This document shows, one piece after another, positions 1 to 64,000 of a DNA stretch of 64,000 nt. Source of the DNA: Actinomucor elegans. Lineage: Eukaryota; Mucoromycota; Mucoromycetes; Mucorales; Mucoraceae. The translations under genes and the position numbers were made by a program. The stretch lies in assembly GCA_026027325.1 (NCBI GenBank), contig JAMSLZ010000006.1:1364001-1428000 (forward strand). The letters run 5' to 3'. The notes under the pieces are model-generated. The model made no database searches, had not been told where the DNA came from, and saw nothing but the letters and a program-made list of their open reading frames with translations. The first letter of the stretch is position 1, and each line of letters begins with the position of its first letter.

Positions 1-227
1 TAGCCTCTGGAATCAATGCGTATAGCCTCTTCACTAAGCATAGTCATCACATGGAGGAACATCCAAGAGAATGGGTCAAATATCCCTACATGAACTATCG
101 TGCCAAAGTAAGTAGATTACTGTTCTCATTCATAGCTTTATTAACCAATATTTTACAAAAGGATTTCTTTTGGGGTAAAGAATCCTTGTTTTTTAATCCA
201 AAAACCAACCTTTCTTCTGCTGAATAA
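1..227 (+). CDS. COX6A: Cytochrome c oxidase subunit 6A (Cox13), 3' end only
   Basis: This is a nuclear-encoded accessory subunit of mitochondrial complex IV, a single-pass inner membrane protein with its C-terminus in the intermembrane space. The window opens inside the gene. The first coding segment (frame starting at base 3, to base 107) reads GINAYSLFTKH and then KYPYMNYRAK, the family signature around 'KYPYLNIR.K'. An intron at 108-161 (gtaagt...aag) is followed by DFFWGKESLFFNPK, matching the 'FPWGDGDHTLFWN' tail of the family, and a TAA at 225-227. The N-terminus, including the targeting sequence and membrane helix, lies outside the window. Identification rests on about 55 visible residues but the motif order is specific. 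Confidence 0.85.
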   Translation, partial: ASGINAYSLFTKHSHHMEEHPREWVKYPYMNYRAKVSRLLFSFIALLTNILQKDFFWGKESLFFNPKTNLSSAE

Positions 228-2020
228 GATGAAAAGTCTTATTATATGAGTACTATCACTTGATTGTATCCTCACTTTAGTTAAGAAAGCAATTGCTATG
301 CACAATTGTTTGTTCGCTTGTAAATAATAAATGAAACAGTTTTTTTTAAAAAAAAAAATAACTCAATACAAGGGTTATTAAATCAAAAGATATATGTCTT
401 ATGCTTACTTACCATAAAGCCATTTCAAGCTGCAATAGGGTATCAGTCTCAGCCTTTAAACGCCACTTTACCGGACCTGATATATTATTGAGTATGCGGC
501 TAGCCCTCTTAGCTCTTCAATTTTAATCACCTTTCATTATTAGTCGAATGATGCGACTTTAAGTGTCGTTTTATTGAAATCAACCAGGATAATGAATCAC
601 CTATTTATGAATAGTTTATTAATACAGGAAGATGGCGCCACCATCTAGAGATATCCTAGTTGCCGAAGTCAAGCTCGCCCGATTAAATATTGAACGCTTA
701 CCTTATCCCCCCCCCCACAAGTGACGTGATATGCTTCTATTGGACATTTACTTACATATGGATAAAATGGGATGTCCTTTTTTTTACTTTCACCAAGAAT
801 ATTTCAACAAGATATCAGTGTTGACTTTGACATGAAACTTTCACGAGTGAATCATCAGCCACCTTTATTAATGTAGTAATGATTTATAATTATTTCCTTC
901 TTTATATCAATTGAACTTTGGAATGTTAATGATCTATATACATCTCATGCTGCCCTCTCATATGTGCCTTCCGTTGATGTATACTTTTTACTAAAACCAT
1001 ATTGAACCTTCAACCCAAGCAATTAAGGCGCTTGGATTCGGAACAAGTAAACCACCAACTACAATGCACCTCTAAGTCTCCATTTCTATATAGTTTACTA
1101 GATAATTACCATATTTTCTCGGTTGTCATAAATTACTTGACTTTGTTTCTCTAAACATGCACTTTGCGAGTCAACTCACTACTGGCGGTGCTATTGAATG
1201 TAGTATCTCTACCATGAGGCAGTACCACTTTTGTTCAAGCCTGCCGTTGATGAGTCACCGTGTTTGTATCTACAGCTTGCTTTAACCAGAGCACTTTGGC
1301 GATGAGCAAGATACAGTTTTGGTAGACCGAACGTATGAAACCACCAGTCAAGAGGTTGAAGCATTTTGATCTTAATCGTAATATAATATTCGCTGGAAAT
1401 GTAAATTCTTTGCAGCTCTTAGATAATAAAAAAAAACACTTTTAATGATAGTAAAAGTAAGCTGGATTAACGTAATTAAGGATACATTCATTCCTAAGCC
1501 ATTGGACGTGGTTACTTAAAAAGGTGCCACTAACAATGTGTATATCCCTTCTCTATTTACGCTTAAGTCACAAAGGAATTGTCAATTGCTAAATGCAATT
1601 TCCCCTGCTTCAAACATGCAGGAATTATACCGTTTTGCAGCCGGTATCAACTCTGTCTCTCTCTCTTTTTTTTTGTTTCATTTATTATTATTATCATTCA
1701 AGTCATTAATAAATCCATGGTTTGTTTTCCATCGGCAAATAGGAAGAGTAGCGTTTCATTAGATTTTTGGGTTATATGCACATATCGTCTTCCAGCATAG
1801 CTAATTCATCTACAAAGCGTAATAGATGTTTTTAAAAGATTTGGCTATATAGAAACGCTTTATTTCCTTGAGGATCCCCTAGTCCTTCCTATATTTGAGA
1901 AACATATTCTACACAGCCTTTGATCATTAATATCAACAAAACAAAGATGAATGTTATAATTTTTAAAGTGAATAATAAACACAACACTTTACTCGTGTCC
2001 TTTACAATAAATGTTTTAAT

Positions 2021-2080
2021 AAATGCAGTGATTTGTTTTGAACATTGTATGTTCAGATGCAACAATTTACCGAAATCAAT
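2021..2080 (+). repeat. Dispersed tRNA-like element, copy 1
   Basis: The copy shows the 5' block as aaATGCAGtgatttgTTTTGA followed by ACAT, then TTCAGATGC, ACAATTTACCGAAATC. Spacing between the two blocks matches the other copies. Confidence 0.6.
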
Positions 2081-2199
2081 GAAAAGATTTATTGATCATT
2101 AGATCTAAATTACATAAAATGCAAGTCTTTATTGGTAGCCAGCTATTTAAATGAATAAAAATGCACGTTGAGCTTTAGTAAAGTATTATATGATTCCAA

Positions 2200-2263
2200 C
2201 AGATTCAATGATTCAATTTGAACATGTACTAATCATCAAAAACGATATTAAACCAAAATCGAC
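2200..2263 (+). repeat. Dispersed tRNA-like element, copy 2
   Basis: The copy has AGATTCAATGATTCAATTTG then AACATG, a variable middle with ATCATC, and a decayed 3' block ending CCAAAATCGACTG. It is more diverged than copy 1, which lies 120 bp away. Confidence 0.5.
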
Positions 2264-2299
2264 TGAAGGATATAGTGAAGTTAAAAATGAGTCAAAAAT

Positions 2300-2362
2300 G
2301 GCCCGATTCCACATCTGAATACACATCCATGATTTTGTTTAGAATAAATCACTGCATCTATT
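2300..2362 (-). repeat. Dispersed tRNA-like element, copy 3 (inverted)
   Basis: Read on the minus strand it begins AATAGATGCAGTGATTTATT, continues through a variable middle to TTCAGATGTGG, and ends near ATCGGGCC. It is inverted relative to its two neighbours. Confidence 0.55.
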
Positions 2363-2948
2363 AAAACATTTGGGTTATTTGCAAAGGATATGAGCATTGA
2401 GCATGCAATTTACTCGTTTCAACAGTCCAACATCCTCAGGAAGATATAGTGTATTAACTGAACTACATCCGTTTATGCCTCAAACTGAATAACTCGACTA
2501 TAGAAAAGTTGAATTCTTAGGTACTTTTTTTTTATTATATTTGTCCACAAGCATTACATTACGTCAATGTAGTAGACAGTATCCTTCAAACTCGATGTAG
2601 TTGCAATCTCTTCATAGTTAGATTTTGCAGTCCAAATAGCATCACTCAGAGCCAAGGTGGCTATTATGTCACCCATTTTTACATTGTTACACTCACTTAT
2701 TTTTCCTTATTATGGCTAAAGTGGCAAATGGAACAAGCTATTACAGATTAAAGGAAAATGCATCTCCACTAAAAACCCAAGCATATTATAAAAATGAGTA
2801 AGCCCAACTTGCAATCTATTTTGGAAATGAATCAATACAGGGTCATTACCTGTTTCCTAAAAGTGGCCTGATTTACATACGGGTTGATGTGCGCATGGTA
2901 TAACCGTTTGTAAATATACATGCATGCAAAGCTAGGTTTTTATTTTAT

Positions 2949-4658
2949 TTATAAGGTAAAGCTAGCTCTTTGGTTATCTAATTGAGGTTTTGTAGATTTA
3001 TAGATGGTATTTAGCAGTTGCTGTAAGTCTTCTTCGGTGGGGGTCTTGGAACGTTCGGCATCTTGGTTAGCAAGGCGATGGCCCTCTAGGCTTTCAACCT
3101 TGTTAAATAAACCCGATATGAATAATGTACGTTCTTTTGCAGCCGATAAACTGAACCTTTGTCTATTATAAGCAGGTCGGTTCAACGACTTGACCAGCAA
3201 GTCTGTTGTTTTTGTGAGATCATTAATCAAAATTTCCTCACGAGATATCCAATCCTATTAAGCCAAGTCAGCGGTCGAATCTATTATAAACAAAAAGCCG
3301 AGGTATATCCTACCTGATCTGAGAATCTACCCTTATCCAAACGATTCAAGACACCTCGAAGAGAAGCAAAATCTATCTTTTTTTGTTGCTGTACAGTGAG
3401 ACCTACACGCTGGTTATCTAAAGACCTGGAGGCGGATTTCTGAATTTGCTGCACTAAATTTTGTAACAATACTTCCTGCTTGGACCTTTCAGGTAAAGAA
3501 GCGCGCTGATCTTCCATTCTACCCCTAGAAAGCCTTTCAACTGCCTTTCCCAAGGTTGCAGCGGCCAATTCTTTGAGCTGTTTTTGTGATAAACATACTC
3601 TTTGATTATTTAATCTCGGTGCCACCTGAGATAGTCGATCGATGGCATTCAATAACTGATCCAAATCACCCGAAGAGGGACTGTCCATCATCGATTTCTT
3701 TTCTTTTACATGAATGTGAGGGATAGATTCATATGCAGGAGGAGGACTGGTGTCTTTGGGGTTGCTGAGTAATTGGCTATCATCATAAGCAGGAGGGTCT
3801 ACTTGCTGCTGTTGCTGTTCAATAGCTAATTTGCTTACGATATTCATTAAATGATCCATTTCGTCCCAGAGGACAATCATCTCGCGTGTCGCATCCCTTT
3901 CGTCAATCGACATGATACCAGCAGCTCTTTCACGCTGAAACAAAGATACTTGATCGTGTAATTGTTTCTGTAATAAAGATACATCTTTACAAGAAGATTG
4001 AGCTTGTTCGTGCTGTTGGCTTGCAGAATTGAGTTCCAATAATCGATACACATCGTTTAAAAGAGCTGCTAAGGAACACGCAAGTGTGTAATCTTGCTGC
4101 TGCGTATGGCGATGGTGATTCGAGTCTAATATTCTATACACGTCGGATATACTGGTTGCTGGCGATGATTTACTGCGAACCATCAATGTTGACGCAGGCT
4201 TGGATAGTTCTTGCAGTAAATTGGTGTTTTGAGTAATTGATCCTAATAGATTAGTCGTGATTGGTCTATCAGCTGGTTCGTCATGAGAAGGATCCGATAA
4301 ACGTCTATGCTTTTTAGGTAAATTTTTGACTATCTGTAGTAGCAGTAGATCCAAAACAGTGAGACAGATATGCTTTACTGACTGAAGCGATTCAATGACT
4401 TCGGTTGATAAACAACAAGTTTCTTGTTGCTGCTGCTGTTGCTGTTCTACTTGAGGCTGATTGTACTCCATTGGCTCATTTGAAAGACTTTCCAAGACAG
4501 GATCGTTCATCAAGTCATCAGTGTTTGCAAGTGGTTCTGGGACCTGTTGAACCTAGTACGTATAAGTTATAGGTCGGAAAAAAAAGAAGGTATAAAGGAA
4601 TGCTTACTGTAGTAGTAGTTTTGTTGGCAGACTTTCTTTTTCTTTCCAAGGTAGCCAT
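2949..4658 (-). CDS. Q-rich protein with a repeated NQR-type motif, function unknown
   Basis: I do not recognise this gene. Three exons join in frame: a short first exon beginning MATLERKRKSANK (ATG at 4658), a large exon from VQQVPEPLAN to GRFSDQ, and a last exon from DWISREE to the stop at 2949, giving roughly 530 residues. The N-terminal part has Gln runs and a low-complexity PPAY-containing linker, with two related segments DVYRILDSN and DVYRLLELN. The C-terminal 250 residues contain five to seven spaced copies of a short motif (NNQRVCLS, EDQRASLP, DNQRVGLT, NRQRFSLS, DNQRASFTL), each preceded by a predicted helix with an R/S-L pattern. The basic start (ERKRK) could be a nuclear signal. 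No transmembrane segment or signal peptide is visible. The gene is head-to-head with KAR5, the starts 254 bp apart. Confidence 0.7.
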
Positions 4659-4912
4659 GAACAAATTAAAGAGAAAGAGAAGAATAGGAAAACCCGCTCT
4701 TTTTTCTTTTTGGGTATTTTATACCAAGCTAATCAATTTGTACAAATAGTTGGTACATGCTCCTTAAGATTGTCCCCTTTTGTATGTTACCAGATCCTCT
4801 AGTTGGTTTAGACTCCTTTTTGTATTTGGAAACTTGTAAGAAACTATGATCTATCATGACGCGTAAAAAAATAAAATAAAAAGTATATAGGTTCTTTCTT
4901 TAATAGCATACA

Positions 4913-7077
4913 ATGAAATTAGGATATTTATGGATTATATTACATGCATTCATTACTATAGTCAGTAGTCTATTCAACCAGAAAAAGGAAAAAACCAATG
5001 GTAAGCTCTCTTTTATAATATATGTAATATACAATAAGTTTACTTTACCAGATTCTCTGCTTAAAGAAAGGATTGTCATTGATCATGGTTTGGGTATGCG
5101 CATTAAACCTGTTATATATTTAACACATGTATAGTGTAACATATTATATATGAATTACAGAGTTGTACAGGAATCTCCAAAACCATGAAAATGATTGCTT
5201 CAAGAGAGTGACGCTTGGGCTGATTCCTGGCTGCAGCTTATTGAATGTTGATAGTGTACATCATATGGAATGTAGATACCCATCATTTAAATACTTCTAA
5301 TTCACTCACTTTCTTCTGTAAAGATGCGCTTAGGTTGACTTTATGTGAGTTGGAGTCTGCACGCGTCATTATACCGTCTGAATGCCGGCATATCAGCAAA
5401 GGCAACGAAACAATCAAACAATGTATTCAGTAAGTCTGATTTCTCAATAAAACGCAAAGTTGCTCATATTGCGCAGTAAACTGTCAACTTCACCTCAGAC
5501 TTGGACATCTTACAGTGGTACATGCACATATTTGAACACAGAGAGAGTATTTAACTGATAAACTGTCTAAAGGTTACTTTCGTGATGTAGGCAAGTAATT
5601 TTTCTTTCTCTCTGTGTTAAATATAGTATCTCATCATGATCTGCAGTAATGATCTGCTTTGCTATCCGTTACCCCATTGAGAAAGGTAGTAAACAAAAAA
5701 CAAAATAATATAAAATGCACACTGATAAGCGCACAGAAATACTAGAAAGACTTCATGAAAATATCACTTTGAATCAAGCTAAAAATTTTGATATACTTAA
5801 ACAACAGCAAGAGTATCTCGTTAGCTGGCGAGAAGAAGAAGTACATACCCTTGATCAGCTCAAGGGATCTCAAAAACAACTCTTGGATCAGATGCAAGTA
5901 GTTCAAAAGACTCATTTAAAAACAGCAAACCAAATACAATCTATCTTTGAAACGTTAGTCTTGCTTCAAAACCAAACAGAGGCAGCGATGTTCAAATACA
6001 ACCAGCTAGTACAATATCGGCTGCAAACACTAACGACTCAATTGAATCAGCTAGTGTTGCAGCAAGAAGCTGAGATCAGCCATATTCTGGATAGTGTGCA
6101 CTCAGCACTTGAGATCGTGGATCAGCGCCTCGCTGATATGATTATTGCTCAGCAAGAAGCGATTGATCATTGGAATGAAACAAAAGTAAGTAGACTTATT
6201 CCTATAAGGTTTATATTCATCACTTCATATTAGGCTATTCAGAGTGAACATTTGAGTGTTTGGAAGCTCTCTATCGAAACAGTCAATAAAAGCTTGAATG
6301 ATTTATTGAATCGCTCACTAAACTTACAACATGATCTATCGATGGTACAAGACCAAGTTTCGTATCTATTGATCCCTTTCAAATGGATAAACACGTTATC
6401 AACAGACATGTTGCAAGGTACTCTTTATCCATTCCAAACCTGTCTTGCTCACCCTTTAATAGGTTTCCAGCAAGCTGTGCTAACAGTACTAATCCATCTA
6501 GCCTTTTTCCAATATGTATACACTGCTATCCAATCAGGCCTACTAAAACGATTCTTTCTTTCATTTATTTTGACTGGTTGTACGTTCTATATTGGATCTA
6601 AAACGCCTCTTTCTTGACCACATTTCTTTGCAGTGCATCTTGGACTGATTCATTATATCACAGAAACACATCCTCTGTTCCATAAGACCTATACCAAGTC
6701 TTTTATTATAGCTACAGAGGTAATATATCACTGTGTGTCCTTTAGTTTACTTTACCTATCCAATCTACTAGTGGTTATTGCAAAGATATACAAGGCTATG
6801 CCGACCAATACCTAACAATTCAAAAGCCATAGATAGCCATACATCATCAGCAGTAGTCCCTACTATGGAAAACACGACATTAGGCCCTAGACACCCTTAC
6901 AATAGGTATCACTTTCACAACTTTTATTCTAGAGAGTCAGACACTGCCAAAAGCAGCTTGCCAACGTTTGATAAGATTTCATCCAGCCGAGAAGCAGGTT
7001 TTTCTAGTCAAACATTTTGCAAAAGCAATGGAGATTATCCTCGCTATCATTTTCATCGCTATTACAATAAATATTGA
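4913..7077 (+). CDS. KAR5: Kar5/Tht1-type nuclear membrane fusion protein
   Basis: This family acts in the nuclear envelope/ER during karyogamy, after cell fusion. I assemble twelve exons: 4913-5000, 5052-5093, 5161-5253, 5324-5429, 5477-5517, 5573-5590, 5647-5685, 5737-6185, 6234-6417, 6463-6576, 6634-6719 and 6772-7077. They sum to 1,566 nt, an open frame of 521 residues. A signal peptide (MKLGYLWIILHAFITIVSS) precedes the Cys-rich domain with DCFKRV, LTLCELESA, PSEC and the hallmark SPQTWTSYSGYFRDV followed by CFAIRYPIEKE and LHENIT. Long coiled coils follow, then hydrophobic segments (AVLTVLIHLAFFQYVY, RFFLSFILT) and a basic polar tail. Exon 6 is only 18 nt and the next intron begins GC. 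The donor at 6577 is the least certain junction. An AATAAA overlaps the stop codon. UPF3 starts 132 bp downstream. Confidence 0.85.
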
Positions 7078-7209
7078 TCTTTTCTACTGTACACAGTAGC
7101 ACCAGGCAGCATTTTCAAATACCGCATCGCTTTTGTTTTTGTTATTTTTTTTTTTTTTTTTTGTAAACTACTTTTTGATAAAACTTTTTAAGTACAATCT
7201 ATAGGAGAT

Positions 7210-8583
7210 ATGTCTGAAGTAATTCCAGTTGATAATACATCTTCGACACCTATCGCAACAGCCTCCCCAAAAACAAAAACAAACGATGCCAAGACGGAGA
7301 AGAAGAAACGAAACAAGAAAAAGTCAAAAAGAAACTCTCGTAAACCTACATTAAAGACAAAAGTCATTGTAAGAAGACTTGCTCCCAATTTACCCGAAGA
7401 CATCTTTATGAACTCGGTTAAACCTTGGGTATCAGAAGATAATGTCACTTATTCGTTATATGTACCCGGCAAATTAAGTAAAAGGTGCGTAGCATTGGCC
7501 CTTGAAATGCGCGTTCATTAACATACTTTTTAATTCAAACTCACAGTAAAGCCAAGGAAAGTGTCTTTTCTCGCGCCTATTTTCATTTCAAAACTATGGA
7601 AGCGGTAATTGCTTTCCATCAAGGCTTTGATGGTCATGTCTTTATGGACAGTCGTGGTAAATGAGCGAGTTGAATTTCAAATCCTTTGCGCTCACTCCCT
7701 TTCTCCCTTTTTTTTTTCTTCTTCCAGGTAATGAAAGTAGAGCCGTTGTAGAATTCGCTCCTTATCAGAGAATACCTAAAGAAATCAAGGCAATTGATAC
7801 ACGACAAGGCACTATCGATCAAGATCAGGACTATCTGGACTTTTTAGAGTCTTTAAAGGCGGAGGAACAAGCACAATCAGAGCTTGATAACGAACCTGCC
7901 GATGGTCTTACTCAGATTGAACGATTAGAGAATAGAATAGCTATGGTGACAGGTAAATAAGAAAGTATAGTTTGTATCTGATCTTGACACTGAAGCTTTT
8001 TTTGATAGCCAAAACTTTGGCCGCTGAACAAGCAAATAAGCCCAAAACTACACCGTTGCTTGAGCATTTGCGTGCACAAAAAGCAGCTCAAGCAGCAGCC
8101 AAAGCCAAAAAAAGAGAACGAAAGAGAGCTGAAAAGACAGCACCTTCTAAAAAAGAATCAGCCTCTGATCAATGGAAGGTTATTCAACAGCAAATAGAAA
8201 CCCCTAAAGGTCAAACGAATGCTACTGCTACTACGACTCCATCGGAAGGAAAGAAAAAGCGTGAAAGACGAAAGAAGAATGCTGAGAAGAAAGCAGCCAA
8301 TCGTGCTGGAGACGCTGCTAGTGTAAGCTCTAGCGTTTCTTCTGCAACCACTGCCTCTACCCAATCCAAAGCATCAAGACCTCCTAAAGAGCCAAAAGAA
8401 CCCAAGGCACCTAGACCACCCAAAGAACCAAAAGCATCAAGACCTCCTAAAGAAGGCGCTAGCAAACCCAAGAGATCAAACAATAAGAAATCCAATGAAT
8501 CTGGAAGTAATACACCAAAGCAAGCGCCTATCAAGATTCTTGGACGTCAACAACCTGCACCAAACAAGACGACAACAGGATAA
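7210..8583 (+). CDS. UPF3: Nonsense-mediated decay factor Upf3 (Smg4)
   Basis: Upf3 binds Upf2 through an RRM-like domain and promotes decay of mRNAs with premature stops; it shuttles between nucleus and cytoplasm. Four exons (7210-7484, 7547-7656, 7728-7952, 8009-8583) give 394 residues. After a Lys-rich leader the Smg4/UPF3 domain reads TKVIVRRLAPNLPEDIF, then SRAYFHFK, FDGHVFMDSRG, and AVVEFAPYQRIPKE, followed by GTIDQDQDYLDFLESL; each segment is a family hallmark. The C-terminal half is a basic Ala/Lys-rich and Pro-rich tail with RPPKEPK repeats. I see no clear exon-junction-complex binding motif at the C-terminus. In a genome where nearly every gene carries several introns, the NMD machinery is expected to matter. 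The start is the first ATG after an upstream T-tract and fits the family N-terminus. Confidence 0.93.
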
Positions 8584-9288
8584 AATGATTCGATTCAAAC
8601 GGGTCAAGATGCGACATATGCTCGAATCAACAAAAAAGGGTTGAAGATCATGAAAAGATGGAGCTGTGGCACTATTTACTGGCATGCCTCTCTTTAACTC
8701 TAGTAAAACATCTACCGCTTCCCACTTTGGTTTGATCGTTCTCTAATTTGCTCATCTATCAAAGATTTAACTCAATAAAACACCTTCTCTGTACAACAAG
8801 AGAAACTCATAAACCAAGTTCGAGCCTCTCATTCAATGTTTTAAATATTAATGTGGAGATATACTGTAATACCAGCGTTGGTTACAATATTTTACTAAAT
8901 ACCCTACACGAGATCATTATTCCATATGAATCCCGTACTTGGTCGTCTATGATTACTATCAGCACTCAGACGGTCATATAGAGTAATGAGTAACCCAGAA
9001 ATCGCTACTATATGTACGTGCAACAAATTCTTGATAAATCAATGAATATATATATATATATATAGATATATAAATGCTTGTCTTATTTTACGAGACAACC
9101 GCAATTGATTAGAATCAAGGATAGAAAGGGTTTCATTATTCTTTTACAAGTCTTTTTTTTTCTTTCTACCTATAGTTACCACATCATTGACAACCGACTA
9201 TCGATGGGTGTAATGAGATGGATTTATCCTACAGCTAATCAACGATTATACTAATTGCTACAACTTGCCCAAAGTACTTGCTACTTAT

Positions 9289-9316
9289 CAGATGCGACGT
9301 TTGGCCGAGATCGATG
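9289..9316 (+). repeat. Dispersed tRNA-like element, 3' half
   Basis: The sequence CAGATGCGACGTTTGGCC followed by GAGATCGATG is one of the best matches to the 3' block. The 5' block is not recognisable upstream, so this is a truncated or decayed copy. Confidence 0.5.
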
Positions 9317-9405
9317 GGGAGATCTGTAGATCTAATTACTTGAAATGCATGTAATTTATCATATAACCCTCTTTAAGCCTTGGCTAAATGACAATCTTAT
9401 TCAGT

Positions 9406-9460
9406 ATAATAGCTCATTCTGAACGCATAATTGTCATTAGGTGCGTAATATAACGAGTAA
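9406..9460 (+). repeat. Dispersed tRNA-like element, 5' half
   Basis: AATAGCTCATTCTGAAC matches the A-box-like 5' block. The 3' portion (TAGGTGCGTAATATAACGAG) is only weakly similar. Confidence 0.35.
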
Positions 9461-10251
9461 ATTATTTTTGATAATACCGATATAATAGTAAATGATGTAA
9501 GCGTTATTCTATAGCAATGTCTTCTACACGTGCTTATCACTCTCGATAGATCCCAATTTAATGCCGCATATGAAAACTATGGGTTTATATTCATCTATTA
9601 AACCATTGTTTAACAGTCGTACAAGATTGTAATTTCTGATTCCAAGTATCAGAGAACCTTGTCCGTTAAAATTAAAATTGTGATTAGTAAGATGATGATT
9701 GAGCTTTGATTGTTTAATCTAATAAATCAAAGACAAATTTGGTTCTCTTTCGAATGGAATAAAGTACCTCTGACGCTAATAGTACAGATAAAAAATAAAA
9801 AAAAAATGACAACAGCATTGGAGTTCCGTAGTTTGTTTTACTTGCTTTTATCCCTATATAAATGTAGCCATTCAAGGGAATGTATTTCACGTTACATAAT
9901 ACCAGATAATTAAAGCTCTCTCTCGGTTGGCTGCTTCTTTAGACGCAATTGATGGCTATAGGTATTTTGTTGAGTCATTATCATGGAATGCTTATTTTCA
10001 ATCTCAGCTAGCCGTGGTTGAAGTTTAAGTAAAAAGTACAGATCTTCTATAGTTTTTATCAAGATACTGACACATAATTTTTTTTTTTTTTTTTTTTGGT
10101 ACATTGTTGTAGAAAATCTCTTGGGGAAAAAAAACGAATAAAACAGTGATAGGGTAATTATTCTGATGCCTTCAAGCTTTTCTACGTAATAATTTTATTA
10201 CTTTTTTTTTTCAATATAGGAAAAGAAAACCGTAATGCTCTAGTAAGAAAC

Positions 10252-11451
10252 CTATCTATTTTCACTAGGATACTTGGCAGGATCCAGCTGATAAGTAGAA
10301 TAGCGGCCCTAATTGCAAAACATTAGTATTTATTCATATTTTGCGCTTGCACTCTTACCTCTTGATTCAGCTTTAAAACTTCTTTGGATGCAGTTAGTGC
10401 ATTTAGACATTTTGTTACAAGGTATTGTTGCATTCTTGTTTCTGCTGTAATGTCTTTGATACTTCTATTCAACCAAGACGCGCGTCAATACCAAAAAAAA
10501 AAAAAAAGAGTGTGGTTTTGCTATAAAACTTACAATCCAGTAGGATGCAATTTTAAAATTTTCAAAATGTTTTCCATTTGACGCATAGGTTCCTGTAATC
10601 ATAAAACTTAAGTTGTTTGCTATCATATAAATTCTGTCACGAGGACTTACAGTCTTTTCTCGATATTCTAATGGTAGACGGTCGATGATTTTACGTATAT
10701 TGACCTACAAAGAAATAATTAGGCTCAGAATTAGATTCGAGAAACAAGGACTAGTTACCTTTGCAACAAACTTTCGCTGGGATACAAGAGGCTCTTTTTC
10801 TTCTTTTGCAATCTTTCTCTTCTTATTACTATTATTGGAAGAGCTCTGGTTATTTGCGTGGGTATTATCCGCTTTGTATGAATAGCTTTTTGATGTAGTT
10901 GCTATACTTGATTTTGGAGATGGTGTATGCACTGCTTTGGTTGCTTCTAAAGTAGAGAGAGAGAGAGAGGCAGGGTGACATCAGCTTTATGAAATAATAA
11001 TAATGAGAGTCGTACCTAAACTATTCATACGTTTCACATATTCTTTGTGTCTCTCTATGGTTTCCTCAGTAACATACTACAGGGAAAAAAAACTGAGTAA
11101 GTTTGATTATTGAGATAAAAGATTTTATGTATATATATATATATATATATATATTACTTGTTTCCATTGCAGCGTCGTGTCATTGGCAGCCATTCCAAAG
11201 AGAAAAGAACCAAAAGCTTTATTGAAATTCACTAATGAATCATTAACACGTTTGAGTGATTCAAATTGAGTATGCATTTCTTTAAAAGAATCAGAGATCG
11301 CTTTTATTGAAGGTGTTAAGATTTCAATTGATGTGTTAGGTTGACCATTTGGCGAGCGATGGTGATGATCGTAGTTTATATTCAGTTTATCTTCGAAAGG
11401 TGGACGACGATGTTGGCTACCGTTATTATTAAACTTGTTCTCAAAAGACAT
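10252..11451 (-). CDS. DAM1: DASH complex subunit Dam1 with C-terminal winged-helix-like domain
   Basis: Dam1 is the microtubule-contacting subunit of the fungal DASH ring, which couples kinetochores to spindle microtubules. The ATG at 11451 begins MSFENKFN. The Dam1 domain follows: SIEILTPSIKAISDSFKEM, a helix with FESLKRVNDSLVNFNKAF, and GSFLFGMAAN, matching the 'FNESFGSFLYGL' core of the family. The chain continues through YVTEETIERHKEYVKRM and a Ser/Asn/Lys-rich linker. It then enters about 95 residues in four further exons: NIRKIIDRLPLEYRE, EPMRQMENILKILKLHPTG, LSIKDITAETRMQQYLV, CLNALTASKEVLKLNQEG and RYSTYQLDPAKYPSENR, then a stop at 10252. The helix-turn-helix plus hairpin order is that of a winged helix and is absent from budding yeast Dam1 as I know it. 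Seven exons are inferred from consensus junctions. A (TA)n tract sits just inside the first intron. Confidence 0.75.
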
Positions 11452-13936
11452 GACAGAATGAAATAAAAGAAATCTTGAGCTTTTTGATTTTTCTCGAAAG
11501 AGGAATATCAATTTTTTGTAAGGTGTGCCCCCTCCGTTTGAGCTAATCTTACACTGGCAATCTCAGGCTTGATCCGTTCAATTGCTTCATATTGATAATT
11601 TATCAGGATATTCTCGTAGTCTTGTCGACATAAAGTTTTGTTTTATGTTGACATATGCCCTAATTAACGTGTTTTTCCATTCGATCTGTGCACTTGTATA
11701 CGCTTTTCTCGACACCTCTTTTAGTTGTTTAGCACAGCAACACTTTCAAATATAAAACCAGCACAAATAAAAATTCACGCTTGACACCTTTTTTTTTAGC
11801 ATGGTAATGTGTGTCAACATTCAAAAAGGCTCTTATTATTATTATTAAAGCAGCCATCGAGTTTAGAAGCTGAATAATATAGATAAAGGCCTATTAAATC
11901 GAAGAATGCTGTTAGAGTTTTTCTTACTTGAGATTGAAATGAATTGAAGTTATTTTTGAGACTATTTACAATATTGGCTATGGTTTGGACTGTTTGAGAT
12001 AAATGAACGTCAATTTGGAGGTATTTAAACTCATGAACGGTTGTTCTTAGCACGATTAGTGCACCAAAAGTTCCTTAATGATTGTCAAAATTCAATTTGA
12101 TTTTGTCTATTGACATTTAGTCAAAAATTTCAACCTATAATGGTTCAAAACCTCTTATACTGATCATCTTGATTCATACCATCGGTCTTATATTGAAATT
12201 GATTATCCTTATAATTCCTAATGGCTCTCAATTTTATTTTTATTTTTATTTTTTTACAGTAGAGGTAAGCTTTACCAGGGATAAAAATCGCCTCCACAAT
12301 CATATTTGTTTTGAATTAACAGAGCCATTAAATCCATAAACATATAAGCCAAAAGATGGCTGAACACTAGAAATAAGAGCTTAGTCTTATAAAACCGTGA
12401 TCCATGTAAACAAAGGTCTTGTTTCTATTGCTCTGGTTTTTCTTTTAAAATAGATCGGTGGAGGACTTGGTAGAAACAATGCAGGTTGATTTAGCTCAAA
12501 ATTCACAATACATTGGTAGCATAACAGGGCGTTTGATATTAGCAGAGAATTGTTTTTTCTAATTCGTTACTGGCAAATTGGTTCATCTCAAAAGCGACCA
12601 CAATGTGCAAAATATTATACTGATCAGAAGTATGAGTGGAGTATCTAATCAGTCTTTCTATGAAACATAGATCAAACCAGTTTTGCATCTCTACCAAGAT
12701 AGCTCATACAAGGTCTCAAGGGTTGGGTAGTATCTGCTTTTACGACCTCCAGTTCTGGATCAAGGTTGCAGCAGCTTCATAACATTTCACAGGCAAAGGC
12801 CAATGTCTTAATGTTTTTCAAACTGAGAAAAGATCCGGGAAAATTCATTCTTGCAATTTCGAACAAAGCATATATTCTAATAAACTGTAATATCACCAAC
12901 TAAAAGGTAATTGTGAATCCACATACCTGGAAGGCTAATGTATATGAGAGTTTGTTCTGTTCAGTAGTCTATTGGGTGTCATTATTTATTATTACCATCG
13001 TTTTATTTTTATAACGTACGCGAATTGACAGATATTCGTCTTTTTTCTTCTATTTATCTGTTGGTAATTAAAAATACTACTTTTGCTTATATCTTTTGTT
13101 AAATTAAACAAGATCGTTCTTTGGCAATTAAATACTTATTTCCGCTCAAAGGTCACCGGTTTTAAACCTTATTGAACCACTGAAGATCATCAAGGTTGAA
13201 TTAGACATTTAGAACCATTTTGGGATAGATGTCTATCAAAAAAAATAAAATAAAAAAAAACCGTTGTTATGTTGAGTCCAAATATTTGTTAGAGAGTATG
13301 AGCATAATAAAAGTCTGTGTCTGAATTCAAAAAGTCTGAAAATGAAAGAAAAACATTTTAAACGTAGGACATCAATGCTTGTGTGCAGGTCCTGGCACGT
13401 TCCTTAAAGACAGTCCAAACGTGACTATTTTTTTCAAGATGAAATCTTTTGAGAAAAAAAAAAAAAAAAAAAAAAAAGGATAAAAGGTCGAGCAAAGTAA
13501 GCAAAGAGGTAGTTTTCTTTCAATTACGTATCTGCCTTAGATCCTTTGTCAAGGTTTTGATAAATTCATTTATCTTGACCTACAGAGCTTATGTTTTGCT
13601 TTTCGTTGACAAAGCTTGAGTCATTCAGATACAAGATAACTTATACCTCCACTTTGGTCCCGTTTCGATATCTTGGCTAATTAGTATTGTTTATGTTTGG
13701 GAGGTTTTGACGTGGGTTTCCTACGTTCAGAACTTTTTGGCGTAGATAGTCCCAAAGCTGATATCACGGATTCGTTTGGGGAAAAACCATTTATTTATAA
13801 AGAAAACGAAAAAAAAAAAAAAAAAAAAAAAAGTGTATGGGAAGTAGATGGCTACCCATGTAGAAACATTCTTGTCGAGAAGATTTGCTATTGATTTTTC
13901 GATATAATTATATGTTACAGGGTATGTTTATTTAAA
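11452..13936. other. Intergenic region upstream of DAM1 and downstream of BRIP1
   Basis: I see no secure gene in 2.5 kb. A two-exon frame on the minus strand (about 12054-11729) joins a helical segment ending NSFQSQ to LLNSMAAL with a good gtaaga donor, but lacks an ATG and any recognisable family. Near 13681-13770 the minus strand carries a coding-like C-terminus (LGLSTPKSSERRKPTSKPP, then KHKQY and a stop) preceded by a cag acceptor; it may be an alternative last exon of BRIP1. Long A-runs occur near 13450-13475 and 13809-13831. Confidence 0.45.
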
Positions 13937-16900
13937 TTACAATCCATAAAAGATGTCGTTTGATGATGAGTATTGGGAGTTTGGGACTTCTTTGTTTAAA
14001 TCGTCTCGAGATATAGTCTCCATAATGTATGGTTTACTTTTCACGCCATTCCACAAATATACCTTACCGACATGGTGTTTCTTTGTTGGATTTACGGCTG
14101 CACAGATTAGATACCCGAAAGGTTTCGCTGTATTACATACACAAGACAAAAATCTATAGCATATACCGTCGACCTGATCATAGATGACATCGGAAAGTGC
14201 AGGAAGCTTATTAACATCGAGAGGAACGCCCATCAGTCTTGTTTCATATACCTCCCATGTATCAGGATTACAGAGCTCTGTTATTATTGTAGATTTTGTA
14301 ATTGCTAGTGCGCTTTGCAAATCCGATACATTGGTCATCTGAAGATTGGCACTGCAACCTCGCATTAAATCTTGCGAGCACCCAGTACAGCAAAGAATTT
14401 GAGTATCAAAAGGCTTCGAAATCACTGGCTGTGCAGGCATTAATGTCATTACACGTTTTGTTCCTTGGGGCTTATCGTTATTGCTTGTTGAATGTTGCAG
14501 CTCGATCTTGATAGGCACAGGCGGGAATGAGGATGACATATCCTTGTTATCAGGTAACACGGGCGAAGAAAGGTCTTCGATCTGATGAACACTCGCTTTT
14601 TCGTGCTTGGATACTGAAGATAAAGAATGGTATTGCTCTTGGCCAGCATGAGGATCAATCGTGTTACCAATATCTAGCAATGCTGAGCTATTCGATACAT
14701 CCTTGGATGTCTCTGTCTTGACAGCGACAGTCTCAGTTTTAAAATACTTTGAGTTCACTCCATTACTTGGAGACTCAGTAGTCTCTCTCTCTTCGACCTT
14801 TACGTCAAGATCCATCTCATTTTTGATATCGTCAGTCTCCAAGTCTATCATAATGATCTCTTGCATTTTTTGCTTTTGGTCCTCCATTTCTTGTACTTGA
14901 TATTCCGCAAACTGTTTCAGTCCTTCTATAGCATCGGCATAGCATGGGTGTACTTTAAGTTGGCCTCGAACCCACTTGGAAAGCCCATTGATATGCTCGG
15001 TGTTTAAGAATCGCTCTTCCAGTAAAATAATTGCTCCCCAATCCTGAAGAAGATAATATTCAATACAGTGAACAATGGATGGCACATACCACACTTACAT
15101 TTTTGTGTCTAATACATCTACCTAAGGCTTGATTGATAGCTACACATCAGATAATAAGTAAGCAATTCTATGAATTGTCCTTTTGCTCAAATACCTCGAT
15201 AAGCTTGAGCTGAATACCATTCTGATCCCGATAGCACTTCTTTACTGTTTGATTGAAGCCGCATTCTATTGTTGTACTCTTTCTTTAGGATAACTTCCAA
15301 GTCTTTACTATATGATTCAAAATAAGCAATATTAAATATATACCCTAGGCATCTTTCATTAGTATATACTTACAATCCAGGAAAAGGTATACCAAGGGTC
15401 ACTACTGCACGGCAGTAATTGTCATTGAAGTCAATGCCTTCGCTCACTTTACCTCGGAATACCTAACAGCAAAAACATAAGCGTTCGTGATTTGACATGA
15501 TTAACTAATGCACTTACTGCAAAAAACAATGCACCATCACATGTACCATCCTTTCCTTCAGATTCTATTCTGTCGATCTGATTATAGAACTTATTCAAGA
15601 TCCCCTCAAACACATTCTTATCACCGCCTTTGGGCTCTTTGAAAGAGAAAACGTTAGAGTGGAACACAGATGAGCTGTATAGGCTAATTACCTTGTAAAA
15701 TCATCTTTCTCTCCTTCATTTTATCCAAGGCACCAGTCAACTACGCATGCATATTAAACATAATTAGAGAAGATATATATATATATACAATGCTCATTAG
15801 AGAATTACCTTCCATCTTTCCATCAAGATATCAAGAGCTTTGTACGACGGCATAAAACACAGTACACCATATGGAATTGTTTCAATAATTTGCAATAAAG
15901 CTAAGCGAGCATTGGATAAACAGCAATTGAGTAACCGAGAATAAGTACGATGTACAATTAGACTTACTCTGTCCAACCTCATCCTGATATTGAAATGTTT
16001 CCAAGGTATTGTAAACGCCTTTCAATGTAACACTATTTGGTCTATGTTAAAAGAAGATTAGTTCTGTGTTCTGGCCTTCTCGCAGGCACAATTATTTCTA
16101 GATACTTACCCATAAGGGATAGCGCTGACCCATACTTGTGATGGCTTAATAACGTGGTTTGCTTCTAATCTTCCAGTACTGTTCAAAATTGGATTAGCAG
16201 ACTTCAAAAAAAACAGGATATAACTTAACGCTTACAATTCAATTCCCAGTTCAGAAGCAAAAGTACTCAACTAGAATATAAATAACATGAGTACGTTTTG
16301 CTATTCTATTTCAAACGACAATATATCACTTACTGGAGACAAAGTACCACTTGTAAGAATCACAGAGCGTGTATTTTTGGCCATATCTCTAAAGATAACA
16401 GCAGGATTCAGGCACCAGAACGCTAACTTGTGGATCCATGTCTTTGGCGGTGGATCCGGTAGTTCTGCATTTTTCTTTCTTCTTCTGCTTGTATTGGCGT
16501 TTGTTCTGTTCATAGTTTTCATCAAAACAAGTTGATAATCATTTGCATATCTGTGATCAGGATCGAATATAAACTTGAGCACGGTAAAAATGCCTTCCAA
16601 TATAGTCAAACTACCATTGCTGAGACAGCGAATACGTTTAACATAAACACCGTCCTCTTCAGGATCAGGATTTGCGGCGCCACCATCAGGATTATAAGTA
16701 TCCCAAACATCATCGTTTTCCATTTGACTTCTCACTTCTTTTGCATAAGCAGCCACATCACCGAAAGCAGGTGAAAGGACTTCGTTAAACAAGTATGGTG
16801 TGATATTGATCTCATTTAGCTTCTGAAGCAAATTATCTCCAGTAAAACTTTGGGTAATGTATTAGCAAATTAAGAGTGCCTTAGTCCTTTATCAAAAATC

Positions 16901-18820
16901 GACGCTTACTGGCAGGACTGGCGCTCGTACTCTTTAACAAAGTAGTCATTCTGATTTGATTTCATCATATCGTATATTTGACCAATTACCTAGACTCGCG
17001 TTAGTCACTTGTAATGGTTGTATATGTTATGAGTAATACATACGCCCTCCATCCTACGATGCGCTTCTTGAGCCCCTCCGAATTTTATCACCAAGTCTAG
17101 CTCTTTCATAACAACGTCAAGCGTTTCCTCGTCTGTTTCAAAAGAGCCTGCAGATCGTGATGCATCCTCGATGTTGTGGGCTAACAATAATAGAAGTTTA
17201 GAATGCAGGTATGCAAACGTAAAGTATATCTTACCCTCGTCCAAGATAACTATACTATCCTCCAAACCAATTTCAAGGACTTTACGGATCACTGGATCAA
17301 TGATATAGTTGTATGGAGAGAAAATCACTTCTGCACTTTCTGCTATCTGTCGAGACGCGTAATAGGGGCATCCTTGAGTACGTTTACCCAACCGAACAAG
17401 ATCTTCAATATCCCAGATACGGTTCGTAGTTGATAGAGAGGGATGGTTAACCAGTTTCTGTTTCTTGTGAAACAGAGGACAACTATTCGTATCTAATAGC
17501 TTGGTGCTGTTGTTAAAGATTAGTTTCACATAGATGCGATGTATGGATTGTCTATGTTACCAATCTTCTGCTTTATTGCTTGATTTAGATACTCTAGAAT
17601 GAACTAGGATAATCCCGTCAATATCAAAACTACGGAATTCAAAATGATACTTACTGCACAAGTGTTCTCGACTTCCCAAAACAGCCGTGCCTTTATGAGA
17701 TGAAATACATCAGTATACTATCGTATTTGGATACGTATTCTATTCTTACGTGGTATATATCGAGTATTAGACTTTAATTCAGCCAAGAGTTGAGTGATCT
17801 GCTTATGACTATTGCAATCGAATCAGTATCATTATCTCATCTGTCGATTTCATTGCTTTACGTTCGACTACCAACATATATCCTTGGTATTTTCCTGACT
17901 TTCTTGGGCTCTGTTGATTGAGCAGCCGTTTCGGTAGATGGATCAATCTCTTCGTTCGTGACAGATCCTTCTATTTTCGGTGTATCGGGTTGTTCCACTA
18001 TTACTTTCTCAGCTATAAATCTTTTATGTGCAGGTTGCTGGAAGTCATCATCATCATCTTCTATTACAGTAGTCTTTATGGTATATTTCGTTCTTTTGGT
18101 TAATTCTTCCGCCTCATCCATCGCTAGTTCAAGATCTCTTTTAGGTGGTATATAATGGCTGGCTTTCTCCGCAGCTTCGGCTGCGAATTTTCGCTGTTGA
18201 TTTTCTCTCCAAGCTATATACATGAACTGTTTTAAAAAAAACTATACAAGTAGACGATACCAGGAATATCTTTTTTTTTTTTTTTTTTTTTTTTTATACC
18301 TATAGCTGCACATAATAAAGCAAGTGATTTGCCCGAACCTAGAATCAGAAAAATGAGTATTATCACTGAATACCATCCTTAAGAAACCATACCAGTAGGA
18401 CTCTCCAATAAAGCGTTTTCTTCTTTATTCAATGCTCGTATGATCTAGACAAAATTACTATTAGATCTCGATAGATCTTGGTTTAAACAGTGAGTATAGT
18501 TTATCAAACCTTGTTCATCATTTGTATTTGAGCAGGATCTGTAACATTCGAGGTGTTATTGTCAATGTACTTAGAACGAATGAATTTCTTAATTTAGGAT
18601 TATACTTACAAGGTTTTAATGGAAAATCGATCCGTACACCATCGATCGTTATGGTTTGACTGCTACCAAGGATGTGGACTTTCTTTTTGTGAGCTACTGA
18701 TGTTTGTAAATTGTTTTCTTCTGCTTCATTATCTCTTCTTCGTCGTCTTCTTCCTTTATTTTTTGTAGTGTTATTATTTTCTGAGCCTAGTTGGTAAAAT
18801 GGATCGAATGCTGAAGACAT
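13937..18820 (-). CDS. BRIP1: FANCJ/BRIP1 iron-sulfur DNA helicase
   Basis: FANCJ is a 5'-3' superfamily 2 helicase of the XPD group that acts in interstrand crosslink repair and G-quadruplex unwinding in the nucleus. Starting MSSAFDPF at 18820, the gene has many short introns. Visible motifs in order are [17 protein letters not shown], Walker [26 protein letters not shown], the four iron-sulfur cysteines ([25 protein letters not shown]), [23 protein letters not shown] (the Ala codon is split by an intron), LTSGTLSP, and [23 protein letters not shown] in the last helicase motif. FANCJ-specific spacing (RTHKQI-like, IDFP, DEAHNIED) favours it over Chl1 or RTEL1. The C-terminal exon adds about 380 residues: an acidic and Ser-rich linker and then a Cys-rich segment ([15 protein letters not shown], later [14 protein letters not shown]) not known to me in human FANCJ. 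Confidence 0.88.
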
Positions 18821-19966
18821 GACAAAAAGAATACTAAAACGAAGATAAAAAGAACACCCGGGTTCTTAAATAGGTAAATAACGCGCACCAAAACGCGAAT
18901 AAAATAATTCAATCTCCGTATTCTTTCAAATGAGGAGCATATTGTTACTACTTTACCGCTAATCATTGACCAACAACAATTGTACGTTGCGTAAGGGAAT
19001 GTTTTAATATATGAAGCAGTTGATTTTGAGCAAGGTTTACTAATCAGATGCAGTATTTAACTGAAATTGGCCGCGAGATCTAGATATGAATATGCATCGA
19101 TATAAAATTTTAATTGTCATTGTTAACAATTAATGAAACGCAGCAATTATGCTGTATTTCAAATATACAAAGCTTCTAATAGATACAATTGTTTATTTTG
19201 TGTATAGAATGCCAATTATATCCAACGCTTGACAGAAGCCAGCTGAGAGATCTGGAGATTAAGAAAATATGCCAATTTTGGCTAAAGCTTGCAAAATTCA
19301 TTATATTTGTTGAATGCTGAAGGCAAACTTTTGGAGTAAGGACTGTATATAATATAGCTTTAGTATCTTTAGCAGTAAACAAGCTCATTTTTTCCGCATT
19401 TCCTTGATGAGGAGCACTTGCGTTATGATCGTATTTCAAAATGTAAAAATGTCGATATTAATTAAACAAATATCCACCGTTTAGAAAATATGTAATATGT
19501 TATTTCTATAATTCGATAAATGATCAGACTATTTATGTATTTTGTTAATACACCTTTGGTGCATCCATACTTGTATACTAAAAAAACCCTTCCTCATAAG
19601 AAAATGCAGAAATTTACATCCAACAACAACAGCAATTTTTCAGTTGCCGCCAGTCAATGGATAGTGAAATGCCACCAAGCTTAGCTTCTTTATTAGCAGT
19701 AGCTATACTTTTTCATTAATTTTTGATCCTATCAATATCTGTTTGGAAGGATCATACTTTGTTTCGTACTGCTCAATGTATGTATTCGTATTTTTTTTTT
19801 TTTTTTTTTTAGCTATACATAAAATTGTCGTCGGCTATTGTATGTTTAGCGCGCCAATTGCAAAGGATAGGCACAGTGTAAACCCCGAACGCAAGTCGTG
19901 TGCAAGTTGGGTACGAGAAAAGAGTAAATTCACACTGTTCTACCATTCAACATATTATAATACATT
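18821..19966. other. Divergent promoter region between BRIP1 and TRAPPC4
   Basis: This 1.1 kb separates two divergently transcribed genes. It holds one copy of the dispersed element (19013-19080). Reading frames here look like chance. Confidence 0.6.
19013..19080 (+). repeat. Dispersed tRNA-like element, copy in BRIP1/TRAPPC4 spacer
   Basis: The copy reads AAGCAGTTGATTTTGAGCA, a variable middle, then CTAATCAGATGCAGTATTT and GGCCGCGAGATC. Both blocks and their spacing are kept. Confidence 0.6.
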
Positions 19967-20483
19967 ATGATTTATTCATTATACATCATCAATAAAGCAG
20001 GCGGTCTTGTTTATCAAAAGGATTTCACGAATCAATTAGAAAAACTGTCTAGTAATGAATACTTGGTTCTAGCGGGTACTTTTCACGGGTAAGTGGCGCA
20101 TTCATCTTGAACAAATATGAGCTAACATGCTCTACACAGTGTCCATGCTATTACTTCAAAAATCTCGCCGCTTCACAATTCCTCTGGTATCGAGATGTTG
20201 GAAGCCGAAAATTTCAAATTGTATTGTAATCAAACACTCACAGGTATTTGAAATCAGTTAAGCAATATACATATTAGGTGTTGACTCGAAAACATTAGGT
20301 ACCAAGTTCTTATTGATCACTGCGCCTCAACAAAACAACGTTGATAACTATATGAAAAAGATCTATGATACATACAGTGATTTTGTTATGAAAAATCCTT
20401 TTCATACTCCAGAAATGCCTATTCGTTCAGACCAGTTCGACCAATCTTTACTCAAGTTTATCAATACCAGCGGATCAGCATAA
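19967..20483 (+). CDS. TRS23: TRAPP complex subunit TRAPPC4 (Trs23, synbindin)
   Basis: TRAPPC4 is a core subunit of the TRAPP complexes, the exchange factors for Rab1/Ypt1 in ER-Golgi traffic. Three exons (19967-20088, 20140-20243, 20299-20483) give 136 residues, close to the usual length of the longin-type core. The sequence reads [19 protein letters not shown], then [45 protein letters not shown], and [15 protein letters not shown] followed by MPIR, all family hallmarks. No PDZ-like insertion is present, in contrast to animal TRAPPC4. It lies in tandem with the secreted SOD-like gene, 265 bp downstream. Confidence 0.95.
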
Positions 20484-20748
20484 ATAAACTCGTGTAGAAC
20501 GTAGATAATTGAAATAATAAAACGCCATTCTTCTTTAATACAAGCCCGGTCCATATGCTGCTTTTCTTTGTTTAGGAATTTGAGCAATTGTGGATACATT
20601 GAATAAATGATATGATAGGTTCCAGAAAGAATGAGACTGGAAGAATTTAGGTGTCATCTGAATCCATACAACTCGAGGAATGCTTAAAAACCTGTATATA
20701 ATAAGCACTTTCTGTCATCAAACAAAGTCTACATCCATATCTATTAGA

Positions 20749-21570
20749 ATGAAACTCACATTATCCAATTGTATTACTTTGCTTGCGTTGATGACTGTGC
20801 CAGCCGTTTTGGCTCAATCCGAAGAGGCTGCTGTTGACCAAGGATTGCAAGTGGACGCTTCTCAAAATGTGAATGAAATGGAAACTGGTGCTATTCCTAA
20901 CGTTAACGAAATGGGAATCGATGCTATCGAAAACGCTCAAGCCATGGAAGCCGGTGCTATCGAAAAGGTCAACGAATTTGAAACTGGTGCTGTTCCAAAT
21001 GTTAATGAAAAGATCGCTGATCCTGCCCTAAATGTCAACGAACTTCAAGCTGGTGCCACTGAAAACGTCAATGCAATGGCCAAGGATGCTGCTCAAAATG
21101 TTAATGAATTAGAAGCCAATAAAATGGAGGCCGAAACTGCTCAAAACATGAACAAAATTGAAACTAGTATTACAGAAAATATCAACGTAGTAGAGAACGC
21201 TGATGTGAGTAGCTATTCGCCTGCAGTTGCAGTAGCTTCATTCACTGGTCCCAGTATTGTAGGTGAATTCAGTTTCTATCAAGACAGCACTGGTAAGGTA
21301 GTTGCAACTGGTGCCCTTCAACGAGGATTGGTTCCAGATGCACAGTATCACTTCAGATTCCACAACGGCCCCAGCTGTGAAGCTTTAGGTGAGGCTGTTA
21401 CTCATCACTCGTTCAAGTCAATGCGTGTAATGGAAGTAGGAGGAACTGCACCTATTCAAGAAACAATCGAAGACGTTCACTTGACTGGACAAAATGGTTT
21501 GGTAGGCTCACCTTGGGTCTTGTCGGATGGTTATCAAGATGTAGCTTGTGTTGTACTCAAAGGACAATAA
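20749..21570 (+). CDS. Secreted protein: 11-residue repeats plus a Cu/Zn-SOD-like domain with degenerate ligands
   Basis: The single-exon frame gives 273 residues. I chose the ATG at 20749 because it opens a typical signal peptide (MKLTLSNCITLLALMTVPA, cleavage likely after VLA); an upstream in-frame ATG would add residues that spoil it. Residues about 37-151 are ten tandem units with an 11-residue period (ASQNVNEMETG, AIPNVNEMGID, AVPNVNEKIAD, PALNVNELQAG and so on), one unit carrying a five-residue insertion. Residues about 165-273 resemble the Cu/Zn superoxide dismutase fold: GEFSFYQDSTGKVV, QYHFRFHNGPSCEALG, VHLTGQNGLVGSPWVL and DVACVVLKG. The usual HVH copper pair is changed (HFRFH) and the His of the final 'VVH' position is missing, so dismutase activity is doubtful. 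It may be a cell wall, stress or metal-binding protein; the function is not established. Confidence 0.75.
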   Translation: MKLTLSNCITLLALMTVPAVLAQSEEAAVDQGLQVDASQNVNEMETGAIPNVNEMGIDAIENAQAMEAGAIEKVNEFETGAVPNVNEKIADPALNVNELQAGATENVNAMAKDAAQNVNELEANKMEAETAQNMNKIETSITENINVVENADVSSYSPAVAVASFTGPSIVGEFSFYQDSTGKVVATGALQRGLVPDAQYHFRFHNGPSCEALGEAVTHHSFKSMRVMEVGGTAPIQETIEDVHLTGQNGLVGSPWVLSDGYQDVACVVLKGQ

Positions 21571-21644
21571 TAATATTTATAATAATAAACCAATACAATA
21601 TATTTGCGGGTTGAAAGTGGTAATATACATGTCTTTTATTCTAT

Positions 21645-22200
21645 TTAAATGGTGTGAGGGTTCGAGTTGAATGGTGACCAAATGCCACGGACAGACTCTG
21701 TTGTAGAAATGACTGGTCTCTTGGTCAAGTTTTTGATCTTTTCACCGCTTGAATCTCTCAAAAGGTTGACTTTAGTGTTGATTTCTCCAGGTGTCAAGTT
21801 GCGAGTACAAATGACTTTATCACGGCCGTTTACTATAATTAAAAAGAGCCATTAGTGAACAATATCGGTCAAAGTCCATGATTTGATGAATATTTACAAT
21901 AGTATCCACGAATAATAGGGTGATGAGCAGGTCTGGGTTGAACTACGATTTCAATTTGAGGGTGTTCTTTTGCAAAATTGGCGAGATCTTTCTTGATGTA
22001 TTCACTGTAATCAGGCAGAAGAAACAGAGCGTTAGCGGGCAGGGGTGATAATATAAAACAAAATTCAATTCAACTTACACCATGCCTTTGTTACTACCCC
22101 ACTTTTCACAGTAGTTGAATACCATCTTGCGACATTGGAGCACGAAAGCACCAGTTCCGTTATTTGTTCTAGGTAAGATTTTGCTTGCAATGGCTGACAT
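21645..22200 (-). CDS. MRPL43: Mitochondrial large-subunit ribosomal protein mL43
   Basis: mL43 (yeast Mrpl51) is a thioredoxin-fold protein of the mitochondrial large ribosomal subunit. Three exons read MSAIASKILPRTNNGTGAF, VLQCRKMVFNYCEKWGSNK, GMVEYIKKDLANFAKEHPQ, IEIVVQPRPAHHPIIRGYY, then NGRDKVICTRNLTPGEI and a short tail SPFNSNPHTI. The segments FNYCEKWGSNKGM, PRPAHHPIIRG and NGRDKVIC are diagnostic. The stop codon is 75 bp from the stop of the convergent SOD-like gene, so the 3' UTRs probably overlap. Confidence 0.93.
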
Positions 22201-24050
22201 TCTTATATAATTCAAAATAACAGGGTTGAAAGACAAAAGGCTTTTTGAAGACCAGCATTATTCCTCGATAAGCCGCTTGGATCAAAATGCGACTGCTTTT
22301 TATCGTCAGGTATATACCTGGATGTCCATTTTTTATTTAACAGTTTAGTAATATATACCAAACATTGCTGGGGCATATTTTATAATACAGGCATACTTCT
22401 AACGTTCTGGAATGTATCACCTGGGTAGTCTTTAGAGTTTTTTATATATAAAAACTAAATTCGGTATTGCAAAACCGAATTTTAAAAGCGCTATGCCGTG
22501 ATATATATGTATATATACTGCTTGCTGTTTAGTGAATTTCTTTATAGACCTCATTAGGCAATCCTATTTCCATCCAAATCTCGCGTTTATCTGTAAATCG
22601 CATACATATAATAAGATAGTTGATTCCAGAGGCGTTTGGACGTTGCAATATAATCTATACCCTCTTGTTTTGGAAATGCTCGCAAGTTGCCATGGAATAC
22701 GGTTAAACAAACTACTCATAGAAGCACAACAATAAAAAAAAACTTATTCACGGAATCATAATCAAATAGGCTTTTCTAGTAAAAGTATATTCAAGCAATC
22801 CATATATAAAGCATCTTTATAGTTTGATCTCTATCTTATTTCACACACATATCTTAAAAATAAAATATTACTACACTAGACTATGATTATATTTATTGGA
22901 TACATGGATATACCTACGCATAGATAGGATTCATTTTTAACTACAGATAGCAGCAGCTTACGTTTAATAAAGTCAATGATGAAAGCGCAAATCATATGTA
23001 CTTCTGACTTGAATTTCATATATCCGTGTTGAAGAGTACAAGTTTCAAGTACTAGTGACTTGTTGTATCCTATTAGAGTCATAGCTCAAGTGCATACGTA
23101 TCTCACATTCTATAAACAATATTTACCCAAGCCTAATATGCAATTATAAATATAGTTGACAGATTGCCACTTGGTAGGGCACGTACAATGTTAACTGATA
23201 TGCGAGATCAGTAAATACAAGCAAGACAAAAGATGAATTTATATTATATTATTTTAGTAAATAACTCAAGATTACGTTACATCTAAGCATAAAATCCCCT
23301 CCAAAATAAAAATGAAACAAGTTTGGTTATCAAAACGTGTTCTTTGCTAAAGGTTCTAAAAAAAAAATTCAGCTGCTCATTCTGCGCCTGTAGCTTAATC
23401 AGATGCAGCACTGAATCAGAATTAGTCGAGAAATATGGTGTAGTTGAAAATAGGGCCGAGCTTGGAAAAATTCCGACATATAAACTCGAAGGCCGAAATT
23501 TCAGAATTCGTGTTTTTTTTTTTTTTTTTCGTGGAGCATGATTGCAGCATTTTGAACGTATAGTTTCTAGGTAATTGCCGTCTGGCATATATTGAATGCA
23601 TTTCTTATATATATTACTCATCATATTGCTTTAATTTGCATCATACTTTTTGATTGAGACTTTTATTTTACATGGAGAAAAATGATTTGAACTCATACTC
23701 GTTAAAACTTCAGCAAAGTTACTAATTTTTTTTTTTTTTTCGCTATTTTATACGTGAAAAAAAAAAAGGACAAAGTTACTACTGCTGTCTTTATTACTTC
23801 AATGTCAGCAACCAATCGAATAAGTAAAGGATATTGAAATACCGTTGACAATGGTACAATGCTTCTCTGCCTCAGAAACCAAGCCACCATTGTAGCATTT
23901 TTACCTGTCAAAATATTACCATAAAGGGATCCCTTCATTCTCAGATTCGTGACTATGAATGTGACCGCTGGGTTCGAGAAAGAAAAAAAGCATAGAAACT
24001 AACTGAAATTTCTCGAAATAGGTTTTCGAAAAAGCTATTCAATTTTGACA
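22201..24050. other. Intergenic region upstream of mL43 and MRD1
   Basis: These 1.85 kb lie between divergent genes. Apart from one degenerate copy of the dispersed element (23369-23425) and several A/T homopolymers near 23510-23530 and 23727-23768 I see nothing gene-like. Confidence 0.6.
23369..23425 (+). repeat. Dispersed tRNA-like element, degenerate copy
   Basis: The 5' block appears as CAGCTGCTCATTCTGCGC and the start of the 3' block as TTAATCAGATGCAGCAC. The B-box-like end is decayed. Confidence 0.4.
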
Positions 24051-26750
24051 ATGTAAGCCGATCTAGTAAAGCAAAAACCAGATCGATCAAACCCATTAAC
24101 CATTCACTCTTTTTCTTTCTTTTATTTTGTTAATTAGGTCACGTTTGATTGTAAAAAATTTACCCAAAGAGTTATCTGAAGAAAAGTTTCGTGAACACTT
24201 TGCAAAGAAAGGCGAGGTAACCGATGCCAAACTTATGAAAACACAGTAAGTTTGATTCAAATATTCGTCGATCGTTCGAGATCATATTCACTCACATTGT
24301 TTTCTTTCAAGTCGAGGTGTATCTAGAAAGTTTGGTTTTATTGGGTACAAGACCGAGGCAGCAGCAGAAGCGGCTATGCAGTACTTCAATAACACATATA
24401 TCAATACTTCTCGAATTACTGTGGAAAAAGCAATTGCCTATGGATCAGAAAATCTACCAAGAGCTTGGAGTAAATATTCAGAAGGTTCATCTGCTCATGA
24501 TCGTATAACTGGAGCTACTAAAAAGAAGGCCGAGTTTGCAGTAGAAGAAACAGATGCCTTCCACGAGAAACAAAGAAAAGAAAGAGAAGAGTTTATCAAT
24601 AAGCTCAATGCTGAAAAAAGTGATCCCAAGTTGAAGGAATACTTGGATGTCATGACCTCTCGATCCAAGAGTAAAACTTGGGCAAACGATGATTCAGCTG
24701 CTGCCGAACAAGAAAAGAAGGGCCAAGGAAATACAACAACTAAAGTGAATTACACTGGTTCAGATGATGAGTTGTATGATGATCTTCCACCCAAGAAAGA
24801 TACCAAAGTAAATGAGGATGAGGATGTAGAGATGGAAGAAAGTGCTGAAGTTGAAGAAGCTAAGGATGAAAAGGACGAGAAAGATACTGAAAAGAAACCC
24901 AAACAATCAAACAAGACAGAGAAATCCAGTGAAGATGTTGCAGAAGAACCCAAGGCTGAAGAGGCACCTACGCATACAAAGAGTGATAATCCCAAGGAGC
25001 TTATTGAGGATACTGGTCGTTTGTTTGTTCGTAATCTTTCATATGCTTGTACTGAGCAAGATTTAAGAGAGTTGTTTGAAAAGTATGGTACCTTGTCCGA
25101 GGTGCATATGCCCATTGCTAGAGATACCAAAAAATCCAAGGGTTATGCTTACATCCTATACTTGATCCCAGAACACGCTCTTCAGGCTTATGAAGCACTT
25201 GATATGCAAACCTTCCAAGGTCGTCTTTTACACATTATTCCTGCTGAAGAGAAACCACCTGCTAAAGAAGAAGACATCTTGGGTGTTAACGGTACAAAGC
25301 TTAGCGCTGTCAAAAAGGACAAAGAAAAGAAGCGCAGAAATCTTGCAGGCAACGATTTCAACTGGAATTCATTGTATATGAGCGTAAGTTGACGGTTTTA
25401 GATATGTGTGTCTATGTACTAATAATCATGGGGATTAGGCTGATGCTATCGCTGAATCGATTGCTGATCGTCTTGGTGTCTCTAAATCTGAAGTGTTGAA
25501 TGCTGATGCTGATAATATGGCCGTCAGATTAGCATTGGCTGAAACACAGATTGTGAACGAAACAAAAGAATTCTTTGAAAAGCACGGTATTGTGCTCGAT
25601 ACTTTTGGTAAGAAAGATAGAAGCGAAACCATTATTTTGGTAAAAAATATCCCATACGGCACAACAGAAGAAGATATGCGTGAGCTCTTTGGAAAATATG
25701 GTGAGTTGGGCCGTGTGCTTGTTCCCCCTGCAAAGACAATTGCTGTTGTCGAATTCCTGGAGCCCAGTGAGTCAAGGAACGCGTTCAAGTCTTTGGCTTA
25801 CCGTCGCTATAAGGATTCACTTATCTATCTCGAAAAAGCCCCAAGTGGCCTATTCAAAGACAAGTTTGTTCGTGATCCCAAGACTATTGAAAAGAAGGAG
25901 CCAGCAGTTGAGAAGGTATCTAGCGCTGCTGATCTTTTGGAGCCTTCTTCAGAAGCCAACAGCGACGATATCACTACTCTTTTCGTCAAGAATCTCAACT
26001 TTAGTACTACACCTGAATCTCTTCGCAACACATTTAAGGGCATCTCTGGCTATAGATCATCTCGAATTAATGTCAAGCCTGATGCAAAGAACCCTGGAAA
26101 GACTTTGAGTATGGGTTTTGGTTTTATCGAGTTTGATAGCAAGTCAAACGCCGAGAAAGCATTAAATGCTATGCAGGTAAAATCAATTAAGGCAAAAGAG
26201 AATGCAAAACGGTATATTATTGACACATTACTTGTATTACATTAGGGATTCAATCTGGACGGACACTCATTGGAACTGAAGCTTTCTCACCGTAAAGCAG
26301 AAGCTAAAGGAAAGAAATCAAAGATCCCAGAAACTACAAAATTGGTAGTACGCAATGTGCCATTTGAAGCTACTGATAAAGATTTGCGCGAGTTATTTGG
26401 GTAAAAAATACCAGCATAGTTTCGTATTACGGGAAATTAATTGTTTGATTTATAGCACTTATGGCCAACTCAAATCGCTTCGTATGCCAAAGAAGTTCAA
26501 TGGTGGTCATCGTGGTTTTGCATTCTTGGACTTCCTTACCAAACAAGAAGCAAAGAACGTATATAATAATATGGGCAATATCCATTTATACGGCCGTCAT
26601 CTTGTACTTGAATGGGCACAAGAAGACGATAATGTCGAGTCACTACGAGAAAAGACTGGAAAGCATTATTCCAAAGAAGAGAACATCGGTGGCCGAGTGA
26701 ATAAGAGACAAAAGGTTGATTTGGACGGCGATGAAGATATGCTGGAATAA
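24051..26750 (+). CDS. MRD1: Mrd1/RBM19, five-RRM ribosome biogenesis protein
   Basis: Mrd1 binds pre-rRNA in the nucleolus and is needed for small-subunit processing at sites A0-A2. Six coding exons fit: 24051-24052, 24138-24245, 24312-25383, 25439-26176, 26246-26400 and 26456-26750. Their sum, 2,370 nt, is a perfect frame of 789 residues. The initiator is split: exon 1 gives AT and exon 2 gives G, producing [16 protein letters not shown], which matches the known MSR(I/L)IVK start of the family. Five RRMs follow: [44 protein letters not shown] and [16 protein letters not shown]2 ends in [10 protein letters not shown] and is followed by the conserved FNWNSLYMS. An acidic linker separates RRM1 and RRM2. 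The C-terminal [16 protein letters not shown] is also typical. Confidence 0.95.
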
Positions 26751-29164
26751 GCGCTTTTGTATACTATATAATATTATCATAAAACACGAATTGCATTTTT
26801 AGACACAATAAATCATACAAAATAGCCTAATAACAAGAAGTCTTATCAATATCCATATATGAGTAATCTTTTTTAGCGGAATTATAGATATTTCCACACT
26901 TTCTTGACTGGGTAAATAATGGGGTGATGTTCCATGATACAGCGGCTCTCGATTTAATGAACATTTGAGTTGGTAATAACCTCGATATAGATAGTTCCCA
27001 GTCAAATGTAGCTTTTCTGATTTAATGACCTGATAAAAAATAAAATAAAATAAACAACATGGTATCGCTAAATCAAGGTAATTCTAAATAGGTAATGGGA
27101 AAAGCTATCAATGAAGAATTAAACAAACGTGGAAAAAAAATATCTATGATGTTAAAAAGAACTATTGAATTCGAATAAACTATTTGTTAATTAAAACAAC
27201 TCATTCTGTGCATGAGCTAGAGATCAAATGCGACATTTAGCCAAGATTACTCAAAATCGTGTGCGTCCAAGTAAAGAATACCATGTCAATTTCTTCAATT
27301 ACAATTTGCGAAAAAAAAAAAAATTGCGACTCAGAAATCCCCCCCCCCAAAATCAAAAATCATAATAGAAAACGTGATAACTACATATGCGTACCTCAAG
27401 TATTTAATGAAGGTGATGTATACTTGTATTCTCTTCCCAATGGCACATATTTTATAAACTATTAAAATAAAGAGACTTGTTATAGAAAGCGAAAACTGCT
27501 CTATGGCCGAAGTTGTCTATCGCTTTATTGACAACACGATGCTGCTGTTTCATGTATATCATTAAAGAGGGCGCGCTGGATTTAATGTATCCCCCGAGAA
27601 TTAATAACATACATATGTTCATTGATGAGTTCAATACTATTGTTTAATTTTTTTTTATCGAGGTACCCCCATGGGGCTACCATTTAAATTCAGATGTCAA
27701 TGAAATCGTTACTCTAGTCTATACTGCTGCTACTGCTGCATATCCATATATCAACTAGTATAATCCAGATGCACATTGGGGATATCCAAAAAAAAAAGAG
27801 TAAGAGTCTATGAATAGTCTATAGATAGTCTATAGGAAATCGATAGAGAACCTACAGAGATAACCAGGTATTGTATACCAAATGGCAATGAGTCAGCAGT
27901 ATCATGCAATGTTGCAAACTTTTCTGACTATTCAGTAATATGTAGTTGCAGCATAGTGACATTTTCATTAAATGTATAACTTCTTCATTTTTGTATAGGC
28001 TTTGCTGTATGAAAGAGCGTTGTCTATCCTTTACCGACTCGGCCTGTTAGCTTTTGTGTGTAACCCATCTTTGTTCTTACACAATCTTATGCGCGATTCC
28101 TGTCATTTTTATATTAAATCTACTATATCTCTAGGTCATCAACCTCAGTTCATGGTATGATCATCTGAACAAGGAAAGCGATAATACGTGATTGAATTTA
28201 ACACTTGATATTTCACTTCAAGCTTAGGTGTATGGGTAACATGGACTTGGAAAGATTTGCCGACTAGCATTCAAGCTATGTACTTAACAAGTGTAACGAT
28301 AGTGCATTGCATTAGCCCCTCATAACTGTGTCAATGACTAGACGGTTTGGGGTAGGGAACAAAATTCTGTGATCACAGAAGCTAAGGCCGAATAGCTCTT
28401 TCGACCGTTTTAGCTGCAGAAGGCATGGAATATGCTTAGTACTCATTGACAAATATAAGCGTGCAAATATTTAAATTCGGAATATGTCAGTAATTGGCCT
28501 GTGGAACCATTTAATTCGTATCTACGCGTACTTTTTGTAACAATAACCAAAGATCAAAAGTAAAAGTTACCTAGATTCTAAGCAGAAATCATCCAAAAAT
28601 CATCTTGTTTTTAGTAAGGTAAAACGGAAGTGTAAGCAGCATGTCACAACTAAGTGATGATGCATAACTATCAATTCAATTCATTGAAACATATAATATT
28701 GGGCAGGAGATGATTCAGCGTCAGTGACACATGGGGCCTCTTATTATGAAACATGCGCTAGTGAAGACCTATTAAACTTTTTTTTTTGTGCCAAATTATC
28801 GCCTTTAATCGTAATAATGGAAATTATGAGCTTAAAGGCTGCAGTCGAGCGGTTATTATAGTTGATCCGTGCAATATTACACAACGGTAGTACGTGTTTT
28901 CGCAGTGTAAATTGACCTTTCCTTCTTGAATCCCGAGAATCACTTTCAAAAAAAAAAGTAATTTTGTGATCCTATAATAAAGCACCTAGTTTGTGCTTCA
29001 GCTTTCCTAATTTGAACTCTACGATCTGATTCAAATCGCGTTATCTTTCCCCTTTTCTCTCAATTGAAAAAAGAGGCTTTTTTTGTTTCTCTTTCCTATT
29101 TTCTCACCTACTCTGTTTTGTGTGTAATTATTTTGCTTTTCTAGATTATAAAGTCGAGAAATAT
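26751..29164. other. Intergenic region between MRD1 and neurofibromin
   Basis: These 2.4 kb contain no supported gene. They hold a copy of the dispersed element (27192-27252), a near-palindrome at 27663-27681 (GGTACCCCCATGGGGCTACC), short direct repeats of AGTCTAT around 27806-27833, and a pyrimidine-rich tract before the neurofibromin start (about 29040-29130). Confidence 0.6.
27192..27252 (+). repeat. Dispersed tRNA-like element, MRD1/NF1 spacer copy
   Basis: It shows ACAACTCATTCTGTGCATG, a short variable middle, then TCAAATGCGACATTTAGCC and AAGAT. Both blocks are clear. Confidence 0.6.
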
Positions 29165-32100
29165 ATGGGAACAAGTGCAAAACTTATTGGAAACCTCGTA
29201 CATCGAGTGTCTGTTCGAGTGAGTCCTTTTTTTTTTTTTTTTTTTTTTTATACTGTCGTTTCACTTATGCCTAACTGATAAACTCGTTCAGTTGCCTTAC
29301 AAAAGCGGAAGGAAAATTGAAGTTGTCGAACAAGACCCTATCGTAAAACAAACAGGTAGGTTTTGATATACATTTTTCTTTAGATTCATTATTGATTCTA
29401 TTATCTTTTACTAGTTGCTGCCATCATTGAACTATCCAAGTACAAGTTATCTATAGTTGCAAACACACTAGGCTACGTTTTAGAAAGTGTTTCTAAAGTA
29501 AGTAGCAAAAGAGCGCGCCTTTTTTTTTGTCTAATAACTCGTATGCAATAGACGCATCAAATCTATGAGCAAAATGTACCTGTAGAAATAATGCAATCCA
29601 AGCTATTTGTTCTTCGTTTACTATCAGCTTGTATGCAGCACCATTGGCATTACTGTCGCGACTTGGAAAGACAGGCGCATAAAGATACACCAATTGACCA
29701 ATTGAAAGTCACACTCCCACCATTAGATACAGCTTTGGTCACTTTTATATTAATATTAATGAGTCGATATATCACCCAGTATCATTTAATCGAAGAATCA
29801 ACAAATTTGGAGCAAACGAATGCAGTTACACCTTTTATTGATTTTAGTGAGAACGAATCCGGATATACCTATGAACAGATCAAACTCAGTCTACTTACTG
29901 ATATCTACAAAGCATCTTCGAAGATCATATATTATATTAGTGCAAGTAATTGGGATGCTTGCTATGCCAAGATTAAAAGCGCAGTATTAAGCTTGGATTC
30001 AGTGAATGGGTCCGCAGCTGAAATCCCTTCTGAAATTCGAATGTTAGAATCTAGCTGTTTGACCAGAGAGAGATTATATACCATCTTTACAGGTACTTGT
30101 TAGATAAATCTTTTTTTTTTTTTAGAAAAAAAAACCATAATCATAACTCTATTCTTGTAGAACTAAGTCCGTATTATCTTCATATGCGACAAGAGGGCAA
30201 ATTACTATTTGCTAAACTGATCCGTAAAGCAATTTGGAAGTGGATCGGGGAATACCCTGCTCAGTTTGCTGAAGTCTGTGCCAGTGATGCACGTTTATTA
30301 GGAGGATCAGAGATGCTTTATGACATGTGTAGCTCAACAGCTGATAATTCCCGAAAAAAAGCAGTATTATGGCCATTGCAAGCCATTCTACTTGTATTAT
30401 CGCCTGAATCTCTAATGCAGGCGTTTTTGGATACAGCCCCCTCACATCACCGCAGGGCTAACTTTCTCAGCTTATTAAGAAAATCTCTGCAGACCACAAG
30501 AAACGTAGACATAGCAGCCGTTTGCTATGTTGATTTATGTAAAGCAGCGACTTACGTTCCTCCCAACAATGATTCAGTACTGCGTTCGATTGCAGCAGAC
30601 GTTGAAGTAGATCTTAAAGAAAAAGTGTGGGATTTCTCAAAGCCCCCGAGTTCAGAATCTACACTGGCCCAGCTCGGTTACACCATCGATCAACAAACCC
30701 TGACTACGGACTTTTTACTGTCTCGCATACGCCTTCATCCCGAGGAAACCTTGAAAACGATTATTCCTTCCTGCATTGACGAAAAAGTACCCATTTTATT
30801 TAAACTAGCGCTTGTAAAAACATGTCTCGTCATTGCAGAGGATGAAAACAATTTACCTTGGAATCCTACTATTTCTTCCATGTATGATGGACTTTGCACA
30901 CCTCTTCGACAGCTATTCCTGCTAACAATTCGCCTAGACCTGACTAGCACCCCAAGTAGTAAAAAGAAGGAAACTCATAGCAATCATAACAACCGCGTTG
31001 AATTGCTTATGGACCTTCTTCGATTGTTCAGAATCGATAGTGGACTGGCTATCCTAGGTAATGATGCAAATCGCGTGGACCAGAATAGTGCATTCATGGT
31101 AGGCTTGGCTACGCTATTCCAACATCCAGCTCCACGTATTAGACAAGAATCATTAGAATTACTAGTGAAGATGCATCATGCCGAAACTATTGTACAGTGG
31201 GGTCCTTCTGAAACAGTGCTTGCAAACTTTTGGAAAGTGTCTTCTGCTGTGCTCCTTAATTTAGCACGTCAAATGCTGGACACCAAAATCACTGACGAGA
31301 ACCTCAAATCGTTAATACGATTATTGACTAGACTATTCAAGATGAGATACATTTTCTTAAGAGCGAACCAGGTATTAAAAAAGCGAATACTTGTTCCCTC
31401 CTCCTCCCTCCCCCCCCCACTGTTTAGCATTTAACTTAGAGACTCGTATTGTTAGGACCTATTCACCCCTGATTGCACAAATATGCGGGAAAGGCTGCAG
31501 GCAGCTGTTGCACTGGAGATCGCACTATCCGTCTCTTTATGTTCAGCTAACAAGGACATTTGTGATGAAGCTACCAACTGCATTGGCATGATATGCAAAG
31601 AAATCAGACTGGTCGAATGCGATGAATGCACCGAAATCAATGCACTTACTATGGCATATAACGTCAAGATATATGAAGAACTATCTTCAGATGATTCACG
31701 CTTTATTGGTCGTAAAGCTCAGCAAAAGAGAATTAGAAAGTATTTGCGTATGTTACCTCAGCATACTCCTGGTAACATGGCTGCATGGGAGGAAGCTTGG
31801 AAACGTTGGAAACAGTTGACATTATTGATGAGTAGGCTATCAGACGATTTCCCTGATGATGCTTCAATAGAAACAAACAACTCGGGCAATGGAACAACAA
31901 GTACTGGATCAGCTACTGCCATCACCAATAGTAGCGGCATCAACAGCATCAGTAGCAGCGGCAGCGGCAAGAAAGCACCGTTAACGCGTAATGGGGATAA
32001 ATTAAGAACCACCAACACATCTTCTACTTTGATCAATACCAATAAAACACAACAAAACACAGACTTGTATGAAGAGAAAGCTATCGAATGGCAGAATTAT

Positions 32101-35100
32101 ACTGGGTTTTTAGCTGCTCTTGGTGGCTGCTGCTTAGTAGACTTCAATAGTTTACTGCCCTCTGCCAGTTGGGAATCAGAACAATCTCGAAGAATACCAA
32201 CTGCTACTGAACCTTCTGTTATGGTTGATCGATTCATCAGTGATATGACTGATATGCTTGTTTCCGATAATGTCTATATTCGCGAGGGTATCAAGGATAC
32301 CTTGGGTAATGATTTATCTCCTGCATTGTACGTGCTTTTGTTCAACCACCTTCAGTCCTACATGAACAGATGCTTCGATTCAAATGGTGATGCTATCCGT
32401 AGTCCTCAGAATAAGCTGTTTGTTGAGCAAGCAGTTTTGGTGTTGAGATTGATTCTAGAACGTCTCGTCAATCCAGGTGATTGTTTACTGAATATCGACT
32501 TTAGCACTCTCATCAATCAGTTTATGGATTATTTGAATGGACTTCCCAATACGTACATTACATTGCGTATCAAGATCAAAATGTGCCTTTTGATTGAATC
32601 AGTGATGCAAAAGAAGGAACATATTATCATACGAGATGCAATGAGGTTGCGAAACAAGCTATTAGAAATCTGTGTTGAATGGACCAGCGACTTTGCATTG
32701 GTACAGTTAATGAACAAGATAATAGGAACTGTAACTCACTTTTTTTTTTCTATGCTTATAGCAACGTAAACCTGTTGAAACAAGTGCTCAAGCAGAAAGA
32801 CTTCAAAAGGACTTGGATCAATCATGCCTTAAAGCTATTGTTAACCTTTTACAACAGCTTCCGCTTCAACCGTCCGAAGCAGTTAGACCTGCCGATATCA
32901 CTCCGATTAAGAGCAAGCTATTGGATCGATACAAGCAGACAGAACGAGACTTGTCTAATATGAATAAACTTGTTACCAATGGAAAGATCAATTGCTCTCT
33001 CAGAGACCATATAAACCAGAGGGATTCTTCGTTAAAGATGCTTACATCCAGTGGTGATTCGTATCAAGATGTTGGTCAAATGAAAGAGCTCACCATCCTC
33101 GCTATGTCTCATCTTTTAAGCGCTAATGTGGATGCTGGTTTAAAGTATTCTCTTTCAATGGGTTATGACGATGATCAAGAAACGCGAACAGCCTTCATGC
33201 AGGTGCTAACCAATATTCTGAATCAAGGCACAGAATTTGAAACACTGGCAGAAAGTGTCATGACTGACAGATACGAGAAATTGATCGACGTAGGTACAAC
33301 TCAAATTGCATTTACAACAGATTATTCATCATTTGGAATTTTGTTTGTAGATGATTGTGGATGCTGATATGGAGATAGTCATGTCTTTATGTGAGGTGTG
33401 CCCTTCTCAGGATACGACGGGTGTTGCTGAGATTCTGTTGATTTGTTTTGAATCTCGTGGTAAAATAATACCGCTGTTGAAAGCTGTGATTCAAAAAGAG
33501 ATATCATTAACTGGTAAGTTATTCTTTGTATCTTCTAGAAGGTCATCTGTCCAAAAGTTAACACGTTTTTTTTTTTAAATTAGAACAAGAAGCAACTCTA
33601 TTTCGAGGTACGACGATGGCTACTCGTATTTTATCCATCTTTGCCAAGTCATCTTGCTTGGATTATATTCGTATCACGTTACAGCCTGCCATGGAAGAAA
33701 TCAATGCTCTACCTGAGGACCAATTGACTTGGGAACTGGATCCTCAGAAGGTACATTCAACCGAGGAAATCATGATCAATAAACAAAACGTCATACGAGC
33801 AACTGAAATCTTTCTGAAAGCAATTTGCACGTCGGTTGATAACGCCCCTAGGTATGTATTGTTCATGAATGAGATTAAATTAGAGATTGACTTGTAGGTT
33901 GACAGGGTATTCCGCGAGGAATTAGCTTTAATTAGTGAAGCTGTTGGTGCGCGTTTCCCAGAAGCCAGATTCACGGCTGTTGGAGGTTTTGTCTTTTTAA
34001 GGTTATTTGGCCCTGCCATACTAACTCCGGAGAACGCCGGTTTTGCCAAAAGCTGTTTACCTAAAAGTCCCAATGTCCGCAAGATCCTTTTACAAGCTAC
34101 GCGTGTCATGCAAAATCTAGCCAACAATGTTCTGTTTGGATCCAAAGAAACGCACATGATTGTACTGAATGATTTCTTGACAAACAATATCTACAAAGTC
34201 ACTAGCTTCTTGAGATCCATTTCGAGCTTACCCGCGGAAATTCCCAACGAAGTAGCCGGTGGCGTCCGCATGGATCAAACAGGCTACGTTCGACTTCATA
34301 AATACTTGTCAGATAATCTGGAAAGGATGTCCCGTGAATTGACGGGTCGAAAAGTGATGCGGGGATCCTTTACGGACACTCAGTCGCTCTTAAGATGGAA
34401 AAAGACACTGGATCGTCTATCAAACCTTTTAGCTCAGCTTGGTCGCCCTTCTGATATTCCCAATTCTGAACTAACATACACCCGCAATTATGCTGTAGCC
34501 AACAGTAATCATTACTATAGTGAATTTATGCGTCGAAATGGTTACCGCGACCTCTCCGGCATTAGTACGCTTAACATCTTTTATCTGGGAGGTAATTCGA
34601 GAGGTGGACGTCCTGTATTCTATTTGATATGTCGAAATTTGGATGCAGACGAAATGGATTTTGAGCTGTTAGTGTACTACATGCTACGTGTAAGTGTGCT
34701 ACGGGACGGGATAACCAAGGATTAGTAATAACGTATGTTCGCTTAAATTGTTTAGGTCATGGAACCTCATTTGAATAATCCTTTCGAGCTATTGTTCGAC
34801 ACCTCTGAATTTTGCTCAACGCGAGCTATACCAATTCATTGGCTGACCCAATTCTTCCAGCTTGTATTTAGCGAGATGAATGATTATCTGGTGTCTCTTC
34901 ACCTTTATAATCCAAACAGTTACTTGCAAAGGTATATCCGAAAGTTACCACGCGCCATTGTGAACAAATTGGTGAAGAGAACGCACTTTTCAACAACATT
35001 GGCTGAACTCTCGGAACACATTGCACCACCTTCGGTCAAATTGCCTAAAGAAACGCGTAAGCATGTCACAAGAATTGATTAGTTTGATGCTTTATATTGA

Positions 35101-38098
35101 TTAAATACATAGTGGATCTTGAAAAGGAAGTTAGTGTTACCATCTTTCCGGTCGCTAGAATAACCCATTTGCGATCGTCTATACCTGTAACAGTCAAAAT
35201 TGGACCGGAGCACATGCAGGTTATTACTGTAAGTTGATGTGCTGCAAAAAAAAAAAAAAAAAAATTCCTGAAAAATGTGGGCTGATAAATTTCATAGCTT
35301 AAAAGACAAGAGATCCTGTACAACCTGAACTCTGTCTTGAGGGATGTCTATCATATCTCCAGTTTGGAAGATATGGTAGCTCTTCCATCTACTAAACCTG
35401 AGAACGGTGGTGAAGTATCTATCAAATATGATAAAGGCAGATCTACCATGGTGCTGTCTTCTACTAAACGCGATGCTTTGCTTGCAGTAAGTGTGAATGA
35501 CTATCACTTGATTGAAACTAACACATTCAATAGCATCTGCGACATAACAAACAGCGCTATGAGACTTCAAAACCCACAAACATAAGTGAACGCGCTATTC
35601 GCCCAAATGATGTACCAGGGCGATTATTGAATATGGCATTACTTAATGTAGGAAGTGATGATCCAAACCTTCGGCTTGCGGCTTATAACTTGCTATATTC
35701 TTTGAGTCTCTCTTTTAGATTTGATATTGGCAATCAATTGTTAAATGCTAAAGGTAACACAGTAACTATAAATACATTAAAGTTACAAAAGAAAGGTTGA
35801 TTGTACTTGCTAACAACTATAATAGACCTGTGTATCCCTTCTAACAGCTCCGACTTTATTATCAGCATCAGTGAAAGCTTGGCCAAATCCGAAATTCATT
35901 TGACACTTGAATTCTTGAATGAGGCATTTGTAGGATTTTTGAAATCCAGCGAACCTATGCGCCAACTATGTCTTGATTATATGGTACCATGGCTTCGTAA
36001 TTTGGCATTATTCACGCGCCATTCGCCAGAAGATCACAGAAAGAGTTTATCCAAAACCAAAGACTTGCTCAGATTGTTAATTGATTTGACAGTGCGAAGA
36101 ACAGAGGTAAAGACTTTTACATATATATATATATATATATAAAATATTGTAATAGCATCTTATATGATTATGTTAGATGTACAAACATATTCAAGCAAAA
36201 ATTTGGAAAACCATTGCAGAAATAGACAGCATTATCAATTTGGTCCTGGATTGCTTTGTACAATATTCTGTTGAGCATGGCATTGGTTCATCGCAAGCAG
36301 AAATCATTGCTGACACTTTAGTTACCATGTCTAGCGTTTCCATCCGTGGTAAAGTCATTAGCCGTATGAGAAGAGTGATTGAAAGCACATCTATCCAGCC
36401 CTGTCGCCATTTGATTGAGCATCCTTCATGGAATGAAATAGCTGTGCTTCTTCGATTCATCTTGATGCTTTCGTTCAACAATGCAGGCCCAGTGATGCCG
36501 TACATACCCGAAATATTCCATATTGTTTCCATTCTCGTAGTAACGGGACCCACATTGATACGATCTTCCGTACACGAACTCGTTGTGAATACAATTCATA
36601 CACTTTGTACTATGGGTGTTCCCCTCCCAGATGAGAACATCAAGAAACTTCACTTTGTACTAAACGACGTGTGCGATAGTAAAAACAGAGTTTCGTTTGG
36701 GCTTACAAAACAACACGCTAATGCCTTCACTATCACTAAAGAAACCACTTCAGATTTTGCAGAATCAATTGATTTATCATCTCTACAGAACATTATTCGA
36801 CTCTTATTGGATGCACTCAGCTTTGGTGCTCCCACTGTAGATATTGCAAACATGTGGCGAGCGAGATGGATGGGATTAGTAACAAGTACAGCCTTTTATT
36901 TCAATCCAGCTATACAACCAAGGTCGTTTGTTACATTGGGCTGCTTGGCACAAGACGAAGTGGATGATGATTTGATTTATCAGATCCTAGTGGCATTGAA
37001 GGGCGCACTAGCTATTTTTAATGAATCTGACTCCAGTTTGATTGTCAGTATCATGATGTGTCTCAGTAATGTGATTGATAACCTGCCCTCAGATTCAAGA
37101 TATCTACTGCAATTGTTTTGGCTGGCTATTGCCTTGGTGCAAGTGGGTCACCATGCTATATTTCAAACGGCTGTTCAGTTTCTTCAGTCTGTCCTTCGGG
37201 CTTTGGATTCTAGAAAGTTATTTGCCCATCGATCAATCGAGGACGTCTTGCTGGAGGCTAGGTTGGAACTAGGGGATATTGCGAACGACCTTGATAACGC
37301 TTGTGGTGTCTGTTTCAATAATTATTTCTCGTTTGCTGTAGCTGTCATTCTACTGAAAGGGCTCAAGCAGTGCGAAAACAAAGATGTTGTGTTCCAATGT
37401 TTAACAGCCTTTTTGGAAATTGATTGCAAACGATCTGCAGAACAAGGCTTTATTGAAGCAAGGACGCTAGGTTACCTCGCTGGTCTTTTGCCTTTTGCAG
37501 CAAAGGACAACATATTGAGAGAGATGTTACGTTTAGCTGGTATAAATGACGTGGAATTGGATACAATTGATTTTGGGTCATCGCACGCAGGTCTGTTTGA
37601 TATACTCGAAATTCCAGATAATAGCACAGCTTTGCTGCTCATTTCTTTGTTGGTAACCTTGCTAAACGCATCAGAAAATGAATCAGAAAAACTCTTTTTG
37701 TACACTCTATTGGCTGATGCCGCTACATCTATTCCTGAGGTATTTGCGCTTGTGTAAGTTACAATACTCAAAACAATAGTATGCCATATTAATTTTTTTA
37801 TTTTTTTCCTATTAGCTATGAATCTTTGCTTCCAAAGATGAACCAAATGGTAGTGAACAGTCAAAATCAGGATGTTATCGAAGCTATCAAGAGCATTCTA
37901 TTAACGGCATGTTCTAAACCAGCTTTCACATCGATAGGACAGGCAACAGCTGTCAATAAGCGTACACAGAAATGGGGGTTAGAAAATCTAAAATTCTCGG
38001 CTCTTGGCGATCCAACTTTTGGGGCCATCAAAACAAATGTTTCATTTAATGCTAAACTAGCAAGTAAATTACTTGGTGCAATTACAGATCAAAGATAG
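29165..38098 (+). CDS. NF1: Neurofibromin-type Ras GTPase-activating protein
   Basis: Neurofibromin stimulates GTP hydrolysis by Ras and is a negative regulator of growth and cAMP signalling; Ira1/Ira2 are the yeast counterparts. The start MGTSAKLIGNLVHRVSVR follows a pyrimidine-rich leader. Many exons, mostly long, give a protein of roughly 2,600-2,700 residues. The central GAP domain (about 33350-34500) contains the arginine finger in LFRGTTMATRIL and the GGFVFLRLFGPAI signature, so it looks catalytically competent. It is followed by a Sec14-PH module (LSGISTLNIFYLGGNS, GRPVFYLICRNLD, then a PH-like part). Next comes the NF1-specific region RPNDVPGRLLNMALLNVGSD, LRLAAYNLLYSL, LCIPSNSSDFIISIS and HLTLEFLNEAF. 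This downstream similarity to animal NF1, beyond the GAP domain, favours the neurofibromin name. Helical-repeat segments fill both ends. A poly-Ser/Gly/Asn insertion lies near 31860-31970. Confidence 0.93.
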
Positions 38099-38420
38099 AC
38101 AGATTCGCCCTGTCATAGTTTTTAAGTTTTGATAACAAAAAACATCAAATATAATCATATAATAGTAGTATTAATAGTAATAATAATCCGCCAACTTTCT
38201 TTAATATAATAGCAAAACCCCTTTTTTATATAATCTATGTTTACAAGCAATAATAAAAACTCTATGACCTCCTCTCCTTTCACCTATTCTAATTCTTGAT
38301 ATAGCAAGTAAAACACTTCCGCCGTATTTCAATTTGGTGAGGCCATTTTGCTATTGAAGATTGTAAATCACAATTGTACGTATGAAACATTTAATGTAAC
38401 CTCAAGATTGTGATACAAAT

Positions 38421-38497
38421 GGATGCAGTAGTTTATTCTAACCATAGAGCATGTACTAACCTAAAACGAAGTTTGACCGAGACTTGTCGAGAGATCC
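38421..38497 (+). repeat. Dispersed tRNA-like element
   Basis: The copy reads GGATGCAGTAGTTTATTCTA, ACCATAG, a longer variable middle, then GAAGTTTGACCGAGACTTG. It has a longer inter-block spacing than most copies. Confidence 0.55.
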
Positions 38498-38760
38498 ATT
38501 GATCAATAGAATTAGTTTATATTGAAAATGTTTTGTAATTTACTACTAATCATTGATGCGTTGTAAATGCGCCGTACGTTACTTCCGTAATGGCTCTAGT
38601 AAAAGCAGTGACATTTTCTAAACTTGGGAGAGTAACTGTAATTTGAGATTACACTTTGACCAACTTAGAAAATCTATAGATCATAGTAGTTCTAGTTTAA
38701 ATAAAATGCAAGCAGAATACAATAGAATTCTTATTGATTCTCATCGAACAACCGTTTCTA

Positions 38761-38825
38761 TAGATGCAGCAGCTCATTTTGCACATGTTATATTATTCAT
38801 ATGTGACATTTCACCGAGATCATTC
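38761..38825 (+). repeat. Dispersed tRNA-like element
   Basis: This is one of the best copies: TAGATGCAGCAGCTCATTTT, GCACATG, then CATATGTGACATTTCACC and GAGATCATT. Confidence 0.65.
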
Positions 38826-39198
38826 CCATGAACTAATGTTCGAAATGACAGGATTTTTGAAAAAATTAAGACTATTATCCATGGGATGAAATTTTAAGTG
38901 CTGCACCCTTTTCTTTTTTAGAGCGCCAACACAATTACCAAAAAAAAATCCACTGTTTTATAAAGGGTATAATTTATGCACTATTTAATACTTTAATAAA
39001 TTCTATACAAATTCTATTATTACACTTTACGTGTAATATAGCGCGTCATTGAAGCTCAAACTTGGGGCACAAATATGTCTGATGTCGCATAAACTTCGAC
39101 CTGAGACTGTGGTGAGTGACTGCTAAAGCACAACGCTTTGTAGAACTGAATCGCTAAGCGTGGTACGTCTTTCCCTGTTAGTTTTTTCAACGAAAAAC

Positions 39199-39602
39199 AT
39201 GGAGAAAAAAGGTAAAATCTCGATTAGATCCCGCTTTCACGCGACATTTTTACTTATTCGATTCTTTCTAGCTGCTCAAGTAGAAAGACCTGTCGTGTTT
39301 TTCGACATTTCCATTGGCGATGTAGCTGTCGGTCGTATGAAAATGGAGCTATTCTCGGATATTGTACCCAAGACGGCCGAGAACTTTAGGTAAAATAATT
39401 GCAATCAAATGTCTAATGATTCGATTTGTCACTAAACTCCATATTATTTAGACAATTATGTACTGGAGAATTCAAGTAATTATTAGTTTGATATTTGCTT
39501 TTTTTTTGGGGGGAAGAAATTCAAGGACATACTCACCTCTTTCTTTTATGTGATATAGGCGCAACGGTCAACCTCAAGGATTCAAAAATTGCTTGTTCCA
39601 CA

Positions 39603-39642
<40 letters not shown>

Positions 39643-40166
39643 TTAGATAGGCCATGTGATGGTAAAGATGCTCATGTGTTTTGTCCAACACATAGAGTCA
39701 TTAAAGATTTCATGGTGCAAGGTGGTGATTTCCTGAAAGGCGACGGTACAGGCTCGATGAGCATCTATGGTGATAAGTTTGAGGATGAGAATTTCATTGA
39801 AAAGCATACAGGAGCAGGATTATTATCGATGGTAAATCTTGAAAAAAAAACGCGAGATATGAACACTTGTTCTGATCCATTTTTATATAGGCTAATTCAG
39901 GTCGAAATACAAATGGTTGTCAGTTCTTTATTACCTGTGATGCTTGCGACTTTTTAGATGGAAAACACGTCGTATTTGGTCGTTTAATTGATGGTTTATT
40001 GACCCTCCGTAAGATTGAAAACGTATCTACTGGTCCTAACAATCGTCCAAAGTTGCCTGTCAAAATCACTGGTAAGATTATTTTTTTAGTAGTGAAATGG
40101 AACTCGATTTATGCTAATTATGTATTTTATTATTGTTTGGATGGAATAGAATGTGGTCAAATGTAA
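39199..40166 (+). CDS. PPIH: Cyclophilin H (peptidyl-prolyl isomerase, U4/U6.U5 snRNP)
   Basis: Cyclophilin H is a peptidyl-prolyl isomerase that binds Prp4/Prp3 in the tri-snRNP. Seven exons (39199-39211, 39272-39389, 39452-39475, 39559-39603, 39696-39831, 39891-40071, 40150-40166) sum to 534 nt and give 177 residues, the same length as human PPIH. Sequence in order: [72 protein letters not shown]-like [15 protein letters not shown], and PTGPNN-like [12 protein letters not shown]. The catalytic Arg/Phe (FHRVIKDFM) and Gln (GCQFFIT) residues are present. The two-Lys GEFKRNG insertion is PPIH-like. The fourth intron starts GT and runs straight into 34 adenines. The stop codon overlaps an AATAAA signal, and the MED25 stop is 38 bp away on the other strand. 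Confidence 0.95.
39606..39639 (+). repeat. 34-nt poly(A) run directly after a 5' splice site
   Basis: The donor of PPIH intron 4 (GT at 39604) is followed immediately by an uninterrupted run of about 34 A, the longest homopolymer in the window. The donor therefore reads gtaaaa rather than the usual gtaagt, yet the flanking exons join perfectly in the conserved FHRVIKDF segment. Confidence 0.9.
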
Positions 40167-40204
40167 TAAAAAGATATTAGCTATTAGTATGAATGTTTCT
40201 TTAT

Positions 40205-43200
40205 TTACATCCCTGGGGGAGGGTGTTGCTGTCCATTTTGTTGCTGCTGTTGCTGTTGTTGTTGTTGTTGCTGTTGTTGTTGCTGTTGCTGTGCTTGTCT
40301 AACAAGAAACAATCTTTGTTGCAAGTCTCTTACTGAGTTTGACTGTAAGTTACTTAGATTTGCAAGACTTGCCATATTGATATTACTCATACCAAGTAAA
40401 TTACTTGCGTTCATATTCAGGCTATTACTATTACTATTGTTGGCATTGTTATTGTTATTGCCACCAAGATTGATATTGGATAACAATAGACTATTAGCAT
40501 TAAGACCTAGCGAGAAAAAAAAACATATAGTCAATGGGGGTAAATCCTACAATTAGAGACTCGCGCCTTACCATTCATATTTGTTTGACCTTGGTTCTGT
40601 TGAGGGCTTCCTATAGCTGCATTCATCATTTGCTGCTGTCTTAGTGTGTTTTGCAGATGCTGGACATTGGGATTGTTAGCAGCTGCTGCATTCAGTAGGC
40701 TTAGATTGGCTGTGCTTTGTAAATTAGCCAGCATTTGAGGATTAATATTGTTATTGACAGTAGCTGAAGGAGGCGTTGATCCAGTAGGCATGGAAGAAAT
40801 AATAGCACCCGGTGGCATGCTGCCTGGTGGCATTGCAGCTGGTGCATTGGTAGGTGTCGCGTTGAGATCAGGTAGAGGGACTCGAGTAAACACAATACCG
40901 ATCAGCTTACCACCTGTATGAGTCAATACGACACCGTGGTGTGGATCAGCTGCTGGGTTATTATTGCTACCAGGAACTTGATTTGCGCCAAGGTTGAAAA
41001 CAACGGTAGCAATCTATAACATGTGTATTATGAGAACTAATTAAATAAAAGAAGGAGAAGGAGCACGCGTATATCAACACTTACGTATTTCTTTTGTTCT
41101 AAGTTTCTAAGAAGTAATGCAAAGTTGTTTTGATCTTGTTGATTGCTTGTTTGTAATGGTCTAAATTGACAAAATGGTAACTTATTTTCTATGGCCTGCC
41201 TTTGAAGTATTTGTGCTCTTGCTAAAGGTGATCGTCCAGCAATCTGAATTCGCGTAGGCCAGATATCAGGTCGACTATTTAATAACAAATCAGTCTATTG
41301 TCTTCTCAGCTGTTAAACATAACTTACTATTCATCCAAACTAACACTGTTTCCTTTTAATGTAATGGCAAAAGCTCCGCAATGACAGCTAAACTCTTGCA
41401 ACTGACCTTCTTGAGTTTTAATATGCCAAACGATTTGACCTGTCCAAATTGGTTGCGTAAGCACTGCACCCTGCTGCTGCGGTTGCTGTGGCTGCTGCAT
41501 GCCTTGATCTTGTGGTTGGGATTGACTCTGTTGTGCTTGTTGCTGCTGCTGTTGGTGTAGCAATTGAGCTTGTATTTCATTGATATTTGTAGGTCGAATA
41601 CCTTGCGGTTGCTGTGGACTTTGTTGTTGCTGCTGCTGCTGCTGCAGTTGTTGGCTTCTCTGAGCCAGCTGAGTAGCAATGAGCATGCGCTGTTGAGGCG
41701 TTAAATTTGCAGGTATTTGAGCACTCAGATTAAGCTGCTGTTGAAGTTGTATCATATTATTATCGGGTGTAGATGGCCTGACCTGTAATCCCACTGGATT
41801 GTTTGGTTGAGCAGCAGCAGAAAAGTTTATAGAAGGCGCATTGTTTGCAGTGGGAATTGGTGCAGCAGTTGCAGTAGTAGCATTCATGCTGCCAGGCGGT
41901 TGAGATACACCGGCTGTTCGACGTAATTGGTCTCCTAATTTGACTAAAGCTGCTTGAATTGTTTGAAGTTGGGTTTGTTGGGTAGGTGTCAAATTAGGTC
42001 CTTGTGCAATTAAATGGTTTCTCTGCTGTAGAAGATATTGCTGCAGTTGCAATGGATTTTGCATACGGCCGGCTAATGTTTGGGGTGGTCTTTGTTGCAT
42101 TGGAGCTTGTTGTTGCTGTATTTGAGAAGGCTGTGACACCTGTTGAGCTTGTTGAACTTGCTGAGCCTGTTGCAGTTGATGTTGCTGTAACTGCAACTGT
42201 TGAGCTTGTTGAGCTTGTTGAGCTTGTTGAGCTTGTTGAGCTTGTTGAGCTTGCTGTGCTTGTTGAGCTTGTTGAGCTTGCTGTGCTTGCTGTGCTTGCT
42301 GTGCTTGTTGAGCCTGTTGAGCCTGTTGAGCCTGTTGAGCTTGTTGAGCTTGTTGAGCCTGCTGAGCCTGCTGAGCTTGCTGAGCCTGTTGAGCCTGTTG
42401 AGCCTGTTGAGCCTGTTGAGCCTGTTGAGCCTGTTGGATCTGTTGCAATTGTAATTGCTGCTGCAATTGTTGCTGTTGTGTCTGCTGTGCCTGTTGAACC
42501 TGTTGCAATTGTTGTTGTGGAGATGATTGCTGTTGCTGTTGCTGTTGCTGTTGCAAATGAAGCTGCTGAGGTGTCATTTGCTGATTTGGAATGGGAGGAG
42601 AATTGTGATGCTGCTGTTGTGGCTGCTGCATAGGTTGATTCATGGGTGATGATTTCGTTGGTGGAGTATTTACAGCAGCAGGTTGATCATTTGCAAGTAC
42701 AGGTGAAGCATGTTTTTCTTCCACTTCTTCTTTTTTAATGGTAGTAGTAGAATTTCTCTTTTGGGCTAGTTGGGCATTCACTCGAGCATTTGCTTCAGCA
42801 AAGTTTTTAGCATCAAAAGAGGGCTTTGGTAAACTGATTTGACTAGGAACATTGTCTCTTTTTCTCTTTTTACCAGCAGTATCACTAGTAGTTGATTGCG
42901 GTGATCCAATTGCTTGCCTTCCCGGAGGGATTGTTTGATTTACCTTGATGGTATCTGCTGAGACAGTGAGTTTCTGCACATTTTCATACAAAATACAAAG
43001 TTACCATTAGAAGTAGATACTAGTGGTGTAACTGGCAATTTGAAGCCTGCTAGTTTTACCAAATGTGATGGTACGATGGTTTCTGATATAGTATTTAATT
43101 CTGTCTTGGACTCATTGACTTTATGAACGATATCTTCTAATAGTTTACAGTCTTTTTTGGGTGAAATCAATGAAAGCTTTATATTAGACTAGAATCGATA

Positions 43201-44058
43201 TTAGTAGTAGTACTTTTACCAATCATAACGAGGTACCTTTTTCATTTCTTTTGCTATATCATCCAGCTTCAATCCATCATATTTATCAATCAAATTGCAT
43301 TTTACACCAGTTTTGTAAGGTATACTATTAGATAGCAAAACGCAATGTTGAATAGGTTCTTTACCATCTAATTCTTCTTTATATTCATCAAACAACTATC
43401 ATATTGCTATAAGGTCTGTCTTTTCTATGTTTGATCTCGATATATATATATATATATATATATTTACCTCCAATGCAGCTACCATGCCTTCTTCTACTGC
43501 GTTTTTAATTATACCACCATTTATGCATACAATGCTTTTGAAAATGTCTTGGAAAAAGATAGGATCGGCTGTAAAGTACTTTCTGTCTACAGTAACATCC
43601 GATAGAGGCTGATAATCTCCAAATACCACGAGTCCGTATTTTAGAACAGGCTAATCAATTACAAGTCAGCCCTATTCCTAATGATCCAATCTATCGAACT
43701 TACAGTTATTTTTGTCTTTGTTTGTCCATCGTCACCTTCGGTCACAATAGGTAAACGTAACTGCCTACAGTAACGCACGTTAATATCCAATTTTCTCGGA
43801 CGTAACTTTGTTTTTCTCGATTTACTTTATAATCGGCTCAACGTAAGCTTCGTATAACACGTTGAAATGAGGTTTCATACGAGCTGAACCATCTACGACG
43901 AAAACAACGGCTACTTCCTTTCTTTGATGGTGCGATACTGGTATTTGAGGCGACTGATGCTGTACTGGAGTAGGTGAAGCGTGCGATCCCGGTGTAGTGA
44001 CGTTGTTTGTTCCTGCCAACACGGGAGTCGCTGTTGTAGTTGCGTTAGGGGTGGCCAT
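40205..44058 (-). CDS. MED25: Mediator subunit MED25 with expanded Gln/Ala tract
   Basis: MED25 is the Mediator tail subunit that docks transcription activators. The ATG at 44058 opens a Thr/Pro-rich leader, then the von Willebrand A domain begins VAVVFVVDGSARMKPHF and continues through YGLVVFGDYQPLSD, FTADPIFFQDIFKSI and GMVAALE. A Q-rich region of several hundred residues follows, including about 26 tandem QQA-type units. After it comes the ACID/PTOV domain: IWTGQIVWHIKTQEGQ, FAITLKGNSVSLDE, WPTRIQIAGRSPL, FCQFRPLQ, NNFALLLRNLEQKKY and VVLTHTGGKLIGIVF. The C-terminus is Asn/Gln-rich with a second pure Gln run and ends HPPPGM. Domain order vWA, Q-rich, ACID equals animal and plant MED25. This subunit is absent from budding yeast, so its presence supports an early-diverging fungus. 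It converges with PPIH. Confidence 0.9.
42198..42436 (-). repeat. 9-bp minisatellite encoding a Gln-Gln-Ala tract in MED25
   Basis: About 26 tandem copies of the 9-mer GAGCYTGYT (plus strand) encode alternating Gln-Ala-Gln on the minus strand. Units vary only at third positions in blocks (GAGCTTGTT, TGTGCTTGC, GAGCCTGTT), which suggests past expansion of sub-arrays by slippage or unequal exchange. Long open frames on the plus strand here are by-products of the period. Confidence 0.92.
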
Positions 44059-44642
44059 GGATAGTTATGATAACAAGTTATAAGTAGAAGACGAAAAAAA
44101 AACGCGCTTTTCGAGGCAAATTTCGTTTATTTCAAAAGACTTGATGAGGACAATCGCTAAAAGACCTATGAAGACAGGTTTGTTTTTTTTTCAAAAAAAA
44201 AAATAATAAGGCAAGCGAAGAAAAATTGGTCCAAACTATGCGGTCACTGCAGGCGGATTTTGCGCTTTTTTTGAGGCAAGATTAAAATGCGCGGCACAAC
44301 AGGCGCAACTATACTAAAATAATAAGCGGGTTTGGTTCTATCGACCTTAATCTTGTTCATATTTCAGAAAGCTTGTATTGTCATATATTTTTTTATTACT
44401 TGATCTTATCCATGTTGATAATTTTTTTATTGAAATGATCATCCAACCTGCCATAGCAACTACATCTGCTGCACTATATATGTTTTTTTTAGTGTATTGT
44501 TCACTTTATTCATTAGCATATACCAAAAAATGATGGACAGAGTGATGAAGGTTTAATGCAAAGTCATATTACAAGCTTCAGTAGTTTTGTGACAATCAAA
44601 TATATTTCAGCAAAAGTATGGATACCAAACTGAGGTTAAATC

Positions 44643-44700
44643 AAATGCAGAAACTCATTTTGACCATAGACTGCATTCAGATGCTATATTACAAGTTTAG
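44643..44700 (+). repeat. Dispersed tRNA-like element
   Basis: AAATGCAGAAACTCATTTTG followed by ACCAT is a strong 5' block; ATTCAGATGC begins the 3' block, which then diverges. Confidence 0.5.
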
Positions 44701-44867
44701 CTGGATCCATTGATTACTCACTTTAGATTACAAGTTAGCGATTGATGAACCTATTACAATCACTGTATTAATGCAGTACATTTAATATACTGCATCTATC
44801 ATTTGGTAACTTGCAAATGAGATACATTTTATTTAGTCTTAATCGAATTACTTGTAATTTTCTCGTC

Positions 44868-44922
44868 TGATCTCAGCCAAATGATGGATCTATAATCTGA
44901 ATGAGTAGCTGTGTCTATTAAA
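44868..44922 (-). repeat. Dispersed tRNA-like element (inverted)
   Basis: On the minus strand: AGACACAGCTACTCATTCAG, a variable middle, then ATCATTTGGCTGAGATCAG. The 3' block is well kept. Confidence 0.6.
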
Positions 44923-45160
44923 GCACCAAAAATACTCAGGAGTAACATGAGGACACAGCGCACTCATATGACTATTCAGTTATGGCCTTGGACCTCTTTG
45001 AGTCAATAATGTATGTAGTTGACACGTAACATTTTTAAGATATAAGGAAAAATGAGGTTCAATGATAGCCAACTCGAAAATAAGTGCATCAAGACTGGTT
45101 CTACTGCTCAACGTTTTTTTTATTAATACATTATTCAACATCTAACATAATCTATATATT

Positions 45161-46717
45161 TTAATGCAACTTGCTTGCTAAAAGAGCAGGATTTTCTATA
45201 AGGCTCTTCCAGGTATTACCAAACTGAGCAATCGTGGCTCCATCTACGATACGATGATCAGCAGACCAGCTGACAGGTAATATCTGTTTGGCAACCATTG
45301 CATTCGTCTGTTGATCGAAACGAGGCAGTCTTCTAGCAGATCCTAAAGCCACAATAGCTAATTCATTGGAAACAATGATAGGATTAGCATAAGTGCCACC
45401 AATAGAGCCAATGTTGGATAAAGAAATAGTGCCACCCTTCAAATCATTGAGTGGGATGGCACCCTTCTTAGCCAAAGTTGTCAAACGATGGATCTCGCCA
45501 GCAACTTCAAAAATTGTCTTTTGTTCCACGTTCTTGATATTGGGTACAATCAGGCCCTGGGGTGTGTCCATGGCAATACCAATATTGTGTGCATTGCGGT
45601 ATACCAATTGAGGAGCACCTCCAACAGTGCTGCTTTCTACAAGTTGAGCATTCATTAGAGGGTAGTAAGAAAGAGACAGCGATAAGCATTTGATAAAGAT
45701 GGGCAAATAAGAAATCTTTTTGAATGGATAGAGATCTGGCTTGCTAGCAATGTATTTGTTCAGGGCTTCTCTGTATTCAGAAGTCGCGTTAAGTTCAATT
45801 TCATCCTTGTAGCCCAACTGAGGAATAGAAAGCGATTTGGTCATTGTCTTGAACATGGCTTTCTGGATAGCAGTCAAACCAACAGTCTTATCCAAAGGAT
45901 TATCATTGGAGGTGCTACTGAAAGAGACTGGAACTTGTGTAGGTTTACTGTCAGTTTGTCTTCTTTCCACTAGTGATAATGCAACGATCAGATCTAATTG
46001 CTAACTAATACTAAAAACCGCTTACCTTTCTTTAACGAATCAAGCTTAATACGGTTCAAGACATCGCTTTTAAGCACACGGCCATTTTTGCCAGAGCCAG
46101 TCACATCGTTCACTTTTAGGCCATATTCGCTCAATAAACGACGCACTGCAGGCGTTTCCCACACTGATTGATAATTGGAAGAGCCAGTGGTGTTAAGCAC
46201 AGGTTCGGCAGCAGCAGCGGCGGTAGTGGTATTGGAATTAGAATTAGAATCAGGAACAGTTTCCTCATCCTCGGTTTCAATATCTACCAAAGGTGATCCC
46301 ACCTTGGCAATATCGTGCTTTCCATAATGCAGCTTGACTACGTTACCCGCATATCGAGAAGAAATTTCGACAGATGCTTTATCGGATTGAACCTCGCAAA
46401 TTCTATCAAATTCAGCAACCTTGGCTCCAGGCTCAACAAACCTAAATCAGGGTCGCTTAGTGAATTTGATACGCAACACTAGCAAAATGTATATTTACCA
46501 CTGAACAATCTCACACTCTGTAATACCTTCACCAATATCTGCTAATAAGAAAGGCTTAATGGCACCGAGACTATTGAAAGAATAGTGAAAAGATCGAGCA
46601 CCAAGTGGCTGGATATAGTTGATTAATGTCTAGGAGCTTGTTTTATGTCTAAACGAGTACCTTTTTAGCAATAGATGCAGTATGGTTCTTTAGAAAGCGT
46701 GTAAAGACCGTATTCAT
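45161..46717 (-). CDS. DBT: Branched-chain 2-oxoacid dehydrogenase E2 (dihydrolipoamide branched-chain transacylase)
   Basis: This is the lipoyl-bearing core of the mitochondrial BCKDH complex, which oxidises the 2-oxoacids of Leu, Ile and Val. The start at 46717 (MNTVFTRFLKNHTASIAKK) is a basic, Ser/Thr-rich mitochondrial presequence. The lipoyl domain follows (FLLADIGEGITECEIVQW and the lipoylated lysine in QSDKASVEI), then an Ala/Ser/Thr linker, a peripheral subunit-binding domain (TPAVRRLLSEYGLKVND, GRVLKSDV) and the catalytic domain. The catalytic His and Asp lie in SWSADHRIVDGATIA. This motif and the QLGYKDEIEL-type substrate region favour BCKDH E2 over PDH or KGDH E2. The gene ends with KLH at 45161. 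The RRP45 stop is only 157 bp upstream of this start, so the DBT promoter overlaps the RRP45 3' end. Confidence 0.93.
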
Positions 46718-46874
46718 GATATGATTTTCTACTGTTTTTATTATATGATGAAGATAAAAGAAAGAGAACCGTGGAAAAATAAATGAATTCGGCAGGCAAG
46801 AAGTACAAAACGCGTGGGAAAAGAATAGACTGTGTACTCTATCAATCAAGATGAAGACCAAAAGGACTGCCTTT

Positions 46875-47972
46875 TTACTTGCCAGATTTTTGTCTAATAG
46901 AATAAGGTTAATTCTTTAACGCGAAAGAAGCAACTACTATGATTACCTGGCTTCTTTATCATCTTCCAGTACTTTCTTGATCATTTCATCAATTTCAGTA
47001 ACTTTGATAATAGCAATCTGAGAACATCTTAGCACTTGATCCATCTCTAAAGGAATACCGCCTGCCTTCGATAAAGCGCATATTTCCTTGTGGATATTCA
47101 TTGTAATTGTCATGTCACCTTCCTTGCATTGTCCTTCTAAATAGTTTGGATCTACAACAAGTAATTCGCTATATGCATAATATCAGAATAAGTCATATCA
47201 TCTTAATTGATCAGACCTTACCCATTATCGAAAAATGCAAATGTGATACAGATTGGTATATGATGAATACTCAAAGGAACAGGATTTCTTTGATCAATAG
47301 GGTGCTATACAAAAAAAAAAAAAAAAAAAAAAAAAAAAGTGAATAAACCCATCCTCACTCAATCTTGTAGATCAAACCTACCACTGTAACATCCTCTCCC
47401 GACACTGTAACGTCTGGGCGTCTAAAGTGCAATAAGGCTGTAATAGCGGCAATAGACGCACAGTCAATAAGGTTACCATCATGATCGAGGAAAAGAAGAT
47501 CTACACGGATCTGCCAAACTTTTTCACCGGCCACAATACAAAGGCCTTCTGTATCAATCGCTCTACTTCTACGTAATGCCTTTTCAATAATGCGACTAAT
47601 CAAAACTTCTTCCTCGGATCGACTGTATGGAAAAAAAAAAGAAGAGTCAATAAGCTATGCTGAGGTTGAACAAACTAGTTTTGCTTACGCTCCAGCTTCA
47701 AAAAAAGGTGCAGCCATGGGTGAGATCTCGGTATTGAGGATCAATTGTCCTTCTGTAGGTTTATCAGCATAAGGTCTAACGATTTCGGCCGAGACATTAG
47801 CAGCGACTCGAGTTCTGCCGAGTTGAACTTCGACATAGCCGTAATCAGAGCCTATCGAGATCTCTAGAGAACGCATATCGTATACTTCACGACCATCGAC
47901 GCGTCTTCCTTGTTTCAAAGCCTCCAAAAGAAAAGCTGTTTCGTTAATGCTGGGCTCTGTTTCTCTAACCAT
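46875..47972 (-). CDS. RRP45: Exosome core subunit Rrp45 (EXOSC9)
   Basis: Rrp45 is a catalytically inactive RNase PH-like subunit of the six-membered exosome ring that degrades and processes RNA in nucleus and cytoplasm. Exons read MVRETEPSINETAFLLEAL, KQGRRVDGREVYDMRSLEI, GYVEVQLGRTRVAANVSAE, NTEISPMAAPFFEAG, then RIIEKALRRSRAIDTEGLC, WQIRVDLLFLDHDGNLIDC, ASIAAITALLHFRRPDV, and IPICITFAFF followed by VDPNYLEGQCEGDMTI. The family hallmarks R.DGR, SPMA and RVDL..LDHDGNLIDCA are all present. The C-terminus is short, ending EARQKSGK, so the long acidic tail of animal EXOSC9 is missing, as in yeast. One intron contains a run of about 28 T (minus strand) at 47311-47338. Confidence 0.93.
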
Positions 47973-50551
47973 ATTGTTGGTAAGCTGTATTGGGTGAAAG
48001 TATAATTTTTTTCTGGAGCAACGTTTGTATTGAACAAAGCAGCACCGAGAATGACTGCTAAACTTTGCGATCTCAATCATTATACCTTTGCAATATTAAG
48101 AGGGGATTGAAATTCTGGATGCTCTTGATTGGTGATGAAATCAGGAAAAAGATACTTTTTTTTTCTATGTTCGGTTCTGATCACTCCATTTACTTTAATT
48201 CGATAGCTGTATAATATATATATATATAATATCGGTAAGCAACAAATACTAGGGAAATTTGTATATAATTTTTGATACATTAAATTACGTAAAAACTATG
48301 CTAGGTTTCCTTAAAACCAAATTGTTTCATTAATGAGCTTTGATTTTTTGTCGTCTTACATTTTTGCTTGTAACTCTAGTATATGTAAGGTACAACTATC
48401 GAAAAAATATTTATGAATATCATTCAGATGGTTGTTTATTTTATTATTAATAGTCATACTTCAAAGATAATGTATTCACGCCCCAGAAAAAAAAATTGGT
48501 GAGAATGTTGACCCAAGGAGGGTTTACACCTATCTCTTAAAATCTTAGCAAAGTTATGACGATTATATTACACTATCATTTGATGCTTATGCTGTATTTT
48601 TTCAATTATGATCTAATAATGCTATCGAATGTTGAATATTCTGAATAGTTTCATATGATTTATACCTTACTAAAGAAGTCTACATATAGATCAGTCTTAT
48701 ACTTATCAAATATCCCACATGAAAAAGAAAGTAATTCCCATAAGATCCATATCTAGAATCCAATGTCACCATTAATCACTCAAACAACCATTTAAGATAA
48801 CCAGTAACTATATATAAGTTACTGTATGTGTGAATAAGATACAGTATCGGATAAGTCTCAAACCAATTCCAGCAAACATTTCTTTTACCCCATCTAATAA
48901 TCATCCTATTTCCTAAAGAAAGGCTACTTCAATTTCTTCCCAAGTACATCACATTATAACAAGTAGAATTTAGTATAACCTTTGTTTAAACTGCAATATA
49001 ATCATTATATACTACTATACTCGCCATTGTTTAAAAAGAAATAAGCATCCTATTAATAATCTTGATCTAATGATCAATAGATCTCTTGCCCGATCTTGAA
49101 CCAATGTGGCATCTGATGAAAACTTTGTCTTATATATTGAGCTACCTCATCTACTACAATATTAAGAGTACATATATAGAAAAAACGATGAGGTGACATT
49201 ACAATAGTTTGCTCATGTCAGTGATATGCTTGTGGATAAATTTCAGTCTTTTTGAAAAGATGCCTGTAAACACATCTCACATGGTTTCGTGGGCGTTCGT
49301 ACCCATACACGGAAGATATAAACGTCTAATGTTAGTCTACACATAAAAACGATGTGGTGTAACTCTTCAATTGATATAACCATTTTAGTGGATGAGCGAT
49401 CCCATATCTAATGAATTTCGAGTTAGTATCATTGGAAGAATTTTTTACTGGAAAATCAAAAACATAACGTATCCGTGAGCGCTTGACTCTCTGGTGAATT
49501 CAAAACACAATTGTGTGTGATTATGGCGATAGCTTGCTGTTTTGTTGTGATCTCCAACAAAGTTCCGTCGGCCAATGAAAATCGTCACTTTGTGTTTCAG
49601 CACATATCAACGTTTAGTGTCAAACTATTGTCTAATAAAATTATAAAATATATGTCATTAGAAACACCGTGATTGTTTCTATGGGGGTTTGGAAGAAAGG
49701 AGCTTTTTTTTTCTCGGTTTACTGGAGATCTAGATACGGTTGTATGACTTTATTAGAATCCTCTTTGGTGTATGAACACGAGTCACAATCTTGCTTGTTT
49801 GTTGGGTGCCTGGTCCTATTGATAGGCTATATACACTGTTATTGTTATTGTTTTTGTTAAACTGATCATGATATACATCAGTTGCTATAATTTATCTCGG
49901 ACGTATTTATTGTAAAAAGTATAGTAAAAAACTGTAGTTTTCTACAGTTTTCTTTTTGTCAGTAGAAATAATGCTGCATACGTGTATGCAAGTCTGCTTC
50001 CGTTGCATGTCGAAACGTTAAACGTTTTAGTGACAAAATAATGCTTCGTCTCGTATCAATCAAGTACGACGTTACAATACATAAGAAATAAGGTGGCAAT
50101 AAGAATAAAATATATAGGCAGGCTGGGTGCTGTCTATTTGAAATAGGTAATTTGCGACTATTCCAATACAATGGAGCGCGTCGTTCTAGTGAATCACATG
50201 CATTAAATCACCCTAACTCCGCAGTAAGACTAGCGTCTACTTATTCACTGAAGATGCGAAGTGTATGTCATGAAATGACAGCACAGAAAGTTTAAATCGG
50301 ATAAATCCAGCCGCAAATTATATATATATATGTGTGTGTGAATCACGTAAAAAAAAAAAAGGCTGCTGACCTAACCTAGTCCAGAGCGAATCACTGATAA
50401 ACCAATCTTGTAACCCTTTATAATAGTAGTGATTTTACGTCACAATTCAAAATATCAGGTTACCCAAAAGAAAGAAAAAATTTCTCTTGAACTTGTTTTC
50501 TTTTCCTTTCTCTTCCTTTCTTTTTCATAAAAAATATATATAAAAAAAGAG
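47973..50551. other. Intergenic region between RRP45 and the LEA-like gene
   Basis: These 2.6 kb separate divergent genes. There is one inverted copy of the dispersed element (49086-49155), short (TA)n tracts, and a CT-rich leader just before the LEA-like start (about 50485-50530) with a TATA-like TTTATAATAG near 50417. No gene is supported. Confidence 0.6.
49086..49155 (-). repeat. Dispersed tRNA-like element (inverted), most tRNA-like copy
   Basis: On the minus strand it reads GATGAGGTAGCTCAATAT, a 17-nt middle, then ATCAGATGCCACATTGG and TTCAAGATCGGG. GGTAGCTCAATAT resembles a pol III A box and GGTTCAAGATC a B box, better than in any other copy. Confidence 0.6.
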
Positions 50552-53044
50552 ATGTCTCAAAACGCGTTAAATCCTAATGTTCAAGCTGCTATCGATTCTG
50601 CAGTCGGTAGTAAAGCAATCGATGTCTATGCTTATCTCGAGAATACTGCCATTGACAGTGATGCGAAAGACACAGTATCCGCTCCGGTCGATCCCTCTCC
50701 TGTTGCTATTGTCTCTTCTAACGACGAATCTGAAAAAACCGAAGCTAAAAAGGACGTGAAAGAGGTTATTCCCGAGGTAGCCGCTGCTGCTACTGATGAT
50801 AGCACAGAAGAAGCCATGGAAGCTAAAGAAGACGTGATTGAGGAAATCCATCAAGTTGTTCCCGAGGTTGCTCCTGCTGCTGAGGATCAAGTCAAAGAGG
50901 AAGCTATCGAAGCCAAGGAAGACGTGATTGAAGAAATTCATCATGTTGTACCCGAAGTCCCCGCCGCTGCTTCCGAGCCGGTTATTGAAAAACAATCAGA
51001 AGTAAAGCCTGATTTGGACGCTGCTGTCAAGAGCGCTGTTGATTCCGTTGTTGGTTCTGCTGCTGTTGACGTGTATGCTTATTTGGAAAAGGCTACACCT
51101 TTGGTCGAAAAGGTAGAGGAAAAGGTAGTTGAAATCAAGGAAGAAGTGGCAGAAAAGGTAGAGGAAGTTGCTCGTGAAATCACTACTGGAGAAGAAGAGC
51201 CTGTTGCTGAAGCCAAGAGCGAGGTAGTTGAGGAAATTAAGGAAGTAGTCCCCGAAGTTCCCGCTGCTGCTGTCGACGAGACAAAGGAAGAGGCTCTCGA
51301 GAACAAGGAAGAGCTTGTCGAAGAGATCAAGGAAGTCGTTCCTGAAGTTGCTCCTGTTGCTATGGATCAAGTCAAGGAAGAAGCTGTTGAATCTAAGCAA
51401 GACGTTACTGAGGAAATCAAGGAAATCGTACCTGAAGTTGCTCCTGTTGCCGTGTCAACTGCTACAGTAGAACCCGTTGCTGAGAGCAAGCCTGTCGAAG
51501 CTGAAAAGAAGCCTCTCCAAGTCGATTTGAAGGCTGCTGTTGAGTATGCCATCGAGGCTGCTGTTGGCTTTGGTGTTATTGATGTTTATGCTTATTTGGA
51601 AAAGGTTAACCCTACTGTCAAGCAAACTCCTGCTACTGCTATTGAAGATCTCAAGACACAAGCCCAAGCTTTGACCGAAACTGTCAAATCCGCTGTTTCT
51701 ACTACTGAAGAAGGAGAAAAGCTTGCTACTGTTGAAGATATCCAGACTGAAACTGCTAACTTGGCTGATTCTGTCAAGGTTGCTGCTGTCGCTGTTGGTA
51801 CTGCTGCCACTGCTGGCGTCGCTGCTATTGTCTCTGCCAAGAAAGGTGATGTTGAGGAAGAGTCTAACCAGGTTGAGAAGACCGACTCCAAGCCCGTTGA
51901 CGTCACTCGTGCTGTTGAGGCTACTGAGACTGAAACTAAGGCTCCTCAGGCCGTTGAAACTGTAAAGGAAACTGTTAGTGAAGCGGCCGAAGAAGCTAAA
52001 AAGGAAGCTCCTGTTATCCAAAAGGAAATTGATACCAAGGTTGATGATGCTAAGATTGCCGTCGCTGAAACTGCCCAAGAAGCTAAGGAAACTGCTACTG
52101 CTACTGTTGAGGAAGCCAAGAAGCAAGCTCCTGTTGTTCAAAAGGAAATTGATACTAAGGTTGAAGATGCTAAGATTGCCGTCGCTGAAACTGCCCAAGA
52201 AGCTAAGGAAACTGCTACTGCTACTGTTGAGGAGGCCAAGAAGCAAGCTCCTGTCATTCAAAAGGAAATTGATACTAAGGTTGAAGATGCTAAGATTGCC
52301 GTCACCGAAACTGCCCAAGAAGCTAAGGAAACTGCTACTGCTACTGTTGAGGAGGCCAAGAAGCAAGCTCCTGTTGTTCAAAAGGAGATCGATACCAAGG
52401 TTGAAGGTGCTAAGACTGCCGTCGCTGAGACTGCTCAAGAAGCCAAGGAAAATGTCACTGCCACCGTCGAGGAAGCCAAGAAGCAAGCTCCTGTCATTCA
52501 AAAGGAAATTGATACTAAGGTCGAAGATGCTAAGACTGTCGTCGCTGAGACTGCTCAAGGAGTCAAGGAAACTGCCACTGCTACCACCGAGGAAGCCAAG
52601 AAAGAAGCCCCAGTTATTCAAAAGGAGATTGATACCAAGGTTGATGAGACTAAGGCCTCCGTTATTGATTCTAAGCCTGCTGCTACAATCACTGAAACTG
52701 TTAAATCCACTGTCGCAGTTGCACAAGACAAGATTGCTGAAGTTCAAAAGCAGATCCCTGCTATTCAAGAAGAAGTTAAAAAGTCTATTGAGGAAATCAG
52801 AACTGCACCCGTCACACAAAAGGTCTTGGAAGCCACAGGTGTTCAAAAGCCTGAACCTGCTGTGCCTGTTCCTGTTGCTGCTAGTGAAGTTAATCCTCAA
52901 GCTCCTATTGTTGCTGCCGAGCCTGTCACTACTGCCGCTAAACCTGCTGCACCTGCACCTGCACCTGCACCTGCATCTGCACCTGCTGCTGTACAAGAAC
53001 AAACTCCTAAGCCCGAGGAGAAGAGCAAATGTACCATTATGTAA
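50552..53044 (+). CDS. LEA-like repetitive Ala/Glu/Lys/Val protein with C-terminal CaaX box
   Basis: I do not recognise a named family. The intronless gene encodes 830 residues without a signal peptide or transmembrane segment. Three copies of a 25-residue module (AAIDSAVGSKAIDVYAYLE, AAVKSAVDSVVG..VDVYAYLEK, AAVEYAIEAAVG..IDVYAYLEK) lie near residues 10, 155 and 330. Between them are acidic units of the type EEIKEVVPEVAPVA. Residues about 485-710 are six copies of QKEIDTKV in a 40-residue unit that includes ETAQEAKETATATVEEAKK. The composition and 11-residue sub-period resemble group 3 LEA and apolipoprotein-like amphipathic helices. A Pro/Ala linker leads to KSKCTIM, a CaaX box (Met-ending, so a predicted farnesyl site). 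The inference is a membrane-anchored, largely helical or disordered stress or organelle-surface protein. Strong codon regularity (GCT, GTT, GAA, AAG) suggests high expression. Confidence 0.8.
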   Translation: MSQNALNPNVQAAIDSAVGSKAIDVYAYLENTAIDSDAKDTVSAPVDPSPVAIVSSNDESEKTEAKKDVKEVIPEVAAAATDDSTEEAMEAKEDVIEEIHQVVPEVAPAAEDQVKEEAIEAKEDVIEEIHHVVPEVPAAASEPVIEKQSEVKPDLDAAVKSAVDSVVGSAAVDVYAYLEKATPLVEKVEEKVVEIKEEVAEKVEEVAREITTGEEEPVAEAKSEVVEEIKEVVPEVPAAAVDETKEEALENKEELVEEIKEVVPEVAPVAMDQVKEEAVESKQDVTEEIKEIVPEVAPVAVSTATVEPVAESKPVEAEKKPLQVDLKAAVEYAIEAAVGFGVIDVYAYLEKVNPTVKQTPATAIEDLKTQAQALTETVKSAVSTTEEGEKLATVEDIQTETANLADSVKVAAVAVGTAATAGVAAIVSAKKGDVEEESNQVEKTDSKPVDVTRAVEATETETKAPQAVETVKETVSEAAEEAKKEAPVIQKEIDTKVDDAKIAVAETAQEAKETATATVEEAKKQAPVVQKEIDTKVEDAKIAVAETAQEAKETATATVEEAKKQAPVIQKEIDTKVEDAKIAVTETAQEAKETATATVEEAKKQAPVVQKEIDTKVEGAKTAVAETAQEAKENVTATVEEAKKQAPVIQKEIDTKVEDAKTVVAETAQGVKETATATTEEAKKEAPVIQKEIDTKVDETKASVIDSKPAATITETVKSTVAVAQDKIAEVQKQIPAIQEEVKKSIEEIRTAPVTQKVLEATGVQKPEPAVPVPVAASEVNPQAPIVAAEPVTTAAKPAAPAPAPAPASAPAAVQEQTPKPEEKSKCTIM
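52021..52660 (+). repeat. 120-bp tandem repeat inside the LEA-like gene
   Basis: The phrase AAAGGARATYGATACYAAGG recurs at exactly 120-bp steps (52021, 52141, 52261, 52381, 52501, 52621). Units 2-4 are nearly identical even at silent sites, indicating recent expansion or gene conversion, while the outer units are more diverged. Confidence 0.95.
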
Positions 53045-53540
53045 ACAACCAAAAGAAAGATACGACACGTCCTTTAACCAAGGAATTTTTATATATATTA
53101 TACATTGCATGTCACATACCAAGGAAAAAAAGTGTAATTCAAAAATGAAAAATTACCCAGCAGATTTTATTACGATGCGTTAATAGAAAACTTGTAAAAA
53201 AAAAAAAAAATAAAAGCGGGTTGAAAATAGTAATAAATGTTGTATAAAACCTGGAAGTAAAATTAAATGGGAGACTTGAATGTATATAGCTGTAAAACTA
53301 GCATAATGAAGAAATGCCTTTAGGAGATCAGTCATTCATGAGCAGCAATAGTTATACAACTGGCTCGTGCTTTAGTGATATTTGATTTAGCACAGCAGGT
53401 TTATAACCGAATGACATTCAATTTAATGATAAACAGGCTTTCATTAAGAGAAAGAAAATGCTGATCAAAAATTATAAATATACAATGTGATCAGATCATT
53501 CCATATAGCAAATGCATTACAGTAGATCCGAAGTTATGTT

Positions 53541-53605
53541 AGATACAGTAGCTCATTTTAAGTAGGGACTATTAAACTAATGTGACATTTGACCGATCTC
53601 GGCCT
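53541..53605 (+). repeat. Dispersed tRNA-like element
   Basis: AGATACAGTAGCTCATTTTA then a middle ending AAACTAATGTGACATTTGACC and GATCTCGG. Both blocks are clear. Confidence 0.65.
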
Positions 53606-53699
53606 AGATCGCGAAAGATGCAACTTGAAGGTTAAAAATCTACAGAGCGAGCAAGTTGTCTGAAGTAGCAAAAACATTAGAATTTATCGAAAGTTTTAT

Positions 53700-53763
53700 C
53701 AGATGCATTAGCTAATTCTGAGCAATGATTATTAAACAGCTGCGACATTTAACCGAGATCATC
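53700..53763 (+). repeat. Dispersed tRNA-like element
   Basis: CAGATGCATTAGCTAATTCT, GAGCAATG, then ACAGCTGCGACATTTAACC and GAGATCATC. Very close to the consensus at both blocks. Confidence 0.7.
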
Positions 53764-54886
53764 ATCGTATGCTTCAGATGAATGCACCATGGCAAATTTA
53801 TCAAACTCAATTTTTTGGATTCAATGATTAAAATTGATATGCTCAAAGCTCGTATCGTTATCGTAAAGAACGAACAATACAAGGTAGTAACTTGGCACAT
53901 TAATGCAAGTTAATGCAAATTGGATTTTCATTTCAATAGTGTGAAATTCAAAAGTACTTGAAAAGAAATATTTAATTTTGAGTATTTTTACTGGATGGCC
54001 TTCAAAGATTTTGTAGATAATCTATAAGCCGAAGTATACATGTTTTATCAAAACTTTACACTAAGAAACTGATTCTGGCAAATATCAATCCAGTCAATTG
54101 GCCAAAGGTTTCCGAAAAAAAAAAAAGGTGTATATTCCAAGTTGCAAAAGATTTTCTTTGTTAGCTATTGCTCTAGATGAGTTGTTTCTGCTTTTCGAAA
54201 TTTTTTACAGAGATACACTCACGATGCATACATTCGATCCTTATCTATTGATGAGACTACTTTACTACGTATATCATTAGTAAAGGTGGAGCTCAAATAC
54301 CAAATATAACAAAAATAGATCAACATGGTGCTATTTAAAGATACTACAAAGTCGCTGCAAATATTTATAATAGTGATTAAGTACAATACAGTGGATACAT
54401 CGCGATAGCAGCCATTGGTTTTTATTGTACTGTATATATGGTATTATATAGTAGGTGTCACATCTTTTATATACTATTGTCTATCGCGATACTATTAAAT
54501 GTACTGTAGTTACTATTATAGTTTCTATAACTAAATGACCATTATCAGTAGCAATAAAACATGTACTTCAGAGCCGCACGTTAAGTAATCCGATTCAATC
54601 AAAATGGAGAGACCTTGCCCAATCACTGCCAGTCTTTCATCATATACCATGTTCATTCGCATAATAACATTACATAGGTAGATATGCCTCCGAAAAAAGC
54701 TATACGGTTGAGATGGATATGCATTTTAAAGCATATAGTTGGTTGCAGAGCGACTCTGATCTTATACATACATCTGATATTTGAAAAGCTACTACTATGA
54801 TAGGTATAATGCGGCAAGGCGTAGATATGAATGAGATTTATATTTACGCAGCTGTACTTTTTAGTTATTTTATAAAATATAAATAT

Positions 54887-56795
54887 CTACTTTATGTTTC
54901 TTCTATGGGGATTGTTATAATGAACAGAATTCAATTGCATACCAGCGAAAAATGTAAGGAAACCAATAACACCCAAAATACCCCAACTGATGTAAGCACG
55001 AACCTCTAGTGGGATCCACTCAGAAGTAATTGATCTACAAGGTATAGTTAGTTATTTTGCATATAAGATGCTGCTTTGGCATTTATACCTTGACCAGATA
55101 TAGCCAGCAATAACGGGACTCAGTGTTCTCATTGCAGCATTGCAGCCTATATTGAATCGATTAGTTACAAAAGCTTCAATTTCGTCAAGAATTCCTCATT
55201 TACACTGTGAGAATCCGTTAACGAAGCCTAAAGTGTCATATCTTTCGACTGAATTATTGAGCAGAATGACTGCAATCGTAATAGCAATAGTTTGAGCCAA
55301 TGATTTGATAGTGAGACAAACAATAAGGCCTAACCAAACCCAAAACTTGGTATCAGCTTGTCCCGATAAATCAGGTATTTGATACAGGAGTCGACATAGT
55401 CCTTGAGCCGAAAAAACTGTAGCACTGGAGAGTAATGCTAATTGAAATAGGTTTAATAACCCAAAGAAAGCCGATAAACGATGAAGGATAAAGACTTGAA
55501 CAAATAACATGACCAAACCAGCATACGATAGGATTGTGCCGATCTCTCTTGATTCAAATCCAAGACCTCCTGCACCTTTGGGTGTAGCAGCCCATGTCGG
55601 CAACAGCTCTACCGTATATCAATTAATTTTTTTCATCTCGAAGAGCATGAACAATTACCATCAAAATAAAGCATTTGAAAAGCTACAACGGCATACAGTA
55701 CACTGATTGCCAAGACAGGCGGGGTTAGTATATCTCGTAAAGGTGGCTTTATTGGGGCTATTCTGTTTTCTGGTTCAATAGTAGTGTTGCATAACATGTC
55801 GTATTGCTGTTCATGCTGATCTGCTGCATATATTAGAGGCTGCTGCTCTTCCTCTTCTTCTAAGTTCTTTAGATTGAGCGTCTCTTTCATGAAAAATAAA
55901 CCTAGAAACCAACAGAAAGAAGATATACAGGTTGCTACAAAACAAGGCAAAAAATAAGGGTACGTTGACAGGATGTCAGTAACGAATCCTAGATTGCCAA
56001 AAAGATTTGGATATTTGCCAACAGGTTCCGAGAGATAGCCTGTATTTGAATTATAAACATCCAATATGCGCGCGAAATGATGCTCCTTTACCTCCCAATG
56101 CAGCGCCTACAATACTGCCCAATCCAAAGGTAACCTGCAGCAAAGAGAATGCTCTGGTTCGTTTTTCTGCAGTATGATTCTCGGTCAATTCAGCGATCAT
56201 GCTTTTCAGTACGCTGATATTGCCATTCTATATATCATTGTTAATATATACTGATTTTGTAAGCAGCATATGCTTACGAATAAACCAGAAAATATCTTGG
56301 TAGCTAATGCCCAAGCAAAAGACTTTGATAAGCCAAACAAAAGCACACCAATCGAAGTTGAAGCCAGACCAAATAATACTACTGGCTTACGGCCGATTCG
56401 GTCCGAAAGTGACCCCCACGGCATACCTAGTTAACCGATCATCAGTATATTGCGAAAAAAAAAGTCGCCATTTTTTTTTGGGGGGGGGGAATACCAGAAA
56501 CGAATTGAGCCATAGCAAAGGCCGAAGTGATTAGACTGGCATAGTAGCCAATATGAAGTTCATCCGTCATATTGAAATCCCGAATCATCTAGTAAATGTT
56601 TGAGGTCAATCAGCTTGAATAGCTTCATAAAGTTATTTTACAAAGTAAATAAAAGGCGCGTGTATACTGAACGAAATGGGTTCCTATCAAGGAAAACATT
56701 AGAATTGATAGGATATACGCCTATAAAATATTTACTGCAAATCGACAAGCACATATAAGAAACAGTTGTGTCTTTGGTAGTCGTAAATCTTCCAT
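54887..56795 (-). CDS. Major facilitator superfamily transporter (drug/H+ or Zif-like)
   Basis: This is an integral membrane transporter of the MFS, closest in visible motifs to the fungal and plant group with CRFAEP near the start (ZIF-like or Tcr1-like proteins); the substrate is unknown. The ATG at 56795 begins MEDLRLPKTQLFLICACRF. A small exon continues AEPISFSIHAPFIYF and then MIRDFNMTDELHIGYYAS, with ITSAFAMAQFVSG. The loop 2-3 motif is present as WGSLSDRIGRKPVVLFG. Helices 5 and 6 follow (FSLLQVTFGLGSIVGAALGG, YPYFLPCFVATCISSFCW), then an acidic central loop, and helices 7-12, ending RRNIK at 54887. At least eight exons are needed; the second exon (about 42 nt) is easy to miss. It is convergent with the LEA-like gene. 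Confidence 0.82.
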
Positions 56796-57238
56796 GATTT
56801 CGTCAAATGAGTTAAAATGAACTGATTGAGTTAAACAACAGAAAGAGGAGGAAGTATGCTAATCTGCTGTGTCACGTTTAGAATAGATATCAACTGATGA
56901 TCTGGGAATCAAAACGCACCTACAAACACTGACTATTGTCTAGTATACATCTATATTAAAAGGAAGTGATTTTGCTAGCATATTAGGTTTGAAAAAGAAA
57001 ATGCCTTATTAACATATTGTCCCTGTTTTCCTATCATTGAGTGTGTAACAGTTCATAAATGTCATTTTAGCGGGGATAGTTTTTAATTGGTTATAATCTA
57101 AAAGTCATGCCATATTGCATATAAGGACAATTCATTACATATATGACGCGCAGGAACTATTGGTTTTTATTATTATTTACAGTGGGTATTTCTAGCTAGT
57201 GAATGGTATAATATCTATATAATATAAACGAATGAGAT
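56796..57238. other. Short intergenic region upstream of the MFS gene
   Basis: About 440 bp between the MFS start and the 3' end of the small basic gene, both on the minus strand. I see nothing gene-like. Confidence 0.6.
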
Positions 57239-57541
57239 TTAAAAACAACGGCGCAACCTTGTAAGCTTAGATTTCTGTTTCAAACACCAGTTCAATAGGT
57301 TATTGTAACTAGCAGTGCTTGTGAGTGATACTGGTTTGTCATCTTCTACTAGACGCCTTGGTTTAACTCGAGTCTTTCTTTTCAAAGTGCAGTTTCGAAT
57401 AGAGGATCCAGTTGAATAGGTATCAAGGGTGTTTGTGAGCGATTCACTTCGACTGAAGTAGTCTTGTTGATCCATCATAGGTTTAGAATAGTCATATAGT
57501 ATATCTTGTACTTCAAAATGTTCTTTAAAGCGTGAAGGCAT
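57239..57541 (-). CDS. Small basic protein, function unknown
   Basis: A single-exon frame of 100 residues from MPSRFKEHFEVQDILYDY to KLTRLRRCF. I chose the ATG at 57541; the frame continues upstream, but that segment is an AT-rich leader with a Tyr/Phe run. The N-terminal third is mixed and acidic, the rest Ser/Thr-rich and basic (LKRKTRVKPRRLVEDD, KQKSKLTRLRR). No known domain is recognised. Amino acid composition looks coding and a leader with TATA-like sequence precedes it, but a chance frame is possible. Confidence 0.4.
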   Translation of the reverse strand: MPSRFKEHFEVQDILYDYSKPMMDQQDYFSRSESLTNTLDTYSTGSSIRNCTLKRKTRVKPRRLVEDDKPVSLTSTASYNNLLNWCLKQKSKLTRLRRCF

Positions 57542-59666
57542 CGTATGTATGTAATAATAATAATAAAAAAAAAGAAATGTGTCAACTTTTATAGAAAAGG
57601 TCCTCTTTTTATACTCTTTAGAAATCACCTAATACATTTATAGAAAGCAGTTTTGCATATATAAGGCAAGAAGGGGTTTTATAAGTACTTTTGGGCCAAT
57701 TATGCTTTGAAAAGAATCCCACATGTTATACAATTATTGCATGGATCTGTCAACTATCTCCCATGATATACAATGCTTAATTCAACTGTATCAGGACGTA
57801 ATTACCACGGATACTGGATTCCGGTCATCTATTCTTCTTTTCCTAAAAGAACAGCAGATGCGACAAAACTCAATTTGATTGGTTTGATCCAATCAAAAAA
57901 TGAAGCGCTTAATTTGATTCGTTCTTTGAATGACGTACCTTTTCTTGGTTCGTTACTGATATAATATTAGTAATTGCGTAGTTGCAGTTATGGCTTGGAG
58001 AGTGCATCAACAGAAACACCTCCTCCAGTTGATATTAGTCAAGTTTTCATCAGACAAACATTTTGTAAATGAGGATTACAAATGAGGCTTGCCAGTAGAT
58101 CATTTGCGCAAAGTATTAGCCTAGATCTGAGGTTTTATCAGATGTAGAAACTCATTTTGCGTATGAATCACTTATCCGATGCGATGTTTGGTCAAAATTA
58201 GACGAGATCATTTGCATCATTCCTAAACTTTCTAAGCTATATTTTTTTAGGTCCAGAAACGAAAAAAAAAAAAGATGGACAGAAAGTCTCGTACTAAAAC
58301 GTAAAAATTAAATATATAAGACGACAAGTAAAGATCCACATCTTGAACACTTAATTAAAAGAAAGATGTAGAAAGTAATTTTCTTTAGAGTAGTATAGAC
58401 TTTGTGAAACATTGAATGGAAAAGTGTGCTTTAGGACGAAAAAAAAAAAAAAAAAAAAAAAAAAAACTATGCCATTCATCCATATCGTTGTGTAGTCATA
58501 GAAAGCATCTGCCCAACTAAAAAAAAGTATATATCATTTTATTCATTTTTCAGGAATGAATAGTAGAGCTCTGCTTATTGCTGCGACACATACAATCTCA
58601 TACTTAAAAAGATTTCGGCGAGCGCACTAAAAGAGAAGGAAACCTTGTGTTTTGTCTTTGCTACGAATAGATCTTTATGATGCTTACATTAAAATTTATG
58701 CCTAAAAAATAGAAGCTGCAGCATAACAGATGACAAATACACACGCATGCTTGGGACCATTAATGCAATCTGTAGAAAAAGAAATATTCTCTTGATGATA
58801 TGAAGTTTTCTCTTAAATATCAAGAGAGATTTTGCGCCATGACACCAAAATGCAAGAAGGTCGGAGACTTCTAGCGAATTGCCTCAAATATTTACATATC
58901 CAAAATACAACATGCTCTCCTATAGAATTCCTTAAATTCAAAAGTGATACTCCGGTTTAAATATGTTGTAGATGTGCTTAATTAGTTTTAAATATTATGT
59001 ACTATAGGAAAATCGAGGAAGGAAGAAGCTTAAGAGGAAGAAGAAGCACTATATTTGATAGCTCGTTATCCAATAAAGGCTTCAGATGCGTATAAGCATA
59101 CTTCTATTGAAAGAATGGTCATTATACAAGGATGCTACAGGGACTTGTTATGATACGAATACGTAAAATGCAGTCTATATGCAGTAATTCTAATGAGACC
59201 GCTCTTAATTTTTATATAACGCGTCTTTTTTTAGGCTTTATTGTGTTATTATGCAGTTCATATACTCACTGCAACAGGCCCACAAACAATTTTTTTTAAA
59301 TGAAGATTGAATAATCTGAGATTTAGAAACAAAGAAAAACCATTCCTTAATTGTGAAGCAATGACTCCTAATTGTTTATGAAACACAGACCTTGGGTCAT
59401 GTCAGCGAATCAAGCACTTTTTTGTACAACGATGACCATGAAAGTGCCAATACGTAGTATTTCGTGCCTTTCATTACAAAGCATATCATTGGCTGAGATT
59501 CCTATACTGCTGCCTGATTTTCTTTTTTGTAGTACTTTTGCGTGATATGATTCAGCGCGTGAGTGAACTGCTGCAGAAAGGAAGAGAGAGTGTGTGTGTA
59601 TAGCTAAATTCTTTTCTAAACCAAGTTCCTTTTTTTCTTTCTTCTTTTTACTTTTTGTAACAAATC
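57542..59666. other. Intergenic region before the coiled-coil gene
   Basis: These 2.1 kb hold one copy of the dispersed element (58139-58212) and a 28-nt A run (58439-58466). A 63-codon frame at 57773-57964 (plus, with GYWIPVIYSSFPKRT) has plausible composition but no recognised relative and no clear continuation. The last 150 bp are pyrimidine-rich and look like a promoter leader. Confidence 0.5.
58139..58212 (+). repeat. Dispersed tRNA-like element
   Basis: CAGATGTAGAAACTCATTTT, GCGTATG, then ATCCGATGCGATGTTTGGTC, AAAATTAGACGAGATCA. The 3' end has a small insertion. Confidence 0.6.
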
Positions 59667-62613
59667 ATGTCTCTCAACAGACGGCGTACGCGCGTAAATA
59701 GTAGAGCAAATACGTTACCATCTTTATCCAATACAACCATCAACACAGACACGACCAATACAACAGCCGATACAACTTTTTTACCCTCAATAGAAGAATC
59801 ACTGCAAGATTGGCTATCTAGAAGTATACCCGAACCGTCTTCTTCCATGTCTTGGTTGTTAGATACGTGTCGATGCTGTAATACAGACTGCGAAAATCTA
59901 GAGACAATAACTAGTACTATTCGAAAACTAGAGAATGATGCACGTCTCGCGGCGGGTAAGTTTTATCATTCCCATGTTTCCCCTATTTTGTCCCCCCCTC
60001 TCTCTCTCTAGTTGGACTCTCCTAAATCATAATCTAGTTATTGGACAAAGTTTATTACAAAAGCACGAACAATACGTGAATGAATCCAATGAAATCAAAA
60101 ATGGCCTTGATCAAGAGGTATATTAATTTTTTTTTAAATAAACAAAACTAATATATTATTCAAGCTGGACCTTTTACGCGAAAGAGTGCGCGAATTGGAG
60201 CAATCTTTGGCAGAATCTGATCATTTGAAACAGGAATACCTTGAGGAAAAGAATAGATCTGTTTGGGAACACCAAAAAACTCAAAAGGTAGGTCAACTTG
60301 CAAAAAATTGACAGTTTCTTTTTTAATATATAAATATAGACACTTGATGAAACAGCATCCGATTTGGACATAGCCAACAATCGATGCTTACAGCTTGGAG
60401 CAGAATTAAGACAAAAAATTAACGAAGTAGAAAAACTGAGGATATTCAAGTTTATGGCGCGGCAAGCAGATATCCGCGAAGATACTTTAAGAGCAAAGGT
60501 ATGAGGCAAACAATGCAAATGTATCCGTATAAATTAATTATTTTTGCAAGTTGGAAGATATCAAACAGGAATTGGCTATATCAAGAAAAGCAGAGCTCAC
60601 ATTAGAATCAAGACATAAAAAACTAAAAACAAAGTATGGTACGTATGACTTTTTTTTTATATGCATCTTTGTATGTATATACGCATAACTAAGCTTCTAT
60701 CAGAGTCTATATGCTTTGCTTATGAAAAACTACAGAAAGATCAACAGGAAATGGGACTTACAAAAGACCGTCAGTTAGATTTAGTCTGGCTGAGAGAGTC
60801 AAACGAAAAACTGCGCAAGGATGTATTAAAAGTAAGACCGTATTGGTATGAGAACTACATTACTTATCTATTTGTAGCTTACATCCGCTTTACTTTCACC
60901 TAATGCTGCAATTGATAGTAATCACAACCATCTCATCGATTTGATTAAAGAATTAGCTTCAGCTAACAGTAAACTAAAAACCGATTTAATCGATTGCACC
61001 GACTTGCTCATAGAATGCAGGAATGAGCTTTATGCTAAGCTGGATCAGCAGCAAGAAGAAATTATGCAACATGACCAAGGTCGCACAACAACAAAAAAAT
61101 CGCTTGGGAATACTCTTGACGATAATCCCAGTTCTTGGTTAAGTACTTCTGCGCCTCAAAGCGACCAAGTACCCAGGCTAAGAAGAACCGAGTCCAAAAG
61201 GTCAAATCAGATAGAAGACGACAAACAAACAACCAAGGCGCCTTCACCGCAGCCATCTTCATCACTTCCTTCTCCAATAGTTCATCATCATTACCATTAT
61301 TATGTTCGAAATAAACTCATGGCAGAAAAAGGCAAACTCAATAATAGAAAGCTATCCAATGATTCTGTAGAAAGAGTGAAAGCGGATGGGGTATATATTC
61401 ATCCAACTAAATTAAAATAGTATTAAACATTTGATTATAGATGTCACTCGCCTCTTCGAGTTCAGAGAAGCATATCAAAATAGATTCAAGCTCGCCTTTT
61501 CGCCAGTTATACAACCAAGTGTCAATGATACTACAGCGATTGCAACAGACGGATATTAGAGCCTTAAATCGACGATTGAGACGCGCTTTTGACATTCTCG
61601 AGCTGAGCAATATGAGCAATTCCATAATCGAGAACATTGTCTCGGACGTGGATGGTCTAAAGGCCCGCTTCCTGTGGATTGAAGATAAATCTACCGTGAA
61701 ACAGGAGAATTGGGTCCAAGACATTTCAATCATTGAGTTCTTTCCAATCGTAGGCCTTGTGCAAGTCATGCTCAAAGAAATCGGTCAACTCAGAGCCACT
61801 ATGAACGATTTGCAGCTCGAATACGTAAAGAAAGTAGAAGAAATTGATATCAGACTTGGAGAAGAAGTGCTACGAAAGCAACAGCTATTAGAACTTCAAA
61901 ACAACTCTAAAAACACCAGTCAAAGCAATCGCGATGAAAACAAAACCTCAAGCGCTCTTACATGGTTATCCAACGTATTCCAGCGCTCTATACCCAAAGA
62001 AAAAACTGTAAAGCCTATACAATCTCAAGATTCCCTTCATGCCCGTTTCATTGCAAATTCGAGCGATATTAGTATTCATTCCACCCACCAAGTTCATCCA
62101 CTATCGAATCCCAAGATGATACCATCCAACTCTACCACCACTGTGACCATAGAAAGCAATCCTACTATTTTGGCGATTCGTCGCAAGAAGAGTGATATCG
62201 ATCGACACGGTCCCGCCTCCAGCTTTCCTACCCGCTCACCTGCTTTGGCAGTTGGCAATGAAAAAAATAAGCGTCGTTCGGCAAGCAATGTCACTACCAT
62301 CATTGCCTCATCACCCAATACCGGAGGTAATATTCATATTCATAGTAGTACAAGTAGTAGTAGTAGTAGCAGCTATAGTAATAATATAAAACCAGTATGC
62401 CCATTACCGTTGCTGAGAGCGTCTCAAAGCGCAGGAACAGTCAGACGGTCTCAGTCGATGCAAGCCCCGGCATTAGATTACGTGGTGCGTAGAAAACGAT
62501 CGGCTTTGGGATTCAACTCGTCTTCGTCTGCAGATTACGATCTATTGGGACCTCAAACTACATCACCAGACATGGCGGGGACTTTTGCTACCAGCTGGTT
62601 AGGGAATAAATGA
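59667..62613 (+). CDS. Large coiled-coil protein, function unknown
   Basis: I do not recognise a named family. The start MSLNRRRTRVNSRANTLPS is preceded by a pyrimidine-rich leader. Exons join through a Ser/Thr-rich N-terminus to SWLLDTCRCCNTDCENLE (four closely spaced Cys) and then coiled coil: IGQSLLQKHEQYVNES, LLRERVRELEQSLAESDHL, LRIFKFMARQADIREDTLR, and a distal segment LIDLIKELASANSKLKTDL. The exon ending KADG splices in phase (gtatat...ttatag) to MSLASSSSEK, which starts the last exon; I therefore treat 61441-62613 as the same gene. That exon holds a second helical region (RLQQTDIRALNRRLRRAFDI, NIVSDVDGLKARFLWIEDK) and a Ser-rich tail with poly-Ser. It looks like a cytoskeletal or adaptor scaffold, but that is inference from coiled coils only. 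Confidence 0.7.
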
Positions 62614-62890
62614 TCAACAATGTACGTGGTATTTTGATCGAAAACAAGCTAGCGCATATGTTCTGTAATACTATGTATCTCTTATAAAAATAAATTATAT
62701 TCTGGACTTTTATCAATATATATATATATATATATAACATGATCGCATGTAATGCGTCGATCTTGTTAGTGCCTTGTGGGATGTCCTAGACTATCAAATG
62801 ATATTATTATTGTGCCAATTTCCGAATTCAGGAAGAACGATGCATAATCAACCATTGTATTATAATGAAGTTGTATTCTATATAATATAT

Positions 62891-62953
62891 ACAGCGCCTC
62901 GTTCTGAGCATGAAGCACTAGCTAGACGAGGCATTTGACCAAGTCGACTGAAA
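62891..62953 (+). repeat. Dispersed tRNA-like element
   Basis: ACAGCGCCTCGTTCTGAGCA, then a middle with GCTAGACGAGGCATTTGACC and AAGTCGACTG. The 5' block is diverged but GAGCATG is kept. Confidence 0.5.
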
Positions 62954-63065
62954 TCAAAAATCGAGTATATATTATGATATGAAATAATAAACTTTGCTAC
63001 TAATTATTATCATCAAATGAAATATATCTATTGTACTGCAGGTTTAAAAAAAAACAGGTTTAAAT

Positions 63066-63132
63066 GGATGCAGACACTCATTTTGATCGTGGATTAACTA
63101 ATCAAGTGCATCATTTGGTCGAAATCAATCGC
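63066..63132 (+). repeat. Dispersed tRNA-like element
   Basis: GGATGCAGACACTCATTTTG, ATCGTGG, then AATCAAGTGCATCATTTGG and TCGAAATCAATCG. The B-box-like GGTCGAAATC is especially clear. Confidence 0.65.
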
Positions 63133-63202
63133 ATGCTCATGCTATTGAAATAAACTAATTCATTGTTTATCGTCAAGAAAAAAAAATAAAACATGTACTT
63201 TA

Positions 63203-63265
63203 GTAGATACAGCTGTGCATTCTGAACATGCATCACCACTCCAATGCGACATTCGGCCAAGAACA
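63203..63265 (+). repeat. Dispersed tRNA-like element
   Basis: TAGATACAGCTGTGCATTCT, GAACATG, then CCAATGCGACATTCGGCC and AAGAAC. Confidence 0.65.
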
Positions 63266-63800
63266 AACAAGATTAATGTACCATAAACATTTTATTGTTA
63301 TTAGTCGTTGATAATTCGTTCTGATTGGTGTCTAGACCTCTAGTTTCATATTTTCTACTATAGTAAAATCGCTATGTCGTCCAAACAATATTTGTGTGTT
63401 TCGATGGCACCTGTTAAACAATTGTTAAGATTGAATCCAGTAATTTCAGACAGTCTACGTCATGATTCTATTTATTGGATTATGGAGATTTAGTTAAATT
63501 ACACAGCTGAGCAAGAATTTCAATTGCATCCAGTAATTTTACAATACTTCGTCATCTTGAATTTTATTGGACAATGAGAACTGACAATTGAGTCCACAAT
63601 ACAACAAAAACTTTCAGAGGTTGGCTTCAAACTTATAAGAAATATATAGAGTATGGTACTCTTTTGAATGAATATTTTTTTGTAGTTGTTCATTAAAGAA
63701 CGCAGAAATCATGAGTACATTATATCAATAGTATGAGTGATGGCAGGGTAGGCTTAGTGTTTTTTGGATCATGATCTCTATCAGTATTTTTGAGGTTTTA

Positions 63801-63860
63801 ATAGATGTAACAGTATATTTTGAACATGAAGTATCCTTATCAAATGTGGTATATCTGATT
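63801..63860 (+). repeat. Dispersed tRNA-like element
   Basis: ATAGATGTAACAGTATATTT, TGAACATGAAG, then TATCAAATGTGGTATATCTG. The 3' block is weak. Confidence 0.45.
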
Positions 63861-64000
63861 GTAAGGATAATTTCGCGTCTCGAAACTTCACAGCTAATAT
63901 CTTTTAAACATAATAACAATATAACTTGTAGTTCACAATGAGAACTGTAGTATAGCAGCTGCGTTTAAGTTAAACAAAGATTCCAGTTAATGCAGTAGTC

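What the first reader, a model, noticed from the sequence alone, without database searches (positions are those of the whole stretch)
2021..63860. A dispersed family of about 20 degenerate 60-70 bp intergenic elements with tRNA-promoter-like blocks
Reading the spacers side by side shows one recurring pattern: a 5' block close to GATGCAGTAGCTCATTTTGA followed by (a/g)CATG, a variable 10-20 nt middle, and a 3' block close to CAGATGCGACATTTGGCC followed by GAGATC. I count about 20 copies (2021, 2200, 2300-, 9289, 9406, 19013, 23369, 27192, 38421, 38761, 44643, 44868-, 49086-, 53541, 53700, 58139, 62891, 63066, 63203, 63801), in both orientations, all between genes and none seen in exons or introns. 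TAGCTCA...GAGCA resembles a tRNA D-arm/A box, and GG(T)TCGAAATC or GGTTCAAGATC in the better copies resembles a B box at roughly tRNA distance. This suggests an old tRNA-derived SINE. Alternatives are a MITE, a conserved regulatory or replication element, or a structural RNA. Copies are too diverged for a recent burst, yet the two blocks stay recognisable, which could mean selection.
Basis: partly seen in the sequence, partly recalled or inferred. Interest (0 to 1): 0.85.

Follow-up and report, generated by a model that had tools for sequence, protein, structure and literature searches.

The report
Decayed repeat families in a mould
The short look-alike stretches between the genes of this Mucor-like mould are pieces of two larger, very old repeat families that make up about a tenth of the DNA sampled; they look like the decayed remains of mobile DNA rather than tRNA-derived elements or working switches.

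Summary
One 23-nt block has 422 genome-wide matches against 0 for the reversed pattern. But the 60-70 bp block is a shared core inside two longer families. Family A is usually a head-to-tail dimer of ~172-bp monomers plus an AT-rich body. Family B is one core plus a ~454-bp body ending near CCAATGAAATC, often followed by a second partial body. Together they cover 11.4% of the window and 10.0% of 50 kb of random sequence. The tRNA-SINE reading fails: no tRNA match, no covariation. Inverted-repeat ends and target-site duplications were sought and not found. Copies are roughly 25-35% diverged with GC-to-AT drift; in family A the core is no better kept than its spacer; in family B it is better kept than the body, which stays open. 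Best reading: relics of non-coding transposable elements of unresolved class; no autonomous partner found.

The parts
2003..2759 (+). family A element: two cores (2023, 2204) plus AT-rich body
   Evidence: A profile hit 2053-2759, 184 bits (that model was trained with window copies); cores 39.1 and 31.6 bits with a model not trained on the window
2300..2372 (-). weak core copy on the other strand, inside the A element above
   Evidence: 9.0 bits with the window-free profile, 19.9 bits with the A model
9230..9447 (+). family A-like piece, core at 9277 (40.7 bits), second weak core at 9407
   Evidence: 18.6 bits with the window-free profile
9639..10013 (+). family B body without a core directly before it
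   Evidence: B body profile 114 bits
18943..19741 (+). family A element: cores 19012 and 19184 (172 bp apart) plus body
   Evidence: A profile 242 bits; cores 48.3 and 18.3 bits
23365..23843 (+). family A piece: one core plus body
   Evidence: A profile 97 bits; core 33.7 bits
27116..27708 (+). family B unit: core 27195-27253 plus body reaching the 3' end block (here TCAATGAAATCG)
   Evidence: 161 and 171 bits; end printed
38342..39314 (+). family A, cores 38423 and 38764 (341 bp, about two monomers apart) plus body
44599..44714 (+). single core copy
   Evidence: 23.7 bits
44743..44911 (-). family A-like core copy
   Evidence: 20.8 bits; 53 bits A model
48966..49123 (-). family A-like core copy
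   Evidence: 39.1 bits; 57 bits A model
53467..54240 (+). core (53543) followed 160 bp on by a family B unit (core 53703 plus body)
58059..59077 (+). family B unit: core 58142, body 58226-58660, second partial body 58688-59077
   Evidence: 165, 117 and 100 bits
62850..63622 (+). three cores in a row (62890, 63068, 63208) plus A-like body
63789..63852 (+). weak core copy
   Evidence: 13.9 bits

Best explanation
These are the decayed remains of at least two related families of non-coding transposable elements in a Mucor-like fungus. Family A is a pre-formed dimer of ~172-bp monomers followed by an AT-rich body. Family B is one monomer core followed by a ~454-bp body, often with a second partial body. 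Both share a ~58-75 bp core, which probably held signals that the once-active elements needed, such as a promoter or a binding site for the mobilising enzyme. They spread long ago through gene-bearing parts of the genome, presumably moved in trans by another element's machinery, survived between genes, and have since decayed mostly neutrally. Shown: dispersal, family anatomy, absence from predicted coding sequence, GC-to-AT drift. Inferred: transposition itself, movement in trans, and the role of the core.
For: Listed hits of four searches lie on 21 of 27 contigs (listings capped). Long units hold on held-out loci. B: profiles from half of the loci match the other half from about 50-100 bp before the core to about 500 bp after it, with a sharp end. 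A: the match continues past the second core by ~275 bp in 9 of 17 held-out clusters of one split and by ~215 bp in 6 of 22 of the other; locus L094, used in no model, carries a dimer with 172-bp spacing plus body, matching A positions 17-670 over 458 bp, E 6.5e-37. Fixed order: of 122 clusters cc 30, c 22, cB 22, cBB 18, ccc 8; neighbours within 450 bp are on the same strand in 147 cases, opposite in 14. The dimer predates dispersal: first and second monomers of one element are no more alike (0.597) than first and second of different elements (0.592), and first and later monomers differ (permutation p 0.007, 40 elements; 0.051 in the 10 from the window, random loci or spacer-fetched loci). No coding overlap in 102 clusters. 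Changes from the core consensus: C>T 24%, G>A 27%, A>G 9%, T>C 10.5% (168 mostly core-seeded copies). Family A copies not fetched by the core (9; 4 of them fetched by the spacer): core 0.68 and 0.69, spacer 0.71, body 0.64; random baseline 0.52-0.58.
Against: No feature that would place it in a transposon class was met: reversed 3' end not enriched at the 5' side, no target-site duplication signal in 27 copies, no A-rich tail by eye in the ends printed, no closeness to reverse transcriptase or Tc1-like remnants (fewer than expected within 10 kb: 3 of 92 against 9.8 and 0 of 39 against 4.2). No young copy: the longer matches of the B query reach 79-83% over 115-163 bp (41 scored). In family B the core is better kept than the body (0.736 against 0.58-0.65 in 18 copies; above every body block in 15 of 18), which neutral decay of single insertions does not by itself predict. 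First-versus-later difference is modest: the best single column has p 9e-4 among 72.
Confidence: 0.68

Rival explanations
1. The core is a selected cis-acting DNA site (enhancer, insulator, replication or chromatin site) that a mobile element once scattered and that the host now keeps.
For: Family B core better kept than body even in copies found by the body or at random; a strongly kept short block at the B 3' end, CCAATGAAATC; within 500 bp, copies face predicted gene 3' ends more often than 5' ends (26 against 9).
Against: Family A core no better kept than its spacer; GC-to-AT-biased changes in the core; the 3'-end preference is also what tolerated insertions would show and may be inflated by missed first exons; one of 5 random 10-kb stretches, in an RT-rich region, has no copy.
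Confidence: 0.15
2. A tRNA-derived SINE.
For: TAGCTCA...GAGCA resembles a D-arm; non-coding; dispersed.
Against: No tRNA or Rfam match; no covariation in the stem; several mismatches to A- and B-box consensus (recalled consensus, my reading); bodies of hundreds of bp with many T runs, which should stop pol III (recalled); no A-rich tail seen after the B end (by eye).
Confidence: 0.05
3. Dispersed satellite DNA: fragments of a once tandem ~172-bp array spread by recombination.
For: 44 of 52 same-strand neighbour distances under 700 bp lie at 137-183 bp and three more at 337-352.
Against: Clusters mostly hold 1-3 cores (one holds 6) in a fixed order; monomers of one element are no more alike than those of different elements; family B has one core and a different body; bodies are shared between loci.
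Confidence: 0.07
4. A narrower form of the best explanation (its odds overlap with it): a TIR-type DNA transposon or MITE whose ends are too decayed to see.
For: Non-coding, high copy, short, intergenic, no tail; class II elements are reported as the largest TE group in Mucorales (passages of PMC7928374).
Against: Reverse complement of the well-kept B 3' end is not enriched upstream of 47 B or 108 other cores; no TSD signal; no Tc1-like remnant within 10 kb of listed copies.
Confidence: 0.2

Closest known systems
DINE-1/INE-1 (non-autonomous Helentrons of Drosophila); features recalled, only title and start of abstract of PMC4067079 seen
   Same: very abundant non-coding old elements with internal tandem units (recalled)
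   Different: no Helitron ends established here; one degenerate Helitron_like_N hit in this genome, below cut-off, with the nearest core copies 3.8 kb away
tRNA-derived SINEs, e.g. those of Aspergillus fumigatus (PMC5063351, start of abstract seen in listing)
   Same: short non-coding dispersed repeats in a fungus
   Different: no tRNA similarity, no TSD detected, longer bodies, no tail seen
MITEs (recalled)
   Same: non-coding, high copy number, between genes
   Different: inverted-repeat ends tested for family B and not found
'Unknown' repeats of Mucor genomes in the REPET survey of PMC7011435 (passages read)
   Same: that survey reports TE coverage from 5% to 37% in Mucor and an 'unknown' class of unidentified potential elements
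   Different: its families were not available for comparison, so identity cannot be said

Membership tests
tRNA-derived SINE | head similar to a tRNA | tested here: not met
   ARAGORN and Rfam 0 in window; no tRNA among 4 weak Rfam matches at E<=5 on four well-kept loci
tRNA-derived SINE | D-arm stem kept by compensatory changes | tested here: not met
   168 cores: 76.3% paired against shuffle mean 75.5%, max 77.6%
tRNA-derived SINE | pol III transcription | not testable with these tools
   no RNA data
tRNA-derived SINE | target-site duplication | tested here: inconclusive
   no signal in 27 family B copies at this divergence; 5' end not sharply defined
MITE / TIR DNA transposon | terminal inverted repeats | tested here: not met
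   matrix from 46 of 58 family B 3' ends, reversed, not enriched upstream of 47 B or 108 other cores; ends of family A not defined, so not tested there
MITE / TIR DNA transposon | target-site duplication of fixed length | tested here: inconclusive
Helitron-like element | Rep/helicase-bearing relatives in the genome | tested here: inconclusive
   one Helitron_like_N hit below cut-off with 2 stops, nearest copies 3.8 kb away; 5 PIF1 matches at 3 places, compared with listed copies by eye only
Helitron-like element | TC...CTRR ends with a 3' hairpin (recalled) | tested here: inconclusive
   B 3' end reads CCAATGAAATC; only read by eye
LTR or LINE retrotransposon derivative | association with reverse transcriptase genes | tested here: not met
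   0, 2 and 3 of 92 hand-thinned RVT_1 places within 2, 5 and 10 kb of 240 listed copies; 2.1, 5.1 and 9.8 expected
satellite DNA | long head-to-tail arrays | tested here: not met
   clusters mostly 1-3 cores, longest 6, in the loci held; most loci are only ~3 kb long
structural RNA | known family or covariation | tested here: not met
   fold z -0.93 and -0.54 for core consensus (mononucleotide shuffles)

The most novel reading that the evidence does not exclude
A single short DNA module (the core) was shared and re-used by at least two otherwise different non-coding mobile families, without inverted repeats, a tRNA head or an RT partner. It marks a mobilisation system of early-diverging fungi that has not been described, and some B copies are still held by selection on the core.
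Probability: 0.12. Interest if true: 0.75.

Novelty: new member of a known kind. Interest (0 to 1): 0.42.

Why it matters
About a tenth of the 114 kb examined for this (window plus 50 kb random) is made of two repeat families diverged enough to be hard to see. If the same families exist in related Mucor species they would date the insertion burst, may explain part of the long intergenic stretches with neither gene nor repeat (up to 15 kb) reported for Mucor and Rhizopus genomes (passage of PMC7011435), and supply thousands of insertion markers. The shared core gives a concrete probe for an unidentified mobilisation system.

Tried and rejected
TIR/MITE: the B 5' side (GGTTAATGAAGATT) looked like the reverse complement of the 3' end (AATCTCCGTTAACC), but a matrix test found no enrichment. 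TSD scan: nothing above shuffled maxima. RNA structure and tRNA: nothing. Conservation past the B 3' end (a possible TATA after the CCAAT block): held-out profiles reach ~100 bp further in only about 3-5 of 24 and 3-4 of 21 copies. Stepwise profile extension overfits its own seeds and hit the time limit; replaced by held-out tests. Autonomous partner: RVT_1, DDE_3, Helitron_like_N, PIF1 and hAT dimer searched; none linked. The hAT search rang in no control genome, so it shows nothing. Seeding bias: core conservation on core-seeded loci is inflated (A core1 0.76 in 32 core-seeded copies against 0.68 in 9 others; B core 0.81 in 31 against 0.74 in 18). Viral-contig scan with a 22-nt core pattern: 0.
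Full report
What was checked. The window is 64 kb of a 36.5-Mb genome in 27 contigs. A window protein has its best named relatives in Mucor circinelloides, Thamnidium elegans, Helicostylum pulchrum and, over a third of its length, M. lusitanicus, so the host is a Mucor-like fungus; no tool names the species.

Is it there? Yes. A profile built from 69 copies outside the window finds 20 window copies at >=12 bits, with 0 at >=10 bits in 20 dinucleotide shuffles. One 23-nt block has 422 matches with up to 3 mismatches genome-wide, 212 and 210 by strand, and none for the reversed pattern.

How many? Five random 10-kb stretches hold 11 copies, 0 to 4 each, which scales to about 8,000. Calibrating instead on the strict pattern (4 pattern matches, among 31 profile copies, in 114 kb, against 422 genome-wide) gives about 3,300. 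Both rest on small counts. The 114 kb hold 4 pattern matches where the genome mean predicts 1.3, 3 of them in the window, so the window is richer than average.

What is the unit? The 60-70 bp block is not the element. Same-strand neighbours lie 137-183 bp apart in 44 of 52 cases under 700 bp, a ~172-bp head-to-tail unit: family A. Other copies share the core but continue into a different body: family B. Held-out tests support both. B runs from about 50-100 bp before the core to about 500 bp after it and ends sharply near CCAATGAAATC. A continues ~275 bp past the second core in 9 of 17 held-out clusters in one split and ~215 bp in 6 of 22 in the other, so its body is less well established. Locus L094, fetched last and used in no model, carries an A dimer with 172-bp spacing and about 200 bp of body. 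Of 122 clusters the orders are cc 30, c 22, cB 22, cBB 18, ccc 8, B 6 and rarer ones. In 16 loci fetched by the B body alone, a core lies directly upstream of the body in 11, one of them weak (6.9 bits); another has a core only further away. The B body has no match in the 20 shuffles. All four models together cover 11.4% of the window and 10.0% of the random 50 kb, with no hit at E<1e-3 in shuffles; window copies are in the training sets of all four, and random-locus copies in those of three.

Where are they? No feature in the 102 clusters examined overlaps predicted coding segments (25.6% of those loci; hexamer prediction). Within 500 bp, gene ends facing a cluster are 3' ends in 26 cases and 5' ends in 9; tolerated insertions would show this, and missed first exons would exaggerate it. 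Listed copies are rather fewer than expected near RT genes and Tc1-like remnants (positions partly hand-picked).

What are they not? Not a tRNA SINE by any test run. Not shown to be a TIR element. Not a satellite in the usual sense. Not a known or covarying RNA.

Selection or decay? Copies found by the core flatter the core. In family A, using copies from the window, random loci or fetched by the spacer (9 copies), core1, spacer, core2 and body keep 0.68, 0.71, 0.69 and 0.64 identity; the random baseline is 0.52-0.58. Four of the nine were fetched by the spacer, which favours the spacer; all nine were in the model's training set. In family B, using copies found by the body or in the window and random loci, and whose body match begins near its start (18 copies), the core keeps 0.736 and the body blocks 0.58-0.65, where random sequence already gives 0.51 and 0.56. 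That asymmetry may mean selection, a mixed-lineage body consensus, or constraint in the ancestral mobile elements; these tools cannot separate them. Substitutions are mostly C>T and G>A (24% and 27%, against 9-10.5% in reverse), and CpG cytosines are not less kept than others (0.73 against 0.65), so CpG-directed decay is not indicated.

How did they spread? Monomers within an element are no more alike than first and second monomers of different elements (0.597 against 0.592); first monomers resemble each other somewhat more (0.619), which may partly reflect the seed. First and later monomers differ (p 0.007, 40 elements; 0.051 in 10), though no single column is strong. The dimer thus seems to have existed before dispersal, as expected of a mobile element copied as a unit. 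The mobilising machinery was not found.

Literature. Searches of the open PMC set (20 of 161, 13 of 13, 7 of 7, 20 of 323, 1 of 1 and 10 of 14 papers listed) showed no title or abstract start that I recognised as describing these families; passages of three papers were read. PMC7011435 reports 5-37% TE coverage in Mucor with an unidentified class; its families could not be compared, so these families may already sit unnamed in such libraries.

Verdict. A real feature with the wrong label: two old, interspersed non-coding repeat families sharing a core, most likely relics of mobile DNA of unresolved class.

Noticed in passing
G000 contigs C7:46-148 kb, C3:66-236 kb, C5:182-245 kb, C16:176-228 kb, C22:2.08-2.14 Mb, C25:2.31-2.33 Mb, C1:2.56-2.61 Mb: Dense clusters of long RT open frames (many 1352-1354 aa), as expected of pericentromeric LINE clusters in Mucor (recalled); a random stretch with RT matches on C8 (L039) has no core copy.
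   Followed up: partly
window 51992-52644: Tandem 120-bp units, 5.4 copies, inside a long open frame, coding a 40-residue repeat.
   Followed up: no
window 42141-42436: Nine-bp tandem repeat coding a long QQA-rich stretch in a glutamine-rich open frame on the minus strand.
   Followed up: no
window 20839-21109: 33-bp (11-residue) repeats in the N-terminal part of an open frame that looks secreted to me.
   Followed up: no
G000:C12:669835-670089: Only Helitron_like_N match found in the genome, below cut-off and with two stops; nearest core copies about 3.8 kb away.
   Followed up: yes
family B 3' ends, e.g. in L069 and L026 (printed): Well-kept ACCAATGAAATC block that looks like a CCAAT box; weak hints of a further block downstream in some copies.
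   Followed up: partly
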